A stretch of DNA of 64,000 nucleotides, from positions 1,894,501-1,958,500 of the forward strand of contig NZ_CP016808.1 of assembly GCF_002741035.1 (NCBI RefSeq). Reading direction: 5' to 3'. The notes under the pieces were generated by a model, which did no database searches, was not told the origin of the DNA, and was given only the letters and a program-made list of their open reading frames with translations. The position numbers were made by a program, and so were the translations under genes. This document shows positions 1 to 64,000 of the stretch, in pieces. This DNA is from Paenibacillus sp. BIHB 4019. Its GTDB lineage: Bacteria; Bacillota; Bacilli; Paenibacillales; Paenibacillaceae. Every line of letters begins with the position of its first letter. The first letter of the stretch is position 1.

Positions 1-612
1 TTCAAACGTCAAATCATCGCAGCGCTCCACCGCCTGCTTGACCGCTTGCAGCCGCTGACCTGCGTCATAAGACTCTTCCGGCCCCATAATCGCATAGATT
101 TTGCGAAAGCCCCGATCCAGCAGATGCTCCATCGCCAGTGTAGCTCCTGCCTTGTTATCAAGCAGCACTTGATTAATATTCGGGTGGTTCAGCTCGCGGT
201 CGAGTACAACTACTTTATGACCCAGCTCCGCGTACCGCAGCAGCTCTGTGCTATCGAATGTGGCATCAAGCACAATTGCTCCGTCAATCATCCGCTCTGG
301 AAGCATGCGATGCGAACGCTTGCCGCTGCATACAATCGTATCATAGCCTTTGCGGTGCAGCATTTCATTCACCCCTTGCAGCAAATCCCCATAAAAGGCC
401 CCACTGAAGTCGGTCAAATATACGCCAATAATTTTAGTCTCGCGCGTCTTAAGCGTACGGGCAGCCGCGTTCGGCACGTAGTTCAACTCTTTGGCTATAG
501 CTAAAATTTTGGCGCATGTCTCCGCTGTCACCTTCGGGCTGCCGTTCAGCGCGTAGGAAACCGTCGATATCGAGACACCAGCTTTCTTAGCGATATCTTT
601 AATACTGACCAC
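1..612 (-). CDS. LacI-family transcriptional regulator (3' part cut by window edge)
   Basis: The first 204 codons of a LacI/GalR-type repressor; the rest lies beyond the left edge. The N-terminus reads VSIKDIAKKAGVSISTVSYA, the standard LacI helix-turn-helix and hinge, followed by the start of a periplasmic-binding-protein-like effector domain. The start is taken as GTG at 612 because GGAGAG lies about 6 nt upstream; no in-frame ATG sits nearby. It lies downstream of the GH94 gene on the same strand, separated by a six-unit repeat array. Four LacI-type operators in the divergent GH94/transporter promoter region make it the likely local repressor, responding to a sugar. The inducer cannot be read from the sequence. 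Confidence 0.93.
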   Translation of the reverse strand, partial: MVSIKDIAKKAGVSISTVSYALNGSPKVTAETCAKILAIAKELNYVPNAAARTLKTRETKIIGVYLTDFSGAFYGDLLQGVNEMLHRKGYDTIVCSGKRSHRMLPERMIDGAIVLDATFDSTELLRYAELGHKVVVLDRELNHPNINQVLLDNKAGATLAMEHLLDRGFRKIYAIMGPEESYDAGQRLQAVKQAVERCDDLTFE

Positions 613-634
613 TGCACTCTCTCCAATCTGTTGC

Positions 635-1200
635 TTCAAGCGTAAACGGCTTTAGCTACCTATGGTAGCAAAGCTCGTTTCGCGTAGAAATGTAAGCCTG
701 ATAATATGAGGTTCTCCTTATTATTCTTAGATTTCAAGCGTAAACGGCTTTAGCTACCTATGGCAGCAAAGCTCGTTTCGCGTAGAAATGTAAGCCTAAT
801 AATAAGAGGTTCTCCTTATTATCCTTAGATTTCAAGCGTAAACGGCTTTAGCTACCTATGGCAGCAAAGCTCGTTTCGCGTAGAAATGTAAGCCTAATAA
901 TAAGAGGTTCTCCTTATTATCCTTAGATTTCAAGCGTAAACGGCTTTAGCTACCTATGGCAGCAAAGCTCGTTTCGCGTAGAAATGTAAGCCTAATAATA
1001 AGAGGTTCTCCTTATTATCCTTAGATTTCAAGCGTAAACGGCTTTAGCTACCTATGGTAGCAAAGCTCGTTTCGCGTAGAAATGTAAGCCTGATAATAAG
1101 AGGTTCTCCTTATTATCCTTAGATTTCAAGCGTAAACAGCTTTAGCTACCTTCAGCATTAAAGCTCATTTCGCGTAAAAATAGAAACCGAGATTATATAT
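635..1200. repeat. Tandem array of a 98-bp two-hairpin repeat (5 near-identical units plus a degraded sixth)
   Basis: Units begin with TTCAAGCGTAAACGGC at 635, 733, 831, 929, 1027 and 1125, so the period is exactly 98 bp. Units 1-5 differ at only a few bases; unit 6 is diverged and fades near 1200. Each unit has an imperfect hairpin (AGCGTAAACGGCT against AGCTCGTTTCGCGT) and a second AT-rich hairpin (AAATGTAAG...CTTAGATTT). It is the tandem version of a repeat also found at 4731, 24638, 40560 and 51177. It fills the gap between the GH94 stop and the lacI start, so any read-through mRNA into lacI would carry it. Confidence 0.95.
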
Positions 1201-1339
1201 AAGCCTATTAAAGGCATTTAAACTTATAAACACTTATATTTTAAAATATTCCTGATTAATTAACTATATCATAACAGATTAAAGTTGCCTCGACTTATGT
1301 GCATACGGCGATCCGAAACGAATCGCCGTACACTGTTCC
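1201..1339. other. AT-rich spacer with a hairpin after GH94
   Basis: No gene is seen. A perfect 9-bp inverted repeat (TACGGCGAT at 1304-1312, ATCGCCGTA at 1322-1330) lies just past the GH94 stop. It is not followed by a T run on the minus strand, so it may be a weak or Rho-type 3' end or an mRNA stabiliser rather than a classical terminator. The remaining AT-rich part could hold a lacI promoter, but no convincing pair of hexamers stands out. Confidence 0.5.
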
Positions 1340-4300
1340 TTACATGAAAATGTCGATAATCGTTTTTTCGCCTGTTTGATGCTGCTTCACCAGCTGCGGA
1401 GAAATTTCCAAACCGCCCGCGCGATAACGATTGGAGCCGAATGCAGCTTCCAATTCATTACCATTTATTTTCACGCTTTTCACAGTCGCATCGCCATCAC
1501 CATTCAAATGGTAAACGAAGGTAATCGGAGCGCCCTGATATTCGAAATCGAATTGCAGGCCGTCCAACGACTGTGGCAGCACTGGATCAACGATCAGCTT
1601 ATTTTCCACTTGGCGGATACCAAGCACGTTTGCTATAAGCTGGTTCATATAAATCCCTGGTCCGCTGGAATAAATTCTCCATCCGCCTTTGACCGGAGCA
1701 GAGCCATCACGCAGCTGTGCAAAACGATCCTGCGCCTCATAACGCGTATTAAATTTGCCATCCGAGCTGCTGAAATAAGAATTGCTTTGGCGAAGCTCCG
1801 CATTAGGCACAGCATCCTTCAAACCAATCGGGTTGATGATTGTAAGCCCATTCCATGCTTCATCCACCTTGCCGAGCTTAGCCATTGCTTCTACATAGCG
1901 GATATGGGCATGTACATATTGCAGCCCTACCTCGCGGCCAAAGTTCGCCGCCTGCTCAGCGCGCTTGAAATGCGTGCTTACACCACCGGTATATTTCGCC
2001 GGACGGTTCATCAGCCGGACGCCATCCGGGCAGTAAAGCTCGCGCTTGATTAGCGCATAATGCGACTCGGCCTGTTCAGCTGTAAGCAGCTCAGCAATCA
2101 TGCTGCGGGTCATCGGAAGCAGGCGGTATTGAATGCCTGTTACCGCATCCGTTGGATGCAGCATCAGTTCCGCTTTATCTGGCTGCTCCATGTACAAGAA
2201 GCCAGGAATAACATCGGTTTGCAGCATATAACGGTTGAAATCTGCTTCAATGCCCGCACTCAATGCTCCGAGCTCTGCCGCCCACTCTTTATTGTGCGTT
2301 TGCATAGCCGCAGACAGATGTGTAAACACCTGGTACGTCAGCGCTACTGTCCAGCTGCTCACCATATACTGCTTAAGCTGGGCGTTGGCAGGCTGCAACG
2401 TGTCATCCCAATCGCCATCGCCGTAGGAGGACAAATGGGTGTCATGCAGAAAATGTCCCTTAATATAGGCGATTTCCTTCTGTGCATGTTCAAGCAGCGA
2501 TGCCGTATGCGGCGTGAAAGCAAAACCTTCTTTCGTCGTATAAGGGATCTGCTCCTCCAGCACGGAATAATCCTGTGTTGCAGTCAAATAGTCGCTCAGC
2601 ACCTTGAGCGGCCATACGATAATGTCGCCATGGCTTTCTTCCTGCTGTATATTCACGTAGTTGTCGAACATAAACCATTGCGGCCAATTGCCGTCTTCCT
2701 CATACTGATGGGAAAATACCGTCAGCAATATTTCGCGAACTGCGCCGTAATTTTGCATCGCCATAAAATATTCGGTCGGCCCTTGGCAAACATCCCGTGT
2801 ACCCCATGCAGCGCCGCCATATTGCTCCAGCCCGTGAGGTACCGAATAATGGACGAGCATATTGTGCGTGTACCACCATGCCAGCGTATTGAACTTGTCC
2901 ACTTCAGCGGTATTGCCGCCTTTTTGCGTCAGCTCAAACCCATTCATCACCCGCTTGTAAAAAGCACGGTAAGCCTGTGCCTGCACTTCTGCATCCTCTA
3001 CGCTAACGTTTGCCGCTGGAAGCTCTTCGCCTTGCAGCAAGCCCTGCACCGTAGCCGTCCATTCGCTGCTTGCGCCTAGCTCCAGAACGACTAGCGATGC
3101 GCCGCCAGACTTCATTCCCGTTACGAGCTTTTGCTCATCCGCAACGTTCATCTCCGCTCCATCCACACGCAGACGGTAGCGAAGCTTCGGATAGACACTT
3201 GCGCTCAGCGCCGCCGAATCGGCCGTAAATTCAAGCCACTCCTGATTTTTGTTCATTTGATATGGCAAAATATATTCATTATCATTCATCAACACTTGAT
3301 TCGTGACCAGATAACGGTACTTTCTTCCGCTTGTCGAGCGAACATGCATCCGGACTTCCGGCGTGTCTACGGTTGTATAGTTCGTAATGATGATGAGATC
3401 ATCGGTTGTTTTGTAATACCATTTTGCAAAGTTAAAGCCCATTTCAAACATCGACGGCATCGTAAGCAGACGATATACGCCATCCAGCTCTACATAAATG
3501 CGCTGTCCCGACGTTTTCGGCACATTCAGCGCGTTGCGGGCATTCGTCACCCATTTGTGGAAGGTCGTGTTGCCTACAACCAGCTGCGAGTTGAACAGGC
3601 CGTACATATACGAGGTCGTCGTCAGCACATTCGTGTGCAAGCGGTCATTGCCGCCTGTCATTAAAATATGGCCGTGCGGACGCTCAACGAGCAGTTCTTT
3701 TTCCTTTAATACAACATGCTCATGGGTCGCAGTGAAAAAAGAAAGCAGAGACTCTCCCGCATACTCCTCCTGCGAGCGTTCAGGGAACAAACCGTTAATC
3801 TCTTCCGCCGTCATCGATACGGTTTGTAAAGGGGAACCAATAGCCTCCGCTTGGCGTACCGGATTCGCATCTTGCGATGGTAAAGCAGGCGCAGCACACA
3901 CTTGCTCCCACGCTTGCTGCACTTCCGCCGAAAAGGCTAGCGACGTTACAGCCTCAGGATGATTGGCTTTAAACAAGCCGTAAAAAACAACATTCTGCTC
4001 GCCGTCCGCCTTAACAAGCGGTGTTTGCAAAGCTGTATAAGCAAATTCATATTGGTAAACTTCATTAGCCAATGATGGCTTGGTCAATGCTTCAGCAATA
4101 TCCGTTTCCTTATAGCTCAAGCCATAGAACTGGAAGCCGTCTGTCGAATAGCCAGCCGCCCCTGTCCATGCCCCTTGCTGCAAATAAGGGAAGCTGCCGC
4201 TTTGCGGCATATTTTGGCGGGAACAGACGACATAACCGCGCTGCCCGTCCTCAAATACGGAGTGGTCAATGTATTGCGATTGATAAGCTTCATTGCTGCG

Positions 4301-4708
4301 AACAGCAGCTTGGTCAGCCAGCCCGATATCTTGACCGTAGATCACATCCACCGTCTCGCCATTGCCAACTACATTTATATCCCAGAACCATACGCCTGCT
4401 TCCGACAGCAGGAAACGAACTTGGTAACGAACGCCCTCCGCTTCTCCTGCCCATACGACTTGATTCGCACTATAGGAGACACGGCTATTCGAACGCACAC
4501 CCAGCAGAGGAAAGGCCGAAATGCCCGATTCACGATGCAAACGCAAATATATATTATTTAGTGAACCGTCTACCGCATTGGATAGAAGCTGATTAATCAT
4601 CGTGTTGTTGTGGGTAATTTGATAAAGATCGCCGCTGCTGAGAAAGGTGAATGCTAATGGTCCGGCCTCTACTCGAAAGCTGCTTGTGCTTGCTGCTGTC
4701 ATGTTCAT
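1340..4708 (-). CDS. GH94 glycoside phosphorylase, probable 1,2-beta-oligoglucan phosphorylase
   Basis: A 1122-residue GH94 (former GT36) protein. The N-terminal half is beta-sandwich-like. The C-terminal (alpha/alpha)6 part carries YGGAAWGTRDVCQGP near residue 640 and GDGDWDDTLQPAN near residue 763, typical of the family's active site. There is no signal peptide, so it acts in the cytosol by phosphorolysis of imported beta-glucooligosaccharides. Cellobiose and chitobiose phosphorylases are about 800 residues; a length near 1100 fits the 1,2-beta-oligoglucan phosphorylase group, which in Listeria sits beside a similar transporter and LacI regulator. The substrate is therefore inferred from length and context. 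ATG at 4708 is chosen because AGGAAAG lies 6 nt upstream. The mRNA leader contains a copy of the dispersed repeat. Confidence 0.88.
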   Translation of the reverse strand: MNMTAASTSSFRVEAGPLAFTFLSSGDLYQITHNNTMINQLLSNAVDGSLNNIYLRLHRESGISAFPLLGVRSNSRVSYSANQVVWAGEAEGVRYQVRFLLSEAGVWFWDINVVGNGETVDVIYGQDIGLADQAAVRSNEAYQSQYIDHSVFEDGQRGYVVCSRQNMPQSGSFPYLQQGAWTGAAGYSTDGFQFYGLSYKETDIAEALTKPSLANEVYQYEFAYTALQTPLVKADGEQNVVFYGLFKANHPEAVTSLAFSAEVQQAWEQVCAAPALPSQDANPVRQAEAIGSPLQTVSMTAEEINGLFPERSQEEYAGESLLSFFTATHEHVVLKEKELLVERPHGHILMTGGNDRLHTNVLTTTSYMYGLFNSQLVVGNTTFHKWVTNARNALNVPKTSGQRIYVELDGVYRLLTMPSMFEMGFNFAKWYYKTTDDLIIITNYTTVDTPEVRMHVRSTSGRKYRYLVTNQVLMNDNEYILPYQMNKNQEWLEFTADSAALSASVYPKLRYRLRVDGAEMNVADEQKLVTGMKSGGASLVVLELGASSEWTATVQGLLQGEELPAANVSVEDAEVQAQAYRAFYKRVMNGFELTQKGGNTAEVDKFNTLAWWYTHNMLVHYSVPHGLEQYGGAAWGTRDVCQGPTEYFMAMQNYGAVREILLTVFSHQYEEDGNWPQWFMFDNYVNIQQEESHGDIIVWPLKVLSDYLTATQDYSVLEEQIPYTTKEGFAFTPHTASLLEHAQKEIAYIKGHFLHDTHLSSYGDGDWDDTLQPANAQLKQYMVSSWTVALTYQVFTHLSAAMQTHNKEWAAELGALSAGIEADFNRYMLQTDVIPGFLYMEQPDKAELMLHPTDAVTGIQYRLLPMTRSMIAELLTAEQAESHYALIKRELYCPDGVRLMNRPAKYTGGVSTHFKRAEQAANFGREVGLQYVHAHIRYVEAMAKLGKVDEAWNGLTIINPIGLKDAVPNAELRQSNSYFSSSDGKFNTRYEAQDRFAQLRDGSAPVKGGWRIYSSGPGIYMNQLIANVLGIRQVENKLIVDPVLPQSLDGLQFDFEYQGAPITFVYHLNGDGDATVKSVKINGNELEAAFGSNRYRAGGLEISPQLVKQHQTGEKTIIDIFM

Positions 4709-4730
4709 CACTCACTTTCCTGACTTTTTT

Positions 4731-4832
4731 AAAATATAAGAATTTATAAGTTTCACCCTTATAATCAGCTTATATTTCACCGCGAAACGGTAGCATTGCC
4801 GCCAGAAGACGGCTTCAGCCGTTTACGCTTGC
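4731..4832 (-). repeat. Dispersed two-hairpin repeat, copy in the GH94 5' leader
   Basis: Read on the minus strand this is a full copy of the repeat: AAGCGTAAACGGCTGAAGCC, then TGGCGGC, CGTTTCGCG, and a distal hairpin with arms AAATATAAG and CTTATATTT. It lies between the GH94 promoter (4956-4984) and the GH94 start codon, in sense orientation, ending about 10 nt before the ribosome-binding site. The distal hairpin is followed by TTTAAAAAAG, so it could shape leader structure or read-through. Confidence 0.85.
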
Positions 4833-4927
4833 TTATTCGTATACATAGGCTTTCATCAATAAACGCATAATAAACAGCTGATACCAGCGAAGTTGATGCA
4901 GATTGACGGCATTTGCCGAAATCAATC

Positions 4928-4937
4928 GAAACGTTTC
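4928..4937. promoter_or_regulatory. LacI-type operator 1 (GAAACGTTTC)
   Basis: A perfect 10-bp palindrome GAAACGTTTC, in the longer context TCGAAACGTTTCTAT. It lies just downstream of the GH94 promoter -10. This central-CG palindrome is the usual type bound by LacI/GalR regulators. Confidence 0.8.
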
Positions 4938-4955
4938 TATTTTACAACTAAAAGG

Positions 4956-4984
4956 ATTATAGAACGTTTTCAACTTCCCGTCAA
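4956..4984 (-). promoter_or_regulatory. SigA-type promoter of the GH94 gene
   Basis: On the minus strand TTGACG (4984-4979) is followed after exactly 17 bp by TATAAT (4961-4956). A LacI-type operator lies 18 bp downstream of the -10 (4928-4937) and another 30 bp upstream of the -35 (5015-5024). This arrangement fits repression, possibly by looping. Confidence 0.75.
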
Positions 4985-5014
4985 TTGCTCCCATTACCCG
5001 AATTTCATATAAGT

Positions 5015-5024
5015 GAAACGTTTC
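5015..5024. promoter_or_regulatory. LacI-type operator 2 (GAAACGTTTC)
   Basis: A second exact copy of GAAACGTTTC, lying between the two divergent promoters, 87 bp from operator 1 and 97 bp from operator 3. It is followed by TAT, as in the other copies. Confidence 0.8.
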
Positions 5025-5076
5025 TATTATCATTTTAACGCTCCAGAAGCAAATTTCAATAGCCAAAAAAAATGTG

Positions 5077-5105
5077 TTGAATACGATTACATTCTGTTTT
5101 ATAAT
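5077..5105 (+). promoter_or_regulatory. SigA-type promoter of the sugar transporter operon
   Basis: TTGAAT (5077-5082), a 17-bp spacer and a perfect TATAAT (5100-5105). Operator 3 (5112-5121) covers the expected transcription start, which explains how a LacI protein would repress the operon. The leader to the first gene is about 265 nt. Confidence 0.78.
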
Positions 5106-5111
5106 GACATC

Positions 5112-5121
5112 GAAACGTTTC
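5112..5121. promoter_or_regulatory. LacI-type operator 3 (GAAACGTTTC)
   Basis: An exact copy of GAAACGTTTC within TCGAAACGTTTCTAT, starting 7 bp downstream of the -10 hexamer of the transporter promoter, so occupancy would block initiation. Confidence 0.82.
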
Positions 5122-5167
5122 TATGGTCACTGGCATCTTCTGATGCAATCGCGTATAATCTAAAATC

Positions 5168-5177
5168 GAAACGTTTC
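5168..5177. promoter_or_regulatory. LacI-type operator 4 (GAAACGTTTC)
   Basis: The fourth exact copy, 56 bp downstream of operator 3 within the transporter leader, again in TCGAAACGTTTCTAT. It could be an auxiliary or roadblock site. Confidence 0.8.
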
Positions 5178-5377
5178 TATGTTTCATAAGGCTTATATAT
5201 TAAGGGGATCTTTTCAGGAATATGGGAGAGGAGGCATGTCGCTAAAGGCATATGTTCAGAAGGAAGCCAGCTGCTTTAATGCCAGCGCCATTGCATAAAC
5301 CGGCAACAATAGAGTCATCATTTACTTAAGCCACTGCATCTTAAAATTACAGCTTCTTAAAGAGAGGAAGATTTGGA

Positions 5378-6640
5378 ATGTTTAATAAATCCGTTAAAAC
5401 TGCACTAATCAGCACCATGCTGCTTTCAGGTATTTTGACAGCGTGCTCATCCAATAATACAAATACAACTGGCGAAGCCGCTACTGGCGATCAGCCTGTC
5501 ACCATTAAAGTTTGGGGCATGGGCGACCAAGAGCAGACGCTCAAAACGATTTCCGAGCAATTCGAAACAGACAATCCGAACATTAAAGTAGATGTGCAAG
5601 TTATTCCTTGGGGCTCGGCGCATGACAAGCTGCTGACAGCTGTTGCTTCCAAATCCGGTCCTGACGTGCTGCAAATGGGTACTTCCTGGATGCCGGAATT
5701 CGCAAATGCGGGCGCTTTGCTTGATTTGACGCCTTACATTGACCAATATCCTGAATTTAAACCGGAGAACTTTTTCGACGGTATCGTAAATACAACGCAA
5801 TTTGATGGCAAAACGTTCGGTATTCCTTGGTATGCTGAAACTCGCGTCCTGTTCTACCGCACTGACCTGCTGAAAGAAGTAGGCTATGACAAAGCGCCTG
5901 CTACTTGGGATGAGCTGAAGGATGCAGCAACGAAGCTGACTGCACGCGGCGAAGGCAAATACGGCATTGACCTCGTTCCAGGCGAGCCGACGCTGGGTAT
6001 TATGTTTGCCCGCCAGAACGGTTCCAAGATTTTTGATGAGCAAAATAAACCTTTGTTCAATCAACCGGAATTCGTTGACGCTGTAAAATATGTAGGCAGC
6101 TTCTATCAAGAGAAGCTTTCTCCTGTAGATCTTGGCATTGATGCCGTTCAAGGCTTTGCTGGCGACGGTGTTATCCCGATGTTCATCAGCGGACCTTGGA
6201 TGATCAAGCCAATTAAAGAGCAAGCGCCTGATATCGATGGCAAATGGGCAACAGCCGTTCTTCCATCCGGTTCGGCGAACAACAACTCGATTCTTGGCGG
6301 TTCTGATCTGACTGTATTCAAATACAGCAAAAACCAAGAAGCAGCAGTTAAGTTTATTGCCTACATGAGCAAACCAGAAGTTCAGTTGAAATGGAAAGAG
6401 CTGTCCGACGCGCTTCCAGCTGTACAAAGCGTATGGCAGGATGCTTCCATGACTGCTGATCCTAACCTTCAAGTCATTGGGGAGCAGCTTAAGCATGCTG
6501 AAGCAACGCCAGCTCTAACCGCTTATGACCAAATTTCGCAAAAATATGTATCACACTTTGAGCAAATTTATCGCGCTAACGCTGACGTACAGACGGAAAT
6601 GGACGCTTTGAACGTTGAAGCCGAAAAATTAATTAAATAA
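5378..6640 (+). CDS. Extracellular sugar-binding lipoprotein of an ABC importer (family 1)
   Basis: A 420-residue solute-binding protein. The signal peptide ends in the lipobox LTAC near residues 19-22, so the protein is lipid-anchored on the outer face of the membrane. The mature part has the family-1 sugar-binding pattern (TIKVWGMGDQEQ, SKSGPDVLQMGTSW, FGIPWYAETRVLFYR). It should capture oligosaccharides for the two permeases that follow. GAGAGGAAG precedes the ATG. No ATPase gene is present in the operon, which is usual for CUT1 importers served by a shared MsmX-type ATPase. A beta-1,2-glucan ligand is suggested only by the neighbouring GH94 enzyme. Confidence 0.92.
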   Translation: MFNKSVKTALISTMLLSGILTACSSNNTNTTGEAATGDQPVTIKVWGMGDQEQTLKTISEQFETDNPNIKVDVQVIPWGSAHDKLLTAVASKSGPDVLQMGTSWMPEFANAGALLDLTPYIDQYPEFKPENFFDGIVNTTQFDGKTFGIPWYAETRVLFYRTDLLKEVGYDKAPATWDELKDAATKLTARGEGKYGIDLVPGEPTLGIMFARQNGSKIFDEQNKPLFNQPEFVDAVKYVGSFYQEKLSPVDLGIDAVQGFAGDGVIPMFISGPWMIKPIKEQAPDIDGKWATAVLPSGSANNNSILGGSDLTVFKYSKNQEAAVKFIAYMSKPEVQLKWKELSDALPAVQSVWQDASMTADPNLQVIGEQLKHAEATPALTAYDQISQKYVSHFEQIYRANADVQTEMDALNVEAEKLIK

Positions 6641-6646
6641 TCTTTT

Positions 6647-6680
6647 AGCCGGCAGCTGCTTTTGGGTAGGGTTGCCGGTT
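6647..6680 (+). promoter_or_regulatory. Intercistronic hairpin after the binding-protein gene
   Basis: AGCCGGCA and TGCCGGTT form a stem between the lipoprotein gene and the first permease, with no T run after it. Such hairpins often protect the binding-protein mRNA so that it exceeds the permeases; that role is inferred. Confidence 0.5.
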
Positions 6681-6737
6681 ATCCCTATTATTGTCCATTT
6701 GCGCTCAAGCGTAAATTTAAAGGATGTGACTTAGCCG

Positions 6738-7625
6738 ATGAAAGGCATATTGAATAATAAAACCCCTTATTTCTTTATTGCGCCAACTTTGATTTTGCTC
6801 GCTATGTTCTCCCTGCTGCCCATCGTTATTGCGCTGGTCATCAGCTTCACAAATATGGATCTCGCCGGCCTTGCCGATGTATCCAACATTTCATTTGTGG
6901 GCATGCAAAACTACTTGGACGTATTGACTGATCCCTTATTTCTCCAAGCGATTACCAACACGCTTTATTATGTCATTATTGGCGTTCCATCCGTTATCGC
7001 CCTGTCGCTAGCGATTGCGCTGCTGATTAACTTCGGCAAATCAAAAGTATTTACAACGTTCCGCGTTATTTACTATTTGCCGTCCGTAACCAACGTCGTT
7101 GCCGTTGCGGTCGTATGGACTTATTTGTACAACCCATCGCTTGGCTTGTTCAACTATTTGCTGAACCTTGTGCATCTTCCAGATGTCCAGTGGCTCCAGC
7201 ATCCGATTATCGCTAAAATCTCGCTGATCATTCTTGCCTTATGGCGGGCGATCGGTCTGAATATGCTTATTTTTATCGCAGCTATCAAGGGCATTCCACG
7301 CTCTTATTATGAAGCTGCGCAAATTGACGGAGCTAGCAACTGGCAGCAAATGCGGACAATTACGCTTCCGCTGTTGCGTTATGCTATTTTCTTCGTTTCC
7401 ATCACCACGATGATTGGCTGGATTCAATTTTTTGAAGAGCCGCTCATTATGACCAAAGGCGGGCCGCTTAACGGCACGATGTCCGTAGCCTTGTTCATTT
7501 ACAACAACGGCTTCCAATACAGCAAATTCGGATATGCTGCGGCAGGATCCTTTATACTATTTATTTCCATTATCATCATTACGCTCATTCAATTTAAGTT
7601 CCAGAACAAGGAAACAGATGTTTAA
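6738..7625 (+). CDS. ABC sugar importer permease, MalF-like
   Basis: A 295-residue inner-membrane permease with six hydrophobic segments and the cytoplasmic EAA loop YYEAAQIDGASNWQQMRTI near residues 192-210, which contacts the ATPase. It is the first permease of a CUT1 importer. It lies 98 bp after the binding protein and 21 bp before the second permease, so the three genes form one operon. The start ATG follows AAAGGATGTG. Confidence 0.93.
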   Translation: MKGILNNKTPYFFIAPTLILLAMFSLLPIVIALVISFTNMDLAGLADVSNISFVGMQNYLDVLTDPLFLQAITNTLYYVIIGVPSVIALSLAIALLINFGKSKVFTTFRVIYYLPSVTNVVAVAVVWTYLYNPSLGLFNYLLNLVHLPDVQWLQHPIIAKISLIILALWRAIGLNMLIFIAAIKGIPRSYYEAAQIDGASNWQQMRTITLPLLRYAIFFVSITTMIGWIQFFEEPLIMTKGGPLNGTMSVALFIYNNGFQYSKFGYAAAGSFILFISIIIITLIQFKFQNKETDV

Positions 7626-7646
7626 GGAAAGGAGAGGGGAATAATT

Positions 7647-8477
7647 ATGGCACCGAAAACAAAAAGCGGCACAGCCCTTCAATGGCTGCTCGGCATTTTG
7701 CTGACTGGCGGCGGGATAGTAATGATGCTTCCGTTCGTATGGATGATTATGTCGGCGTTCAAAACGGAAAGCGAGGTCAAACAGCTTCCTCCTACGCTCT
7801 GGCCGAAAAATATAACGTTCGACAACTTTAGCAATCTGTTCGTCAATATGCATTTTGGCACGTATTTAAGCAATACGCTGCTGATTGTCTTTTTCTCCTT
7901 TATCGGCTTGTTCCTGAACGCAATGGCTGGTTATGCATTCGCCAAGTTCAAGTTCAAAGGCAAAGATAAGCTGTTCTATCTCGTACTCGCTACGATGATG
8001 ATTCCCGGCCAGGTAACGATGATTCCTGTTTACCTGCTGCTCAATGAAATGCATCTGACGAATACGATGGTCGGCATCGTGCTTCCGGGCTTTGTCGGCG
8101 CATTTGGCATCTTCCTGTTCCGCCAGTTTATGTCTACGATTCCCGACGAGCTGCTGGAGGCGACCCGGTTAGATGGGGCAAGCGAAGTCCGCACCTTCTT
8201 TCAAATCGTGCTTCCGATCTCCAAAGCCATTCTGGCGATTCAAGGCATTCTGACGTTTATCGGCGGCTGGAACAGCTTCCTATGGCCGCTCATTATCGCC
8301 AATGACGAGAAGCTTTACACGCTGTCCGTCGGGCTGGCTTTGCTTAAGGGCGAGCATGGCAGCAACTATGCTTTGCAAATGGCAGGCTCCACCTTCATGG
8401 TACTGCCAGTCGTTATCGTATTTATTTTCTTCCAGAAGCAAATTATTGAGAATTATTCGATTTCCGGCATTAAATAA
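7647..8477 (+). CDS. ABC sugar importer permease, MalG-like
   Basis: A 276-residue permease with six membrane segments and the EAA loop LLEATRLDGASEVRTFFQIV near residues 170-190. It is the second permease of the CUT1 importer and should pair with the upstream MalF-like protein. AAAGGAGAGGGG lies just before the ATG. Confidence 0.93.
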   Translation: MAPKTKSGTALQWLLGILLTGGGIVMMLPFVWMIMSAFKTESEVKQLPPTLWPKNITFDNFSNLFVNMHFGTYLSNTLLIVFFSFIGLFLNAMAGYAFAKFKFKGKDKLFYLVLATMMIPGQVTMIPVYLLLNEMHLTNTMVGIVLPGFVGAFGIFLFRQFMSTIPDELLEATRLDGASEVRTFFQIVLPISKAILAIQGILTFIGGWNSFLWPLIIANDEKLYTLSVGLALLKGEHGSNYALQMAGSTFMVLPVVIVFIFFQKQIIENYSISGIK

Positions 8478-8539
8478 ACGCAGCAGCTTTCACGATATGA
8501 ATAGGCAATCAAGAGTGTTAACAAGGAGGTTCCATCGCA

Positions 8540-9331
8540 ATGGCCTTGTTTCAATGTGATTTTTACTCGGAAAAGCTGGGCTTCTCGACCGGCATGTCGG
8601 TTATTTTGCCGCAGCCGTCATTAGCTGAACTTTCTTCCCGCAAGGAAGGAACGGATTGCAAATATCCGGTGCTGTATTTGCTGCACGGGCTGTCCGACGA
8701 CCATACCGCCTGGACGCGTTATACGTCAATTGAACGTTATGCTTCCAGCAAAGGAATCGCTGTCGTCATGCCTGGCGTGCATCGCAGCTTTTATGCAGAC
8801 ATGGAGCAGGGAGGCCGCTACTGGAGCTTTGTCAGCGAGGAGCTGCCGCGTGTGGCCCGCTCCTTCTTCCCGCTATCAGCTCGCAGAGAAGACAATTTTG
8901 TCGCCGGCCTCTCGATGGGCGGCTATGGCGCGTTCAAGCTGGGACTGCATCATCCTGAGCGCTTTGCAGCTGCAGCGAGCCTTTCTGGCGCGCTTGATGT
9001 TGTCAGCCGGCTCCAGCATCCCGACTTCTCTTATACGGATGAAGGCGAGTTTGGACGGTTGTACGGCAGCATAGAGAAGCTGGAGGCTGGGCCAAGCAAT
9101 TTGTTTAACCTTTTAGCCTCTGCAGCTGAACTTGCCCCTGAGCAGCAGCCGAAGTTTTATCAATGCTGCGGGACAGAAGATTTTCTATATGAAGATAATC
9201 TTCGCTTCAAGGCAGCAATGGAGGAGTATGGGCTGACTCTCACCTATGACGAGGAGCCGGGCATGCATGAGTGGGGCTACTGGGATCGCAATATCCAGCG
9301 CGTCCTCGATTGGCTGCCGCTTTCCCGCTAG
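8540..9331 (+). CDS. Esterase of the esterase D / tributyrin esterase family
   Basis: A 263-residue alpha/beta-hydrolase. [14 protein letters not shown] near residue 48 forms the oxyanion region. The nucleophile serine is in [13 protein letters not shown] near residue 121, a GxSxG elbow. A late histidine is in MHEWGYWD. There is no signal peptide, so it is probably cytosolic. It follows the permeases by 62 bp with a strong ACAAGGAGGT site and may remove acyl groups from imported sugars; the substrate is not shown by the sequence. A strong terminator follows at once, making it the last gene of the transporter operon. Confidence 0.85.
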
Positions 9332-9390
9332 AACCATAAAACGCTTGCTCCGGTTGTTATCTGGAGCAAGCGTTTTATGGTTCTTTTTTT
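9332..9390 (+). terminator. Rho-independent terminator of the transporter/esterase operon
   Basis: A 20-bp perfect stem (AACCATAAAACGCTTGCTCC at 9332-9351 against 9363-9382) with an 11-nt loop, followed by C and seven T. Confidence 0.95.
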
Positions 9391-9407
9391 ATATAATCGA
9401 TGAGTTC

Positions 9408-10040
9408 TTAAAAACCGCGCTGCTCGATTTTGATAGACTTTGGCAATACCAGCGTCATTTGAGCATTATACATATTCGACTGAATCGGTCCGTTATGCCG
9501 ATCAAATTCGCCGACCATCACATACATGACCGACCCCACTACGCTTGTGCTAACGAGCTGCTCCGAAGTGTCGATCGGCTCTGCAGCCCAGTACTGCACC
9601 TGCCCCAGCAATTGCACCTTTCCGCCGTCTACTTGATCTACACTTACCGGACGGAGCGCTTGCACGACGATTTTATCGACCTTGTCCGGCACGGAAATAG
9701 GCGCCGTCTCGATCAGTGCCGTCCGTTCCATTTGGCGCATCGCCCCGCGGAACTCGTCCAAAATCCCTGTTGAAATCAGGCCCGCCATCGCAAGGCTGAA
9801 GCTTCCGATCATCCCTACAATAAACAGGCTGATCCAATCATAACGAAGCGTCGTCCGTTCGCTGCCCGCAAACCAAATGTACAATAAAATTTCTGCTCCG
9901 AGCAAAATAAAAACAAGCGGTGCCACCCACAGCAGCATATTGTATGCCCCTGTGCCGCTCCAGATGGAAACCGCCACAGCGATTCCCATCAATAATAAGG
10001 CAACGCCCATCGAAAGCGTGCCTACACGCCACTGCTTCAT
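9408..10040 (-). CDS. Membrane protein of the sigma-factor operon, function unknown
   Basis: A 210-residue protein with about three hydrophobic segments in its first 110 residues and a soluble C-terminal part, predicted beta-rich, likely on the outer face. No family is recognised. ATG at 10040 is chosen over a start 39 bp upstream because it overlaps the stop of the preceding gene (ATGA) and follows AAGGGG. It is the last gene of the four-gene sigma/anti-sigma operon and may belong to an envelope-stress function with the protein encoded just before it. Confidence 0.7.
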   Translation of the reverse strand: MKQWRVGTLSMGVALLLMGIAVAVSIWSGTGAYNMLLWVAPLVFILLGAEILLYIWFAGSERTTLRYDWISLFIVGMIGSFSLAMAGLISTGILDEFRGAMRQMERTALIETAPISVPDKVDKIVVQALRPVSVDQVDGGKVQLLGQVQYWAAEPIDTSEQLVSTSVVGSVMYVMVGEFDRHNGPIQSNMYNAQMTLVLPKSIKIEQRGF

Positions 10041-11239
10041 TCGCTTTTCCCCTTCCGCAGCGATTCCGTTGGTGTCCAATCTTTAGGGGGAAGCCCCTTA
10101 TTTCGTTGGAATCCTCTGCCAAATGCCATGCGCAGCCCCGCGGCGATCATGACAAAAGCGACAAGGGCGGTTGGCAAATTATATTTTATATTTTGATACT
10201 GGGCATACCATCTTGGAAAATAATTCGCCGCGTAATCGGCCAAAACACGATCACCCATAAAATACAGCCCGATCAGCAGCAGACCGATGCCGATCCAGCG
10301 CTGATAAGGTGCAAACTGCGTAATAATCGCTTGATCCTTTAAGCCTTCCTTCGGTTCAGTCGAAAGCTGCCGCATGACATCGAAGAAAGCGAAAAACCAG
10401 AATAGCGGCATCAGGAATAGAAACATCGACAGCCGCAGCGCATCCATTAAATAGACGGAGGCGAGAAAGCCTGCCATAATTTGCAGGCCGCGTGTTTGAA
10501 GCCCGAGGTATAGATGCCCTGCACCGGGAAAGAGCGACAGCGTTGCAGCGAGCGCTTTATTTTTGCGCCCCTTGTTCATGTACTCCTCCATCTCTTCGAA
10601 AAACGGCCGATCCTCCAAGGGCTCGCCCCGTTTTTTGCGATGCAGCTGCTGTGAAGCATCAAAAATGCTGTAAATCCAGATAACGGGCACGCCTAGCAGA
10701 AAAATAAGAAACTCTCCTGTTCCCGTTACCATCGATATAAAAATAACAACGGCGAATAAGCCGATGGATGCAACGAGAAAGGCAATACCCCGCTGCATCA
10801 GCCCAAGCGCCATATGGCCCAAACCGGGAACGATGGAGAGCAGCAGCGTATTCGTACGCTCCTTCTGCTCGCTGTAGGTTAAGATATCTGCTTGTGTGCG
10901 CATCGCTCCCGGCGGCATGTTGCTGTACATCTGATCTGGTCTTGGAGGTGCGCCCACACCATAGGCGGACTCATCTGGATGCGGCTGCCGCCTGCCAATG
11001 AGCGTTACAATCATATCGAGCATATTGATGCCCCAGAAAAGAAACGACAGCAAGCATAGAACAAAAGCTGTATCGTCATTAATAGAGCTCGCCATAGCAA
11101 TCAATACAAGCAGACCTAGCGGTCCGAACCCTCCCGCCGCATATAACACGAATCGTATTGGACGCCCCAGATAGGCATGGCCGAAGCCGGGAAGCATGGA
11201 CAGCAGCAGCGCAACAAGGGGCTTTTTCTCCCTATTCAT
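10037..11239 (-). CDS. Multi-pass membrane protein with three internal PGxGH/YLG repeats
   Basis: A 400-residue membrane protein. The same unit occurs three times: LLSMLPGFGHAYLGRPIR near residue 12, LLSIVPGLGHMALGLMQRG near residue 133 and TLSLFPGAGHLYLGLQTRG near residue 233. Each unit is followed by hydrophobic stretches and a charged FD.x(Q/R)QL-like end. The motif is reminiscent of small TM2-type domains, but that is only a resemblance. It sits between the anti-sigma gene and a further membrane gene, which it overlaps by 4 nt. Its role is unknown; a link to envelope sensing is inferred from the operon. Confidence 0.72.
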   Translation of the reverse strand: MNREKKPLVALLLSMLPGFGHAYLGRPIRFVLYAAGGFGPLGLLVLIAMASSINDDTAFVLCLLSFLFWGINMLDMIVTLIGRRQPHPDESAYGVGAPPRPDQMYSNMPPGAMRTQADILTYSEQKERTNTLLLSIVPGLGHMALGLMQRGIAFLVASIGLFAVVIFISMVTGTGEFLIFLLGVPVIWIYSIFDASQQLHRKKRGEPLEDRPFFEEMEEYMNKGRKNKALAATLSLFPGAGHLYLGLQTRGLQIMAGFLASVYLMDALRLSMFLFLMPLFWFFAFFDVMRQLSTEPKEGLKDQAIITQFAPYQRWIGIGLLLIGLYFMGDRVLADYAANYFPRWYAQYQNIKYNLPTALVAFVMIAAGLRMAFGRGFQRNKGLPPKDWTPTESLRKGKSE

Positions 11240-11264
11240 TCCTTGATCTCTCCTTCATCATTCG

Positions 11265-12014
11265 TTATTTAAACCGTTTGGAGGCGATGCCGTCCAGCCA
11301 GAGGGAAGTGCGGTTCATCATTTGCTGCGACCAGGAGGACTCGCGCTGCTCTTTGTCTCGGATGAGCTGCTCCTCTTTATGCTGCAGCCTGCTATGGTCT
11401 ATTTTTTCAAGCTCCTGCGAAATGTTGTTCAGTACGCCTGTACCGAGCAGCAGCAGGGTAATGACCGCCGCGGCGGTATAGTGGGTTGCCGGATGCTGGA
11501 GCCAGGATCTGCGGCGGTATGATTTCTCTTGAAGGAACGGACCTGGCACGGACAGCTGCTCCTGTATTTCAGATTCCGACGCTCCGAACAGCTGCTTGCT
11601 GAGCTTGCGGCCCATCTGCTCAAAATCCGGAAGCTCAATCGCCTGATTTAACGGACTGGCTTCTGGAACGGCTCCTGCTATATGAGCCACAGACATAGGG
11701 GTGCTCCCCGCCATATCCGCCTCCAACACGAGCATAAATTGCTCTAAGCATTCGTCGCATTCTGCAAGCTGCCGCTCGATCTGCTCGCGTTCAGGCTCTG
11801 AAAGCACATTCGCCACGTACTGCTCCAGAAGGGAGGCCTCCACATGATTCAAATGATGCACATGTTTGGATGCTGAGGATGCTTCATCCGTCATTGGCAT
11901 TTTCAGCTGTTCTATGGGCTGTTCTATGGGTTGTTCTACGGGCTGTTCAACCTGCTTGCCCTGCTGTTGCGTCCTTGAACTCTCGCCAACCTTGTATTCC
12001 TCATGATGACTCAT
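11265..12014 (-). CDS. Anti-sigma factor with zinc-finger (ZAS) domain and one membrane segment
   Basis: A 249-residue protein. After a low-complexity stretch with repeated EQP units comes the ZAS-type pattern HHLNHVEASLLEQYV...CDECLEQF near residues 53-92, with His and a CxxC, as in zinc-binding anti-sigma factors. One hydrophobic segment (TAAAVITLLLLGTGVL) lies near residues 178-195, so the N-terminus should face the cytosol and hold the sigma factor at the membrane. Its ATG overlaps the sigma gene stop by 4 nt (ATGA), which implies coupled translation and partner status. Confidence 0.87.
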   Translation of the reverse strand: MSHHEEYKVGESSRTQQQGKQVEQPVEQPIEQPIEQLKMPMTDEASSASKHVHHLNHVEASLLEQYVANVLSEPEREQIERQLAECDECLEQFMLVLEADMAGSTPMSVAHIAGAVPEASPLNQAIELPDFEQMGRKLSKQLFGASESEIQEQLSVPGPFLQEKSYRRRSWLQHPATHYTAAAVITLLLLGTGVLNNISQELEKIDHSRLQHKEEQLIRDKEQRESSWSQQMMNRTSLWLDGIASKRFK

Positions 12015-12568
12015 TCAAAGTCCTCCCTTCTCCAGTGCCGCTTAATCCAGTTTCTAGCCCGGTATAGGCGCGATTCTACACTTTTGCGCTCCAGTCCGGT
12101 TGAGGACGAAATTTCCTCGTATGATTTCTGTTCTATATAAAAGGCATTTACAACTTCACGATAATTGTCCGGGAGCTGCTCGACCTGTTCTCGTATGTAG
12201 CGTTTTTCCTCGCGCTCGATCGCAGCGCGCTCCGCAGGCATCGCAGTTCCTTGCCCATCGGTGCCGGGTCCCAGATTGTCCACATATTCGCTCAGTTCTT
12301 CCGGCTTGCGCGCCTTGCTCCTCTTCCAATCAATCGCACGGTTTACAGCAATGCGGGTCACCCAGGTTTTAAAGCCTTCCAGCCTGCACTCGGGGAGAGA
12401 GCGGTGAATTTGCAGCAGCACTTCCTGGGTAACATCCTCCGCATCATGCGGCGAATGAAGCACAGCATAAACCGTTTTATAAATATGAGCGCCATATTCC
12501 TGCACGAATGACTGGAATTCCGCAGGCCCGCCGTCGCGGAGCGCTATTAACCATGCTTCATCTTGAAT
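12011..12568 (-). CDS. ECF-type RNA polymerase sigma factor, apparent ATT start
   Basis: A sigma-70 family protein with region 2 (HSPHDAEDVTQEVLLQIHRS; WVTRIAVNRAIDWKR) and region 4 (QLPDNYREVVNAFYIEQKSYEEISSSTG...RLYRARNWIKRHW). The usual start codons give only GTG at 12505, which cuts into region 2 and lacks a ribosome-binding site. The frame stays open 21 codons further to ATT at 12568 (then QDEAWLIALRDGG), preceded by GGGGGAG at 6 nt, and restores a normal ECF N-terminus (185 residues). ATT is a rare but known start codon. It heads an operon with its anti-sigma factor and is probably autoregulated, though no clear ECF promoter was found. Confidence 0.85.
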   Translation of the reverse strand: MQDEAWLIALRDGGPAEFQSFVQEYGAHIYKTVYAVLHSPHDAEDVTQEVLLQIHRSLPECRLEGFKTWVTRIAVNRAIDWKRSKARKPEELSEYVDNLGPGTDGQGTAMPAERAAIEREEKRYIREQVEQLPDNYREVVNAFYIEQKSYEEISSSTGLERKSVESRLYRARNWIKRHWRREDFE

Positions 12569-12740
12569 CTCTCTCTCCCCCTTCCCTTTATATTAGACGC
12601 CATAACCATGGCGTTCCCCTGCACCTTATTTCAAAAAAGATTATTGTGCTTCTAATGTATTAAATGATGTAATTTTCGCGAGAAGAAAATACTAGAAGAG
12701 GCTTCACAAAGCACTATTATATGTGAGAAAATGTAGATAC

Positions 12741-13679
12741 ATGTCGAAAATCAGGAAGTTGAGGGATTTACTAGTGGCCTTATCTTTGGAAGAATTACGA
12801 CGTTTTAGAACTTTGACTATTATCGCTCTTTTCTCAGATGATGATCTCCTTGATACTCTGGTCTTAAAGGGTGGAAATGCCTTAGATATTGGATATGGCA
12901 TGAACTCCCGCGCTTCAATTGATTTAGATTTTTCCATGTCTCAGGATTTTGAAAGCATTGGCCTTAACGACTTAGAGGAAGTACGTCAACGCCTCGAACT
13001 CGTACTTTCCAGGAATTTTTTTGATAATGGCTATAAAGTATTCGACGTTAAAATGATATCCAAGCCTAAAATAAGAACTCCAAAAACCCCCTATTTCTGG
13101 GCAGGATATGAAGCCAATTTCAAGGTCATTGAAAATGACAAATTTGAAGCGCATAAGAATGAGCCTATTTGGTTGATGAATAAATCAATTACAGTCAGCG
13201 ATACAAAGAAAAATATAACAATAGATTTTGGAATGCATGAATATCTAGGGGATATTACAATGGCAGAACTTGATGGATATATCGTCCCCATCTATACGCC
13301 AACACTTATTGTTTTAGAAAAAATAAGAGCCGTGTGCCAACAGATGGCCGAATATAATGTTAGTATTGGAAAAGAAGAGAATTTCGGAAAAGCACGACCT
13401 AGAGATTTTTTTGATATCTACACGGTATTAGAAAGTTCATTAATACATATCGACTTTAATCATCCAGATACTATACGCCATTTAAAAGCTTGCTTCCAAG
13501 CTAAAAACGTACCCATTGAACTAATTGCCAAAATTCCAGATACACTTGAGTTTCATAAGCAAGATGAAAACAAACTAAGAGACAGTGTGGTTGGCTCAGA
13601 ATTCAAAGGCTTTGATTTTTACTTCAACTATGTAGTAGATCTTTTATATAAAAACAAATTGCATATACTTGCTGCATAA
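12741..13679 (+). CDS. AbiEii/AbiGii-type nucleotidyltransferase (toxin-like)
   Basis: A 312-residue protein of the AbiEii/AbiGii (DUF1814) family. It has LVLKGGNALDIGYGMNSRAS with SIDLDFS downstream, the nucleotidyltransferase GG and DxD elements near residues 40-70, and the late motif RPRDFFDIY near residue 220. Family members are toxins of type IV AbiE toxin-antitoxin or abortive-infection systems and transfer nucleotides to RNA. A GTG at 12723 could add six residues; neither start has a strong ribosome-binding site. The gene is AT-rich compared with its neighbours. Unusually, the AbiEi-like partner lies downstream on the opposite strand. Confidence 0.82.
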   Translation: MSKIRKLRDLLVALSLEELRRFRTLTIIALFSDDDLLDTLVLKGGNALDIGYGMNSRASIDLDFSMSQDFESIGLNDLEEVRQRLELVLSRNFFDNGYKVFDVKMISKPKIRTPKTPYFWAGYEANFKVIENDKFEAHKNEPIWLMNKSITVSDTKKNITIDFGMHEYLGDITMAELDGYIVPIYTPTLIVLEKIRAVCQQMAEYNVSIGKEENFGKARPRDFFDIYTVLESSLIHIDFNHPDTIRHLKACFQAKNVPIELIAKIPDTLEFHKQDENKLRDSVVGSEFKGFDFYFNYVVDLLYKNKLHILAA

Positions 13680-13680
13680 A

Positions 13681-13715
13681 CTAAGAACCGCTTGAACAAT
13701 TCAAGCGGTTCTTAG
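13681..13715. terminator. Bidirectional hairpin between the convergent AbiE-type genes
   Basis: A perfect 16-bp stem (CTAAGAACCGCTTGAA and its complement) with a 3-nt loop lies directly between the two convergent stop codons. It can serve both strands; T runs are weak. Confidence 0.8.
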
Positions 13716-13720
13716 AGTAA

Positions 13721-14605
13721 TTAAGATAAATTTCGAGGGTAATATAGCTTCCAACGACTAGAATATGCTTTTTCAATAATATTGTAGGTTAAATAAAAAT
13801 CATGTTCCATTGGTATATTTGACATTAATTTAAGCGCAGTATCATTGTACCCTGCTAACTCTAGGTAAAATCCAATTGGCTGATGGTATGGGTAAATATA
13901 TTTTAATTTCTGAATATACATCCGCATTTTATTTATAGAAATTAAGCCCTTAGCGCGCCTATAAATGTTCAATACTTCATTAACGCCACCGGAATAATCT
14001 GGTCGTACTGCAATGTCAATCAAAGTTCTCTCCAAATCCGTAACTTTAAACCCATTTTTATCTATAATTCCCAATTGATTTGTATAGCGGCCATTCAAGA
14101 CATATATACGACGACTCTCAAAATCAAAAAAATTATTTGTTTGTCGCATAGGCTTTAAAAATGCCTGATCTATATTCTGCTGTAATAACACCCCGGAAGG
14201 CGCCCCTTTTTTTTCAGATTGTTCCCTGTTTACATAAATAGATTTTACAATTTCATTAGTCAAATCATGTAAAGTAACTGCGGAATAATGGCTTAAATAC
14301 AGATTGGAAAATAAAGAAACAGCAAACTCAGTGTGATCCAGTTGGCTGTTAGTTAATACATATCTAATTATTTCTCTACCACCTAAAATAATTACGACTT
14401 GGCGCAAGATTTTTCTTCGCTCAACAAGAAACTCTATAAATTCTTCGGTTGTTGTTGAAGCAGGTAATTTCCATTTATATTGATTGGAAAAAAGAACAAA
14501 ATTTATATCAGAAATGCTGAAAATATTTTTTTTCAATTCTTGAAGTACAAATTCAATTTCTGACTTGTAGAGATCCATAATCTGATACCGATTAGGGCGT
14601 GGCAT
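13721..14605 (-). CDS. AbiEi-like antitoxin / transcriptional regulator
   Basis: A 294-residue protein with features of the AbiEi family: an N-terminal region that could be a winged helix, LSHYSAVTLHDLTNEI near residue 105, KVTDLERTLIDIAVRPDYSGG near residue 200, and a C-terminal QPIGFYLELAGY. AbiEi proteins neutralise AbiEii and repress their own promoter through inverted repeats. ATG at 14605 follows GAGGT; an ATG 12 bp upstream lacks a site. Its promoter region holds two palindromes sharing a core. It is convergent to the AbiEii-like gene rather than in one operon with it, which is not the usual order. It is AT-rich, which suggests acquisition. Confidence 0.78.
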   Translation of the reverse strand: MPRPNRYQIMDLYKSEIEFVLQELKKNIFSISDINFVLFSNQYKWKLPASTTTEEFIEFLVERRKILRQVVIILGGREIIRYVLTNSQLDHTEFAVSLFSNLYLSHYSAVTLHDLTNEIVKSIYVNREQSEKKGAPSGVLLQQNIDQAFLKPMRQTNNFFDFESRRIYVLNGRYTNQLGIIDKNGFKVTDLERTLIDIAVRPDYSGGVNEVLNIYRRAKGLISINKMRMYIQKLKYIYPYHQPIGFYLELAGYNDTALKLMSNIPMEHDFYLTYNIIEKAYSSRWKLYYPRNLS

Positions 14606-14634
14606 ATCAGACCTCATTCCATAACTTATTAAAT

Positions 14635-14660
14635 ATCATCTAGTGTATACACTAGATGAT
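14635..14660. promoter_or_regulatory. Perfect 26-bp palindrome at the -10 of AbiEi-like promoter 1
   Basis: A perfect palindrome with core CTAGTGTATACACTAG. It starts within the -10 hexamer of promoter 1 and covers the expected transcription start. It shares the core GTGTATACAC with the palindrome at 14719-14746. Autorepression is inferred from the known behaviour of AbiEi proteins. Confidence 0.85.
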
Positions 14661-14684
14661 ACCACAATCACAGGAATAAGTCAA
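14656..14684 (-). promoter_or_regulatory. Promoter 1 of the AbiEi-like gene
   Basis: On the minus strand TTGACT (14684-14679), 17 bp, TATCAT (14661-14656). The start codon lies about 50 nt downstream of the -10. Confidence 0.72.
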
Positions 14685-14718
14685 CATCTGCAAGCTAATT
14701 AAATGCGTATGATGATTA

Positions 14719-14746
14719 TATAATCAGGTGTATACACCTGATTATA
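14719..14746. promoter_or_regulatory. Perfect 28-bp palindrome at the -10 of AbiEi-like promoter 2
   Basis: A perfect palindrome with core CAGGTGTATACACCTG, its first six bases on the minus strand being TATAAT, the -10 of promoter 2. Its centre is 85 bp from that of the first palindrome. Confidence 0.85.
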
Positions 14747-14769
14747 AACATAAAAATTAAATTAGTCAA
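14741..14769 (-). promoter_or_regulatory. Promoter 2 upstream of the AbiEi-like gene
   Basis: On the minus strand TTGACT (14769-14764), 17 bp, TATAAT (14746-14741). The -35 and spacer length match promoter 1 exactly, and the palindrome has the same register, so the two look like duplicated promoter/operator units. Confidence 0.7.
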
Positions 14770-14948
14770 GATAATTTCCATAGGTTATACCTCCTTGGTA
14801 ACTTGACACACAGCTTCAATAACAATCAGAAAGAAGCTTTTATAACATTCCATACTTTCCTTGCGCAATATTGGTTAAAAGACGTGCAATCTCGTAAGTC
14901 ACCATCCTTATTAATATAAAATGTCTTGTATTTACGCACAACTATAAC

Positions 14949-14976
14949 AAAAAAGGCGTTCAAGTTACGAACGCCT
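14949..14976 (-). terminator. Rho-independent terminator downstream of ywhD
   Basis: On the minus strand AGGCGTTC, a 7-nt loop, GAACGCCT and a T run (14976 down to 14949). It ends transcription of ywhD before the AbiE-type region. Confidence 0.85.
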
Positions 14977-15038
14977 CTATCCTGTACAATTATCATATTA
15001 ATAAATCGTAATTTCCATCTAAACAAGCGGATGTATCC

Positions 15039-15551
15039 TTATGCCTCCAAAGCCTGCTTCAGCTCATCAGAGGAATTGGTCCACCATTCTTCATTATGCT
15101 CGATTAACAGCTTGCGGAACGCAGCCTTTTCTTCCGCACCCAGCTCGCCCAAGTTGTAGCGGCGCTTAATCGCATGATCAAGCTTGTTGACATGGTCAGC
15201 GAGAATTTTCCAGCCGCGGCGTGCTTCCGTGTCAATCCACATTTCGCAAGCGGTTGCGCCAGCGTAGTTCGTGCCGTTCTCTCCGCGTTCTACCGCAACC
15301 CATACAATCCAGCATTGGCGGCCATTAGGCGTATCCTCTTTATTAGGAGAAAACTTGATGCCGCGCTCTACCTTGCTCTTGGCATGCATCGCGCCGTCGT
15401 CGATATAAGCGACGCCCGCATCAATAATAACGCAGGATACTTGGCTTAGGTCGATGGTGCCTGCACCAAAGCCTTTATGCTGTTTGTTGCTCACGACGTT
15501 AAGCGCGAGTGATTTCTTTTCTTTTTTCTCCGGTTGTCCTTGCTGTTCCAT
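15039..15551 (-). CDS. ywhD: YwhD family protein
   Basis: About 170 residues, closely resembling Bacillus YwhD: GFGAGTIDLSQVSCVIID, DDGAMHAKSKVERGIKFSP and a tryptophan-rich centre. The family is conserved in Bacilli and has no settled function. Two starts are possible: GTG at 15563, very close to GAGAGG, or ATG at 15551 with longer spacing; the ATG is given here. It is transcribed alone and has its own terminator. Confidence 0.88.
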   Translation of the reverse strand: MEQQGQPEKKEKKSLALNVVSNKQHKGFGAGTIDLSQVSCVIIDAGVAYIDDGAMHAKSKVERGIKFSPNKEDTPNGRQCWIVWVAVERGENGTNYAGATACEMWIDTEARRGWKILADHVNKLDHAIKRRYNLGELGAEEKAAFRKLLIEHNEEWWTNSSDELKQALEA

Positions 15552-15804
15552 CCGTTCGTACACGTCCTCTCGTCACATTTCATCTATTGTACTGCCGCAG
15601 CAGCTTGCAGCCAATCTCTCCTTTCCATTTTGAACGTTTTTCCCCAATAACACAAGCGCACACGGCACAAATTCCTGCCGAATCCGCCAGCGGCTGCCGC
15701 TTTGCAAGCCCTCAACAGCATCGCTGCAAAAATCCGCAAGACTATTCCGGTACAAGCCGACATATACATGCTGTAGATGCTTGTCAACGGGAGGGAAACG
15801 TTCA

Positions 15805-17850
15805 ATGACTCCAGGACCTTTCAAACGAATCGCGCTCATTATGCTCTCGGCCGTCCTGCTCGGACTGTCGCTGCATCATGGCTTCGGCAACGCTTGGCTA
15901 TCCCAGTATACGTACGCCTCTGGCGCCACAGACCCGATTGGCATTGCCGATCTCACGACAGCAGCAGTAGAGCAAGCTGCTCCGCAAACGGCCAAGCCGC
16001 CTGCCCCGGCAGCGCCAGCACAGCCCGACCCTGCCCAGATTGAAACGGTACAGACGCTTAGCAAAAGAGTCGTCCAATACAACATGCAAGTGGCGCTTCG
16101 GGAGGATATCCGATATTTGGATGGCTCTCAGACCGTAACTTGGACGAACCCAGGCAAAAAAACGGTGTCCGAGCTGTATTTTCATCTGTACCCCAATGCC
16201 TTTCAGTCCGAAAAGTCGACGTTCATGCGCGAGTCTGGCGGTCAGCTGCGGGGTGACAAGGCCACGGCCGAAAGCCAAGGCTATATGAAGCTGCTTACCT
16301 TGCAAACGCTGGAGGGCGAGAGCTTGCTTCCCCGTCTGCATTATGTTCAGCCCGATGACGGAAATACAGATGACTATACGCTGACGAAGCTCAATCTTCC
16401 GGTTCCAGTCGCACCGGGCAAATCCGTAACGCTCTCCATGACCTATGAGGTCAAGCTGCCCGAGGTGTTCGCTCGCATGGGCTATTCCGGGAACTTTGTT
16501 ATGGCGGGCCAGTGGTTTCCGAAGCTTGCTGTTTATGAACTGGCTGGCACACGCGGCCGAACGAATGAAGGCTGGAACGTCCACCAGTATCATGGCGATT
16601 CGGAGTTTTACAGCGATTTTGGCTTGTACAGCGCCCAGATTACAGTGCCAGAAAACTTTGCGGTCGCTGCTACCGGCATTCAGACCAAGGAAGCTGTGAC
16701 GCAAAATGGCACAAGCACCTATCAGTTCTATGCCGAAGACGTGCATGACTTTGCTTGGTCAGCCTCGCCGGACTTCATATATGCGGAGGACACATTGTCA
16801 GGAACGGGTATTCCGGGTGTACGCATTAAGCTTTATTTGGACCCTGCCCACGAAGGACTGAAAGACCGCTATATGCATGCAGCAAAATCAGCGCTGTCCA
16901 AATACGCGGAGTGGTACGGCGATTATCCGTATTCGACGCTGTCCATTATCGTTCCTCCGAAGGGTGCGAATGGCGCAGGCGGCATGGAGTATCCAACGCT
17001 CGTGACCGCTTTAGCGGCTGAATCCGATAACCCTGGCTACAGCCTAGAGCGCACCGTTGTGCATGAGATTGGCCATCAGTATTGGTACGGGATGGTTGCA
17101 TCGAACGAGTTCGAAGAAGCGTGGCTCGACGAAGGCTTTACTTCTTATGCCGAGGATAAGGTGATGGAGAACGCCTATGGCGTTGAGCCTAACTTGGCTA
17201 TGGAAGCCAGCTATATTACGGCCCCTGCCCCATTGAAGCAGCCTTCATGGGCTTATCACAACAGCGATGAGTATGCGGAAAATGTATACATGCGCGCCAA
17301 GCTTGTGCTGGTCGGCATTGAGAAGCAGGTCGGAGCAAAGACGATGTCAAAAATTATGCGCACATATTTTCAAAAATACAAATTCAAGCATCCAACCACA
17401 TCTGATTTCCAGCGTGTCGTTGAGCAGGTTACGAAGGAAAAATGGCAGGACTATTTCCACCAGTATGTATATGGCAGCCTGATGGCGGATTTTTCAGTAG
17501 AGGCTATTCGAGTGAATGAAGTGGAGCAGGATGGCCAAACGGAGTACGAGTCTACGGTGCTGATCAAGCGCAATGGCGGGCAAAATGGGCCAATCCCGCT
17601 TATATTCTCCTTTACAGACGGCGAAAAGATTTCGAAAACATGGGATGCCGCCGAGTCGCATATCCAGTATAAGGTTGTGCATGCTGCTCCGCTTGCCTGG
17701 GTGGCGGTTGACCCGAAAAACAGCAATGTGCTGGACAACAAGCATATTAACAATTTTATGCGCGCAGAAGTGCCCGAGCAGTCGCGCATTCGATGGAGCC
17801 TCGGTTTGACGAAGCTCATTGAAGGCTTGCTCGGATCCGTAGGCTGGTAG
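15805..17850 (+). CDS. M1 family zinc metallopeptidase (aminopeptidase N-like), secreted or membrane-anchored
   Basis: A 681-residue gluzincin. The zinc motif is complete: HEIGH at residues 420-424 and the third ligand glutamate at 443 (HExxH-x18-E) in FEEAWLDEGFTSYAED. Upstream, GAGGMEYPTL takes the place of the usual GAMEN exopeptidase motif, so true aminopeptidase activity is not certain. An N-terminal hydrophobic stretch near residues 8-24 acts as a signal peptide or anchor, and a Pro/Ala-rich stretch follows. ATG at 15805 follows GGGAGGG; a TTG 24 bp upstream lacks a good site. A membrane-protein gene follows after 15 bp. Confidence 0.9.
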   Translation: MTPGPFKRIALIMLSAVLLGLSLHHGFGNAWLSQYTYASGATDPIGIADLTTAAVEQAAPQTAKPPAPAAPAQPDPAQIETVQTLSKRVVQYNMQVALREDIRYLDGSQTVTWTNPGKKTVSELYFHLYPNAFQSEKSTFMRESGGQLRGDKATAESQGYMKLLTLQTLEGESLLPRLHYVQPDDGNTDDYTLTKLNLPVPVAPGKSVTLSMTYEVKLPEVFARMGYSGNFVMAGQWFPKLAVYELAGTRGRTNEGWNVHQYHGDSEFYSDFGLYSAQITVPENFAVAATGIQTKEAVTQNGTSTYQFYAEDVHDFAWSASPDFIYAEDTLSGTGIPGVRIKLYLDPAHEGLKDRYMHAAKSALSKYAEWYGDYPYSTLSIIVPPKGANGAGGMEYPTLVTALAAESDNPGYSLERTVVHEIGHQYWYGMVASNEFEEAWLDEGFTSYAEDKVMENAYGVEPNLAMEASYITAPAPLKQPSWAYHNSDEYAENVYMRAKLVLVGIEKQVGAKTMSKIMRTYFQKYKFKHPTTSDFQRVVEQVTKEKWQDYFHQYVYGSLMADFSVEAIRVNEVEQDGQTEYESTVLIKRNGGQNGPIPLIFSFTDGEKISKTWDAAESHIQYKVVHAAPLAWVAVDPKNSNVLDNKHINNFMRAEVPEQSRIRWSLGLTKLIEGLLGSVGW

Positions 17851-17865
17851 AGAGGAGGTTGAAAA

Positions 17866-18681
17866 ATGAAGCAGCATATGAAGCAAGGCTGGCGGCTCGC
17901 TATCCGCCATTTCTATATCGTCATTCTGTTATTCCTTTACCAGCTATTATGGGGACTTTTCCTTTACCGTTTTGTTGATATGACTGTACTGCCGCTGCTG
18001 CGGCGCTTTCCGCTCCAGCATCCGTCTGACTCGGCCGTGTCGCTGTTCTTCAGCGAGGCCCAGTTTCAATTGACGAAGACGGATTTGATCAATCCTTATT
18101 TGTGGCTTCTGGGCGGCTTGTTCGCCGCCCGCATGCTGCTGACGCCGCTGTTCAATGCGGGGCTGCTCTACTCGCTGCATCATATGGGCGAAATAGGCGA
18201 AACGCAGTTTCTTCAAGGCATTCGCAAAGCTTGGAAGCCCGTGACGCTGCTCTATTGGCTGCGCACGCTGCTTATTTTCGCACCCGGCTGGTTCCTGCTG
18301 CCTCGCGCCTTCAAGCTGCTTATGGAGGGCCATTCGCTAGGCGAGCTGCTGCAAGGCACGCTGCCGGGCTTTGGCGGCTGGCTGCTATGGAGCTTCCTCG
18401 TTCACCTGCTGCTGCTCGCTATGCAGTTCGGCGCCGCCTCCGGCACGGGCTCCTTGCGCTGGCTTGGCCATGCGCTCCGAAATCTTTTCCCTTATGCCGG
18501 CATCTCTCTGCTGATGTGGCTGCTGGCTATTGCCGCTTCGCTCTGTGTGTCTGGGCTTTCCTATGCTTGGGCAGGCATGCTGGCACTCATCATGCATCAA
18601 GCCTATCATCTGCTGCGCACCTTGTTAAAAGTATGGACGCTCGCTGCCCAATACGATTGCCTGCAATCCAAGCAGAGCTGA
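17866..18681 (+). CDS. Multi-pass membrane protein, function unknown
   Basis: A 271-residue protein with about five or six hydrophobic segments (for example VILLFLYQLLWGLFLY near residue 20) and a basic N-terminus. No family is recognised. It follows the M1 peptidase by 15 bp with AGAGGAGGT at the start, so the two are co-transcribed. A role in the same envelope process is possible but unproven. Confidence 0.8.
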   Translation: MKQHMKQGWRLAIRHFYIVILLFLYQLLWGLFLYRFVDMTVLPLLRRFPLQHPSDSAVSLFFSEAQFQLTKTDLINPYLWLLGGLFAARMLLTPLFNAGLLYSLHHMGEIGETQFLQGIRKAWKPVTLLYWLRTLLIFAPGWFLLPRAFKLLMEGHSLGELLQGTLPGFGGWLLWSFLVHLLLLAMQFGAASGTGSLRWLGHALRNLFPYAGISLLMWLLAIAASLCVSGLSYAWAGMLALIMHQAYHLLRTLLKVWTLAAQYDCLQSKQS

Positions 18682-18685
18682 GACC

Positions 18686-18742
18686 CTTAGAAAAATGAGG
18701 GCAGCCCTACCTAATTCTCATTTAGTATTCTCATTTTTCTAA
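18686..18742 (+). other. Long inverted repeat downstream of the membrane gene
   Basis: TTAGAAAAATGAG and CTCATTTTTCTAA form a 13-bp stem around a loop of about 31 nt, just before a classical terminator. It may be a second 3'-end structure or a remnant. Confidence 0.5.
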
Positions 18743-18756
18743 AGTCCTTCTCATAA

Positions 18757-18796
18757 AAAAAACCGATTGCGGCCAGAAGGCCGCAATCGGTTTTTT
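18757..18796. terminator. Strong rho-independent terminator
   Basis: An 18-bp stem (AAAAAACCGATTGCGGCC, loop AGAA, and its complement) ending in six T. It closes the M1 peptidase/membrane-protein operon and could also work on the other strand. Confidence 0.95.
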
Positions 18797-19134
18797 GCCG
18801 TTATCCTGGACCTGCAGGCAAAGCCTCCATTTACTTCCCAGCCTATATGCCGACCTAGCACAAACTCTCTAAATCTTCATTTTACGCTATAATTCTTGCC
18901 TATTTACACGATTCTTAGCATATTGGCTGCCTATTTATCATATAAACTGACAAAATGTTTTTTTGCCCAAGAACGGCGATAGAACGAACATTTATTAGGC
19001 AAGAAACTTGTTTTAACGCAAAATTGAGCCAAAAGGTTACATGAGAATTATTAGAAATTCATTCATATAGAAGGAAATCACATGAAAAAACCGAATTATT
19101 AGCGCAGAGCAAAATTAAACCAGCCTAATTTTTT
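18797..19134. other. Gene-free leader region before the c-di-AMP riboswitch
   Basis: About 340 bp, AT-rich, with no convincing gene. It must hold the promoter for the riboswitch-controlled hydrolase. A six-codon frame with a ribosome-binding site (ATG at 19081) is present, but its meaning is doubtful. Confidence 0.4.
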
Positions 19135-19270
19135 ATACCGCAAAGGTATAGAAATACGGGGGAACCACTTTGGGTGAATTGATTTCGATGCTTGGACGGC
19201 TTGATTCAAGTGTCTTGGAAATCATAGGGAACCTTCACAACCGAACCCCACAGCTAACCTCGTCGGCACC
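19135..19270 (+). ncRNA. ydaO/yuaA-type c-di-AMP riboswitch
   Basis: The block upstream of the hydrolase holds the conserved ydaO/yuaA strings: GGGGAACCA followed by TTGGGTGAATTGATTTC, then CCGAACCCCACAGCTAACCTC and GTCGGCACCGGAAGGAG. The element directly abuts the ribosome-binding site of an NlpC/P60 gene, one of the classical targets of this class. c-di-AMP binding normally turns expression off. Exact boundaries are approximate. Confidence 0.88.
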
Positions 19271-19287
19271 GGAAGGAGTTTCAAATT

Positions 19288-19755
19288 TTGAAGAAGGTTA
19301 CTGCACTACTCGTTGGTCTTGTATTAATGCTTGCTTTCCAAGCAGGCAGCGTGTTCGCGAGTTCGAAGATGGATGGTGTTATCGCTGATCTGATCGGCAC
19401 ACCGTACCAAAGCGGCGGAACAACTACGAAAGGCTTCGACTGCTCCGGTTTTACGAAGTATGTTTTCGACAAAATGGGCATCGATCTTTCCCGTACTTCC
19501 CAAGCTCAATCGAACGATGGCAGTGAAGTGAAGAAGAGTGACCTGATCGCTGGCGATCTCGTATTCTTCAACACGAGCGGCAAAGGCATCTCCCACGTTG
19601 GTATTTACGTAGGCGATGGAAAGTTTGCACATGCTTCCTCGAGCAGAGGCGTTATTATTAGCAAACTTAGCGAGTCTTATTATGCTGATCGTTACGTATC
19701 AGCTACACGCGTTATGAGCCAAGACGCTTACGACAAGTACGCAAGCGAGCAATAG
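19288..19755 (+). CDS. Secreted NlpC/P60 peptidoglycan endopeptidase
   Basis: A 155-residue protein with a signal peptide (cleavage near VFAS, residue 25) and a single NlpC/P60 domain. The catalytic Cys52 is in GFDCSGF, His103 in ISHVGIY, and His115 in KFAHASS. It hydrolyses bonds in peptidoglycan stem peptides outside the cell. The start is TTG at 19288, with GGAAGGAG 9 nt upstream. The c-di-AMP riboswitch in its leader ties wall hydrolysis to osmotic and potassium homeostasis. It is short, with no SH3 or LysM targeting domain. Confidence 0.94.
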   Translation: MKKVTALLVGLVLMLAFQAGSVFASSKMDGVIADLIGTPYQSGGTTTKGFDCSGFTKYVFDKMGIDLSRTSQAQSNDGSEVKKSDLIAGDLVFFNTSGKGISHVGIYVGDGKFAHASSSRGVIISKLSESYYADRYVSATRVMSQDAYDKYASEQ

Positions 19756-19806
19756 AGCCAGACCACGCTTTTTTCGCTTACATAACGAAAAGCTGCTGTC
19801 TCAATC

Positions 19807-19856
19807 AGCAAAGCCGCAGTTGTTTGTCTTCGGACAAATCGCTTGCGGCTTTGCTG
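19807..19856 (+). terminator. Terminator of the NlpC/P60 gene
   Basis: AGCAAAGCCGCA pairs with TGCGGCTTTGCT and an inner stem TTTGTC-TTCG-GACAAA has a UUCG tetraloop. GTTTTC follows. It lies just upstream of the photolyase gene. Confidence 0.82.
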
Positions 19857-19889
19857 TTTTCTGGCACGGACACAAGGGGGCTCGTTTCC

Positions 19890-21281
19890 ATGTATGTATA
19901 TATTCACCGCAAAGACCTGCGTTCAAACGATTTGCGCAGTTTTGATTATTTGCGCCGCTCTGGGCAGCGCGGCTTTCATCTGCTCATTATAGATCCGGCT
20001 CTGGCGGACGGCGACCGGCTCTCTTGCCACAGCGGCCGGACCTTCCTGACACAGGCCGCCTCCCTATTGGAACAATACAAGGCGGCAGGCGAGCAGCTGC
20101 ATGTGCTTTACGGTGATCCCGCTGCTATTACCGATGCGCTGCTGCAAGCACATCCCATTGAAGAAGTCGTCGTCCACATGGACTATACGCCTTATGCAAG
20201 GGCACGCGACCACGCTATACAGCAGGTTGTACGCGCAGCGGGACGCCGCTGGATGCCGCTCGAAGATGCGCCGCTGGCCGATTTGGAGGAGCTCCATACA
20301 TTTTCCCGGCGCAGTGAGCCTTACAAGGTATTTACGCCGTTTTACCGCATGTGGCAATCCTTTATGCAGAGCCACTATTCCCCTGCGGGCGAGACAACAC
20401 TGCAGCAGCTTAATACGCTGAAAAATATAGATGCCAGCATGGCAGAGCGCTTCAGTCTGCCGCGGGAGCATTCGGCAGCACCTGCCCTTCTGCAATTAGC
20501 TGACAATATACAACGCGGGCAATCGCATGAGGCGGGCAATCCAGCTGCCTTAGAAACGCTTCATGCAGCCGACGCGCTGGAGCAGTTTCTAAATCGCCGC
20601 CTGGCTGGCTATGCTGACAGCCGCGATCAGTTTGCAGTCGGCCAGACGAGCCATTTGGCGCGTTATTTGAATACGGGAGCGCTGTCAGCACGGCAAGCCT
20701 ACGAAGCGGCGCAGCAGCAGTTTGGAGCCGAGGCGTGGATTAGACAGCTGGCTTGGCGGGATTTTTTTCTATATCAAGGAAAATACAATGAGGACTTCTA
20801 CCGCTATGAGCAGAAGTTTGATTTATCTGCGCTGAGCGATCAGCATTTCGAGGCATGGAGCGAAGGAAAAACGGGCATTCCTGTTATTGATGCCGCTATG
20901 AAGCAACTAAATGAAACGGGAGAAATGCCGAATCGGCTGCGGATGGTTGCCGCCATGTTTTTGACGAAAAATCTGTTATGCCCGTTTACGCTGGGCGAGC
21001 AGTATTTCCGCCGCCAGCTGGCCGATTATGATCATACGCTGAACCGAGGCGGCTGGCTTTGGAGCTCGTCGCTTGGTTACGACGCCGCGCCGTATTTTCG
21101 CATTATGAATCCGGCTACGCAGTCCGCAGCACATGATCCGAGCGGCACTTACATTAGACGCTGGCTGCCGGAGCTTGCCCATCTGCCTGATAAGCAAATC
21201 CACCTGCCGCAGCCGCATGCCATCGTTGATTTGAAAGCTTCACGCGCCCGCGCGATTGAGATTTATAAGGAGATTGTGTAA
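19890..21281 (+). CDS. phrB: Deoxyribodipyrimidine photolyase (cryptochrome/photolyase class I)
   Basis: A 463-residue protein with the N-terminal antenna-binding Rossmann region (YIHRKDLRSNDLRSFDYL) and the C-terminal FAD domain. The latter shows WIRQLAWRDFFLYQ, GIPVIDAAMKQLNETGEMPNR and LNRGGWLWSSSLGYDAAPYF. It repairs cyclobutane pyrimidine dimers using light. ATG at 19890 is preferred over earlier in-frame starts because AAGGGGG lies 10 nt upstream and the protein then begins at the conserved first strand. The GNAT gene follows after 2 nt. Confidence 0.93.
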   Translation: MYVYIHRKDLRSNDLRSFDYLRRSGQRGFHLLIIDPALADGDRLSCHSGRTFLTQAASLLEQYKAAGEQLHVLYGDPAAITDALLQAHPIEEVVVHMDYTPYARARDHAIQQVVRAAGRRWMPLEDAPLADLEELHTFSRRSEPYKVFTPFYRMWQSFMQSHYSPAGETTLQQLNTLKNIDASMAERFSLPREHSAAPALLQLADNIQRGQSHEAGNPAALETLHAADALEQFLNRRLAGYADSRDQFAVGQTSHLARYLNTGALSARQAYEAAQQQFGAEAWIRQLAWRDFFLYQGKYNEDFYRYEQKFDLSALSDQHFEAWSEGKTGIPVIDAAMKQLNETGEMPNRLRMVAAMFLTKNLLCPFTLGEQYFRRQLADYDHTLNRGGWLWSSSLGYDAAPYFRIMNPATQSAAHDPSGTYIRRWLPELAHLPDKQIHLPQPHAIVDLKASRARAIEIYKEIV

Positions 21282-21283
21282 GG

Positions 21284-21811
21284 ATGACAAAAACAAGTGC
21301 TGCTCCTGCTGGTGCCCAGCCGCCATTTGGCTGGAAGATAGCCGCTATGGATACTTCCCATGCCCGGCAGTTGTGCGATTGGCGGTATGAGCCGCCTTAC
21401 GGCATCTATCAATGGCCCGCATGGGAGGTTATGGAGCAAGCCGAAATGGAGTTTGGTGATCCGGAGCTGCGCCAGAGGCAATATGCGGCTATTTTAGATG
21501 ACCGCGGGGAACTCGCTGGTTTTGCACAGTTTTTCCCGCTAGGGGAAGAAGTGCTGCGGCTTGGGCTGGGTCTTCACCCACAGCTTTGCAGCAGGGGCTC
21601 AGGCACCGCCTTTGTGGCGCTGCTGGTAGAGGAGGCTTGCCGCCGCGCTCCTAATAGCGAGCTGGATTTGGAGGTGCTGACCTGGAATGCACGCGCGATT
21701 CGTGTATACGAGAAGGCAGGCTTCCGTATTACCGACACGTATATCCGCCCGACACCGCAAGGCGCGGCGGAATTTCATTGTATGGTTTACGGAGGAGGGA
21801 AAGAAGCCTAG
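21284..21811 (+). CDS. GNAT family N-acetyltransferase
   Basis: A 175-residue acetyl-CoA-dependent transferase. The GNAT core appears as LGLGLHPQLCSRGSGTAFVA (a variant of the CoA-binding loop) and LEVLTWNARAIRVYEKAGFR. The substrate cannot be inferred. The ATG lies 2 nt past the photolyase stop, so the two genes are probably co-transcribed. Confidence 0.88.
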   Translation: MTKTSAAPAGAQPPFGWKIAAMDTSHARQLCDWRYEPPYGIYQWPAWEVMEQAEMEFGDPELRQRQYAAILDDRGELAGFAQFFPLGEEVLRLGLGLHPQLCSRGSGTAFVALLVEEACRRAPNSELDLEVLTWNARAIRVYEKAGFRITDTYIRPTPQGAAEFHCMVYGGGKEA

Positions 21812-21869
21812 CGTCTCTCTTCCCCTTCCTCTTCCTTACCTAGCCCTTTCTTTACCCTTTCCGCTCCCA

Positions 21870-23078
21870 TCAGCCACCGACCCGCTCCAACTGCTGCAAC
21901 TGCAACGGTTCAGCCTGCCTCGTCTGGCTCATGTAACAGCCCATTCGCTCCAAAGCTTCCGACAGCTTTGCTGATGATACCGAATAGGAGCAGCGGATGC
22001 GCCCTTCACCGCCCGGGCCAAAAACATGCCCTGGCACGACGGCCACTCCCGCTTCCTTCATGAGCTTGAAGGCGAACTGCTCCGAGCTTAGTCCCGTATG
22101 GGCAATGGATGGAAAAGCATAAAACGCCCCTTCCGGCATATGGCAGGAAAGCCCCAGCTGCTGCAGGCCGCCCACGAACATCGCCCTGCGCTGCTTGTAA
22201 GCCCCCTTCATTGCATCCTTGTCTGCCAATCCGCTGCGCAGCGATTCCAGAGCAGCAATCTGTCCCATAATAGGCGCGCACATTGCCGTGTATTGATGAA
22301 TTTTCAGCATTTGCGAAATAATTTCCACAGGGCCGCAGGCATAGCCAATACGCCAGCCTGTCATGGCAAAAGCTTTCGAGAAGCCATTTATGACGATCGT
22401 CCGCTCCTGCATGCCAGGCAGCGATGCGATGCTCACATGCTGGCTTTCATAAGTCAGCTCCGCGTATACCTCATCAGAGACGACGATCAGATTATGCGCC
22501 TTCACCAGCTCGGCAATGGGGAGCCAATCCTCATAGGACATGACTGCACCCGTTGGATTGTTCGGATAGTTGATCAGCAGCACCTTGGAGCGCGGGGTGA
22601 TTTTTTCCCGCAGCGATTGTGCCGTTAGCTTGAATTGCTCCTGCTCATGCGTCTCAACGTTAACAATACTGCCGCCCTGCAGCGCTACAATGGGCGAATA
22701 AGCGATATAGCTTGGAACTGGGATCAGCACCTCGTCGCCCGGACAAATCAAGGTTCTCATCGCCAGATCAATCGCCTCGCTGCTGCCCACCGTCACGAGA
22801 ATCTCATCCTTTGGCTCATAATTTAATGCAAAGCTGCTCGCCAAATAACGGGCGATTTCCTCGCGCAGCTCCAAAAGTCCGGCATTCGGCGTGTACATCG
22901 TCTGACCGCTTTCCAGCGCTCGTATGCACGCGGCGCGCACGCGCTCCGGTGTTGCAAAATCCGGCTCGCCCACGCCCAGCGAAATCATATTTTCATCCTG
23001 CCCGGCCATATCGAAAAACTTGCGAATGCCCGAAGCGGGCAAGCTCTTTACAAGCGGTGAAACGTTATACTGCACCAT
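21870..23078 (-). CDS. PLP-dependent class I/II aminotransferase (PatA/AspC-like)
   Basis: A 402-residue fold-type I aminotransferase. ISLGVGEPDFATPE is at the N-terminus, INYPNNPTGAVMSYEDW near residue 170 and VINGFSKAFAMTGWRIGYA near residue 235, where the lysine forms the PLP aldimine. SYSVSS near the C-terminus contains the carboxylate-binding Arg region (RIRCSYS). The likely substrates are aspartate, aromatic or branched amino acids; this cannot be narrowed. It lies downstream of a MocR-type regulator on the same strand. Confidence 0.9.
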   Translation of the reverse strand: MVQYNVSPLVKSLPASGIRKFFDMAGQDENMISLGVGEPDFATPERVRAACIRALESGQTMYTPNAGLLELREEIARYLASSFALNYEPKDEILVTVGSSEAIDLAMRTLICPGDEVLIPVPSYIAYSPIVALQGGSIVNVETHEQEQFKLTAQSLREKITPRSKVLLINYPNNPTGAVMSYEDWLPIAELVKAHNLIVVSDEVYAELTYESQHVSIASLPGMQERTIVINGFSKAFAMTGWRIGYACGPVEIISQMLKIHQYTAMCAPIMGQIAALESLRSGLADKDAMKGAYKQRRAMFVGGLQQLGLSCHMPEGAFYAFPSIAHTGLSSEQFAFKLMKEAGVAVVPGHVFGPGGEGRIRCSYSVSSAKLSEALERMGCYMSQTRQAEPLQLQQLERVGG

Positions 23079-23132
23079 TATGCCTGCATCCCCTTTTCAA
23101 AATAATTAAAAGTATAGTTGTCGCTTTATTCC

Positions 23133-24596
23133 TTATGAAAGGCCCCACAGCTGTTTTGCCGTATCGCCAATAATCCGAATGCCTTGCACAATATCCTCAT
23201 CCGCCACGCGGGAAAACCCCAGTCGCAGCGTATTGCCGCCCCGTCCATCCGTAAAGAAATGATGGCCCAAAGTAAAAATAACCCCTTGCTGCGAGCACGC
23301 CTCCAGAAGCTCCCGCACCTTGCACGCTTCCCGAAAGGTCACAAACAGATGCAGCCCGCCATCCCCCGACAGCGTCTCATAGGGAACATAGGCTTTGCAG
23401 GCTTGCAGCGTCAGCTCGTATTTACGCTTGTATTCCGCCCGCGCCCGCTTCAAATATTTGTGCAGATTGCCATTATGCAAATATTGATAGAGCAGCGATT
23501 GGTCAAGCGTCGAGGTATGAATGTTGCGGGCCCGCTTCATGCTTTCCAAATAATCAATCAGCTCGCGGTCTGCAAGCACCCACCCGACCCGCAGGCCGGG
23601 GAACAGCACCTTCGAGAAGCTTCCAATATAAATGACGCTGTTGCCGCTGCCCGCCGATGCGATGAGCGGCGGCACATGCGCTCCGGAGTAGCGCAGCTCC
23701 TCATTAAATCCGTCTTCAATGACGGGAATTTCATAACGGCTCATGAGCTGCATGAGCGCCAGCCTTTTCTCCATCGACATGACGATGCCTGTCGGATTGT
23801 GATAGGAGGGGACAAAATAGGCACAATCGTAGGGGCGCTCCTCCAAAGCCCGTTCAAGCTCCCCCAAATGAATGCCATCCGGCTCCATCGCCACGCCTTT
23901 AATGTCAAAGCCATGCAGCTTGAGATTTTTAATCGCGGTATGGTGGGTTGGATTTTCGCAGAGGACTGCGCCATGCTTTTGCCGGAGCGCAGCCAGTACA
24001 AGGTCAAATCCTTCCGTAAAGCCGGCAGTGATGAGCATATCCTTGCCCTGCACATCCACGCCCTTGTTCTCCATATAGGTCATCAAATACTGAATTAGCG
24101 GCTTATAGCCTTTGGCATAACCATAATTCAGCAGCACATGGCCCTCCACCGACATACGGCCCAGAAACGCCTGCTTCACATGATCCAGATCAAACAGCTT
24201 CTCATCCGGAGCGATGCTTGTAAAAGAAATCGTACTCTTGCCTGCGCGAATGCCGCGCTTCATGAGGTCCAGTTCCTCCGCAAGCAAAGCCTGCCTGCTC
24301 AGACGCTCCTTCCACGGCAACTGCCAAGACAAGGACGACGGGGCGGCGCTGCCCGCCGAATCCTCCGACACATAATTGCCTTTGCCTTGCAAGGCATATA
24401 CGCGGCCCTCGTCCGCCAGCTCCGCATAAGCGGCAATGACCGTATTGCGGCTCACACCGAGCAATACGCTAAGCTCGCGTGTCGAAGGCAGCTTCTGATG
24501 GGGCTGCAGCGCGCCTTTTATCATTAAACGCTTCATATAATCTTTCACTTGAATCGATATTGGACGGCCTTCTATGAGCTTGAAATCATGATACAC
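23133..24596 (-). CDS. MocR/GntR-type transcriptional regulator with aminotransferase fold
   Basis: A 487-residue fusion. Residues 1-75 are a GntR winged helix (ISIQVKDYMKRLMIKG, LPSTRELSVLLGVSRNTVIAAY). Residues 110-480 are a fold-type I aminotransferase-like domain with PSYHNPTGIVMSMEKR and the PLP lysine in YIGSFSKVLFPGLRVGWV. MocR proteins use PLP as an effector rather than as a catalyst and often control nearby vitamin B6, GABA or amino-acid genes. The aminotransferase 54 bp downstream may be in the same transcript. Start GTG at 24596 follows GGTGGGG. Confidence 0.9.
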   Translation of the reverse strand: MYHDFKLIEGRPISIQVKDYMKRLMIKGALQPHQKLPSTRELSVLLGVSRNTVIAAYAELADEGRVYALQGKGNYVSEDSAGSAAPSSLSWQLPWKERLSRQALLAEELDLMKRGIRAGKSTISFTSIAPDEKLFDLDHVKQAFLGRMSVEGHVLLNYGYAKGYKPLIQYLMTYMENKGVDVQGKDMLITAGFTEGFDLVLAALRQKHGAVLCENPTHHTAIKNLKLHGFDIKGVAMEPDGIHLGELERALEERPYDCAYFVPSYHNPTGIVMSMEKRLALMQLMSRYEIPVIEDGFNEELRYSGAHVPPLIASAGSGNSVIYIGSFSKVLFPGLRVGWVLADRELIDYLESMKRARNIHTSTLDQSLLYQYLHNGNLHKYLKRARAEYKRKYELTLQACKAYVPYETLSGDGGLHLFVTFREACKVRELLEACSQQGVIFTLGHHFFTDGRGGNTLRLGFSRVADEDIVQGIRIIGDTAKQLWGLS

Positions 24597-24637
24597 TTCT
24601 CATCGCCCCACCTTTATCATGGCATGTGGTCCCGCCC

Positions 24638-24734
24638 GAGCGTAAACGGCTGTCGCCATCCTTTGGCAGCTCGGTGCGTTTCAGTTCGAGAAATATAGAG
24701 AAGGGCTGAAACCATCATATCCTTTCCTATATTC
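24638..24734 (+). repeat. Dispersed two-hairpin repeat, copy between mocR and ykuI-like genes
   Basis: A single plus-oriented copy: GAGCGTAAACGGCTGTCGCC, TTTGGCAGC, GCGTTTCAGTTCG, then AAATATAGAGAAGGG and CCTTTCCTATATT, which form the distal hairpin. It lies between the terminator of the ykuI-like gene and the start of the MocR gene, both minus-strand genes. Confidence 0.85.
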
Positions 24735-24741
24735 TAACAAA

Positions 24742-24780
24742 AGAACCACGACGCCGGATTTTTCATCCTGTCGTGGTTCT
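24742..24780 (-). terminator. Terminator overlapping the ykuI-like stop codon
   Basis: AGAACCACGAC and GTCGTGGTTCT form an 11-bp stem on the minus strand, followed by TTTTG. The 5' arm encodes the last residues of the EAL protein and the stop codon lies in the loop. Confidence 0.8.
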
Positions 24781-26043
24781 GCAAGCAGCATCCTCTCGTT
24801 GCCGGTCCGTCTGCTGTTCATGATCCTTCATATCTGCAAATAAAATAAGGCCGGGGCCAGCAAGGACCGATACGGTCCGAATCCATTCACATGTATCTAA
24901 ATCGACGTAGGCACGCGACACAAGGGTTCGCTGCGTCTCGCTTAACTGCGCAATGGTAGGAATGAAGTAGGGGCGCCAGCTCCAATTCGCCCCATAATAT
25001 TCCTGCTGCCGCTCCCACTCGCCAGCCTCTACCCTGCAATAGTTGGCTGATAGCTGAATGCCGTCTTCCCGGCACAAATAAATGCGAACGCAGCTCGGCG
25101 GCAGCTCCTCCAACAGTCCGGCAATCCATCCATTGCCTGCTCCGGGTTCGCCCTCTCGACCAAAAGCGAAAGCTTGCTCCTTGTCGATGCACGCAGCAAG
25201 CTGCGCTGCTTCCTTCTGCCAATTCCTCTCGGTGCGCAAGCGCTGCTGGACATATTCCGCAAGCTCGGCCTCCAGCGCTGCGGCGAAACGATCCGCCCGC
25301 TGAAATTCCGGCTCGGCCTTGGAGAAGAAGAAGCCCTGCACATAGCGGGCACCTGCTTCAATCGCACGCACCAAATCCTGGCGCGTCTCCACTCCTTCAG
25401 CGAGCAGCGACGCTCCGATCTGCTCAGCTAGCGCGGAGAAGGAGCGAAGAGCGCCTAGATAGCCATTGTGCGTCGCGCTCTTTTTGATCATATGAATGTC
25501 GATTTTCAGTATATTCGGCTGAATATGGGCGATACGATCCGTACTGCTGAATCCGCTTCCTACATCATCAATCGCAATGAGGCACCCTCTCGAACGGTAC
25601 AGATCCACAATGGAGCGCAGCTCATCCATCGGGCCATTAAAGCTTTCCTCGGTAATCTCGATGACGATGCGGCGGGGATCAATCCCGTATTTATCAATCA
25701 GCTGCAGCGTAAACAGCTCGCCGGATTGCTGATAGCGGTGAATCCAGTTCGGCTTTAAATTAATAAACAGCAGCGATTCGGAATTTTCCGCGCCCAGCTT
25801 GCGCATCGCCTGCTCCCGCAAAATCCGATCGACCGCAATATGATCCTCTACCGAAATGGCGGCGTCTCCAAAAAAAGGGCCCAAGCTTCGCACGCGCTCG
25901 CCTGCACAGGCTCTGCCCAGCACCTCATACCCCATAATGGTTCTGGTGTCCATCGCCAGAATAGGCTGATAGAAGGCAGCCAGCTGCTCGCCCTTAAGGC
26001 CCAGCGATTCCGGTATCTTTCGCATCGTTTGTCGGTCCTTCAT
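24763..26043 (-). CDS. ykuI: EAL-domain protein of the YkuI type (c-di-GMP binding)
   Basis: A 426-residue protein. The EAL domain (about residues 20-250) has YEVLGR, IEITEES, IDDVGSGFSS and LLAEGVET, and a YkuI-like C-terminal domain follows (RIYLCREDGIQLS, YGANWSWRPYF). Overall order and motifs match Bacillus YkuI. The EAL motif itself is EVL and the DDFGTG loop reads DDVGSG, so phosphodiesterase activity is uncertain and a c-di-GMP sensor role is possible. No membrane segment is present. ATG follows GAGGAG at 6 nt. It is the only c-di-GMP-linked gene seen here; motAB lie about 600 bp away on the other strand. Confidence 0.87.
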   Translation of the reverse strand: MKDRQTMRKIPESLGLKGEQLAAFYQPILAMDTRTIMGYEVLGRACAGERVRSLGPFFGDAAISVEDHIAVDRILREQAMRKLGAENSESLLFINLKPNWIHRYQQSGELFTLQLIDKYGIDPRRIVIEITEESFNGPMDELRSIVDLYRSRGCLIAIDDVGSGFSSTDRIAHIQPNILKIDIHMIKKSATHNGYLGALRSFSALAEQIGASLLAEGVETRQDLVRAIEAGARYVQGFFFSKAEPEFQRADRFAAALEAELAEYVQQRLRTERNWQKEAAQLAACIDKEQAFAFGREGEPGAGNGWIAGLLEELPPSCVRIYLCREDGIQLSANYCRVEAGEWERQQEYYGANWSWRPYFIPTIAQLSETQRTLVSRAYVDLDTCEWIRTVSVLAGPGLILFADMKDHEQQTDRQREDAACRTTTG

Positions 26044-26206
26044 CGCGTGCTCCTCTACATAAAAACGATGTCATATATTCTTCCATTGTTAAAGTTAGAC
26101 CCTATTGTAGCGGAATCGACATTCGTTGTAAAGAAGCGACAGCGTTCGCTAAGACCGATTTTTTCCCCAGCTGTCCGGGCTCCGAACGCCCTGCTCGCCC
26201 TATGCT

Positions 26207-26500
26207 CTAAATCAACCGCACCATATGCGTGACATTATCGCCCTGTGCGACTTCAATGACATGATGCTTCGCGTGATAGGAAACTTTGCCTGCGCCCACC
26301 TCGATCAGCGCTTGCTCGCCCAATCCGAAAAACACATCGTCGGCCAACGCCTCCATCACCTCGTGCTTTTCTTCCTCTCCCAATGCCTCCCACTCTTCCT
26401 TCTCCATTTCAAAAAAAGAGTAGCTTCCCTCAATCGCGCTAACCGCTGTTGTCAGTTCCTTCAATATATCCGCATATTCCCTTGCATGCTTTACGCCCAT
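26207..26500 (-). CDS. Small conserved-looking protein, function unknown
   Basis: A 97-residue acidic protein rich in Glu and Ala (MEKEEWEALGEEEKHEVME), with a beta-like C-terminus (SYHAKHHVIEVAQGDN). ATG at 26500 follows GGTGG at 9 nt; a GTG 21 bp upstream would place that site inside the gene. No family is recognised. Codon use is normal and no overlapping gene competes, so it is likely real. Confidence 0.6.
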   Translation of the reverse strand: MGVKHAREYADILKELTTAVSAIEGSYSFFEMEKEEWEALGEEEKHEVMEALADDVFFGLGEQALIEVGAGKVSYHAKHHVIEVAQGDNVTHMVRLI

Positions 26501-26663
26501 AATAAGGTTCCACCTTTTCACTGATTTATATGATTCATTTTACCTCATTTTCACAATTTTTAATGCCTTTCTGTTTAAATCCTTTTCAGGTCTAATCTCA
26601 CCGCCCCCTTCTGTCGATAATATAAATAGAGAACTTTCGAAATTGTATTGGACGGGGTGTATA

Positions 26664-27464
26664 ATGAAAAATTCAACTATTATCGGTATTGTTCTAGCTA
26701 TCATAGGTATCTTTGGCGGGATGGTCGTCAAGGGAGCTCCAATTTCCAGTCTCTTGAATCCTGCTGCCTACATGATTATCATCTTGGGTACCGTCGCAGC
26801 CGTAATGATCGCTTTCCCCATGTCAGAGCTTCAAAAAACCGGCAAGCTGTTTAAAATGGTATTTGGCACACAGAATTTGACTTCACGTGAACAACTCATT
26901 ACTCAATTTATGGAATGGGCTGGCATTACGCGCCGTGAAGGCCTGCTCGCTCTTGAAGCAAAAGTAGATGAAATCGAAGATAATTTCCTGCGCAACGGCA
27001 TGCGGATGATTATCGACGGCAACGACCAGGAGTTCGTTCGTGACGTTCTGCTTGAGGACATCGCGGCGACGGAAGACCGCCATAAAGTCGGCGCGCTTAT
27101 TTTCACCCAAGCGGGTACATACGCTCCTACACTCGGGGTACTCGGCGCCGTGGTCGGCCTGATTGCCGCCCTGTCGGATATGAGTGATATTGAGAAGCTG
27201 TCCCATGCTATCGCCGGCGCGTTCATCGCAACGCTGCTCGGTATTTTCACAGGTTATGTGTTATGGCATCCATTTGCCAACAAACTCAAGAGGCTTTCCA
27301 AAGCCGAGGTTCAAATTCGTCTCATGATGGTAGAAGGCTTGCTCTCTATCCAATCAGGCGTATCCACCATCGCAATCAACCAAAAGCTGTCGGTATTCCT
27401 GACTCCGACTGAGCGTGAGAAGATGAGGGAGAAGGAGGAAGGGGCCGTTGAGCAAAAAGCATAG
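26664..27464 (+). CDS. motA: Flagellar motor stator protein MotA
   Basis: A 266-residue membrane protein of the MotA/ExbB family. It has hydrophobic segments at both ends (IIGIVLAIIGIFGGMVVKG; PTLGVLGAVVGLIAAL near residue 155; FIATLLGIFTGYVLWHP near residue 190) and a large cytoplasmic loop with charged residues that touches the rotor. ATG at 26664 follows GGACGGGG. It overlaps motB by 17 nt. MotA and MotB form the ion channel that drives flagellar rotation; no other flagellar gene is nearby. Confidence 0.93.
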   Translation: MKNSTIIGIVLAIIGIFGGMVVKGAPISSLLNPAAYMIIILGTVAAVMIAFPMSELQKTGKLFKMVFGTQNLTSREQLITQFMEWAGITRREGLLALEAKVDEIEDNFLRNGMRMIIDGNDQEFVRDVLLEDIAATEDRHKVGALIFTQAGTYAPTLGVLGAVVGLIAALSDMSDIEKLSHAIAGAFIATLLGIFTGYVLWHPFANKLKRLSKAEVQIRLMMVEGLLSIQSGVSTIAINQKLSVFLTPTEREKMREKEEGAVEQKA

Positions 27465-28287
27465 GCACGAAGAACATGAGGAGCATGTTGACGAATCCTG
27501 GCTCATTCCTTATGCCGACTTGCTCACTCTGCTGCTGGCACTGTTTATCGTATTGTATTCAATGAACTCGGTAGACGTAAAAAAATTCGAGGAAATGAGC
27601 AACGCCTTCAATATCGCCTTCACCGGCGGTACAGGCCTGCTTACCGATCCAGCTGCGGTCACTACGGGCGATCAAAGAGACAAGCAGGAACCGTCACCTA
27701 ACGATTCAACGCAAAAGCCAGCTGCTGGTGATGACGAGAAGGACGATGCACAGAAGCGCCGTGAAGAGCTGATGAAGCAGGAGCAAGAGGATCTGGAGAA
27801 GCTGAAGAAGCAAATCGATGACTATATTAAGAAAAATGGTCTCACCTCCGACCTTGAGACGAAGCTCAACCAGTCCCAGCTGATGATTACTATTAGCGAC
27901 GAGGCACTGTTCGCATCTGGCAGCGCTGAAGTGAAGGAAGATTCGCGCGAGCTCGCCACTTCCATCGGCACGATGCTCCAGCAGTACCCGGATTACGAAA
28001 TTATCGTATCGGGACATACGGACAACAAACCGATTAACACCTATCTCTTCAGATCGAACTGGGATTTAAGCACCTCCCGTGCTGTACGTTTTATGGACAT
28101 TTTGCTTGAAAACCAACAGCTCTCGCCGACCAGATTTACCGCAAGCGGCTACGGAGAAAATCGCCCGCTTGCCAGCAACGACACCGAGGAAGGCCGAGCG
28201 AAAAATCGCCGCGTTGAAGTATCCATTATCCGCAACTATGTAGATTTGGAGAAAGCGCAGGAGCTTAAAATCAAACCAAAAGAATAA
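27448..28287 (+). CDS. motB: Flagellar motor stator protein MotB
   Basis: A 279-residue protein that starts at TTG (27448) after AGGAGGAAGGGG. The single membrane helix VDESWLIPYADLLTLLLALF carries the ion-conducting Asp24. A Glu/Lys-rich linker follows. The OmpA-like peptidoglycan-binding domain spans residues 145-265 (VSGHTDNKPI, GENRPLASNDTEEGRAKNRR). The helix matches the proton-type Bacillus MotB closely. It is co-translated with motA. Confidence 0.94.
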   Translation: MSKKHRHEEHEEHVDESWLIPYADLLTLLLALFIVLYSMNSVDVKKFEEMSNAFNIAFTGGTGLLTDPAAVTTGDQRDKQEPSPNDSTQKPAAGDDEKDDAQKRREELMKQEQEDLEKLKKQIDDYIKKNGLTSDLETKLNQSQLMITISDEALFASGSAEVKEDSRELATSIGTMLQQYPDYEIIVSGHTDNKPINTYLFRSNWDLSTSRAVRFMDILLENQQLSPTRFTASGYGENRPLASNDTEEGRAKNRRVEVSIIRNYVDLEKAQELKIKPKE

Positions 28288-28315
28288 TCGGCTTGGCAGC
28301 ACGAATGGGTAATAG

Positions 28316-28363
28316 AAAAGCCGTCGCCCCTATGCTTATGCATCGGGAGCGACGGCTTTTTTT
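28316..28363 (+). terminator. Terminator of motAB
   Basis: AAAAGCCGTCGC pairs with GCGACGGCTTTT and is followed by a run of T. Confidence 0.93.
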
Positions 28364-28394
28364 GCTATTAATGAAAGCAATCGCATTAGTGCTT

Positions 28395-28925
28395 TTATTT
28401 CGACAGAACATTTTCGCTAAACCACTTTCTAAGCTGGTTGATTTGAGCTTGATGGTAGCGGCTATGGTCAGCCATATGCCATAACCCCCAGCGTATGGTT
28501 GCTTGCTTTTCATTTTCATGACCGAAAGTGACAACTTGATCCAGATCAGCATCTGTTAATTGTGCACAGATGTCTTTCAACATATTTATAACATCCTCAT
28601 AGCTGGAAATAAGCGTATTCAAGGGCATGCCTTGGACCATGGGAAGCCGGTTATTTTCATCGATCATAGGGCCATATTGTTCTTTTAATAACTGCGGAAG
28701 CGGCTGTCCTTTTATTCTATAAACCCAGTTCAGATCAACATAGAGGATATGTTTGATTAACTGGGCCGTACTATTTGAATGATGGTTAGGTCCCTTGCTG
28801 TCTACTTCTTCTTGCGACATGCCGCTTGTGATGGATTTTAGTCGCTCACTGTTCTCTTTCACAGCGGAATATAACATCCCCACAATCGGCGGCATATTCG
28901 CTTCACCTTTTAAATCATGCAGCAT
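28395..28925 (-). CDS. DinB-superfamily protein
   Basis: A 176-residue four-helix protein of the DinB/YfiT type. Histidines suited to metal binding occur in QLIKHILYVDLNW near residue 59 and in WHMADHSRYHQAQI near residue 150. Such proteins are metal-dependent thiol transferases or remain uncharacterised. The ATG follows GAGGAG at about 10 nt. It has no clear operon partner. Confidence 0.85.
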   Translation of the reverse strand: MLHDLKGEANMPPIVGMLYSAVKENSERLKSITSGMSQEEVDSKGPNHHSNSTAQLIKHILYVDLNWVYRIKGQPLPQLLKEQYGPMIDENNRLPMVQGMPLNTLISSYEDVINMLKDICAQLTDADLDQVVTFGHENEKQATIRWGLWHMADHSRYHQAQINQLRKWFSENVLSK

Positions 28926-28962
28926 CCAAGCTCAGCTCCTCATCGTTATTTGCTAGTGTTAT

Positions 28963-29000
28963 AAAAAAAGAAAGCTCCCGAGCCTTCGCTCGAGCTGCTT
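28963..29000 (-). terminator. Terminator of the pseudouridine synthase gene
   Basis: On the minus strand AGCTCGAGC-GAAG-GCTCGGGAGCT is followed by TTCTTTTTTT. Confidence 0.9.
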
Positions 29001-29026
29001 CCTCCACATGATACGACCATTTCTAA

Positions 29027-29782
29027 CTATTGATTCGATTCAGATTTAGACCCTGCTTTTGCAGACGATGACGGCGACGGCGAAGCTGGCGTATAATCCA
29101 GCAGATCAAACAGCTGCGCCTTCTCCAGCTCCGTCAAGTCTCTCCATTCGCCGATAGGCAGCTCGCCCAGCTGAATGTTCATAATGCGTACCCGCTGAAG
29201 CTTACGCACATGGTAGCCAAAAGCTTCGCACATTCTGCGAATTTGGCGGTTGCGCCCCTCGGTCAATACGATGCGGAATACGCGCTCTGCACTGCGCGTC
29301 ACTTTGCAGGGCAGCGTCATGCTTCCCAAAATTTTGACGCCCTCCGACATGCCAATGACAAACGATTCGCTGATCGGACGATCTACCGTCACAATATATT
29401 CCTTCTCATGCTTGCCCTCCGAACGCAAAATCGGATTCACGACATCGCCGTCATTCGTCATGAGAATAAGCCCTTCCGAATCTTTATCGAGTCTGCCAAT
29501 CGGAAAAATCCGCTCCTGATGGTGCACATAATCAACGATGTTGCCCTCAATATGCAGCTCGGTCGTACAAGTGATGCCCGCTGGCTTATTTAAAGCGATA
29601 TACACATGACCTTTATGTTCACCAATACGGTTGCCGTCAATGCGCACATCATCGCCATGCTCGGCTTGACTGCCTAGAAGCGCCGTGTTGCCATTAATGG
29701 TCACACGTCCGTTCTCAACAAGCTTGTCCGCTTCCCTTCGCGAGCAATATCCGGTTTCACTAATAAATTTATTAATTCTCAC
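29027..29782 (-). CDS. rluF: rRNA pseudouridine synthase, RsuA/RluF family
   Basis: A 251-residue enzyme. Residues 1-60 form an S4 RNA-binding domain (INKFISETGYCSRREADKLV). The catalytic domain contains the signature IGRLDKDSEGLILMTNDGD near residue 100, with the catalytic aspartate, and GRNRQIRRMCEAFGY near residue 180. It converts uridine to pseudouridine in rRNA. RluF-type specificity (23S rRNA) is a best guess; RluB and RsuA share these motifs. The C-terminal tail is Ser/Ala/Pro-rich. Start GTG follows GAGGTGA at 6 nt. Confidence 0.87.
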   Translation of the reverse strand: MRINKFISETGYCSRREADKLVENGRVTINGNTALLGSQAEHGDDVRIDGNRIGEHKGHVYIALNKPAGITCTTELHIEGNIVDYVHHQERIFPIGRLDKDSEGLILMTNDGDVVNPILRSEGKHEKEYIVTVDRPISESFVIGMSEGVKILGSMTLPCKVTRSAERVFRIVLTEGRNRQIRRMCEAFGYHVRKLQRVRIMNIQLGELPIGEWRDLTELEKAQLFDLLDYTPASPSPSSSAKAGSKSESNQ

Positions 29783-29827
29783 TTGCGCTCACCTCATTCA
29801 AGTATGCCGCTCATTCTGCTGTTCATA

Positions 29828-31705
29828 TTAACCTGCAGCGCTTGCTTTTTCTACTAGTATACCTCCGTCGCCCTCGTCTTTCAAAGCAGGGAGCGTAATC
29901 GTCACCGTTGTTCCGGCATTCACTTGGCTTTGAATATCAATCATGCCTTGATGGCTCTGGATAATGCGCTGGCTGACCATCATGCCAAGTCCGGTACCGC
30001 TCTCCTTGCCCGTCACGAATGGGCTGCCGATTTGCGAAATCAGTTCCTCTGGTATGCCGATGCCTTCATCTGCTATTTCTATCGTAATGTGGCCCGAATT
30101 TCGTTTCAAGCGTATGTAAATGGGCCCTCCAGTCGGCATCGCTTCAATCGCATTTTTCAGCACATTAATGAACACTTGCTTGAGCTGATTTTCCTCACAG
30201 GAAATCAGGCAGGGCTCTTCGGCGAAAACGGTCAGAAATTCCGCATTATGCAGATGAGCCTCGCTATCGAGAAACAGCAGTACGTCGCGCAGCACCTGCT
30301 TAACATCCTTTAAGGCAAACTGTGTCGCCTGCGGCTTGGCCAAAATCAAAAATTCGCTGACAATCAGGTTAATGCGATCCAGCTCCGACAGCATCAAGCT
30401 TGTGTGCTCGGTATTGCCCGTACGATTTTTCAGTTGAAGCTGGAGAAAGCCTCGCAGCGTCGTCAGCGGATTGCGAATCTCATGGGCGACACCAGCCGCC
30501 AGCTGGCCAACTGTCGTCAGCTTCTCGGAGCGGCGCAGCAGCTCCTCCATCTTGTTGCGGCTCCTCATGTCGCGGGTAATGCTAGCGAACGCCTTCACCT
30601 CGCCCGCGCTATCGCGAATCGGGGATATCGTGACGCTTACGGGGATAACCTCGCCCGACTTCGTTAAACGCTTCGTCTCCTGTGCAGGGAGCACCTTGCC
30701 CGCCAGAAGCGAGGCTAGGATCAGCTTCATTTCGCCCCGGTGGCTTTCCGGTATGAGCGTAAGCTGGCTGCCAAGCGCCTCTTCCGCTGTATAGCCATAA
30801 AGCTGCTCGAAGGCTTGATTCACTTGTATAATAATTCCCTGCAGATCGACAACATGGATCGCATCACTCGTATGATTAATGAAGGATTGCAGAAAATTTT
30901 TCATCCGGCGGTTTTCTTCAAAAGCTTTGCGCAGCTTGTCCATGTAAATGCTGAGATTTTGCGACATCGCGTTTATTTTCACAGCAAGCAGGCCAAACTC
31001 ATCCCTGCTTCTCACTTTAATGAACGAATCAAAACGGCCGTGAGACACCTCATTGACCTTCCATAAAATCGATTTAAGTGGACGGAGCAGCATCCCCGAC
31101 AGCAAATAGCTGCCAAATAAAATAAATAACATAAAGATGCCGGCATATTTCAGCCAATCCTTCACCTTGTACGCAGCCCGATCCTGAAAGTATTCGTAGC
31201 TATAGACGATGCGGATAACAGCGGGCTGCATATTTTTATTGCTATAGTAGCTCTTTAAATAAGCGGCGCCGTCCGCTTCGATTTCATTGACCCGATAAAG
31301 ACGATCCTTGGCTGTCAGATTAATCAGCTCTTGCTCAAGCTCGGCATCATAGAGGCTCTGCTTGCCGTAAATAATATCATAGCTGGCTACGCTCGTAATC
31401 TGCTCCTCATGATCCTGAGGCCGTAATATGGTTATATCCAAAATGCGTGCGTCCCACTGCTTCCAGTCTTCAATCAGCCTATTAAGCCGCTCCTCCGTCT
31501 CTGCATCAAGTGGCTCGCCCGATGCCAGCTCGCTATTTGATAAAGCCAGCGTTTCGTAGAGCTGTACAGATGCTTTGCTCAGCATGCTGCCAAGATTTTT
31601 GTGCATATTGCGAAACATCGAATATTGGTCCACAATAAGTAGGGTAACAAACATGGAGAAGAATGCTATCGCAATTAGTAAGCAGAGCTTGAGTTTGAAT
31701 GGCAC
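29828..31705 (-). CDS. PAS-containing sensor histidine kinase, sporulation-kinase-like
   Basis: A 625-residue membrane kinase. Membrane helices near residues 5-25 and 190-210 flank an extracellular sensor. HAMP, then PAS (HTSDAIHVVDLQGIIIQVNQ), then HisKA with the phospho-acceptor in AAGVAHEIRNPLTTLRGF, then HATPase (NQLKQVFINVLKNAIEAMP, DEGIGIPEEL, GTGLGMMVS). The domain order and H-box resemble orphan kinases feeding Spo0A; no response regulator is adjacent, which fits. GTG at 31705 after AAAGGTGG is preferred to GTG at 31750. The upstream gap holds several DnaA-box-like sites. Confidence 0.88.
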   Translation of the reverse strand: MPFKLKLCLLIAIAFFSMFVTLLIVDQYSMFRNMHKNLGSMLSKASVQLYETLALSNSELASGEPLDAETEERLNRLIEDWKQWDARILDITILRPQDHEEQITSVASYDIIYGKQSLYDAELEQELINLTAKDRLYRVNEIEADGAAYLKSYYSNKNMQPAVIRIVYSYEYFQDRAAYKVKDWLKYAGIFMLFILFGSYLLSGMLLRPLKSILWKVNEVSHGRFDSFIKVRSRDEFGLLAVKINAMSQNLSIYMDKLRKAFEENRRMKNFLQSFINHTSDAIHVVDLQGIIIQVNQAFEQLYGYTAEEALGSQLTLIPESHRGEMKLILASLLAGKVLPAQETKRLTKSGEVIPVSVTISPIRDSAGEVKAFASITRDMRSRNKMEELLRRSEKLTTVGQLAAGVAHEIRNPLTTLRGFLQLQLKNRTGNTEHTSLMLSELDRINLIVSEFLILAKPQATQFALKDVKQVLRDVLLFLDSEAHLHNAEFLTVFAEEPCLISCEENQLKQVFINVLKNAIEAMPTGGPIYIRLKRNSGHITIEIADEGIGIPEELISQIGSPFVTGKESGTGLGMMVSQRIIQSHQGMIDIQSQVNAGTTVTITLPALKDEGDGGILVEKASAAG

Positions 31706-31742
31706 TACGAAGACCACCTTTATCGTCGTAAATTCGAACGAC

Positions 31743-31848
31743 TTATCCACATTTTATAAACAATATACGCTACTTATGCACATACTGGTCGAATATTTTG
31801 TGTATAAAAAAGTGCATAACCAGAAAGTTATCCCCAATGTTATCCACC
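31743..31848. promoter_or_regulatory. Cluster of DnaA-box-like 9-mers
   Basis: Five sites lie in 106 bp: TTATCCACA (31743-31751) and TTATGCACA (31774-31782), both exact to TTATNCACA; TTATGCACT on the minus strand (31819-31811); TTATCCCCA (31828-31836); and TTATCCACC (31840-31848), each with one change. The region is AT-rich and lies between the histidine-kinase start and tadA. DnaA binding is inferred. Confidence 0.65.
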
Positions 31849-31893
31849 ACATGTTAACAACAGAATATTTGTTCGCTGAATAAACGCAATTGA

Positions 31894-32391
<498 letters not shown>

Positions 32392-32395
32392 TTGA

Positions 32396-32590
32396 CTAGT
32401 CGTGTTTACGACGCATGGAAGAACCAATCATCTCATCACGCTGCATCTGTTGAAGGGCAACGATTAATTGATCTGCTTCCTCGCTAATCGCAAGAACGTC
32501 AGGGTCTGTCAGACTACCTCGTGCTTCGGCTATCTCATGGAGCTTTAGCCTTAGCGATTGCAATTGATCGAGTAGAATTATTTTGTCCAT
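32396..32590 (-). CDS. Spo0E-like aspartyl-phosphate phosphatase
   Basis: A 64-residue helical-hairpin peptide. SEEADQLIVALQQM resembles the Spo0E signature SxxLDxLI. Such peptides dephosphorylate Spo0A-P and delay sporulation. The ribosome-binding site is weak at this ATG (AAGGAGT lies 18 nt upstream), but no other in-frame start is present. It is convergent with tadA and about 700 bp from the sporulation-kinase-like gene, which would act in the opposite sense on the same phosphorelay. Confidence 0.8.
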   Translation of the reverse strand: MDKIILLDQLQSLRLKLHEIAEARGSLTDPDVLAISEEADQLIVALQQMQRDEMIGSSMRRKHD

Positions 32591-33042
32591 AGCTCGCTTC
32601 GTGGCCCACTCCTTAAATATAGCGCTCGTGTGGCAATTTTATTTTATTATACGCTTATTCCGGTGGGCTGTTTGTAAAAACGTGTCGACAATCACCTATA
32701 ATTTTCAGGCAACTTTCGACAAAATCAGGATTAGCTTCCAAAATAGTAGTCCATTATACCCATTTTTATAGTTTTAATGATTAACCAAATCAGCAACATA
32801 TTGGTAAACCTGACATTCATGAATGGTTGCTGCTGTTCATTTCTTCATTTGGGAAAGTCATTTTTATTTTCCCGACATGCGATGTCGATTTATCCACCAC
32901 GATTTTGTCGTAATACAGCTTTTTTTGTAAATGAAAGCTGACATAATCATGGAAGGCGCGGCTATCTGCATCGTATATTTATGCGTTTTGCATAGCATAG
33001 AAGTACATTTCTGGAAGAAACCTTGATATAGCTGACATTTTG
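32591..33042. other. AT-rich gene-free region
   Basis: About 450 bp with no convincing gene on either strand. The only long frame (minus, ending near 32864) has unusual composition and no ribosome-binding site. No tRNA, SRP RNA or riboswitch pattern was recognised. Confidence 0.5.
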
Positions 33043-33089
33043 AAAAAAAGCCCTGCCTCCTGACGGTTATCGCCATGGGGCAAGGCTTC
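33043..33089 (-). terminator. Terminator of the chemoreceptor gene
   Basis: On the minus strand AAGCCTTGCC pairs with GGCAGGGCTT, followed by a run of T (TTTTTTTC). Confidence 0.85.
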
Positions 33090-33144
33090 TCTCGCTTGCA
33101 AAATGCTGAAGGCATTTGTCCCAAACCGTTCTTTCATTCTGGAA

Positions 33145-33987
33145 CTATGACTCCGTAAGATTGTAGGAAATCATCTGATCAGCAATGTCCTTCATCGATT
33201 GGCTTGAGCTTTGCAGACGCTCGATCACGCTCGTAAAAGCGCTAACCATGGAAGCCTGTTCCTCGGATGAGGCCACAATTTGCGAAATTTCGCGTTCCAT
33301 GCCTTTTATCGACGTCTGAATATCGCCAAGCGCCTTCTCAATTTCTACGGTCGCTTTTTTGGAATCGACGGACAGCTTGCGCACCTCGGTGGCCACGACG
33401 CCAAAGCCTGCTCCTGCTTCACCTGCGCGCGCCGCTTCAATTGCTGCGTTCAGCCCAAGCATATTCGTCTGCTCAGATACCTCTTTAATAAAGCCTGCAA
33501 CTTTGTTGATTTGCTTCGAGTTTTCCGCTGTTGTTTTCGAATTATCCGAAATTTGTTCACTCGCCGCTTGCAATTCCTCGGAGTGGGCTGCCATTTGCTG
33601 TACCATCTGCACCAAATGCTCTGTAATGGAATGGCTTTCGCGCACAAGATGCTCCAGCTGATTCTGGCTCGTTAAATTATAAGCGACACAAAAAACAGCC
33701 TCCACCTCGCCATTCTCGTTCTTAAGCGGTATATTTACAACATCCATCGCAATTCCAAACGCTTCCTGGGGAATATGGGTGATGCTTTCCTCCCTGCCAT
33801 TTTTAAGCGCAGCAAAATTCATAAAGCCCTCAGAAAGCGTATCGCCTGTTTTGAACCCCATATCGACTCCCGGCATAGGCAAATAATAAAGCATATGAGT
33901 GCGGTCATATAGAGACAGGCTCGCACTCTCCCGCATCATCTTCCGGATGTAAGGCATGGCGTGGAGCATAGCTTGGACTGAATTCAT
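33145..33987 (-). CDS. Soluble methyl-accepting chemotaxis protein (short form)
   Basis: A 280-residue receptor without membrane helices. Residues 1-110 form a small sensor domain, probably PAS- or Cache-like ([28 protein letters not shown]). Residues 120-275 are the MCP signalling domain, with the hairpin tip [20 protein letters not shown] and [13 protein letters not shown], which contacts CheA and CheW. It senses a cytosolic signal. ATG at 33987 follows GTGAGGGAT; the frame opens 15 nt earlier. It is monocistronic. Confidence 0.9.
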
Positions 33988-34170
33988 ATCGGTATCCCTC
34001 ACTGTCTAATTCAAGTTGTTTAATTATATTTCGGTAAAAAAGGACTGATTTTTTAGGTCTTTTGAATTATTTTTTTATTAAATTTTTAGTAAAAACTCTT
34101 TAATTCGTTCGACAATATGTTCCACATGGAACATTATTCTTCGCGAATGCTGTTGAATCCATGATTAGAA
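33988..34170. other. Gene-free spacer with a small palindrome
   Basis: No gene is seen. ATGTTCC-ACAT-GGAACAT at 34117-34134 is a perfect 7-4-7 inverted repeat of unknown meaning. The chemoreceptor promoter should lie here. Confidence 0.45.
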
Positions 34171-34237
34171 AGAAAGCCAAAAGCCGCTTGTTTCAGGAGC
34201 TTGCTGCAAGGAGCAAACTCTCAAAGCAAGCGGCTTT
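34171..34237 (-). terminator. Terminator of the chromate-transporter operon
   Basis: AAAGCCGCTTG and CAAGCGGCTTT form an 11-bp stem with a long loop. On the minus strand TTGGCTTTCTTTC follows. It lies about 110 bp beyond the last chr gene. Confidence 0.72.
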
Positions 34238-34349
34238 ATGCGACTTCTTAGCCCATCATACACCTTTGTACAGCTTCAAGCTGGAAAATAACGTTTTATT
34301 AGCAAACGAATGAACGGCTTTTTCATTGCGCACCCTTCGACAATGGCCG

Positions 34350-34880
34350 CTAAAATAAAATGATACCCGCTGCCCCTGCTCCGGCAATGATAATAAACGG
34401 AGGCAGCTTATAGCGTATTAGTAAAAACAAGCTGCCTGCAACAATGAGCAGCATCCCAGCGAACGACCAGCTCAGAATCGCGCCATCATTCGGATAACCG
34501 AAATGAATGGCCGCATAGACCATTAGGCCGGTAATCATCGGCTTCAAGCCGTAAAAGGAGGCCGACAGCCATTGATTATTTTGAAGGCGGAGGATAAACG
34601 CTGACAGCACAATCATGAGCACCAGCGACGGCAGCACCATGCCAGCAGTCGATATGATCGCGCCCGTGATGCCGGCTGTCTGATAACCGATTAATGTCGC
34701 GGAATTTGTTGCAATGGAGCCCGGCGCCATCCCGGCAAGGGAGACGGCTTGTTGAAATTCACCTTGCGTCATCCAGCCTCGGGATAGAGCCTCATATTGA
34801 ATAATCGGAATAACCGCGTAGCCTCCTCCAAACGAGACACAGCCTATTTTCAAAAAAACAATAAACAGCTCTCCGAGCAT
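34350..34880 (-). CDS. Chromate transporter family protein, second half-size subunit
   Basis: A 176-residue CHR-family membrane protein. FLKIGCVSFGGGYAVIPII at the N-terminus and GMAPGSIATNSATLIGYQTAG near residue 50 are the family signatures. It is one of a pair of short-chain CHR proteins that together equal one full-length ChrA; Bacillus YwrA/YwrB are similar. Proposed transport of chromate or another oxyanion is from family knowledge. It follows the other half after 26 bp. Confidence 0.88.
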   Translation of the reverse strand: MLGELFIVFLKIGCVSFGGGYAVIPIIQYEALSRGWMTQGEFQQAVSLAGMAPGSIATNSATLIGYQTAGITGAIISTAGMVLPSLVLMIVLSAFILRLQNNQWLSASFYGLKPMITGLMVYAAIHFGYPNDGAILSWSFAGMLLIVAGSLFLLIRYKLPPFIIIAGAGAAGIILF

Positions 34881-34906
34881 GCTCCCTCCCCCTCTCCATT
34901 TCCCGT

Positions 34907-35536
34907 CTAAATGTAGTATTCAATTTCACTGTTGTTTCTGCTGACAGAAGCTTTCTCCGTCAATACCTTCATCCCCAGCAGCTGCTTGCCCTTCGTGAAT
35001 ACGATGCCTCCAAGCAGCCCTGCCACGACGACGTAAATCGGATTAATCGCAGTAAACAGCAGCACAGCGAGCGTCACAACCGCTACGAACGTCGTCGCAA
35101 CGTCAAACAGCGCCGCCCGCGCCATGCGGTAAGCGGCCATCACCATTAAGGCGATAACCGCCCCATGTATCCCTTTAAGCGCCGCCATCAGCTTCGGATG
35201 ATCGCCAAAGGCGCGTATAAACAAGCCGAGCAGCAAAACGAGCAGCAGCGTAGGGAGCGTAATGCCGGCAATGGCGATAACCGCCCCTGCTGCGCCTGCC
35301 TGCCGATAGCCGACCATCGCTGCCGCATTGACGCCTACTCCGCCGGGTGCCGACCCTGCGAGCGAAATGAGCTGCGTCCATTCTTTTTCATCCAGCCACT
35401 GCCGCTTCTGTACGGCCTCCCGCTCGATCATCGGCATCATCGCGTAGCCGCCGCCAAACGTTGTAGGCCCAATTCGAAAAAATATCCAAAACAGCTGCAG
35501 CAGCATGCCCAGCCGTTTATTTTGTCCATTTGCCAT
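34907..35536 (-). CDS. Chromate transporter family protein, first half-size subunit
   Basis: A 209-residue CHR-family membrane protein with FWIFFRIGPTTFGGGYAMMP at the N-terminus and SAPGGVGVNAAAMVGYRQAG near residue 70. It is the upstream member of the split CHR pair and should work as a heterodimer with the next gene. ATG follows GGAGGG. Confidence 0.88.
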   Translation of the reverse strand: MANGQNKRLGMLLQLFWIFFRIGPTTFGGGYAMMPMIEREAVQKRQWLDEKEWTQLISLAGSAPGGVGVNAAAMVGYRQAGAAGAVIAIAGITLPTLLLVLLLGLFIRAFGDHPKLMAALKGIHGAVIALMVMAAYRMARAALFDVATTFVAVVTLAVLLFTAINPIYVVVAGLLGGIVFTKGKQLLGMKVLTEKASVSRNNSEIEYYI

Positions 35537-35800
35537 GAGGTTCCCTCCATTGATGGGTGATGCTTTCTCTCTATTATACCACCTTTATTCCATATTGGAT
35601 TTATCTCATCAAAAAAAGGCTCATCATTTCGATTTATCGAAGCTATTCGATTGAATTATGAGTGATTTTGGTTGAGTTTATTTCTTTTCGAAAAAATGTT
35701 CGAAGCGGACGTGAACATAGCGACTGTCCATGAATTACGATATAATGAGGAGTGGCACTTTCATTTTTTTCATCCTACCTATAGTAAGCAGGGATTAGTT

Positions 35801-37000
35801 ATGTACAAAGCGGAACGGAGCGTTCCCTCTCATAAAGAGCTTATTTATACACAAATCGGCGAGCAGGGCACCGTATCGAAAGCGGAGCTGCTGGACAGGC
35901 ACAAGCTGACGAGCAGTACGCTAACGCGTGTATTGGAGGAGCTTGTGACGGACGGGCTGATTCAAGAGACGGGTCTTGGTCCCTCCAGCGGCGGCAGACG
36001 GCCGATTTTGTACCAGATTCATGCGGAGTACCGGTACATTTTTGGACTGGAAATTTCGCGTTTCTCTTCGACATTAGGCTTATTCGATATGCAGCTGAAT
36101 CAGAAATCACTCGTTCGCTGGCGGATGGATGAGGCGATGACACCACAGGCGCTGGTGGACTACGCGTCGCAGCTGATGCGTACGCTGCTTCGGGATCACC
36201 GGATCGAGCGGGAGCAAATTCTCGGCATTGGCATTGGGGCGGTTGGGCCGCTTGACCGGAGCAGCGGGATGATTTTGGACCCGCTGTATTTTGCCGCTCG
36301 CGGCTGGACGCAGGTGCCGATTTGCCAAATGTTTGAGGAAGCGACCGGATTTACCGCGTTTCTTGAAAATGGCGCCAACACCGCGCTGCTCGGCGAGCGC
36401 TGGGCGCTGCGCCATGAAGACATCGAGCATGCGCTGTACGTGCATGCCGGCGTCAGCCTGCGCTCCGCGATCATGTCGTACGGCCGTATCGTCCATGGCA
36501 CGATGGACATGGAAGGCTCGATCGGGCAAATGATCATTCACACGGATGGGCCACGGCTGTCTTCGGCAGGGAATTACGGCGCGCTGGAGGCATATGCTTC
36601 GATTCAGGCGCTGGAGCATCAAGCGCGCTCCCATGCGAAGATGGGGCAGGATTCGCTGCTCAAAGCGTATTCCGTCACGCCCGAGCAGCTGAACTATGAA
36701 TTGCTGCTGCAAGCTCTGTCGGCGGATGATCCGTATGTGCAGGAGCTGTTCCAGCAGTCCGCCGTCTATTTCGGCGTCGGCCTGGCGAATTTGATTAATA
36801 TTTTTCACCCGGAGCTTGTTATTCTGGGCGGCGCTTTAATCAATTCAAAGCCGATGTATTTTCAGACGGCTACAGATACTGCTAAGAAAAACACCTACTA
36901 TTCCCCCGCCTATGAGCCGAGGTTTTCCAAAGGCCAGCTCAAAGAGGATGCCGTCGTGACCGGAGCGGCGCTGACTGTGCGTAATAAGATGCGGATATAA
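35801..37000 (+). CDS. ROK-family transcriptional regulator without kinase or zinc residues
   Basis: A 399-residue NagC/XylR-type protein. Residues 5-70 are a winged helix (VSKAELLDRHKLTSSTLTRV). The remainder is a ROK domain. The catalytic ENDAN motif reads ENGAN, so the base aspartate is lost, and the zinc motif CxCGxxGCLE reads SSAGNYGALE, with no cysteines. It should be a pure sugar-responsive regulator. ATG at 35801 follows AGCAGGGA; an earlier frame opening at 35672 adds a tail with no family likeness. Its targets are not visible; no sugar operon adjoins it. Confidence 0.87.
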   Translation: MYKAERSVPSHKELIYTQIGEQGTVSKAELLDRHKLTSSTLTRVLEELVTDGLIQETGLGPSSGGRRPILYQIHAEYRYIFGLEISRFSSTLGLFDMQLNQKSLVRWRMDEAMTPQALVDYASQLMRTLLRDHRIEREQILGIGIGAVGPLDRSSGMILDPLYFAARGWTQVPICQMFEEATGFTAFLENGANTALLGERWALRHEDIEHALYVHAGVSLRSAIMSYGRIVHGTMDMEGSIGQMIIHTDGPRLSSAGNYGALEAYASIQALEHQARSHAKMGQDSLLKAYSVTPEQLNYELLLQALSADDPYVQELFQQSAVYFGVGLANLINIFHPELVILGGALINSKPMYFQTATDTAKKNTYYSPAYEPRFSKGQLKEDAVVTGAALTVRNKMRI

Positions 37001-37151
37001 TAAGCATGATGAAAATCGTGCAGCAGGGTAACAGGGCAGCAAAATGGTGGAGCGGACTGATGAATCTCAGCTCAATAGGCTGAATTAAGCGGCTAGGAAG
37101 GTAAGCATTGTTGCTTGATCCCGCCTTCCATGGTAAAATAATCAATGCTGC

Positions 37152-37228
37152 GCGCCCGTAGCTCAGCAGGATAGAGCGACAGTTTCCTAAACTGCAGGTC
37201 GTACGTTCGAATCGTATCGGGCGCGCCA
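37152..37228 (+). tRNA. tRNA-Arg, anticodon CCT
   Basis: A 77-nt cloverleaf: acceptor GCGCCCG/CGGGCGC, D stem GCTC/GAGC, anticodon loop TTCCTAA, T loop TTCGAAT, and an encoded CCA. The anticodon CCT reads AGG. There is one A-C mismatch at the top of the anticodon stem. A terminator follows. Confidence 0.95.
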
Positions 37229-37241
37229 TAAAAAAGCCTTT

Positions 37242-37272
37242 AAACCCTTATTCCATAAGGGTTTTTCTTTTT
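37242..37272 (+). terminator. Terminator of the tRNA-Arg gene
   Basis: AAACCCTTA and TAAGGGTTT form a 9-bp stem with loop TTCCA, followed by TTCTTTTT. Confidence 0.9.
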
Positions 37273-37423
37273 CCTATTTTTATACAAGTGCATCGAAAAC
37301 GAAAACCGGGAACAAGCTGGGAACATTTTTTGTTTGTTTCTTTTTTTGGCCTTTCTTTGCTTTGAAAAGAATCCCCGTCAACCTGATGATTAAAGGGATT
37401 TATATTCCCAATCGTTTGGGATT

Positions 37424-37669
37424 TTAAATTACACCCTTACGTTTGAGCAAAGTGACGAAACGATAAAAGTCAGAACTGCCGCCGTCCAGCGCATCGAACA
37501 GACCCACATTAACAGCTGCCGCAACGGAAGACTCTGTCCACGCCGGGACAACCATCTTTTGTTTCCCCTCTAGGTCTTTCAGGGGTTGCTCAAGTCCCTC
37601 CTTATCTTTCGTCAATTGATCAACTGATTTCTGTAAATCCTCAAATGCTTTTCTATCTGCTGCTGTCAT
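37424..37669 (-). CDS. Small phage-type protein, probable prophage remnant
   Basis: About 81 residues. A coiled-coil-like start (DRKAFEDLQKSVDQLTKDKE) is followed by VPAWTESSVAAAVNVGLFD and SSDFYRFVTLLKRKGVI. This layout resembles small proteins encoded beside amidase or holin genes in Bacillus and Paenibacillus phages; this is from memory of such genes, not a search. ATG at 37669 follows AAGGAAG closely. It lies just downstream of tRNA-Arg, a common phage attachment site, with no other phage gene nearby. Confidence 0.5.
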   Translation of the reverse strand: MTAADRKAFEDLQKSVDQLTKDKEGLEQPLKDLEGKQKMVVPAWTESSVAAAVNVGLFDALDGGSSDFYRFVTLLKRKGVI

Positions 37670-37762
37670 TTCTTCCTTAACAAGACAGATTGAAGGATGA
37701 ATCGAACCATGGTAGAATTGCTCCAAGAGTCGACAACATCCGAGTTTACTGGGAGTCTGTTT

Positions 37763-39586
37763 ATGAGATCGGAATCTACTATATTTTCAATGAAAATAAT
37801 GACCATTTTTTTAGCCATATCGCTTTGCACCGCATTCGTTTTCGTCATTTACTTTCAGGATGCGAACAAATCCAAAGATGATATCAGTATGGAGATTCTA
37901 CAAGACGGTTCAGGAAACATGACCTTGTCCGATGTTAAAGTCAGCGATCAATTTGCAGCTTTGCCTGGAAATTATTCCAAGGTTGGCTATTCTCCGGTCC
38001 GACTATGGTTCAAAATAAAATTAAACCGATATAACGCGGATGAAATCAATTATCTTACAATAAACAACCCTCTTTTTGAAGATGTAACGATTTACCTCCC
38101 GACAAGTAACGATTACGTAACAAAGCATTTCGGGTACGCGTATAAAAGCCATTCCGATGAGATCGGCTATGTCTACCCCGCATTTAAAATCCCGCCGCAT
38201 TTTGACCATAATCAGTACATATACATGACAAGCAAATCGTTATACGGACAGAACTTTGTTGTCGGGCTCGTAAATGACGATCTCTTTAGGAAGACAAGCA
38301 TGATAAACGTCTGGGTAGGTGGCATCTTAGTCGGCGTTTTGACGGCATTGTTTTTTTATAATTTGGTCACGGGCTTAGCCATAAAAAACAAAACTTTTAT
38401 AAAATACTGCTTTTATGTGTTCACCACCTTGTTATGGAACGCTGCAATGACGGGACTTTTAAACATCACGGGCTTCAAATACGCCTATTGGATTGCGGAA
38501 TATTCCACAGGCATCGGCATTCTCATGTCGCTGGCCATCGCCATTTTTATGAGAGCGATTTTTCAGACCCAAACCAGGTTCCCCAAGATTGATTTTTGTT
38601 TAAAGCTACTCATCGCTTACTTCCCCATCACTTTATTACTGTTTTTTTTCATCAGTAAAGAGCTAGGAGCATTTGGTGCGGGCGCATCTTCTGTGGTGTT
38701 TGTATTGTATTTTATAATTATGTTTAAAGGAATAAGGAACAAAACCATTCGTTCGCCGCAGCTCATAGCGGCATGGCTCTTGTGCTTTGTGTCGGTAATC
38801 CTGTTTTATTTGATGGTTTTCGGAGTAATGCCTCAAAGTTACATTATTATTTATTACTTATTTTTTCTTTCTTGTGCCTCCGCTACCGCATTTGCCCTGT
38901 CTCTTGCAGAAATCATTAATCAATTAAATGAAGAGAAGCAGCGCAATCAAGTTCTATTTGAAAATTCCGAAATTCAATCCCGGCAGTTTGAGCTTGCTTT
39001 CATACGGGCACAAATGGACCCGCATTTTGTTCATAACACCTTGAATGTAATAGAAGGGGTTATTGCTGAAAATAAAGAAAAAGCGGGAAGCTTGGTAAAC
39101 GATTTATCCCATTATCTTAGAAATATATTCGATTACAGCAATTCGGAAAGATATATTTCTATTCATGATGAGCTGGATGCAGTCAAGTTTTATGTTCGCA
39201 TTGAGCAAGCCCGATTCCCAGGCAAAATATTTGTCAACTATGAAATTGATCCAGGCATTCAGTTGAAGGTGCCGCGCCTCGTTATTCAACCCTTGGTAGA
39301 AAATGCGATTAAACACGGGATACGTAAAAGGAAAATTGCAGGAACAGTCACGATTAGAGTTAAAGAGCTTGAACATGACTACTTGATAGCGGTAGAAGAC
39401 GACGGCGTCGGCATTGAAGAAGCGGACAAATATAAACTGCTTGAATACTCCCCGGGCAAGGGCATTGGACTTGCCAACATAAACGCGCGGCTTACGGCCG
39501 AGTACGGAACGCAGCTTCAAATCGTCAGTGAGAAGGGTAAAGGAACCGCGGTTCGTTTTGACGTACCCAAAAAGGAGCAGCCATGA
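37763..39586 (+). CDS. Sensor histidine kinase with 7TM-DISM sensor and LytS-type kinase domain
   Basis: A 607-residue kinase. After a first hydrophobic segment comes an extracellular beta-rich 7TMR-DISMED2-type domain (residues 60-180: SPVRLWFKIKLNR). About seven membrane helices follow at residues 185-400. The His_kinase domain has AQMDPHFVHNTLNVIEG near residue 420 in place of the usual DPHFLFNxLN, then an HATPase with LVIQPLVENAIKHG and GKGIGLANI. ATG at 37763 follows GGGAG at 8 nt. It overlaps the response-regulator gene by 4 nt, so they are partners. The phospho-acceptor is the His of DPHF. Confidence 0.9.
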   Translation: MRSESTIFSMKIMTIFLAISLCTAFVFVIYFQDANKSKDDISMEILQDGSGNMTLSDVKVSDQFAALPGNYSKVGYSPVRLWFKIKLNRYNADEINYLTINNPLFEDVTIYLPTSNDYVTKHFGYAYKSHSDEIGYVYPAFKIPPHFDHNQYIYMTSKSLYGQNFVVGLVNDDLFRKTSMINVWVGGILVGVLTALFFYNLVTGLAIKNKTFIKYCFYVFTTLLWNAAMTGLLNITGFKYAYWIAEYSTGIGILMSLAIAIFMRAIFQTQTRFPKIDFCLKLLIAYFPITLLLFFFISKELGAFGAGASSVVFVLYFIIMFKGIRNKTIRSPQLIAAWLLCFVSVILFYLMVFGVMPQSYIIIYYLFFLSCASATAFALSLAEIINQLNEEKQRNQVLFENSEIQSRQFELAFIRAQMDPHFVHNTLNVIEGVIAENKEKAGSLVNDLSHYLRNIFDYSNSERYISIHDELDAVKFYVRIEQARFPGKIFVNYEIDPGIQLKVPRLVIQPLVENAIKHGIRKRKIAGTVTIRVKELEHDYLIAVEDDGVGIEEADKYKLLEYSPGKGIGLANINARLTAEYGTQLQIVSEKGKGTAVRFDVPKKEQP

Positions 39587-40512
39587 AAGTTATTATTGTA
39601 GACGACGAATATTATGCGCTGCGGAACTTGAAAAGCAAGTTCGAGAAAATTGCGGATGTCGAAGTCATTGCGATGTATGAAGACCCTGCAACAGCTTTGG
39701 AAGAAATGAGCAGCATACAGCCCGACCTTGCTTTACTGGATATCGAAATGCCGGAAATCGATGGCATAACCTTGCTCGGGATGATGTTCAAAAAAAGACC
39801 GGAAATGGATTTTGTTTTCACAAGTGCTCACCATGCCTATGTGTCGGACACGCTTGAAACAAAAGCGTTGGATTTTCTAGTAAAGCCGGTGAAGTACGAA
39901 CAGCTTTATGTCACATTGGAGAAAATAAAGAAGATTAGAAGCAAAAGCGGCATGGGACACAAAATCGAGGTTAAGTGTTTTGGCGATTTTTCCGTATTTA
40001 TAGATGGGAAATTGATCGACGACAATTGGCGAACCAAAAAAACGGAAGAGCTTCTCGCCTATTTGCTATGCATGAACGGCAAGTACGTATCCAGAGAACG
40101 GATCATTAATGACTTGTGGCCCGATTTGGAGATGAATAAAGGTTATGCAAACTTATATACGACGCAATATAACTTAAAGAAGCGATTCAACGCTTTTGGA
40201 ATCCATCATTTGATTAAGAGTAGACTCGGGAACATCTGGCTCAACATTGAAGACATTAAAGTGGATTTGTTGGAGTTCGATCGTTTCAGTAAAAGTTATA
40301 ATGAAGATAAGAGCAATATGGAAATCCTCGAGCAAATGGTGGAGCTGTACAAAGGCATGTTATTTGAAAATAAGCTTTATTCATGGACGTTAAGTATACA
40401 GCAATCTTACGATGTAAGTTACGATGATGCATTGAATACTCTGATCCAGTTTCATAGGCAACGCGGCGATGAGACAAAAGCCCAGTACTATGAGATGAAA
40501 GAAATGCTCTAA
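39583..40512 (+). CDS. Response regulator with SARP-like DNA-binding and BTAD-type domain
   Basis: A 309-residue regulator. The receiver domain (1-120) has Asp53 in LALLDIEMPEIDG as phosphorylation site, with T/S in VFTSAHH and lysine in FLVKPVK. Residues 130-220 form an OmpR/SARP-type winged helix (VKCFGDFSVFIDG, LLAYLLCMNGKYVSRERI). The C-terminal helical part (240-309) resembles a BTAD repeat domain. This pairs with the LytS-type kinase upstream. REC-SARP proteins are less common in Firmicutes than LytTR outputs for such kinases. The divergent SLH gene beyond the terminator is a possible target. Confidence 0.88.
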   Translation: MKVIIVDDEYYALRNLKSKFEKIADVEVIAMYEDPATALEEMSSIQPDLALLDIEMPEIDGITLLGMMFKKRPEMDFVFTSAHHAYVSDTLETKALDFLVKPVKYEQLYVTLEKIKKIRSKSGMGHKIEVKCFGDFSVFIDGKLIDDNWRTKKTEELLAYLLCMNGKYVSRERIINDLWPDLEMNKGYANLYTTQYNLKKRFNAFGIHHLIKSRLGNIWLNIEDIKVDLLEFDRFSKSYNEDKSNMEILEQMVELYKGMLFENKLYSWTLSIQQSYDVSYDDALNTLIQFHRQRGDETKAQYYEMKEML

Positions 40513-40559
40513 ACAAATAGTGTCCTGACAAGCTAAAATGACTTCGTCGTCCTTCTGGG

Positions 40560-40649
40560 ACGTGCGAAGCCTTCCTCTGGCGGCTATGCTCACGTTTCGC
40601 GTAGACGTATAGAGAAAAGATGAGCAAACTCATATTCTTTCCTATACGT
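40560..40649 (+). repeat. Dispersed two-hairpin repeat, copy after the response regulator
   Basis: A plus-oriented copy: CGAAGCCTTCCTCTGGCGGC, CACGTTTCGCGTAG, then ACGTATAG and CTATACGT as the arms of the distal hairpin. Compared with AAATATAG/CTATATTT in the 51-kb copies, both arms have changed together, so pairing is kept. Confidence 0.82.
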
Positions 40650-40653
40650 AAAT

Positions 40654-40692
40654 AAAATCGCCCGCATACTGTGACCAGATGCGGGCGATTTT
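40654..40692. terminator. Bidirectional terminator between the response regulator and the SLH protein gene
   Basis: AAAATCGCCCGCAT and ATGCGGGCGATTTT form a 14-bp stem with A and T flanks that can serve both convergent genes. Confidence 0.93.
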
Positions 40693-40720
40693 AATGTTAT
40701 TTGCATGATTTTCTATGAGC

Positions 40721-43700
40721 TTACTGTATGACAAAGGTATACGTCTTTTGAGTACCGTCCTGTGCGGTTACGACCAACCGATCGGTGCTTTGCAAATTTC
40801 TTCCGTGCCCCAGCTCCGTATCGTCCTGATCATAAACTTTAAAGCTTCCATTTAGAGGTCCAATGATAGAAGTATTAAAGGTCATATAGTACGTATACAG
40901 AGGTACGGTAATTGTCCCTGCGGCCGGATCAATTTGAAAGCTGGGCGATAGTGATGTCAAGGTTACATCGTTGTACAAAATAAGATAATCCGCAGTAGAC
41001 GAGTCTTGAGCGGTAACACGTACGATCATACTAGATGTGATATCGGACATCTGATCGGCTACAGGTGCCAAGTCTTCATCCAAGACGTTGGCAGTAGCGT
41101 GCGGCGATACCGTTAACCCGCTCAACAACTGGACTACCGTCAAGGTGCTCGGAACCGAAAGGCTGCCCCCGCTCACATTCCCGTTCGTATTAGCCAGAAC
41201 TGACTTTGCGCTGCTCAGGGACGGCGTCGGCGTCGTTGTTGGAGACGGTGCCGCTGTTGGTGCCGGCGTCAGTGCTGGTGTCGGCGCTGGCGTCGGTGCC
41301 GATGTCGAACAACTCCACTGTGCAGAATAAGATACGTCTTGGGCCGGCATTGTGCTTGCCAGCGCAGGCGACCAACCTGTAAAAGTACAGCCTGACTTCG
41401 TTATGGTTGGCGCCTGTATGGCAGTGCCATACTGAACTCGATCTGTGGAGCCGCCTGTGCCCCCGTTTGCATTAAACGTCAAATTGTAGCTGTTGCGCTG
41501 ATAGTAACGCACGATCGTGAGGCTTCCATCGGCTGCAACCGTACTTGATGTCAATGCTTTACCGCTGCTGTCATAGGCTGTGCTATGGCCGTAGGTAAAA
41601 CCGGGATACTGCTGAATCGCTGGCGCCGCAAGCGCACCAGTTGTTCCTTGAAAGCTTCCCGTGCTGGCTTCAACATAAAGCAAAGTGTTTCCGAGACCTT
41701 GCAGCCTGTTTGAAACACCGTAAGGCGTATCGTTACGTACCTTCCAGATCGCTGTGTAAGTGGTGTCGTTTGATGGCATTGTGCCTGGAATTGCCTGTGA
41801 CCAGCCAGCAAAAGTATAGCCGGGTTTTGTAAAATTCGGCACTGCACTGCCCGGCACCTTCGAAAAGCTTCTGGCCGAATACACGATCGAGGTTCCGCCC
41901 GGATCGGCATAGAAGGTCATTTTGTGCTTGGTGGGCAAGTATTCGTAACTAAGTTTCAATAAGCCTGTTCCAAATATTGTGATTGTTTTTGTTGGCGGTG
42001 TATCATACCCTTCGATTGCTATCGGTACCGGCGAAACGGAAGCGCCGGCTGTACCAGAGAAGGTATTTTTTTTCTTGGTGGTGCGATTCCCTGTATCGGG
42101 ATCTACCGTAATGTAATCGACCAAGTAAGGTATATTGGTATGCGGTGTCCACTGCGCATAAAGCGTTATATTTCCTGCTGGCATGCTGTCAGGAATGATG
42201 TAAGGCTTCTTACCTTCAGGATCCAAAGCCCAACCCTTGAATGTATATCCCGTTCTTTTAGGCACGTTTGTTAATCTCTTTACTTTCTTGATTGATGTGT
42301 CGATTAGTTCAACAACCCGCCCGTAATCGTTCAACTGAAGTTCACCGCTTGGATCTTTACCGTCTACTAATGGGACATTAGGGTTCAAGGTTATAGAGTG
42401 GTATCCGCTCTTGTACCAGGTCAAATTAATATCGCGCGAGTAGGGAAGGGAATTTAAACCCGTCGTTGAGCCCTTCCACGTTACGGTCATCCTGCTGGTG
42501 AGAATTTCATCCGCAGCATTTGGCGATACGGTTACACGGGATGTATTAGGATCGTACTTAAATTTATCGTTATTAAAAGTGATTGTGTAATTCTGTGGAC
42601 GATCCTTACCTATTCTAATTTCGCCCGTTACCAAATTTAAATCGTTCAGTTTCAAGGCATCCTCAATCGATGGGAAAACTTTCTGCTCAAAGGCGACAAA
42701 GGAAGGCGCTGCTTCCTCTTCATAGGCAAAATCGATGAAATGACCATTTGGTGTGCCGGCTCTATAAAGCGGCCAGGACTCGCTATAAAAGAGGTCGGAA
42801 TAAGAGATTGACCCGCCGAGGAGCTGTGCCCCCCACTCTGCCTCCGCATACATACCGATCTCGAGCAACAGTGCACCTAATGTTTTTGTCTGCGCCGAAG
42901 ATGACTTTTCGTAATAGAAATACCCGTAGAGCTGGAGGTAGGCGCCTCCTTCTGCAGTGATTCCGACACTGTCCAATTCGATATGGAACAAGCCTGCCGC
43001 CAGTTCAAGACGAATTCCTGCCTTCAACCCCAGTGTTCCCATCACATAAAAATAGAAATTATAGGTGCCGTCGCCCGGCAAATCCACCGTGCTGAAAGAA
43101 GGCGATCCTTCGCTGAGTTTAAAGCTGGCTGTATATCTCTTCGCGGATTCATAACTGAAGCCGATGCCCAAGGCAATATTCGGATTCATGCTGATGACAA
43201 AGCTTCCTTTAAAGTTGATATGAAGGAGACCCAATAATAGGTGTTTATCGTATTCGAAGATTTCTTCTTCTACCAGGTCAACCCAATCCGTCTCGTTCTC
43301 CAGCATGGCTTGGTAGCTTTCCACCAACGTATCAGCGTTTACCTTGGCTGGAGCGGAAGGAGACTGCTTCAGAACCGCTTCCAGCTGCGCCTTAATGTCC
43401 ACTTTATTTTTGGCAGTATCCCAAATATTCGCGTAAGCGTCAAGCGGAGTATCCGCTGGCACGGTGCCGATCTGTGCAGACGCGTCAATGCTCGTAAACG
43501 TGAACGCGTCCAGGTTGGCGCTTGCTTGATAGTCCTTGGGATATGGGAGATCGAAAAGTCCCAGATCAATATATCCCCAAACCGTATTGCCGTTCACACC
43601 CACGCTTAAAGAGATTTCTTCCGTAAATGCAGAGCTCATATGGATAAGAATATCGTTGTCCGCGCCTGTCGAAACTTGAATATCGCTTGAAACGATGAGA

Positions 43701-45910
43701 TTCAGACGCAATCCACTCTTTCCCTGAAAATGGGATAGCTTCGATCCGATGTCTGCTGAAACTTGCAAGTTGTGCAGGGTAACGTCCGCGTTCTCTTCTC
43801 CCGGTGTCCCGGATAGTGCACGGACTTCTGGCTTTTTGTTTTTCGGCAAGGTCGATGAGGCGCTAGCTGCGAGCAATGTTTTGACGCTATCGGTTTGCAA
43901 AGCCGCGGTTGATAAATAGTTTGCAGCTTGATCGACAAATCCGCTTGCCAGCGCCTGCTGCTTGATTTGACCCTCCAAAGAAGCGATATCAGCTTGCGAC
44001 AACAGGTCGGCCACTTCAATCGTTTCCTGCTTATAGAAATCCAGGGCGTGAGTGATGTCATCTTGCGAAGCATCGGTATAAGCAATGACATAATGATTCC
44101 CTGAGCTCGAGACGGACGTCACTTTTCCGTATCCTGAAGAAGCTCCCGTACGCATATTGACGAGCGCGAGAAAGTCCCCGACTCTGGCAACGGTAGCGGC
44201 GTTAAGACCCATAGGCGCATATTTGGCTTCGGAATAATCCATCGATGCCGGAGCGACTGTGATGGAGTGGTTCGTACTGTCTCCGTCAGTGTCCGACGCA
44301 GGGTCGACCGGAAGCACGTTCGGTTTAAGCAGAACGTTCATTGGGTTTGCACTAGTGTAGGAATAGATATTCCCGTTGATTGCTGTGATTGCTATATAGG
44401 CGATATCGCCATCATCGGAAGTATCCAAAGTGCGCAGATCGGGACGAGTTCCTTCATAAACGGAGACGGTATCGCCCAATTTCAAGCTCGTATTTCCGTC
44501 ATATTGAAAGGTACCGCTGGCAACATTGGTCGAGTTCAGACTTGACCCGCCTCCAACATTTGCACTCATTACAGCGATTGAAGGAGAAGCAACAGATGCG
44601 CCATTCTGGCTCATCTGCGAGATATCGGAAAACTTCAAATAAATCATGTACGGATTTAGAGGCAGCTGCATGACCTCTTGTTTGGCAATACTAAAAATAT
44701 AATTTTTGGTCGTTGCGTCTTTGCCTGTAAACGCGAGTCTTGTATCCGTCAAAGTGATTTGATAGGTGCTGCCCTCTTCAAATGCACCGCTTTTTGCAGC
44801 TACAGTATAGTTGCCGTTCGAGCCAGTTACCGCAATTCCTGCAAAATTAGGATTGGACGGAGATTTGAATGTCATGCCGGCTTGAACGGCCGCCGTCGTC
44901 ATTTTACCTGTAGAATCTTTCACGGCCACCCTAAAGTTCGGTGCCTGATCCATGGCGTATGCATTCGGAGTAATGACTACAGCATCATCGGACGATGCAA
45001 TATAATTGGCATACAAGGTCATGTCGCTCTTAACGGTATCGTCATTCATGACTGGTTGCGTAAAAGCACGATCCTTATACCAGCCATTGAAAATGGAGCC
45101 TTGCTTGAATGCGAGCGGAAGCTGATTCAGCGATTCGCCCCGCTTTAGACTCAGGCTGTCGATCGATGAGCCGCCATTCGGATTAAAAGTAACCGTATAG
45201 GTTATACCGTTGCTAGCAATCGCGACTTTGTCCGTACGCATAAAAAGCGCGGCCGCTTCAGCACGTGTCGCCTTTGAATGCGGCTCAAAATTGCCGTTGG
45301 CATCTCCGGTAAACAAACCGGCCTGCCAAAGCTTTACCGCCGCATCAACCGCCCATGGAGAGATGGCGGATATGTCGTTGGGCGTAGATGCGCTGGCGTT
45401 TGTTTGATAAGGGACGCCATCGCTTTCAAAATACTTCAATGTCAACGTTGCCATCTGCTCTCTTGAAATAGCGGCGTCCGGCGAAAATCTGTTGCTGCCT
45501 GTTCCGCTTGTAATGCCGCGTTCAATTGCCCATTGCACATAAGGCGCATACCAATCGCCTGGCTGCACATCTGTAAATGCGGAAGTTTTATATTTACTTG
45601 CATCCACTTTGGCAATTCGCCCAAGTACAGTAACAAACATGGCACGACTCATGGTTGCATCAGGCGAAAAGCGATCGTTGCTTGTGCCGCTGAAGAGCCC
45701 ATTCTGCTTGACATACATGACCGCATCGTAGAACCAGGCCGAGGATGTCACGTCTTCAAACAAGCTTTGAGGCGTGGGCTGTGCAGCCGTTTGGTTTGCT
45801 GCCGCATATTGGACAGTAGTCGGTGAAGCGGCAGAAATCCCAGGAGGCATTAAGGTTACGAGTATACAAAATAATAGCAAACTACTTATTAGGCGTTTAT
45901 ACAAGTTCAA
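40721..45910 (-). CDS. Giant secreted SLH-domain protein with InlB-type repeats
   Basis: A 1729-residue surface protein. A signal peptide is followed by three SLH domains at residues 50-230 (FEDVTSSAWFYDAVMYVKQNG; FTDVQPGDWYAPYVQWAIERG), which bind secondary wall polymer. One InlB/Listeria-Bacteroides repeat follows near 240-310. The centre (500-1150) is a large unrecognised region, then come more InlB-type repeats near 1280, 1325, 1400 and 1475 (FNANGGTGG, GWSPAL). A Pro/Thr-rich linker lies near 1540-1565 and a cadherin-like beta-sandwich ends the protein. The start is TTG after GAGGAGGGG. A role in adhesion or surface coating is inferred. Confidence 0.9.
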   Translation of the reverse strand: MNLYKRLISSLLLFCILVTLMPPGISAASPTTVQYAAANQTAAQPTPQSLFEDVTSSAWFYDAVMYVKQNGLFSGTSNDRFSPDATMSRAMFVTVLGRIAKVDASKYKTSAFTDVQPGDWYAPYVQWAIERGITSGTGSNRFSPDAAISREQMATLTLKYFESDGVPYQTNASASTPNDISAISPWAVDAAVKLWQAGLFTGDANGNFEPHSKATRAEAAALFMRTDKVAIASNGITYTVTFNPNGGSSIDSLSLKRGESLNQLPLAFKQGSIFNGWYKDRAFTQPVMNDDTVKSDMTLYANYIASSDDAVVITPNAYAMDQAPNFRVAVKDSTGKMTTAAVQAGMTFKSPSNPNFAGIAVTGSNGNYTVAAKSGAFEEGSTYQITLTDTRLAFTGKDATTKNYIFSIAKQEVMQLPLNPYMIYLKFSDISQMSQNGASVASPSIAVMSANVGGGSSLNSTNVASGTFQYDGNTSLKLGDTVSVYEGTRPDLRTLDTSDDGDIAYIAITAINGNIYSYTSANPMNVLLKPNVLPVDPASDTDGDSTNHSITVAPASMDYSEAKYAPMGLNAATVARVGDFLALVNMRTGASSGYGKVTSVSSSGNHYVIAYTDASQDDITHALDFYKQETIEVADLLSQADIASLEGQIKQQALASGFVDQAANYLSTAALQTDSVKTLLAASASSTLPKNKKPEVRALSGTPGEENADVTLHNLQVSADIGSKLSHFQGKSGLRLNLIVSSDIQVSTGADNDILIHMSSAFTEEISLSVGVNGNTVWGYIDLGLFDLPYPKDYQASANLDAFTFTSIDASAQIGTVPADTPLDAYANIWDTAKNKVDIKAQLEAVLKQSPSAPAKVNADTLVESYQAMLENETDWVDLVEEEIFEYDKHLLLGLLHINFKGSFVISMNPNIALGIGFSYESAKRYTASFKLSEGSPSFSTVDLPGDGTYNFYFYVMGTLGLKAGIRLELAAGLFHIELDSVGITAEGGAYLQLYGYFYYEKSSSAQTKTLGALLLEIGMYAEAEWGAQLLGGSISYSDLFYSESWPLYRAGTPNGHFIDFAYEEEAAPSFVAFEQKVFPSIEDALKLNDLNLVTGEIRIGKDRPQNYTITFNNDKFKYDPNTSRVTVSPNAADEILTSRMTVTWKGSTTGLNSLPYSRDINLTWYKSGYHSITLNPNVPLVDGKDPSGELQLNDYGRVVELIDTSIKKVKRLTNVPKRTGYTFKGWALDPEGKKPYIIPDSMPAGNITLYAQWTPHTNIPYLVDYITVDPDTGNRTTKKKNTFSGTAGASVSPVPIAIEGYDTPPTKTITIFGTGLLKLSYEYLPTKHKMTFYADPGGTSIVYSARSFSKVPGSAVPNFTKPGYTFAGWSQAIPGTMPSNDTTYTAIWKVRNDTPYGVSNRLQGLGNTLLYVEASTGSFQGTTGALAAPAIQQYPGFTYGHSTAYDSSGKALTSSTVAADGSLTIVRYYQRNSYNLTFNANGGTGGSTDRVQYGTAIQAPTITKSGCTFTGWSPALASTMPAQDVSYSAQWSCSTSAPTPAPTPALTPAPTAAPSPTTTPTPSLSSAKSVLANTNGNVSGGSLSVPSTLTVVQLLSGLTVSPHATANVLDEDLAPVADQMSDITSSMIVRVTAQDSSTADYLILYNDVTLTSLSPSFQIDPAAGTITVPLYTYYMTFNTSIIGPLNGSFKVYDQDDTELGHGRNLQSTDRLVVTAQDGTQKTYTFVIQ

Positions 45911-46100
45911 TTCCCCTCCTCATAATCTTTCAACTTGCAGTCAGTTACTGATATTACCAGACGGATCTAAATGGGATCTGAACACCGTTCAGGCGATTGA
46001 GCCGAAATGCAATCAACCGCGCCCAGTATAATGGGAAGTAACTTACTAAGCCAATTGAAAGAACGCTTAAAATTGAAGCAACAACAAGGGTGGTCTCAAC

Positions 46101-46187
46101 ATGAGGAGGTTTTCTGTACTCATTTGTAATTCACTAATGACACTTTTTATCCTTTCTTGTAGACAGCCTGAACCGGATTGGGCATAA
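46101..46187 (+). pseudogene. Possible truncated small lipoprotein with a frameshift
   Basis: An ATG after AAGGGTGG opens a 28-codon frame with a basic start, a hydrophobic stretch and a lipobox-like FILSC. The frame stops at 46187, but a shifted frame continues with HKDSIAVETESGPFLQADY to a stop near 46242. This may be a decayed lipoprotein or chance. The surrounding 45911-46275 region holds no other gene. Confidence 0.28.
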
Positions 46188-46275
46188 AGATTCGATTGCG
46201 GTTGAAACTGAATCGGGACCCTTTTTACAAGCAGACTATTAAGGCAAATAAGGTGAATAGGTAAGATTATCTTAT

Positions 46276-46318
46276 AAAAACAAGAAGCCCTCCTCACCTA
46301 ATCGTTGAGGGGGCTTCT
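46276..46318 (-). terminator. Terminator of galK
   Basis: On the minus strand AGAAGCC-C-CCTCAA and TGAGGAGGGCTTCT form a stem, followed by TGTTTTTAT. Confidence 0.88.
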
Positions 46319-46368
46319 AAAAATCTATGCCTATCGGATCAGCAGCGGACTAGCTCCGCATTTTCATC

Positions 46369-47661
46369 TTACTTCCTATCTAACAGCTCATTCAGGTGTA
46401 CAGCCCCATGCTCACGCACATTCACGACCAGCACCGGTGTCTCCAGCATTCCGCTAATCCAGGACATATAGGCATCCGCATGCTCGTTAGGAATAATGGT
46501 CAAAATCACTCCAGCGAATCCTCCGCCATGAATGCGGCATGCGCCAGCGCCGATTTTTTTCAAATAGTTTTCGGTAAGGGACAGCGCAATTGCAATCTCC
46601 TGATGTTGAACAGCTCCGCTTTGATATACGTTCTGAAGCCACTTCCACGAAGAATTCCCCGAATCCGTAATGAGCGTCAAGAAATCATTGAACCTGTTCT
46701 CCTCAAGCGCCGATACCTGCTCATCCACACGACGGTTTTCCTCAAAGAAATGCAGGGCGCGCAGCACAGCCCGGTCTCCAGCCGCTGCTCTAACCGCCTC
46801 CAAATTAGTGTAAATATCCTCTGGCGACAAATCGCGACAGACCAATGCTCCTAGCGATTTGGCTACCGCATACATCTCATTAGGCACCGCGGCGTAATCC
46901 TCCGTTAAATCAGCATGGTTCCCGCCTGTATTTACAATGACCAAGGAGTAGCCATTTTTCTGAAAATCCCATTGAACTGGCTTGATAACAGGCTCCTTAG
47001 GCGTCTCAAAATCAATCGCGATTAAACCGCCATAGGCGCAGGCCATTTGGTCCAGCAGACCGGACGGCTTATTCCAGTAACGATTTTCAGCAGATTGGCC
47101 AATTTTAGACATGGCGACGGCATCGAGTGCCCCATCATTATAATAATGGTTTAAAATCGTACCGATTAGCATTTCAAAGGACGCGGACGAGCTGAGCCCC
47201 GACGCAGAAAACACATTGCTGGAAATATAAGCATTAAAGCCGCCCACCTGAAAACCGGCCTCAATAAACCCCGCAGCAATGCCGCGAACGAGCGATGTCG
47301 TACCATCATCCCCAGACTGCGGCTGTAAATCCTGAAGATTAATCACGTATTTCGTTGCATAGCCTTCCGAGAAAAAGGTAATCACGGGCTCGTCCACTTT
47401 CACCGCAGCGCCAATCGTATCCAGCGTAATGCTTCCGGCTAGAACCTTGCCGTGATTATGATCCGTATGATTGCCGCCAATCTCGCACCTGCCTGGAGAA
47501 CTAAACAAACCAGCCTCCTGCTCTCCAAAATGCGCCTGAAAATGTTCCATAAGCGACTGATACCGGCTAGTTTGCTCTTTGAGCTGCTGTTTTCCATACA
47601 TTTGGGCAAGCAGCGCTTGTCCTTCGTCTGTTTGCAGTCTTTTTAACATTTGATTACTCAT
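46369..47661 (-). CDS. galK: Galactokinase
   Basis: A 430-residue GHMP kinase. The galactokinase signature is RCEIGGNHTDHNHGKVL near residue 62. The ATP loop is ASGLSSSASFEMLIG near residue 155. The third motif is RIHGGGFAGVILTI near residue 380. It phosphorylates galactose to galactose-1-phosphate in the Leloir pathway. GGAGGAAATAAG precedes the ATG. galE and galT are not in the window. It is transcribed alone. Confidence 0.94.
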   Translation of the reverse strand: MSNQMLKRLQTDEGQALLAQMYGKQQLKEQTSRYQSLMEHFQAHFGEQEAGLFSSPGRCEIGGNHTDHNHGKVLAGSITLDTIGAAVKVDEPVITFFSEGYATKYVINLQDLQPQSGDDGTTSLVRGIAAGFIEAGFQVGGFNAYISSNVFSASGLSSSASFEMLIGTILNHYYNDGALDAVAMSKIGQSAENRYWNKPSGLLDQMACAYGGLIAIDFETPKEPVIKPVQWDFQKNGYSLVIVNTGGNHADLTEDYAAVPNEMYAVAKSLGALVCRDLSPEDIYTNLEAVRAAAGDRAVLRALHFFEENRRVDEQVSALEENRFNDFLTLITDSGNSSWKWLQNVYQSGAVQHQEIAIALSLTENYLKKIGAGACRIHGGGFAGVILTIIPNEHADAYMSWISGMLETPVLVVNVREHGAVHLNELLDRK

Positions 47662-47874
47662 CTTATTTCCTCCTATAGGTCGCTATTTATGTAATTATAC
47701 GCCGCCTGTCTGAAGTAGCACAATCTAGCGAGAGACTAGTTCATCCTCCCCAATTTAACTCCTATATAGGAATATTTCACTATTTTTTACAAATTCCTAT
47801 CACTATATCATAGGCTCGCATGCTAGAATATGGACGAACGTTAAGATTAATGATTCATGGGAGGAATGGAATTG

Positions 47875-50800
47875 ATGAAGCTTACACAACGGAAGTCATC
47901 CTTGTCACACAAATGGATCAAGTCGCTTATCGCTCTATCTGTCGCTATTCCGCTGCAAGCTGGTTTATGGGGCGGCACGACAGCGGTTCACGCTGAGGGC
48001 CCCGCTGATCCGGCCCCTTTTATCCAGCCTAAAGTCGTGAACGAAAACGCTGGCAAAAAGATTTTATTCGACAATACCCATGCCCAGACCGCTGGAGCAG
48101 CAGATTGGGTCATTGACGGCGGCTTCTCTGATTTCGGCGACGCACTCGCTAATGATGGCTATTATGTTCAAGAGCTTCGCAAAACAACCCCATTTACCTA
48201 CAATGACTTGAAAGATTACAGCGTATTCGTCATCGCCGAACCCAACATCCCTTTCAAAGCAACAGAACAAGCTGCTATGACGCAGTATGTAGAAGGCGGC
48301 GGCAGCATCTTCTTCGTTGGCGACCACTACAACGCCGATCGCAACAAAAACCGCTGGGACGGCTCCGAAGCGATCAACGGCTACCGCCGTGGTGCATGGA
48401 CAGATCCGGCAAAAGGCATGAGCGCTGAAGAGCGCAGCTCAGAGGCCATGCAAGGCGTAACCAGCTCAGACTGGCTGTCCGACCATTTCGGCGTTCGCTT
48501 TCGCTACAACGCGCTTGGCGACATAAGCGCTAATCAAATTGTACCGCAAGAGCAGGCCTTTGGCATCACCGCTGGCGTATCCGCTGTTGCGATGCATGCG
48601 GGCTCTACGCTTGCGATTACCGACCCGACCAAAGCCAAAGGCATCGTATATTTGCCGCAAACGAATCAAGCTTGGGGCAGCGCCGTAGACCAGGGCGTAT
48701 ACAACGGAGGCGGTGTCGCTGAAGGGCCTTATGTCGCCGTTTCCAAGCTGGGAGCAGGCAAGGCCGCTTTTATCGGGGATTCCTCTCCGGTTGAAGATGC
48801 TTCGCCAAAATATTTGCGCGAGGAAACCGGAGCGCGCAAAACGACCTACGATGGCTTCAAAGAGGAAGATGACGGCGTATTGCTCGTGAATTTGGTCAAT
48901 TGGCTCGCTGAGCAGGAAAGCTACACGAGTCTAACCGAGGTTGACGGGCTGCAATTGGACAGCGCTACGGCACTGCTGCCTTTTGAGGACCCTGCTGCTT
49001 CGACGGAGCCGCAGCCAGAACCCTGGTCCGCGCCAAGCGCAGGCTACAAATGGTACGACCGTTCTACGTTTAAGCCTGGCTCATACGGCGGCCCAACAAC
49101 GAGCGCCAATGCCGCTTACAGCTTCGTCAAGCAGGCGACGCTACCGAATGCGCAGGATTTTCAAATTCGCGTAGTCGCCGACAATTTGCCCGCCAATACG
49201 ACCGTATCAGGCTTTAGCGCCGGCATTTATTTGACCGGAGGCACACAGGTGGCCATGGTTCAAAATGAAAATGGCACTTGGCCGACTGCCTACGGCTACA
49301 GCTCGGCTTTTAGTGTCACATCGGACAGCAAAGGGCATGCCTTTAAAGATTTGACCGTCCGCATTAAATCCGGAACGTCTGGTGCAGCCAGCTTGCGCCT
49401 GCGCTTGAACGGAAGCAATCTGATTACGAACGCGGTAACCGTAGGCAATGTGCCGGCAGAGCCGCTTCCCGAAGAGGAAGGCCCGATCCCTGCTCTGGTC
49501 CCCATTGCAGAAGCTCGCAATAAGCCAGTCGGCTCGACCGTAACGGTTGAAGGAATCGTGACGACGGAGCCGGGCGCATTTGGCGGACAAGCTTTTTATT
49601 TGCAGGATGGCTCAGGCGGCCTTTATGTGTTCCAAAGCGCAAGCGGCTTCCATCAAGGCGACCGCATTAAAGTGACAGCCGCTACAGCTCTATACAACTC
49701 GGAGCTTGAATTGACCGATATTGTCGCTATCGAAAAAACCGGCACAGCGCCGCTGCCAGCCCCCCTTGCAGCAGACCGTGTCTCGGCCAACAACCAAGGG
49801 CAGCTTGTTCAGCTTTCAGAAGTAACGATTCAAAACCTGGTAAGTGCAACGCCCGCTGGTTCTTTCGAGTTTGATGCCGTCGATGCTGCCGGCACCAGCA
49901 ACCATATCCGCGTAGACACACGTACAGGCCTATCACTAGCTTCCTTCCCTTATGCCGAAGGCCAGCAGATTAGCATTACGGGTGTTGCCGCTATTTTCAG
50001 AGATGTCTTTCAATTGAAGCCGCGCGGGCTTAGCGATTTCACCCTGCAAGGCGATACAGCCGCTCCGGAGACAACGGCTTCCCTTTCCACTTCGCCTAAT
50101 GAGGCGGGATGGCTGAACCAAGACGTTTCCGTAACCTTGACAGCAACCGACGACACAAGCAGCACTTCCCCTCTTCGCACAGAATATGCCGTGAACGGGA
50201 GTGTCTACCAAGCCTATGAAGCACCATTTCTTATTAATGAAGAAGGAAGCTCCGTTATTTCTTTCTTCTCTACAGATGCCGCTGGCAACAAAGAAGCGGT
50301 GAAATCTGTAACGGTCAAGCTGGATAAATCAGCACCCAACGTCATTTTAACGCAGTCCGGAGGCGCGATAGCTGATGCTTCCGAGACGGATACGCTTATT
50401 TTTGCACTGAGCAGCTCGGATGCCTTGTCTGGTATTGCTAGCGAGCAGCTGCTGCTGGACGGCCAGCCTGTTAACAGCCCTTATTCCGTTAAAGGCTCTG
50501 AGCTTGGCCTTGGCGCTCATACCGTTGCTTACTCAGTAACAGATTTTGCCGGTAATCAAGCTTCCCTGCAAGCTTCTTTCCGCATTACCGGGCAGCCGCT
50601 TGCGGTTGGTGCTCCTGGAAAGCCTGTGCTTTCGAGCAACAACGGCTATGATACAGGCCTGCAAGACGGTGACTATACGATTTCCTTGAATATGTGGTGG
50701 GGCAACAATGGGACGAGCTACAAGCTTTATGAAAATGGCGAGCTGATTGACAGCCAGACGCTGCCTGATGTCTCCCCCTCTGCCCAATTCGCCCAAACCC

Positions 50801-51192
50801 ATGTAATCGGCAAGGCCAATGGAACGTACACGTATACCGCTGAGCTTACTAATGCCAAAGGCACGACCCGCAGCGAGGTTTTAACGGTACGCGTGACCGA
50901 TGCATCCCCGGGCAAGCCTGTACTGTCTCATGACAACTGGGACGGTGACGGCCAATACAGCATTACAATGAACATGTGGTGGGGAACGAACGGCACGGAA
51001 TATCGTTTGTACGAAAATAACGAGCTCATCGATACCCAATCTCTGAAAGCAGCAGCCCCTGCCGCCCAACATGCCGTAACAGTACTGTCTGGCCGCCAGC
51101 CTGGTGCATACGAATATCGGGCGGAGCTGGTCAATGCAGCAGGAGTAACAACAAGCGAAACGATCACCGTTCAAGCAAGCGTAAACGGCTGA
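47875..51192 (+). CDS. Secreted multidomain protein with ThuA/GATase-like N-domain, YhcR-type OB fold and two C-terminal repeats
   Basis: A 1105-residue secreted protein with a signal peptide (cleavage near VHAEG, residue 40). Residues 60-350 look like a glutamine-amidotransferase-type fold ([41 protein letters not shown]). Residues 540-720 are an OB-fold of the kind in Bacillus YhcR ([32 protein letters not shown]). Ig-like segments follow, then two repeats at about 910-1100 (PGKPVLS...[17 protein letters not shown]) shared with the lyase at 59-64 kb. No nuclease domain was identified. ATG at 47875 follows GGGAGG. The final residues SVNG and the stop codon come from a dispersed repeat. Confidence 0.8.
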
Positions 51193-51374
51193 AGCCGTCC
51201 TTTGGCGGCAAAGCTATCGTTTCGCGGAGAAATATAGAGAAAGAGGATAAATTAATCATATAATTTCCTATATTTCAAGGTGAAACGGCTTATCGTCTTC
51301 CTTGGCGACGCGGCGCGTTTCATTCCGAGAAATATAGAGATAGGATAACGAAAGGATAGCCTTTCCTATATTTT
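51177..51374 (+). repeat. Tandem pair of the dispersed two-hairpin repeat, overlapping a gene end
   Basis: Copy 1 (51177-51277) starts AAGCGTAAACGGCTGAAGCC and copy 2 (51278-51374) starts AAGGTGAAACGGCTTATCG. Both have the distal hairpin AAATATAGAGA...TTTCCTATATTT. The first 16 bp of copy 1 encode the last residues and TGA stop of the upstream gene. Confidence 0.9.
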
Positions 51375-51458
51375 TAAAAAATAGTTCTGCCAATACTGGA
51401 GACAAGCTCCCTGTACCGGACAGCAGCGCTTGCTCACCCATTTTTGCTTATTCATTTT

Positions 51459-51497
51459 GCTCTCGCGATTCCTTTAGGGAAACACGAGAGCTTTTTT
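51459..51497 (+). terminator. Terminator downstream of the secreted OB-fold protein gene
   Basis: GCTCTCG and CGAGAGC form the stem, followed by TTTTTTATTT. It lies past the repeat pair, so the repeats would be in the 3' part of the mRNA. Confidence 0.88.
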
Positions 51498-51529
51498 ATT
51501 TAGCAACGGTTTTTGACGCGCATCAACCT

Positions 51530-53125
51530 TTACCCTGCTGTAACCTTCCAATTCCCCGCGCGAGGGGCATCCAGCGGCTGATGCTTGCGGATGTAATTTC
51601 CGGCGAGCATCGCCATATCCGTATCACCTGCAAAAAGAACAGGCTTTCCTGCATACATCGCATAATTGCCGCCGCCAGCCGCACGATAGCTGTTCATTAC
51701 AACCGAATACTGAGCATCCAGCTGCAAGGGCTCTCCCTCGCGATCAAGCTTGACCACCCGGCTTCCCTCCCGCCGCGAAATATCCAGCTCGTAGTCGATG
51801 CCTGCCCACATGTCGTAGTTATAATGCTGCGCCTTCGGCTCCATATACAATGGATTTACAATAATCTCCCCCCGATCGTCCAGTGAAAAATAACACGCGG
51901 CCTGCTCCAACGCAGCCCGAATGTCCTGCCCGCTTAGCTCCAGCACCGTAAGCGTGTTCGGATAAATAAAATTCGATAGCACATCCCGCATCGTTACCTT
52001 GTTCCCAAAGCCGCGCGCCTCCTCGCTCAGCAAAGCGGCGTTAGAAAGCTGTGCCCCCGTAGCCTCCATCTGGACCTGATGGACAAAAGCCATGAACGGA
52101 TGGGCCGCCAGCCTCAGCTCAGCTGCATTCTGAATCGACAGATCGCCAATGATTTCGCCAATCGGCTGATCCAGCCAAGCTTGCGTACGCCGCTCCAGCT
52201 CATCGGTAAGCGCAACAACGGCGGCGTCTGGCAATGCAGACTCCTCTGGATAAAGCAGCTCAGCTCGCTTGCTCGTAATTTCCCAGCGTCCTTCGGGCTG
52301 CCGCTCCAGCTGCACCGCAACATGAGCAGCAGATGACCCGTTATAGCCCGACTGCACAATCGTGACGCCATGCAGCTCCTCCGCAAACGACCGATGCTGA
52401 TGCCCGGTCAGCAGTACATCTATGCCTTCCACCTCGCGGCAAATGGCATAGGCTTGATTTTCACCCGTGAGCGGTTCAGCTGGTTGGCCTGTTGCCAGAT
52501 CATTTTCGAAGCCCCCGTGATAGCTGACTATGACGAGATCCGGCTGCTCCTTGTCGCGTATGTGCTGTACCCATGTCCGAATCGTCTCTAACGCATCAAG
52601 AAAACGCAGCCCTTTCATATTTTGAGGCTGCTCCCAGTTGGGAATGTAGTGGGTTGTAGCCCCAAGCAGGGCGACTTTTACGCCACAGGCCATTTGCTTC
52701 ATGATATACGGAGGCCCAAAAGCAGGCTCGCCACTTTGTGCATCGACGATATTAGCCGACAGCCAAGGAAATTTTGAAGCCTGGACGGCACGGTTCAGCA
52801 TATCCAGACCGTAATTAAATTCATGATTGCCCAGGACAGCAGCATCATAGCCAAGCTCATTCAGAACCTCTATAAAAGGATGCGTGCCATAGCTGTCTTG
52901 AAAGGCAGCAGCGTAGGAAGCCAGCGGCGAGCCCTGCAGCAAATCCCCATTGTCCACCAGCAGCAGCTCAGGCGCCCGTTCACGCTCCTGCTTCATGCGC
53001 GCCGCCAATATGGCCAGTCCGTTATGGCTGTAGGCATTGGTCGGGTAATGGATCGGGCGGATCGCCCCATGCAAATCGCTCGTCAATATAATATCGCAGG
53101 TGTACTTGTTCGTTTGCGTCATCAT
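51530..53125 (-). CDS. 5'-nucleotidase / 2',3'-cyclic phosphodiesterase family metallophosphoesterase
   Basis: A 531-residue protein of the UshA/CpdB type. The metallophosphoesterase motifs are complete: LTSDLHGAI, LLVDNGDLLQGSP, AVLGNHEFNYG, VSYHGGFEND and LTGHQHRSF in residues 12-235. The C-terminal substrate-binding domain (320-520) contains FIYPNTLTVLELSGQDIRAAL and MNSYRAAGGGNYAMY. It lacks a signal peptide, unlike most UshA homologues, so it may work in the cytosol. It diverges from phnDCEE, which suggests a shared role in phosphorus supply. Confidence 0.88.
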   Translation of the reverse strand: MMTQTNKYTCDIILTSDLHGAIRPIHYPTNAYSHNGLAILAARMKQERERAPELLLVDNGDLLQGSPLASYAAAFQDSYGTHPFIEVLNELGYDAAVLGNHEFNYGLDMLNRAVQASKFPWLSANIVDAQSGEPAFGPPYIMKQMACGVKVALLGATTHYIPNWEQPQNMKGLRFLDALETIRTWVQHIRDKEQPDLVIVSYHGGFENDLATGQPAEPLTGENQAYAICREVEGIDVLLTGHQHRSFAEELHGVTIVQSGYNGSSAAHVAVQLERQPEGRWEITSKRAELLYPEESALPDAAVVALTDELERRTQAWLDQPIGEIIGDLSIQNAAELRLAAHPFMAFVHQVQMEATGAQLSNAALLSEEARGFGNKVTMRDVLSNFIYPNTLTVLELSGQDIRAALEQAACYFSLDDRGEIIVNPLYMEPKAQHYNYDMWAGIDYELDISRREGSRVVKLDREGEPLQLDAQYSVVMNSYRAAGGGNYAMYAGKPVLFAGDTDMAMLAGNYIRKHQPLDAPRAGNWKVTAG

Positions 53126-53305
53126 AAACCTCTCCCTCGTTGCAGCATCATTTTTTCCAATGTAACTATTCTAGCAAAATCATTTTCAACTTAGCAGTGC
53201 ATAAGCTTGTTTTACAATTAATTCATTTATCGTTGATACTCCGCAAATATAAATTGAATATAGTAAGCAAGTGTCAAAAAATACAATCTCTTGGAGGGTT
53301 TTTGA

Positions 53306-54304
53306 TTGAAAAAGATGTATGCCTTTATGTTGCCTCTGTTGCTGACTACGCTCTTGCTTGGAGCTTGCGGAACGAACAATACGACTGGTTCGGCTGGTAC
53401 CGAATCCGCTACTCCTAGTTCAAGCCCATCTACAGCTGCCTCAACTGAGCCGGCACCAACAGCTAGCACAGACACAGGCTATGTGCCAACAACGCTGACT
53501 GTCCAATTCGTCCCTTCCCAAAATGCAGATACGCTGGAAGCGAAAGCAAAGCCGCTTGAGAAGCTTCTGGGAGACAAGCTTGGCATTCCGGTAAAGGTCA
53601 GCGTGTCGACTGACTACAACACAATCATTGAAGCAATGGCATCCAAAAAGGTAGACGTTGGCTTCCTGCCTCCAACTGCTTACGTACTGGCTAAAGAAAA
53701 AGGCGCAGCTGAAGTTATTTTGCAGGCGCAGCGCTTTGGCGTAAATGATGAGACTGGCGCTCCTACGGACCAGCTTGTTGATTTCTACAAGTCCTTGATT
53801 ATTGTCAAAAAAGATTCGCCGATTCAATCGGTTGAAGAGCTTAAAGGTAAAAAAATCGCCTATCAGAACGTGACGTCTTCCGCTGGTTTTGTATGGCCGG
53901 CCGCCCTGCTGATGGACAAGGGCTTGAACCCGCTTAGCGATGTGCAGCCTGTAACGGTTAAAGGCCATGACCAAGGTGTTATTGCGGTGCTCAACGGCGA
54001 TGTGGATGCGGCAGCTATTTTCCAAGATGCGCGCAATACCGTTATGAAAGATTATCCTAAAGTGTTTGAAGACACACGTGTGCTTTCGTTTACAGAAGCG
54101 ATTCCTAACGATACGATTTCCGTTCGTTCCGACATGAGCGCGGAATGGTCCGCTAAAATTTCGCAAGCTTTCATTGATATCGGCAAAGATACAGAAGGAC
54201 ATGCCATCATTAAAGAAATTTATTCCCATGAAGGTTATGTACAATCCGATGACAGCAAGTTCGATATCGTTCGCCAATACAATGAAAAAGTAAAAACAGA
54301 GTAG
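53306..54304 (+). CDS. phnD: Phosphonate/phosphate-type ABC importer binding lipoprotein PhnD
   Basis: A 332-residue solute-binding lipoprotein with lipobox LLGAC near residues 18-22. A Ser/Thr/Ala-rich linker precedes the PhnD domain: LTVQFVPSQNADTLEAKAKP, VDVGFLPPTAYVLAKEKGA, and GKKIAYQNVTSSAGFVWPA, whose Ser/Thr residues bind the oxyanion. The start is TTG at 53306 after GGAGGG. The ligand may be phosphonate, phosphite or phosphate; no C-P lyase genes are near, so phosphonate breakdown is not supported here. Confidence 0.92.
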   Translation: MKKMYAFMLPLLLTTLLLGACGTNNTTGSAGTESATPSSSPSTAASTEPAPTASTDTGYVPTTLTVQFVPSQNADTLEAKAKPLEKLLGDKLGIPVKVSVSTDYNTIIEAMASKKVDVGFLPPTAYVLAKEKGAAEVILQAQRFGVNDETGAPTDQLVDFYKSLIIVKKDSPIQSVEELKGKKIAYQNVTSSAGFVWPAALLMDKGLNPLSDVQPVTVKGHDQGVIAVLNGDVDAAAIFQDARNTVMKDYPKVFEDTRVLSFTEAIPNDTISVRSDMSAEWSAKISQAFIDIGKDTEGHAIIKEIYSHEGYVQSDDSKFDIVRQYNEKVKTE

Positions 54305-54341
54305 TACGATTTTTCGTCCTGCACATTGCGGCACAAGGCGA

Positions 54342-54373
54342 GCCAGTACAGCGCAAGCGTGCGCTGTGCTGGC
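54342..54373 (+). promoter_or_regulatory. Intercistronic hairpin between phnD and phnC
   Basis: GCCAGTACAGCGCA pairs with TGCGCTGTGCTGGC around loop AGCG, a 14-bp stem with one T-G pair and no T run. It probably stabilises the phnD mRNA or limits read-through. Confidence 0.65.
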
Positions 54374-54433
54374 TTGTTGCATTGTTGCCCGCCGCTATTC
54401 TCGCACCGAACTCGAATCGAAAGGATTGACGTC

Positions 54434-55207
54434 ATGATTGAGCTTCGTCAAGTATCTAAAGTGTATCCCAATCAGACCAAGGGCCTGAATAATATTAATC
54501 TTACCTTTGAAAAAGGGGAATTTGTCGCTGTTGTCGGATTATCGGGCGCAGGCAAGTCTACGCTGCTGCGTTCGATTAATCGGCTGCACGACATTAGCGA
54601 GGGCGATATCCTCATTAACGGCAGCTCGATTACGAGTGCCCAGGGCCAGAATCTGCGAATGATCCGCCGCGACATTGGCATGATTTTTCAAAGCTTCAAT
54701 CTCGTCAAACGTTCCACCGTGCTGCGCAATGTGCTGGCAGGGCGCGTCGGCTACCACTCCACTCTTCGTACGATATTGGGCCGTTTCCCCAAGGAGGATG
54801 TGGATTTGGCGTTTGAAGCGCTGGAGCGGGTCAACATTTTGGAAAAAGCTTATTCCCGCGCCGACCAGCTTTCCGGCGGACAACAGCAGCGCGTCGCGAT
54901 AGCGCGCGTGCTGGCGCAGGAGGCCAAAATCATTTTGGCGGACGAGCCTGTCGCTTCGCTAGATCCGCTTACTACAAAGCAAGTTATGGATGATTTAAAG
55001 CGAATTAATCAGGAGCTGGGCATTACGACGATCGTTAATCTTCATTTTGTCGATTTAGCTAGGCAATATGCGACGCGAATTGTCGGGCTGCGTGCAGGCG
55101 AGGTCGTATTTGACGGCCCTGTAGCTGAAGCTACGGACGAGCGGTTTGCTGAAATTTATGGCAGGCCTCTTCTTGAAGGCGAGCTGCTGGGAGAGGTATC
55201 GGCATGA
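54434..55207 (+). CDS. phnC: Phosphonate/phosphate-type ABC importer ATPase PhnC
   Basis: A 257-residue ABC ATPase: Walker [19 protein letters not shown]-loop [17 protein letters not shown], signature [16 protein letters not shown], Walker [15 protein letters not shown] and H-loop [11 protein letters not shown] at 54434 is chosen because AAGGAT lies 7 nt upstream; the longer frame has no family likeness. It overlaps phnE by 4 nt. Confidence 0.95.
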
Positions 55208-56010
55208 AAAACCCGCTTGAGACTGGAACAAGCCAGGCGCCCCGTCCCCTGCCGCCTGCGCGCACGAAGCATGTGCTGACTGCGCTGCTTATTTTGCTGC
55301 TGCTCTGGGGCAGTGCCGTGCAGACAGAAGTGAGCTTTAAGGAGCTGATTGAAGGCTTTCCGAACATGCTGGATCTGCTGCGCGAAATGTTTCCTCCCCG
55401 CTGGACCTACTTCGACAATATTTTAGGCGGCATGCTGGAGACGATTCGCATGGCACTAGTAGGAACAACGATTGGGGCGATTATCGCCATTCCAGTGGCA
55501 TTGCTGTGCGCGGGCAATTTAATGCCGCATCGCTGGGTGTATTATCCGGCACGATTTTTGCTCAATTTGGTAAGAACGCTGCCTGACCTGCTGCTCGCCG
55601 CCCTGTTCGTCGCGGTGTTCGGGCTTGGGCCTGTACCGGGCATTCTCGCGCTTGCCGTGTTTTCTGTCGGTTTAATCGCGAAGCTGACTTATGAGACATT
55701 GGAAACGATAGACCAGGGGCCGCTTGAAGCGATGACGGCGGTTGGGGCCAACGCTATGCAGCGCATCGTATTTGGAGTGGTGCCGCAAATTTCGGCTGCC
55801 TTTATGTCGTACGTGCTGTATACCTTCGAAATTAATGTGCGGGCAGCTGCCATTCTCGGCCTTGTCGGGGCCGGCGGCATCGGTTTGTTTTATGAAGCGA
55901 CGCTTGGCTTTCTCGAATATGACAAAACCGCTGTTATTATATTATTTACACTGGTCATTGTTCTGATTATTGATTTTGCAAGCACGAAGCTGCGGGAGAA
56001 ACTACTATGA
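55204..56010 (+). CDS. phnE: Phosphonate/phosphate-type ABC importer permease PhnE (first copy)
   Basis: A 268-residue permease with about six membrane helices. The EAA-like loop is [20 protein letters not shown] near residue 175, and the C-terminus shows [19 protein letters not shown], typical of PhnE. It overlaps phnC and the second phnE by 4 nt each (ATGA). Confidence 0.93.
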
Positions 56011-56813
56011 CGACGAAGAATTGGGATCATCTCATCCAAAAACCGCGGAAAAACCCGCTTCGATGGCCGATTATTATTGCGCTTGCGCTCGTTTACATTT
56101 GGGCGTTCTCTGGCGTTCCTTTTACTGGCTTTAAAGAGACAGCCGGCCAGATTATGAAGTCGATTATGGCGGGCATTTTTTCTCCCGATTGGGGTTATGT
56201 CTACTTGCCTGAAGGCGAGGATTTGCTGCGGGGGCTGCTGGATACGCTGGCTATTTCGATTCTCGGTACGGTCATCTCCGCCGTGCTTTGCATTCCGTTT
56301 GCCTTCTGGTCCGCCCGCAACATGAGCAGATTCCGGCCGATTTCCGGCTCCGGCAAAATCATGCTCAGCTTCATCCGGACATTTCCGGAAATTATTATGG
56401 CTATATTGTTCATTAAAGCTGTTGGTCCGGGCTCCTTTGCCGGCGTTCTCGCCCTTGGATTGCATTCGATTGGCATGCTCGGCAAGCTGTTTGCGGACGA
56501 TATCGAAAATATTGATTTCGGTCCTTCCGAAGCGCTGCTCGCTTCTGGAGCGACGCGTTTGCAGCAGCTTTGGTTCGCTGTGCTGCCTCAAGTGCTGCCA
56601 GGTTTTCTGAACTACACGCTGTACCGTTTTGAAATTAACGTCCGCTCGGCCACGATACTGGGCGTCATTGGCGCTGGCGGAATCGGCACGCCGCTGATTT
56701 TTGCCTTGAGCACCCGCAGCTGGTCACGAGTCGGCATTATTTTGCTCGGCATCGTTGTGATGATTACCGTTATTGACCTCATCTCCGGCTATGTGCGCAA
56801 GAAGCTGGTGTGA
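56007..56813 (+). CDS. phnE: Phosphonate/phosphate-type ABC importer permease PhnE (second copy)
   Basis: A 268-residue paralogue of the preceding permease, with loop GPSEALLASGATRLQQLWFA and RSATILGVIGAGGIGTPLI near the end. Two PhnE proteins form the heterodimeric channel. It is the last gene of the operon; a strong terminator follows. Confidence 0.93.
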   Translation: MTTKNWDHLIQKPRKNPLRWPIIIALALVYIWAFSGVPFTGFKETAGQIMKSIMAGIFSPDWGYVYLPEGEDLLRGLLDTLAISILGTVISAVLCIPFAFWSARNMSRFRPISGSGKIMLSFIRTFPEIIMAILFIKAVGPGSFAGVLALGLHSIGMLGKLFADDIENIDFGPSEALLASGATRLQQLWFAVLPQVLPGFLNYTLYRFEINVRSATILGVIGAGGIGTPLIFALSTRSWSRVGIILLGIVVMITVIDLISGYVRKKLV

Positions 56814-56869
56814 GGAAAGATAGGCGGATCAGGAAGAAGGGAAAGCAGCCTGGCGTCTGAGTGAAGTGC

Positions 56870-56928
56870 AACCCTTAGAGCAGACATCGGAAAATCCTTA
56901 TGGGAACCGATGTCTACTCTAAGGGTTT
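56870..56928 (+). terminator. Terminator of phnDCEE
   Basis: AACCCTTAGAG-C-AGACATCGG pairs with CCGATGTCT-A-CTCTAAGGGTT, about 20 bp with one mismatch, followed by TATTTAT. Confidence 0.88.
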
Positions 56929-57063
56929 ATTTATGTAATGAAGATATCCAAATTTTAAAAAAACGCCGGTTGAGCATCGACTACAATTTACAGCAATGAG
57001 TGTTAAACTAAAAAAAGCTCCGTTTCAAAAGAGGATCGAAGCTAAATTAAAACAGTTATACTT

Positions 57064-57092
57064 CAGGGCACTCCTCGAAGTAGAGTGCCCTG
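57064..57092 (-). terminator. Candidate terminator of the amidohydrolase gene
   Basis: CAGGGCACTC and GAGTGCCCTG form a 10-bp stem 20 bp past the stop. The T run is weak on the minus strand. Confidence 0.6.
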
Positions 57093-57111
57093 CTACGATA
57101 ATTGGAAATAA

Positions 57112-58422
57112 TCAATTTTGTTTTTGTACACCTTTGAACCATATAGCTTTAATAGACAGGGTATCCGAGATGTTGGTAGTCGGGTCGCCATTCACCAGTA
57201 CTAGGTCAGCGCGGGCACCTTCGGCGATACGGCCACGATCATAAAGACCGAACCGGCGGGCCGGTTTGGAGGTAGCCGATTGAAGTGCTTCTGTTGGAGT
57301 GAACCCGGCTGTCACCAGCAATTGCAATTCGTGATGTACGCTGGCTCCATGAGCAAGGCCGCCAAGGTTCGGAACGGGGACGGGGGCGACATCCGTCCCA
57401 ACCAGAATATCTACACCGGCCCTGTGAAGATCCATCACATTTTTAAAGCTATTTTCTATATTGCCTTGCGGGAAAGTATTAAAGCTTGAGTTCAGAATAT
57501 CGATCCATTCCGGACTTAATTTGGAATGAACACGTGGGTCATTCGCCAATTGCGATGCTGGATTCCCAAGAATGGATGAGTTCAAAACCAAGCACGGTGT
57601 AACAAACGCGCCAGAATCGACGATGGATTGCACTAGCTCCGGCGTGTAATCGGGCCTGTCGATAAACAGGTGGCCCAATCCGTCTACGCCAAGATCGATG
57701 GCGGTTTGGGAAGAATTAGCAGTCAAGACGTGGGCGATGACGATTTTATCGAATTTATGGGCTTCTTCCACGGCTGCTTTTAGAATTTCGTCGCTTAAAA
57801 CAGGCAGTCCAGGAGCGCCCATGACTGTTCCTTCTTCTATCATAATTTTTACATAGTCTGCTCCATTCTCCACCTGGGTATGAACATGTTTAATCGCTTC
57901 TTCCACCGTTGTTACTTGTGGCACTTCTTCGTGATCGTGGGCGTAAGCAGCTAGCATAGCTTCCCGGTCATCCTTCGATAACTTCTCCAATTCCTTTAAT
58001 ACGAAATCTGGAATCTCATCCCCATCTGGCAGCAATTCATCCGGGTGACCACCAGGAGCGGTGACTGCCGTACCTGCAGAACGGACATCGGCGATATCAT
58101 CCGTATTTTTCAATTGAATCGCCCGTCCTCTTTCTGTAAAGTCACCGTTCATTTCGATTTCTGTTGTCACGCCGAAATTTAATGCATCCCGTAATCCACC
58201 GATGGAAGTATGAACATGCGCATCAATTAAGCCCGGCAATAATGTTGCATCCTCAGCATCGATGATTGTTGCATTCGCCGGAATGTCGCCACCTACTGCA
58301 AAAATGGTTTCCCCTTTGATGACAATACTCCTTGATTCTATTACTTTTTCTCCATCGAAAATACGCACATTCGTAATAGCAGTAATTTTTTCCGCCGAAG
58401 AGCTTTGAACTACATTCATCAT
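57112..58422 (-). CDS. Amidohydrolase family protein (imidazolonepropionase-like)
   Basis: A 436-residue metal-dependent hydrolase. LLPGLIDAHVHTSIGG near residue 60 carries the HxH metal ligands. GADYVKIMIEEGTVMG near residue 190 has the likely bridging lysine. IAHVLTANS and LGHLFIDRP give further histidines, and DILVGTDVAPVP near residue 350 gives the aspartate. The C-terminal ARRFGLYDRGRIAEGARADL is the usual return strand. The substrate may be a cyclic amide or peptide-like compound; it cannot be specified. AAGGAGG precedes the start. It is divergent from, and probably controlled by, the MarR gene. Confidence 0.88.
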   Translation of the reverse strand: MMNVVQSSSAEKITAITNVRIFDGEKVIESRSIVIKGETIFAVGGDIPANATIIDAEDATLLPGLIDAHVHTSIGGLRDALNFGVTTEIEMNGDFTERGRAIQLKNTDDIADVRSAGTAVTAPGGHPDELLPDGDEIPDFVLKELEKLSKDDREAMLAAYAHDHEEVPQVTTVEEAIKHVHTQVENGADYVKIMIEEGTVMGAPGLPVLSDEILKAAVEEAHKFDKIVIAHVLTANSSQTAIDLGVDGLGHLFIDRPDYTPELVQSIVDSGAFVTPCLVLNSSILGNPASQLANDPRVHSKLSPEWIDILNSSFNTFPQGNIENSFKNVMDLHRAGVDILVGTDVAPVPVPNLGGLAHGASVHHELQLLVTAGFTPTEALQSATSKPARRFGLYDRGRIAEGARADLVLVNGDPTTNISDTLSIKAIWFKGVQKQN

Positions 58423-58460
58423 ATTGTTATCCTCCTTGGATACGTCTTATAACAATTCGA

Positions 58461-58489
58461 ATCATAACTGTTAGTTAACTAACTGTCAA
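58461..58489 (-). promoter_or_regulatory. Promoter of the amidohydrolase gene
   Basis: On the minus strand TTGACA (58489-58484), 17 bp, TATGAT (58466-58461). The spacer is filled by the palindrome GTTAGTTAACTAAC. Confidence 0.82.
58470..58483. promoter_or_regulatory. Probable MarR operator in the amidohydrolase promoter spacer
   Basis: A perfect 14-bp palindrome GTTAGTTAACTAAC between the -35 and -10 hexamers. It shares GTTAGT half-sites with the palindrome downstream of the marR promoter. Confidence 0.78.
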
Positions 58490-58504
58490 CAAGCTAATAT
58501 TAAA

Positions 58505-58533
58505 TTGACATGAAAGGAGGATATTTGTATAGT
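58505..58533 (+). promoter_or_regulatory. Promoter of the MarR gene
   Basis: TTGACA (58505-58510), 17 bp, TATAGT (58528-58533), about 50 bp before the start codon. Confidence 0.8.
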
Positions 58534-58539
58534 TTACTT

Positions 58540-58552
58540 ACTAACAGTTAGT
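58540..58552. promoter_or_regulatory. Probable MarR operator downstream of its own promoter
   Basis: ACTAAC-A-GTTAGT, a perfect inverted repeat at the expected transcription start. It matches half-sites of the operator at 58470-58483, so one dimer type could repress both genes. Confidence 0.78.
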
Positions 58553-58579
58553 TTTCTAATAATATGAGGAGGTACGCTC

Positions 58580-59008
58580 ATGAAGCCTCACAAGAATACG
58601 CCTTATCTGGATTTGTTTCAGGTTATTGGGCTTAAGTTAAAGAAAAAAGCGGACGAGAGCATAAAAGAGTTAGGGTTAAACGCTCAACAAGGAAAAATAA
58701 TTGGCTATATCTACGAAAACCAAGAAACTGAATTAATTCAGAGGGATCTTGCTGATCGGTTTCATCTACGCGGGGCTAGCATCACAGCTATGCTTCAAGG
58801 TCTTGAGCAAAGAGGATTCATCGAGCGGAAAATCCCAGTCAATAATGAACGACAAAAAAATATTTATGTTTTGCCAAAGGCCGTTGAATTGATTGAAGAT
58901 TTTAATGAATCCTTTCAAAAAGTGGAGGACGAAATCGTTCAAGTCCTTTCCGAAGATGAGAAACAAATCTTAAAGGAATTGTTGATCAAAATTAATGAAC
59001 GCTTATAA
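58580..59008 (+). CDS. MarR-family transcriptional regulator
   Basis: A 142-residue winged-helix regulator: QGKIIGYIYENQETELIQRDLADRF, the recognition helix LRGASITAMLQGLEQRGFIER, and the wing KIPVNNERQKNIYVL. The C-terminal helix gives the dimer interface. GAGGAGG lies 8 nt before ATG. It diverges from the amidohydrolase gene, with matching palindromes at both promoters, so local ligand-released repression is likely. Confidence 0.92.
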   Translation: MKPHKNTPYLDLFQVIGLKLKKKADESIKELGLNAQQGKIIGYIYENQETELIQRDLADRFHLRGASITAMLQGLEQRGFIERKIPVNNERQKNIYVLPKAVELIEDFNESFQKVEDEIVQVLSEDEKQILKELLIKINERL

Positions 59009-59336
59009 TTGCATTTGGAATCTGCCCCGTAGATTGGGGTACTTAATTCAACTAACTGAGAACTATAGTGAATCGCCTACAATCTGGCCGCCGATTACTT
59101 TCGGTGGCTTTCCGTGCTTATTAAGCAGATTTGATCAAAACTGCAGGTGGGGTAAAAAGTTGACAGTTACGCTCCGCGGCGCATTTTTCGCCGATAGCCC
59201 CGTTAAGCTGAACCTTACAATAAGTGAAGATGAACGTCAGATTGGCTATCACGAATCCTCTTTTCCGAACAAGCTTTCAATCAGCTCCCATACCTTCGGC
59301 TGTGAAGATGCATTAAAATCCAATTCAATGCCAACA
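59009..59336. other. Gene-free region with a possible gene-end remnant
   Basis: No complete gene. On the minus strand the frame ending with TGA near 59256 reads NASSQPKVWELIESLFGKED before its stop and has a protein-like look. It has no start and may be the tail of a lost gene. The plus-strand frame through this region has poor composition. Confidence 0.35.
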
Positions 59337-59373
59337 GCCTGCCTTTGCCGGATTGATCCGGCCAAGGCAGGCT
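59337..59373 (-). terminator. Hairpin downstream of the rhamnogalacturonan enzyme gene
   Basis: AGCCTGCCTT-GCCGG pairs with CCGGC-AAGGCAGGCT around a 6-nt loop, 11 bp past the stop codon. No clear T run follows, so it is a probable but not classical terminator. Confidence 0.7.
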
Positions 59374-59383
59374 GCTGCTCTTC

Positions 59384-62300
59384 CTATTTGGTTACGTTAA
59401 CCTCCATTTGGCTGCTTTCCGTGATGCCGCTATCGTTGGATAGCTCAACACGGTAAGTGTAAGTGCCTACAGCGCGGTCCGTTATAGTCGTAGATGCGCT
59501 TTGCGCGCCAGGCGTACTAGCCGTCAGCGTCTGCGTATCAATAAGCGTCCCATTTTCATACAAACGGTATTCGGTGGCGTTCGTTCCCCACCACATGTTC
59601 ATCGTCACCTTGTAGCTGCCATCCCCGTCCCAGTTGTCATTGGACAGCACTGGCTGGCCGGGAAAAGCATCCTTAACCGTTACAGTATGAGGGGTACAGC
59701 TCGTCGTACCGAAGGAATTAGTCAGCTCGCAAGTGTACGTATACGTACCGTTTGCTTTTCCGGCAATATCTACAGACGCCGACTGTGCGGACGGCGAGTT
59801 GTCCGTTAATACCTTGCTAGCAATGAGCTCCCCATTCTCATACAGCTTATATACCGTACCATTTTGCCCATACCACAAATTCATCGTAATTTTGTAGCTG
59901 CCATCCAGCAGCCCGTTGTCATGCCCGTTATTGTCAGACAGCACCGGCTTGCCCGGAATTTCCGTTGCCTTCTCGGCTCCTGTCACTGTAATGACGACGG
60001 TTTTCGTCGTTTGCAGCCCGGCCTCATTGACCGCTGTCGCTGTAAAGGTATGCGTTCCAGCCCGGCCAGCCATGGACAGAACGTCGCCATTTACCACTGG
60101 ATTGCCGTCAAAGGAAAGCGTCAGGCTCCGAATGCCCGATTCCGGGTCCTCTGCCGTTACCGCCACCGTCCAGCTGTCCGCTTCGGTCATCTGCTGCGGC
60201 GGCAAGCCTGCAATAACAGGAGGGGTTGTATCCTCCTCTTCCTGCGGCGCGCCCACATACTGAATGCGCGGCATTGGCGGCTCCTCCATGCCTGCTCCCA
60301 AATAGAAGCTGGTGTGCGGCGGCTGATTGTAAGCTACATTTTGCCATGCAATGCCAAGGCGATAGACAGGATCATGCATCAGTGTTCTAATCCGATGCTC
60401 GGTTACATCGGTCGTCGTATAAATGCGAAGCTCCGAGCTGTCTGTAGAACGCCACATTACTTCCTCGCGCCAATCGCCGAATAGATCGGCCTGCAAGCTC
60501 GGATTGGCCTTCGTCGAGTTGTTCGAAGAAGCGCCTGTCGCCGTAAGAAGGTTAACCGTTGTTTCATTCGTGTAATCCCACTTGTCGATCCGATTGTCAT
60601 CCTGCAGCTCGCGCAGCAAATCGCCATCCCACCATACGCCGAAGTTGGTCGAGGTAGGGATATTCGTTGTAATCAGCTCACCGCGTGCATTGTATAGTCC
60701 TGTAATCGGAATATGCTGTGCATTTGTAATTGTAGCCGACCACATTTCCTCCCCAATATGGTTCGGGTCAATATCGGCTGACATTCCGCGTCCGGTATCT
60801 ATGCCGGTGAAGACGCCCCAAAGGATTTCCCCAGTCGCTGCATCCCGCATCTCCATACCGTACTTGGAATCCGTATGCTCGTGTACACCAAACACTTCAA
60901 GCCCCGGACGCGTAGGGTCCAGATCGCCAAAGTGCAGAGCATCGCCATGACCTAGCCCTGTGTTGTAAAGCGGTTTACCGTCATCGTCAATCGCCATCGC
61001 GCCAAACGTAATTTCATCCTTGCCATCGTTGTCTACATCGCCAATCGACAGGTTGTGGTTGCCCTGCCCGGCATAAGAACCATAGCCTTCGGTGTTTGAA
61101 TCAAATTTCCACTGCTGTGTCAGCTTTCCGTCACGGAAATTGTAGGCAGCCAATACCGTTCTTGTATAGTAGCCGCGGCTGAAAATAACGCTCGGATGCT
61201 CACCATCCAAATAGGCGACGCCCGCAAGAAAACGATCGACGCGATTGCCATATGCATCGCCCCAGGCGCTGACATCGCCGCGCGGTGGATCATATGCGAC
61301 CGTATCCAGTGCACCGCCAGTCAAACCATTGAATACGGTCAAAAATTCCTGCCCCAGCAGCACGTAGCCGCTGCTATTGCGGTGATCGGCACTCGGATCG
61401 CCAATGACGCGGCCCAGGCCGTCAATCGTTCCATCGGCTGTTTTCATCGTGACTTCAGCGCGTCCATCTCCATCAAGATCGTAAACCATAAATTGCGTAT
61501 AATGGGCGCCCGATCGGATGTTTGGCCCCATATTAATGCGCCATAGCCGTGTGCCGTCCATTTTGTAGGCGTCCATGTAGACGATGCCTGTATAGCCCGC
61601 CTGAGAATTATCCTTGCTGTTGGACGGTGTCCACATGAGCACAATTTCCAGCTCGCCATCCCCGTCAAGATCGCCAACGCTCGCATCGCCCGCATTGTAC
61701 GTGTAAGGCTGGCCATCCTTTGTATAATCATCGGCTGGCTTTTGCAGCGGAATGGACAGATACGATTGGGTCCACACGCCGAAATCTTCAGTCGCCGGCT
61801 TCTCCACGCCGTTCAGAACAGCCGTCACCTGATAAACAGAGCTGTCTGTTCCTTCCGTATCGAGCAGGTTCGTGCTGCCTGTAATCGGCTCCGCATTCAC
61901 TTTGCTGCCATCGCGGTACACATTAAAGGCGATGGATGATGGATCAAGCCCAAGCATCCGCCAGCCAATGTAGTTGCCCTCAGCCTTCTTCACCGCAACC
62001 GGGGCACGGTCCAAATACTCCATATTGCGATACAAAGTCGTCACGGCAGGCGACTCCAAGCTTTGGGACAGCTCAGAAATGCCGCCCGCATTCACAGATG
62101 CAACCTTGTAATAGTAAGGAATCGTCGTCAGCACCGTTGTGTCCGTATAGGCTGCTTCTGCGGACTTGCCAATTAACGTATAATCGCCATCCGCCTTGGT
62201 TGCCCGGTAAATATAGAACACTTTCGCATTGCTGACCGCATCCCAGCGGAATGTCAGATCATTTTTATTCGTTTCCACAAGCGTCAAGCCTGTCGGTATG

Positions 62301-64000
62301 GCTGCCGTTGGCACATTCGGATCAACCATCGACACAGCAAGTGCGTTGGAGGCTACCGATTCAAGCCCCGTATAGTCAACGGCTGTCACCGTATACACAT
62401 AATTCAGACCGACATCAGCTGTCATATCGGCAAAGCTAAGCGCTGCCGTCTCGGTCAAAAGCTCTGCACTAGCGGCTACAGCAGCCTGGCGATAGACGCG
62501 GTAGGACGATGCGCCTTCCACAGCGTTCCATGCCAGGGCAGCCGTTACAGATTCATTTTCAAGCTCCAGTTCCGTCAGCGCTAGACCTGTCGGCGCCAGC
62601 AGCAGCGGCGTAATTTCCAGACCATTCAAATGAGCCGTTTGGCCGCTGAATACGAGGTTCATTTGACCATCCTTCACGGCAATCTGATTGAATACGCGCT
62701 CAGCAATAGACTCCTTGCCGGACGTAATCGTGCCGTAGTCGGCCCCTTCAATATTGACATTGGTCCGTGTTGAGCCAATCCAATCGCCCGTATACGTTTT
62801 GACCGAATAGGAACCGTTCGGCAAATCGACCTTGAACTCATAGCTGGCATTGAAATAAGCCACGAAATCGCGTCTCAGGTCGTCCGTTCCCGCCCCCCGG
62901 TCGCGGTCAATCATGCCTGTGCTGTTCGTTAGCCCATAGCCGAGCGCAGGCGTATAAAGCACATTGCGCGTAATTTCGGTATATCCCGCAGCAACAGGAG
63001 CTCCTACCGGTCCGAAATCAAACCGGTACTGCGCCGATTTGGTCGTAATCGATACTTCGCTGGATGGCAGCGATTCGCCGCGGCCATTAACAGCCGTTAC
63101 CCGCACGGTATAAGACTTTCCTTCCAGCATTCCGCCAATGGTCAGGGTTGGCACCGTCGCTGTCCCAATCATGGCGTAAGCCGATTCAGGCTCGGAAGCC
63201 AGCTTGCGGTAAATTTTATAAATATCGGTGTTGTCCGAAGCGCTCCATTTCAGCACAGCACCGGCATTGCTGACACTGCCTGCAACGAGATGAGCTGGTG
63301 CATCTGGCACAGCATCAGGCTGTGCAATTTCGCGGACATAATCCGCCAGCGGCACCGAAAGCTGTTCAATGCCTCCTGCCAGCAGACGAGCGATTTGAAT
63401 GGCCCCGTATTCCTGGAAATGCGTATTGTCCGCAGAGCCATTCGGGAAAGCGCCATAAATGCCTGGCTCCACATGAAGGAATACAGACAAGGAAGCTTGC
63501 GGGCCAATGGAGTTGTAGTAGGCGATACTGAGCGCACTCAGGTCAACCAGCTCCACATTCAGCTCGGCAGCTACCTCTTTCATGGCCTGCACATACTCTG
63601 GAAAGCTAATATTAAAAATGCCTGTATCCGCATTGAAATCGCGGCGGCCCATCGGCGTTACGAGGATCGGCGTCGCGCCCCGCTGTCTGGCACCGTTAAC
63701 GTAGGTTTTCAAATAGTTTTTGTAATCGGCTGGCGAAGCATAGCGCTCAGGAACGCTAATCGTCGCATCATTGTGGCCGAATTGGACAAGGAAATAGTCC
63801 CCTGGACGAATCGTCCGCAATACTTCATCCAGACGGCCCTCTACAATAAAGGATTTGGAGCTGCGGCCGCCAATGGCATGATTTTTGAAAATAACATCAT
63901 TGCTGAAGAAGCGCGGCAGCATTTGGCCCCAGCCAGCCTGTGGCTCCCAATAGGGATCATAGGTTTGAACGGTAGAATCCCCCGCAAGATATACCGCCTG
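59384..64000 (-). CDS. Secreted CE12-type acetylesterase / PL11 rhamnogalacturonan lyase fusion (5' end outside window)
   Basis: At least 1538 codons; the N-terminus lies beyond the right edge. From the visible start: an SGNH esterase of the rhamnogalacturonan acetylesterase type (63.3-64.0 kb) with catalytic Ser in [13 protein letters not shown] and NTHF; a fibronectin type III domain; a malectin-like beta domain (62.6-63.0 kb); two more fibronectin-type domains; a PL11 lyase (60.25-62.0 kb) with [30 protein letters not shown] and [16 protein letters not shown]; an Ig-like domain; and two PGKPVLS repeats shared with the protein at 47.9 kb. It should remove acetyl groups and cleave the rhamnogalacturonan I backbone outside the cell. 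Confidence 0.9.

Follow-up and report, generated by a model that had tools for sequence, protein, structure and literature searches.

Two-Hairpin Repeat Units in the 64-kb Window

The window (the whole stretch of DNA that was analyzed, 64 kb in length) carries 11 units of a repeat that is about 98 bases long, runs from a CAAG start to a TATATTT end, and has no gene inside. Each unit has two hairpins that are dissimilar to each other, and each hairpin is drawn from several interchangeable types. The units were called from the bit scores of model R1 with an E value cutoff of 0.01. All 11 were located where a preliminary description of this DNA had placed them, now with coordinates from R1, and no additional unit was found in the window at this cutoff; the three remaining R1 rows are echoes of the tandem array on the opposite strand. 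The sequence CGTTTCGCG occurs 8 times, compared with 0.94 expected.

The tandem array lies on the plus strand and begins with a unit at 637–734 (64.0 bits), whose hairpin 1 is of type A and whose hairpin 2 is classed as type II. It continues at 735–832, 833–930, and 931–1028 (65.1 bits each) and at 1029–1126 (66.2 bits), and ends in a divergent unit with a different hairpin 2 at 1127–1241 (30.5 bits, E = 0.0027). A lone unit of types A and II is found on the minus strand at 4732–4831 (85.2 bits), directly upstream of the open reading frame at 1340–4711. At its 3′-end there is a target-like A-run on the minus strand (4725–4730, T6 on the plus strand), assigned from the sequence and the target profile. 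The lone plus-strand unit at 24637–24734 (66.0 bits) is a hybrid with hairpin 2 of type I; the 5′ half of its hairpin 1 is A-like and the 3′ half is B-like, and the orthologue in the relative G010 is A-like throughout hairpin 1. At 40529–40649, also on the plus strand (58.9 bits), a C-like 5′ part is fused to an A-like unit with the hairpin 2 arms ACGTATAG/CTATACGT. The extra hairpin part is absent from the G010 orthologue, which is 22 bases shorter there. The last two units form a plus-strand tandem pair, the first of types A and I at 51176–51275 (106 bits) and the second of types B and I at 51276–51373 (61.4 bits), followed on the 3′ side by a tract of six A residues at 51376–51381, where the empty G010 site carries GAAAAATAG. 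This pair overlaps the end of the open reading frame at 47857–51192 and provides its stop codon. The earlier statement that all copies are intergenic therefore holds for most of them and fails for this pair.

In the cross-genus alignment A6, all 30 rows begin with CAAG and finish with ATATT or ATCTT plus T or C. Terminal inverted repeats are absent, the CAAG and TATATTT ends not being inverted copies of one another. Six units were folded on both strands, with z scores of −3.3 to −5.0 for the element strand and −1.9 to −4.2 for the other strand. Hairpin 1 of types A and B contains a standing T·G pair. A known RNA or riboswitch was rejected as the identity of the units, since no Rfam family was found over them in the window at gathering scores or in 51100–51500 at an E value of 1, in agreement with the initial impression that they are unlike known riboswitches and terminators. 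The tandem junction was also considered as an Xer dif-like site, and this was dropped because the spacing differs.

Copy Number, A-Run Target, and Replication Polarity

The 7.25-Mb genome (G000) was surveyed through a 2.0-Mb sample of 100 regions, in which 92 units were found at 70 sites. Judged with a simple gene caller, five of the 70 sites lie more than half inside a predicted gene. The 79 of 92 units with at least 85 aligned bases reach no more than 92.9% identity to their closest copy at a different site (median 87.8%), and thus movement in G000 is not recent. Matches were obtained in 31 of 36 sampled congeners and, across the order, in 28 of 198 genomes with G000 counted; under stricter filters, the other five congeners gave no match at an E value of 0.001, and some others gave few. 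No match to the 51-kb pair was found in the plasmid and phage collections. The family is large and mobile, and its copies are scattered over chromosomes of Paenibacillus and its relatives. The proposal of a dispersed, structured, and probably non-autonomous element, for which a genome search without further copies was named as a refutation, is borne out by these many copies in Paenibacillus genomes.

The target was analyzed by scoring tracts of five or more A residues within the first 12 nucleotides flanking the element at the 70 sampled sites. Such a tract was found on the 3′ side at 42 sites and on the 5′ side at 1, compared with 140 of 5000 random positions; the remaining 28 sites have none in the first 12 nucleotides. 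The target takes the form of a pyrimidine followed by the A-run (YAAAAAA), and a tract of at least four A residues lies beside 14 of 20 copies from other genera and families. A hairpin was found beyond the A-run for 26 of 70 elements versus 9 of 300 random positions. The A-run largely explains this excess, because 751 of 1698 intergenic A-runs are positive in the same lenient test, and a stricter test, which also required a T-run behind the hairpin, showed no excess (10 of 70 versus 22 of 200). Terminators were thus rejected as a separate target preference. The location of copies near gene ends or leaders, emphasized previously, is largely a consequence of A-run targeting.

The unit is oriented against the leading strand at 59 of the 70 sampled sites, whereas the supply of A-runs predicts 37.6. 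The same orientation was found at 99 of 121 sites in the top-150 list and at 112 of 135 sites pooled from four relatives (74 of 88 in G010, 19 of 23 in G011, 14 of 18 in G032, and 5 of 6 in G013); taken alone, G013 is not significant (p = 0.22). All six sites between two lagging-strand genes are oriented against the leading strand. The bias is weak at sites between divergent genes, with 11 against and 6 with the leading strand, and in comparison with A-run supply 9 of 14 such sites are against when a fraction of 0.49 is predicted (p = 0.19). The bias of type II copies (24:9) is weaker than that of type I copies (27:2). We have thus shown that the polarity exceeds what A-run supply or gene direction explains.

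Filled and Empty Sites and Changes in the Hairpins

The two cleanest filled and empty pairs are L229:4935, where G010 has the unit and G000 the empty site, and L060:1718, where G000 has the unit and G010 the empty site. In these pairs the unit lies directly 5′ of an A-run that is already present in the empty site, and both ends are precise. No target site duplication was found in either pair or at 51 kb. Locus L061:11385 likewise carries the unit in G000 and is empty in G010; about ten bases differ at its left side. L243:12935 and L232:6249 offer no clean empty site; the other genome has a different sequence at each. A counterpart of the 51-kb pair is missing in all four relatives (G010, G061, G032, and G007), and the 4.7-kb unit is present in G010, not in G061, and as a C-type remnant in G032. 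As read from these end states rather than from observed events, insertion is strand-specific, replication-polarized, and free of duplication.

Orthologous copies also differ between relatives. The array at 637 has six units here, four in G010, three in G061, and two in G032. Among nine orthologous pairs, four contain 24–39 gapped positions inside the element, and several copies are broken. At the orthologous site L120:7793 the modules differ between genomes, which is also compatible with local recombination.

The quoted differences in hairpin arms between loci are correct, and arms are replaced yet still pair between subfamilies, between genera, and at one orthologous array. The preliminary description had taken such paired changes as selection for structure. 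Counts of double changes within subfamilies were compared with 500 shuffles, and this reading is supported for hairpin 2 of type I, with 15 double changes versus 5.4 in the shuffles (reached by 0 of 500). It does not extend to hairpin 1, in which types A and B gave 1 versus 1.4 with no excess in either, nor clearly to hairpin 2 of type II (5 versus 3.5, 125 of 500), where the paired share was nevertheless above all 500 shuffles. For the 25 model units there were 6 double-change pairs versus 3.4 in the shuffles (37 of 500), 12 double-change cells versus 4.5, and a score of 0.088 versus 0.069 (0 of 500 for each of the latter two). The cross-genus alignment A6 contains almost no covariation (13 pairs, 1 with a double change, term +0.18). 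Stem registers shift between lineages, and therefore cross-genus pairing rests on single-sequence folds. Divergence was lower at paired than at unpaired positions (0.076/0.191, 0.082/0.152, 0.098/0.254, and 0.120/0.188). Outside the standing T·G columns, departures from pairing comprise 79 G–U and 84 A–C; the two are about equal, so the new changes indicate no RNA strand, and selection on an RNA strand was rejected.

Candidate Mobilizers and Origin of the Family

The units are probably copies of a small non-autonomous, replication-coupled mobile DNA element that depends on a putative trans-acting enzyme. Insertion would take place at the replication fork, most likely into a T-run that is single-stranded in the lagging-strand template, and the two hairpins may be the signal recognized by the enzyme. 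A mobilizer was sought in G000 through four domains, and none was found: Y1 (PF01797), RVT_1 (PF00078), the IS110 domain (PF01548), and the TnpB domain (PF07282). The mover would therefore be an enzyme outside these four groups, a host enzyme, or one that has been lost. An autonomous parent was sought by fuzzy matching of separated hairpins across the 100 sampled regions, and none was found in this 2.0-Mb sample. The search gave 53 stretches outside the units already known, and nearly all of them resemble chance AT-rich matches. Three appear genuine: L061:3804 is a C-type unit, L120:8153 is of B type with a shortened hairpin 2, and L073:19069 is hairpin 2 alone.

Spread of IS200/IS605-derived relics by a Y1 transposase (IS200/IS605 or RAYT) that acted on folded single-stranded DNA and has since been lost from this lineage is an unlikely explanation. 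The hairpins, the T-run target, the replication polarity, and the lack of a visible target duplication fit that mechanism, and IS608 and ISDra2 are reported in PMC6006769 to target the lagging-strand template. PF01797 was found in 8 of 60 genomes searched, with Y1 genes in G010 and three other congeners, but there are none in G000 or in the high-copy genomes G011, G012, G016, G022, G026, and G032. At 10 Y1 loci, each trimmed to no more than about 3 kb, motif scans detected no element ends at the genes, and nine loci had no R1 match at an E value of 1; L163 had one match beside the gene (E = 0.014). A single Y1 enzyme would be expected to recognize hairpins that resemble each other, and the dissimilarity of the two element hairpins is against this. 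Somewhat more doubtful is RNA-templated insertion, in which a plus-strand transcript of the element and A-run anneals to the 3′-end of a T-run at the fork and is copied by a reverse transcriptase, as in target-primed copying. The confinement of the A-run preference to the 3′ side and the T·G pair of hairpin 1 are in its favor, as are a target and strand preference resembling those of the bacterial-C group II introns described in PMC8919778. RVT_1 is, however, also absent from the high-copy genomes G026, G022, and G014, 5′-truncated copies appear to be rare (the lone hairpin 2 at L073:19069 is the one in the sample), the cleanest pairs have a precise end on either side, and the new changes have no G–U excess.

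Two further explanations place the units under selection where they stand. It is very improbable that they are functional RNA elements, such as leaders, 3′-ends, or processing sites; the stable two-hairpin folds, the lower divergence of paired positions, and the double-change excess of hairpin 2 type I would fit, but orientation tracks replication more than genes, sister species have empty sites, several orthologous copies have lost parts, and G–U and A–C departures are equal. We consider least probable of all a role as chromosomal polarity or replication sites with selected orientation, such as fork-reading or single-strand initiation signals. The replichore-wide polarity in G000 and its relatives suits such a role, and it is opposed by the congeners with few or no matches, by the association of copies with A-runs, and by the broken copies.

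The family resembles REP elements with RAYTs (the GTAG and CGTC superfamilies, and REPINs), which are described in PMC3733652 as short, palindromic, high-copy, mostly intergenic, and suspected to be miniature transposons; the CGTC REPs lack a dedicated transposase, and the words Paenibacillus and Firmicutes are absent from the main text of that paper. Unlike REPs, the unit is an asymmetric 98-base two-hairpin sequence with a CAAG start and direct tandem arrays, no unpaired GTAG or CGTC tag at an end, and no resident Y1 gene. It shares hairpins, replication polarity, and the lack of visible target duplication with IS200/IS605-derived palindromic elements, and differs from them in the missing Y1 TnpA in G000, ends not shared at the 10 Y1 loci, dissimilar hairpins, and no autonomous copy in the sample. 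Insertion at T-run targets behind terminators and a strong lagging-strand distribution are features shared with bacterial-C group II introns (PMC8919778), but G000 has no reverse transcriptase gene, and at gathering scores the window gave no match to an Rfam intron. The lack of terminal inverted repeats and target site duplication separates the family from a classical MITE, and the lack of a resident enzyme separates it from an IS110- or TnpB-linked element. Bacillus cereus bcr repeats, pneumococcal BOX and RUP, and mycobacterial MIRU are also dispersed and mostly intergenic; they differ in their described units and targets. A tentative and rather unlikely extension is that the family represents a new class of fork-coupled mobile element with no dedicated resident transposase, in which a 98-base two-hairpin DNA or RNA copy is placed beside YAAAAAA on a fixed fork strand, either by enzymes of host replication or repair or by an order-wide enzyme family yet to be described.

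Small palindromic repeats are widespread in bacteria. Three handles come together in this family: its ends are well defined, it targets Y plus an A-run and leaves no visible duplication, and its replication-strand bias persists when gene direction and target supply are controlled for. Its abundance in a genome without the four candidate mobilizer domains makes the search for the mover testable. The family also alters genes, as seen at the open reading frame that precedes the 51-kb pair.

Units, modules and copy number

All of the repeat units named in the preliminary description were found in the window, and a search with R1, the covariance model of the unit, returned the same ones as eleven non-overlapping matches at an E value of 0.01. 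R1 was trained on 25 units, all of them from the genome of Paenibacillus sp. BIHB 4019 (G000; 7,246,671 bases in one contig), and three additional R1 matches in the window are opposite-strand echoes of the array. The window spans bases 1,894,501-1,958,500 of that contig. The unit is about 98 bases long, with a 5'-terminal CAAG and a 3'-terminal TATATTT, and the junction between tandem units is TATATTT/CAAG. Hairpin 1 occurs as type A (GCGTAAACG..CGTTTCGC), type B (GGTGAAACG..CGTTTCATTCC) or type C (CAAGCAAAAACGACTTCGTCG..), and hairpin 2 as type I (AAATATAGAGAAAGG..CTTTCCTATATTT) or type II (AAATATAAGC..CTTATATTT).

The R1 search of G000 gave at least 150 matches. One hundred evenly spaced 20-kb stretches of this genome (2.0 Mb in total) contained 118 R1 matches at an E value of 0.1; with overlaps removed, these amount to 92 units distributed over 70 sites, where a site holds one unit or an array (60 single, 5 double, 4 of four units and 1 of six). 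A motif classifier assigned the 92 units to module classes BI (28), AII (26), AI (13), BII (12) and CI (3), with one or both modules unclassified in 10. Some arrays combine different modules, and one orthologous site carries type I in G000 (L120:7793) and type II in the relative G010 (L229:11056). At L061:3804-3854, a C-type hairpin 1 precedes a variant of hairpin 2 whose arms are GAATTCTAAG/CTTAGAATTC; this copy is absent from the R1 matches.

Under stricter filters that lose weak matches, R1 matched 35 of 60 genomes at an E value of 0.001, including G000 and 31 of the 36 other genomes of the genus, and 28 of 198 genomes of the order (G000 included; 8 of 43 genera) at 1e-5. Among eighty named loci surrounding homologues of the protein of ORF 1340-4711, units were found in P. 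algorifonticola only. A copy in another genus (L338:151-285) has about 39 additional bases in the hairpin 1 loop that could form a hairpin of their own. No description of this repeat family was found among the open-licence papers listed, a minority of those that matched.

The window also contains a c-di-AMP riboswitch (ydaO/yuaA leader; 19112-19283, 60.2 bits) directly upstream of the ORF at 19288, a plus-strand tRNA gene (37152-37225), and 12/24-base tandem repeats (41228-41307) inside the long ORF 40721-45910 (minus strand).

Filled sites, empty sites and the target

The cleanest filled and empty pairs are L229:4935 and L060:1718. The former is TTTTC/CAAGG...TATATTT/TAAAAAAAC in G010 and TTTTTTC/TGAAAAAGC when empty in G000; the latter is TTTTTTCA/CAAGCG...TATATTT/TAAAAAATG in G000 and TTTTTCA/CAAAAAATG when empty in G010. 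At L061:11385, G000 carries a unit; the G010 site is empty and has the A-run, and about ten bases on the left side differ. The relatives G010, G061, G032 and G007 share the left flank of the 51-kb site and have no unit behind it; the sequence there is GAAAAATAG in G010 and ACAAAATAG in G032, and the right flank is recognisable in these two and partly in G007. No target duplication was seen at any of these four sites. Less clean are L243:12935 and L232:6249, where different sequence is in place in the other genome, and L140:11513, where G010 keeps a 3' remnant. The 0.6-kb array has six units in G000, four in G010, three in G061 (91% DNA identity) and two in G032. The filled and empty pairs indicate that the unit is mobile.

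The 51-kb insertion substitutes the final codons and stop of ORF 47857-51192 (window 51172-51192). The reading frame ends in V-Q-A-S-V-N-G-stop inside the element, and in V-H-V-E-K-stop in G010.

Across the 70 sites, the heptamer directly 3' of the unit approaches YAAAAAA, and the frequency of A in positions 2-7 is 67-89%. A run of five or more A within the first 12 nt was found on the 3' side of 42 of 70 sites, on the 5' side of one, and in 140 of 5000 random intergenic 12-mers. For 20 copies found in other genera and families, the 3' side has A4+ in 14 and A5+ in 10, and the 5' side has A5+ or T5+ in one. The occurrence of terminators near units is largely due to this A-run target, since 751 of 1698 intergenic A-runs have a hairpin behind them; 26 of the 70 elements pass the same lenient test.

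Pairing and covariation

With one unit taken per site, divergence at paired and unpaired positions was 0.076 and 0.191, 0.082 and 0.152, 0.098 and 0.254, and 0.120 and 0.188 in the four module classes, paired positions being lower in all. The paired share exceeded all 500 shuffles for hairpin-2 types I and II only. Type I has 15 double compensating changes versus 5.4 in shuffles (reached in 0 of 500), and type II has 5 versus 3.5 (125 of 500), no clear excess. Hairpin 1 types A and B show no excess (1 each versus 1.4). When standing T.G columns are set aside, departures to G-U and to A-C are equally common (79 versus 84).

The base of hairpin 1 varies between lineages and, in single-sequence folds, is predicted to remain paired. 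In the first unit of the orthologous 0.6-kb array, G061 and G032 have TTCCAT/ATGGAA as inner arms and G000 has GCTACC/GGTAGC. Besides selection, hairpin-templated repair may be a source of such whole-arm swaps. Elements also break in place, with 24-39 gapped positions inside the element in 4 of 9 orthologous pairs; at 40.5 kb, the G000 copy is the longer of the pair.

Orientation and a candidate mechanism

The dnaA gene of G000 maps to the minus strand at 2.13 Mb, and the GC skew changes sign at this position and again near 5.70 Mb. The plus strand of the unit is opposed to the leading strand at 59 of the 70 sampled sites (p 4e-9) and at 99 of the 121 sites from the best 150 R1 matches. Among the 150 matches listed for the relatives out of a longer set, none of which is from G036, and with the terminus placed at half the genome length, the opposed sites number 74 of 88 in G010, 19 of 23 in G011, 14 of 18 in G032 and 5 of 6 in G013 (p 0.22). 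The bias is stronger for type I (27:2) than for type II (24:9) when the 3'-most unit of each site is counted (Fisher p 0.048).

Gene direction was tested as the cause of this orientation because 78% of called genes are on the leading strand. Outside leading/leading gene pairs, 26 sites are opposed and 6 are not (p 0.0005; 90 of 92 sites classified), the opposed and co-oriented counts being 9:0 in convergent, 6:0 in both-lagging and 11:6 in divergent contexts. The supply of A-runs in element-free intergenic regions predicts 37.6 opposed sites of 70, and the 59 seen were not attained in any of 100,000 simulations; for divergent regions alone, the bias relative to this supply was not significant (9 of 14, p 0.19).

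Whole-genome Pfam searches of G000 for four domains of candidate mobilisers, Y1_Tnp, RVT_1, DEDD_Tnp_IS110 and Cas12f1-like_TNB, gave zero matches. IS110 is present in 42 of 51 genomes of the genus, yet none was found in the 7.2-Mb G000. The best identity of a unit to a copy at another site in G000 is at most 92.9% (79 of 92 units with an alignment of at least 85 bases), and therefore the mover may have been lost from this genome. The polarity, the target and the absence of duplication are the basis for a proposed mechanism in which the unit would insert into single-stranded T-runs on the lagging-strand template.
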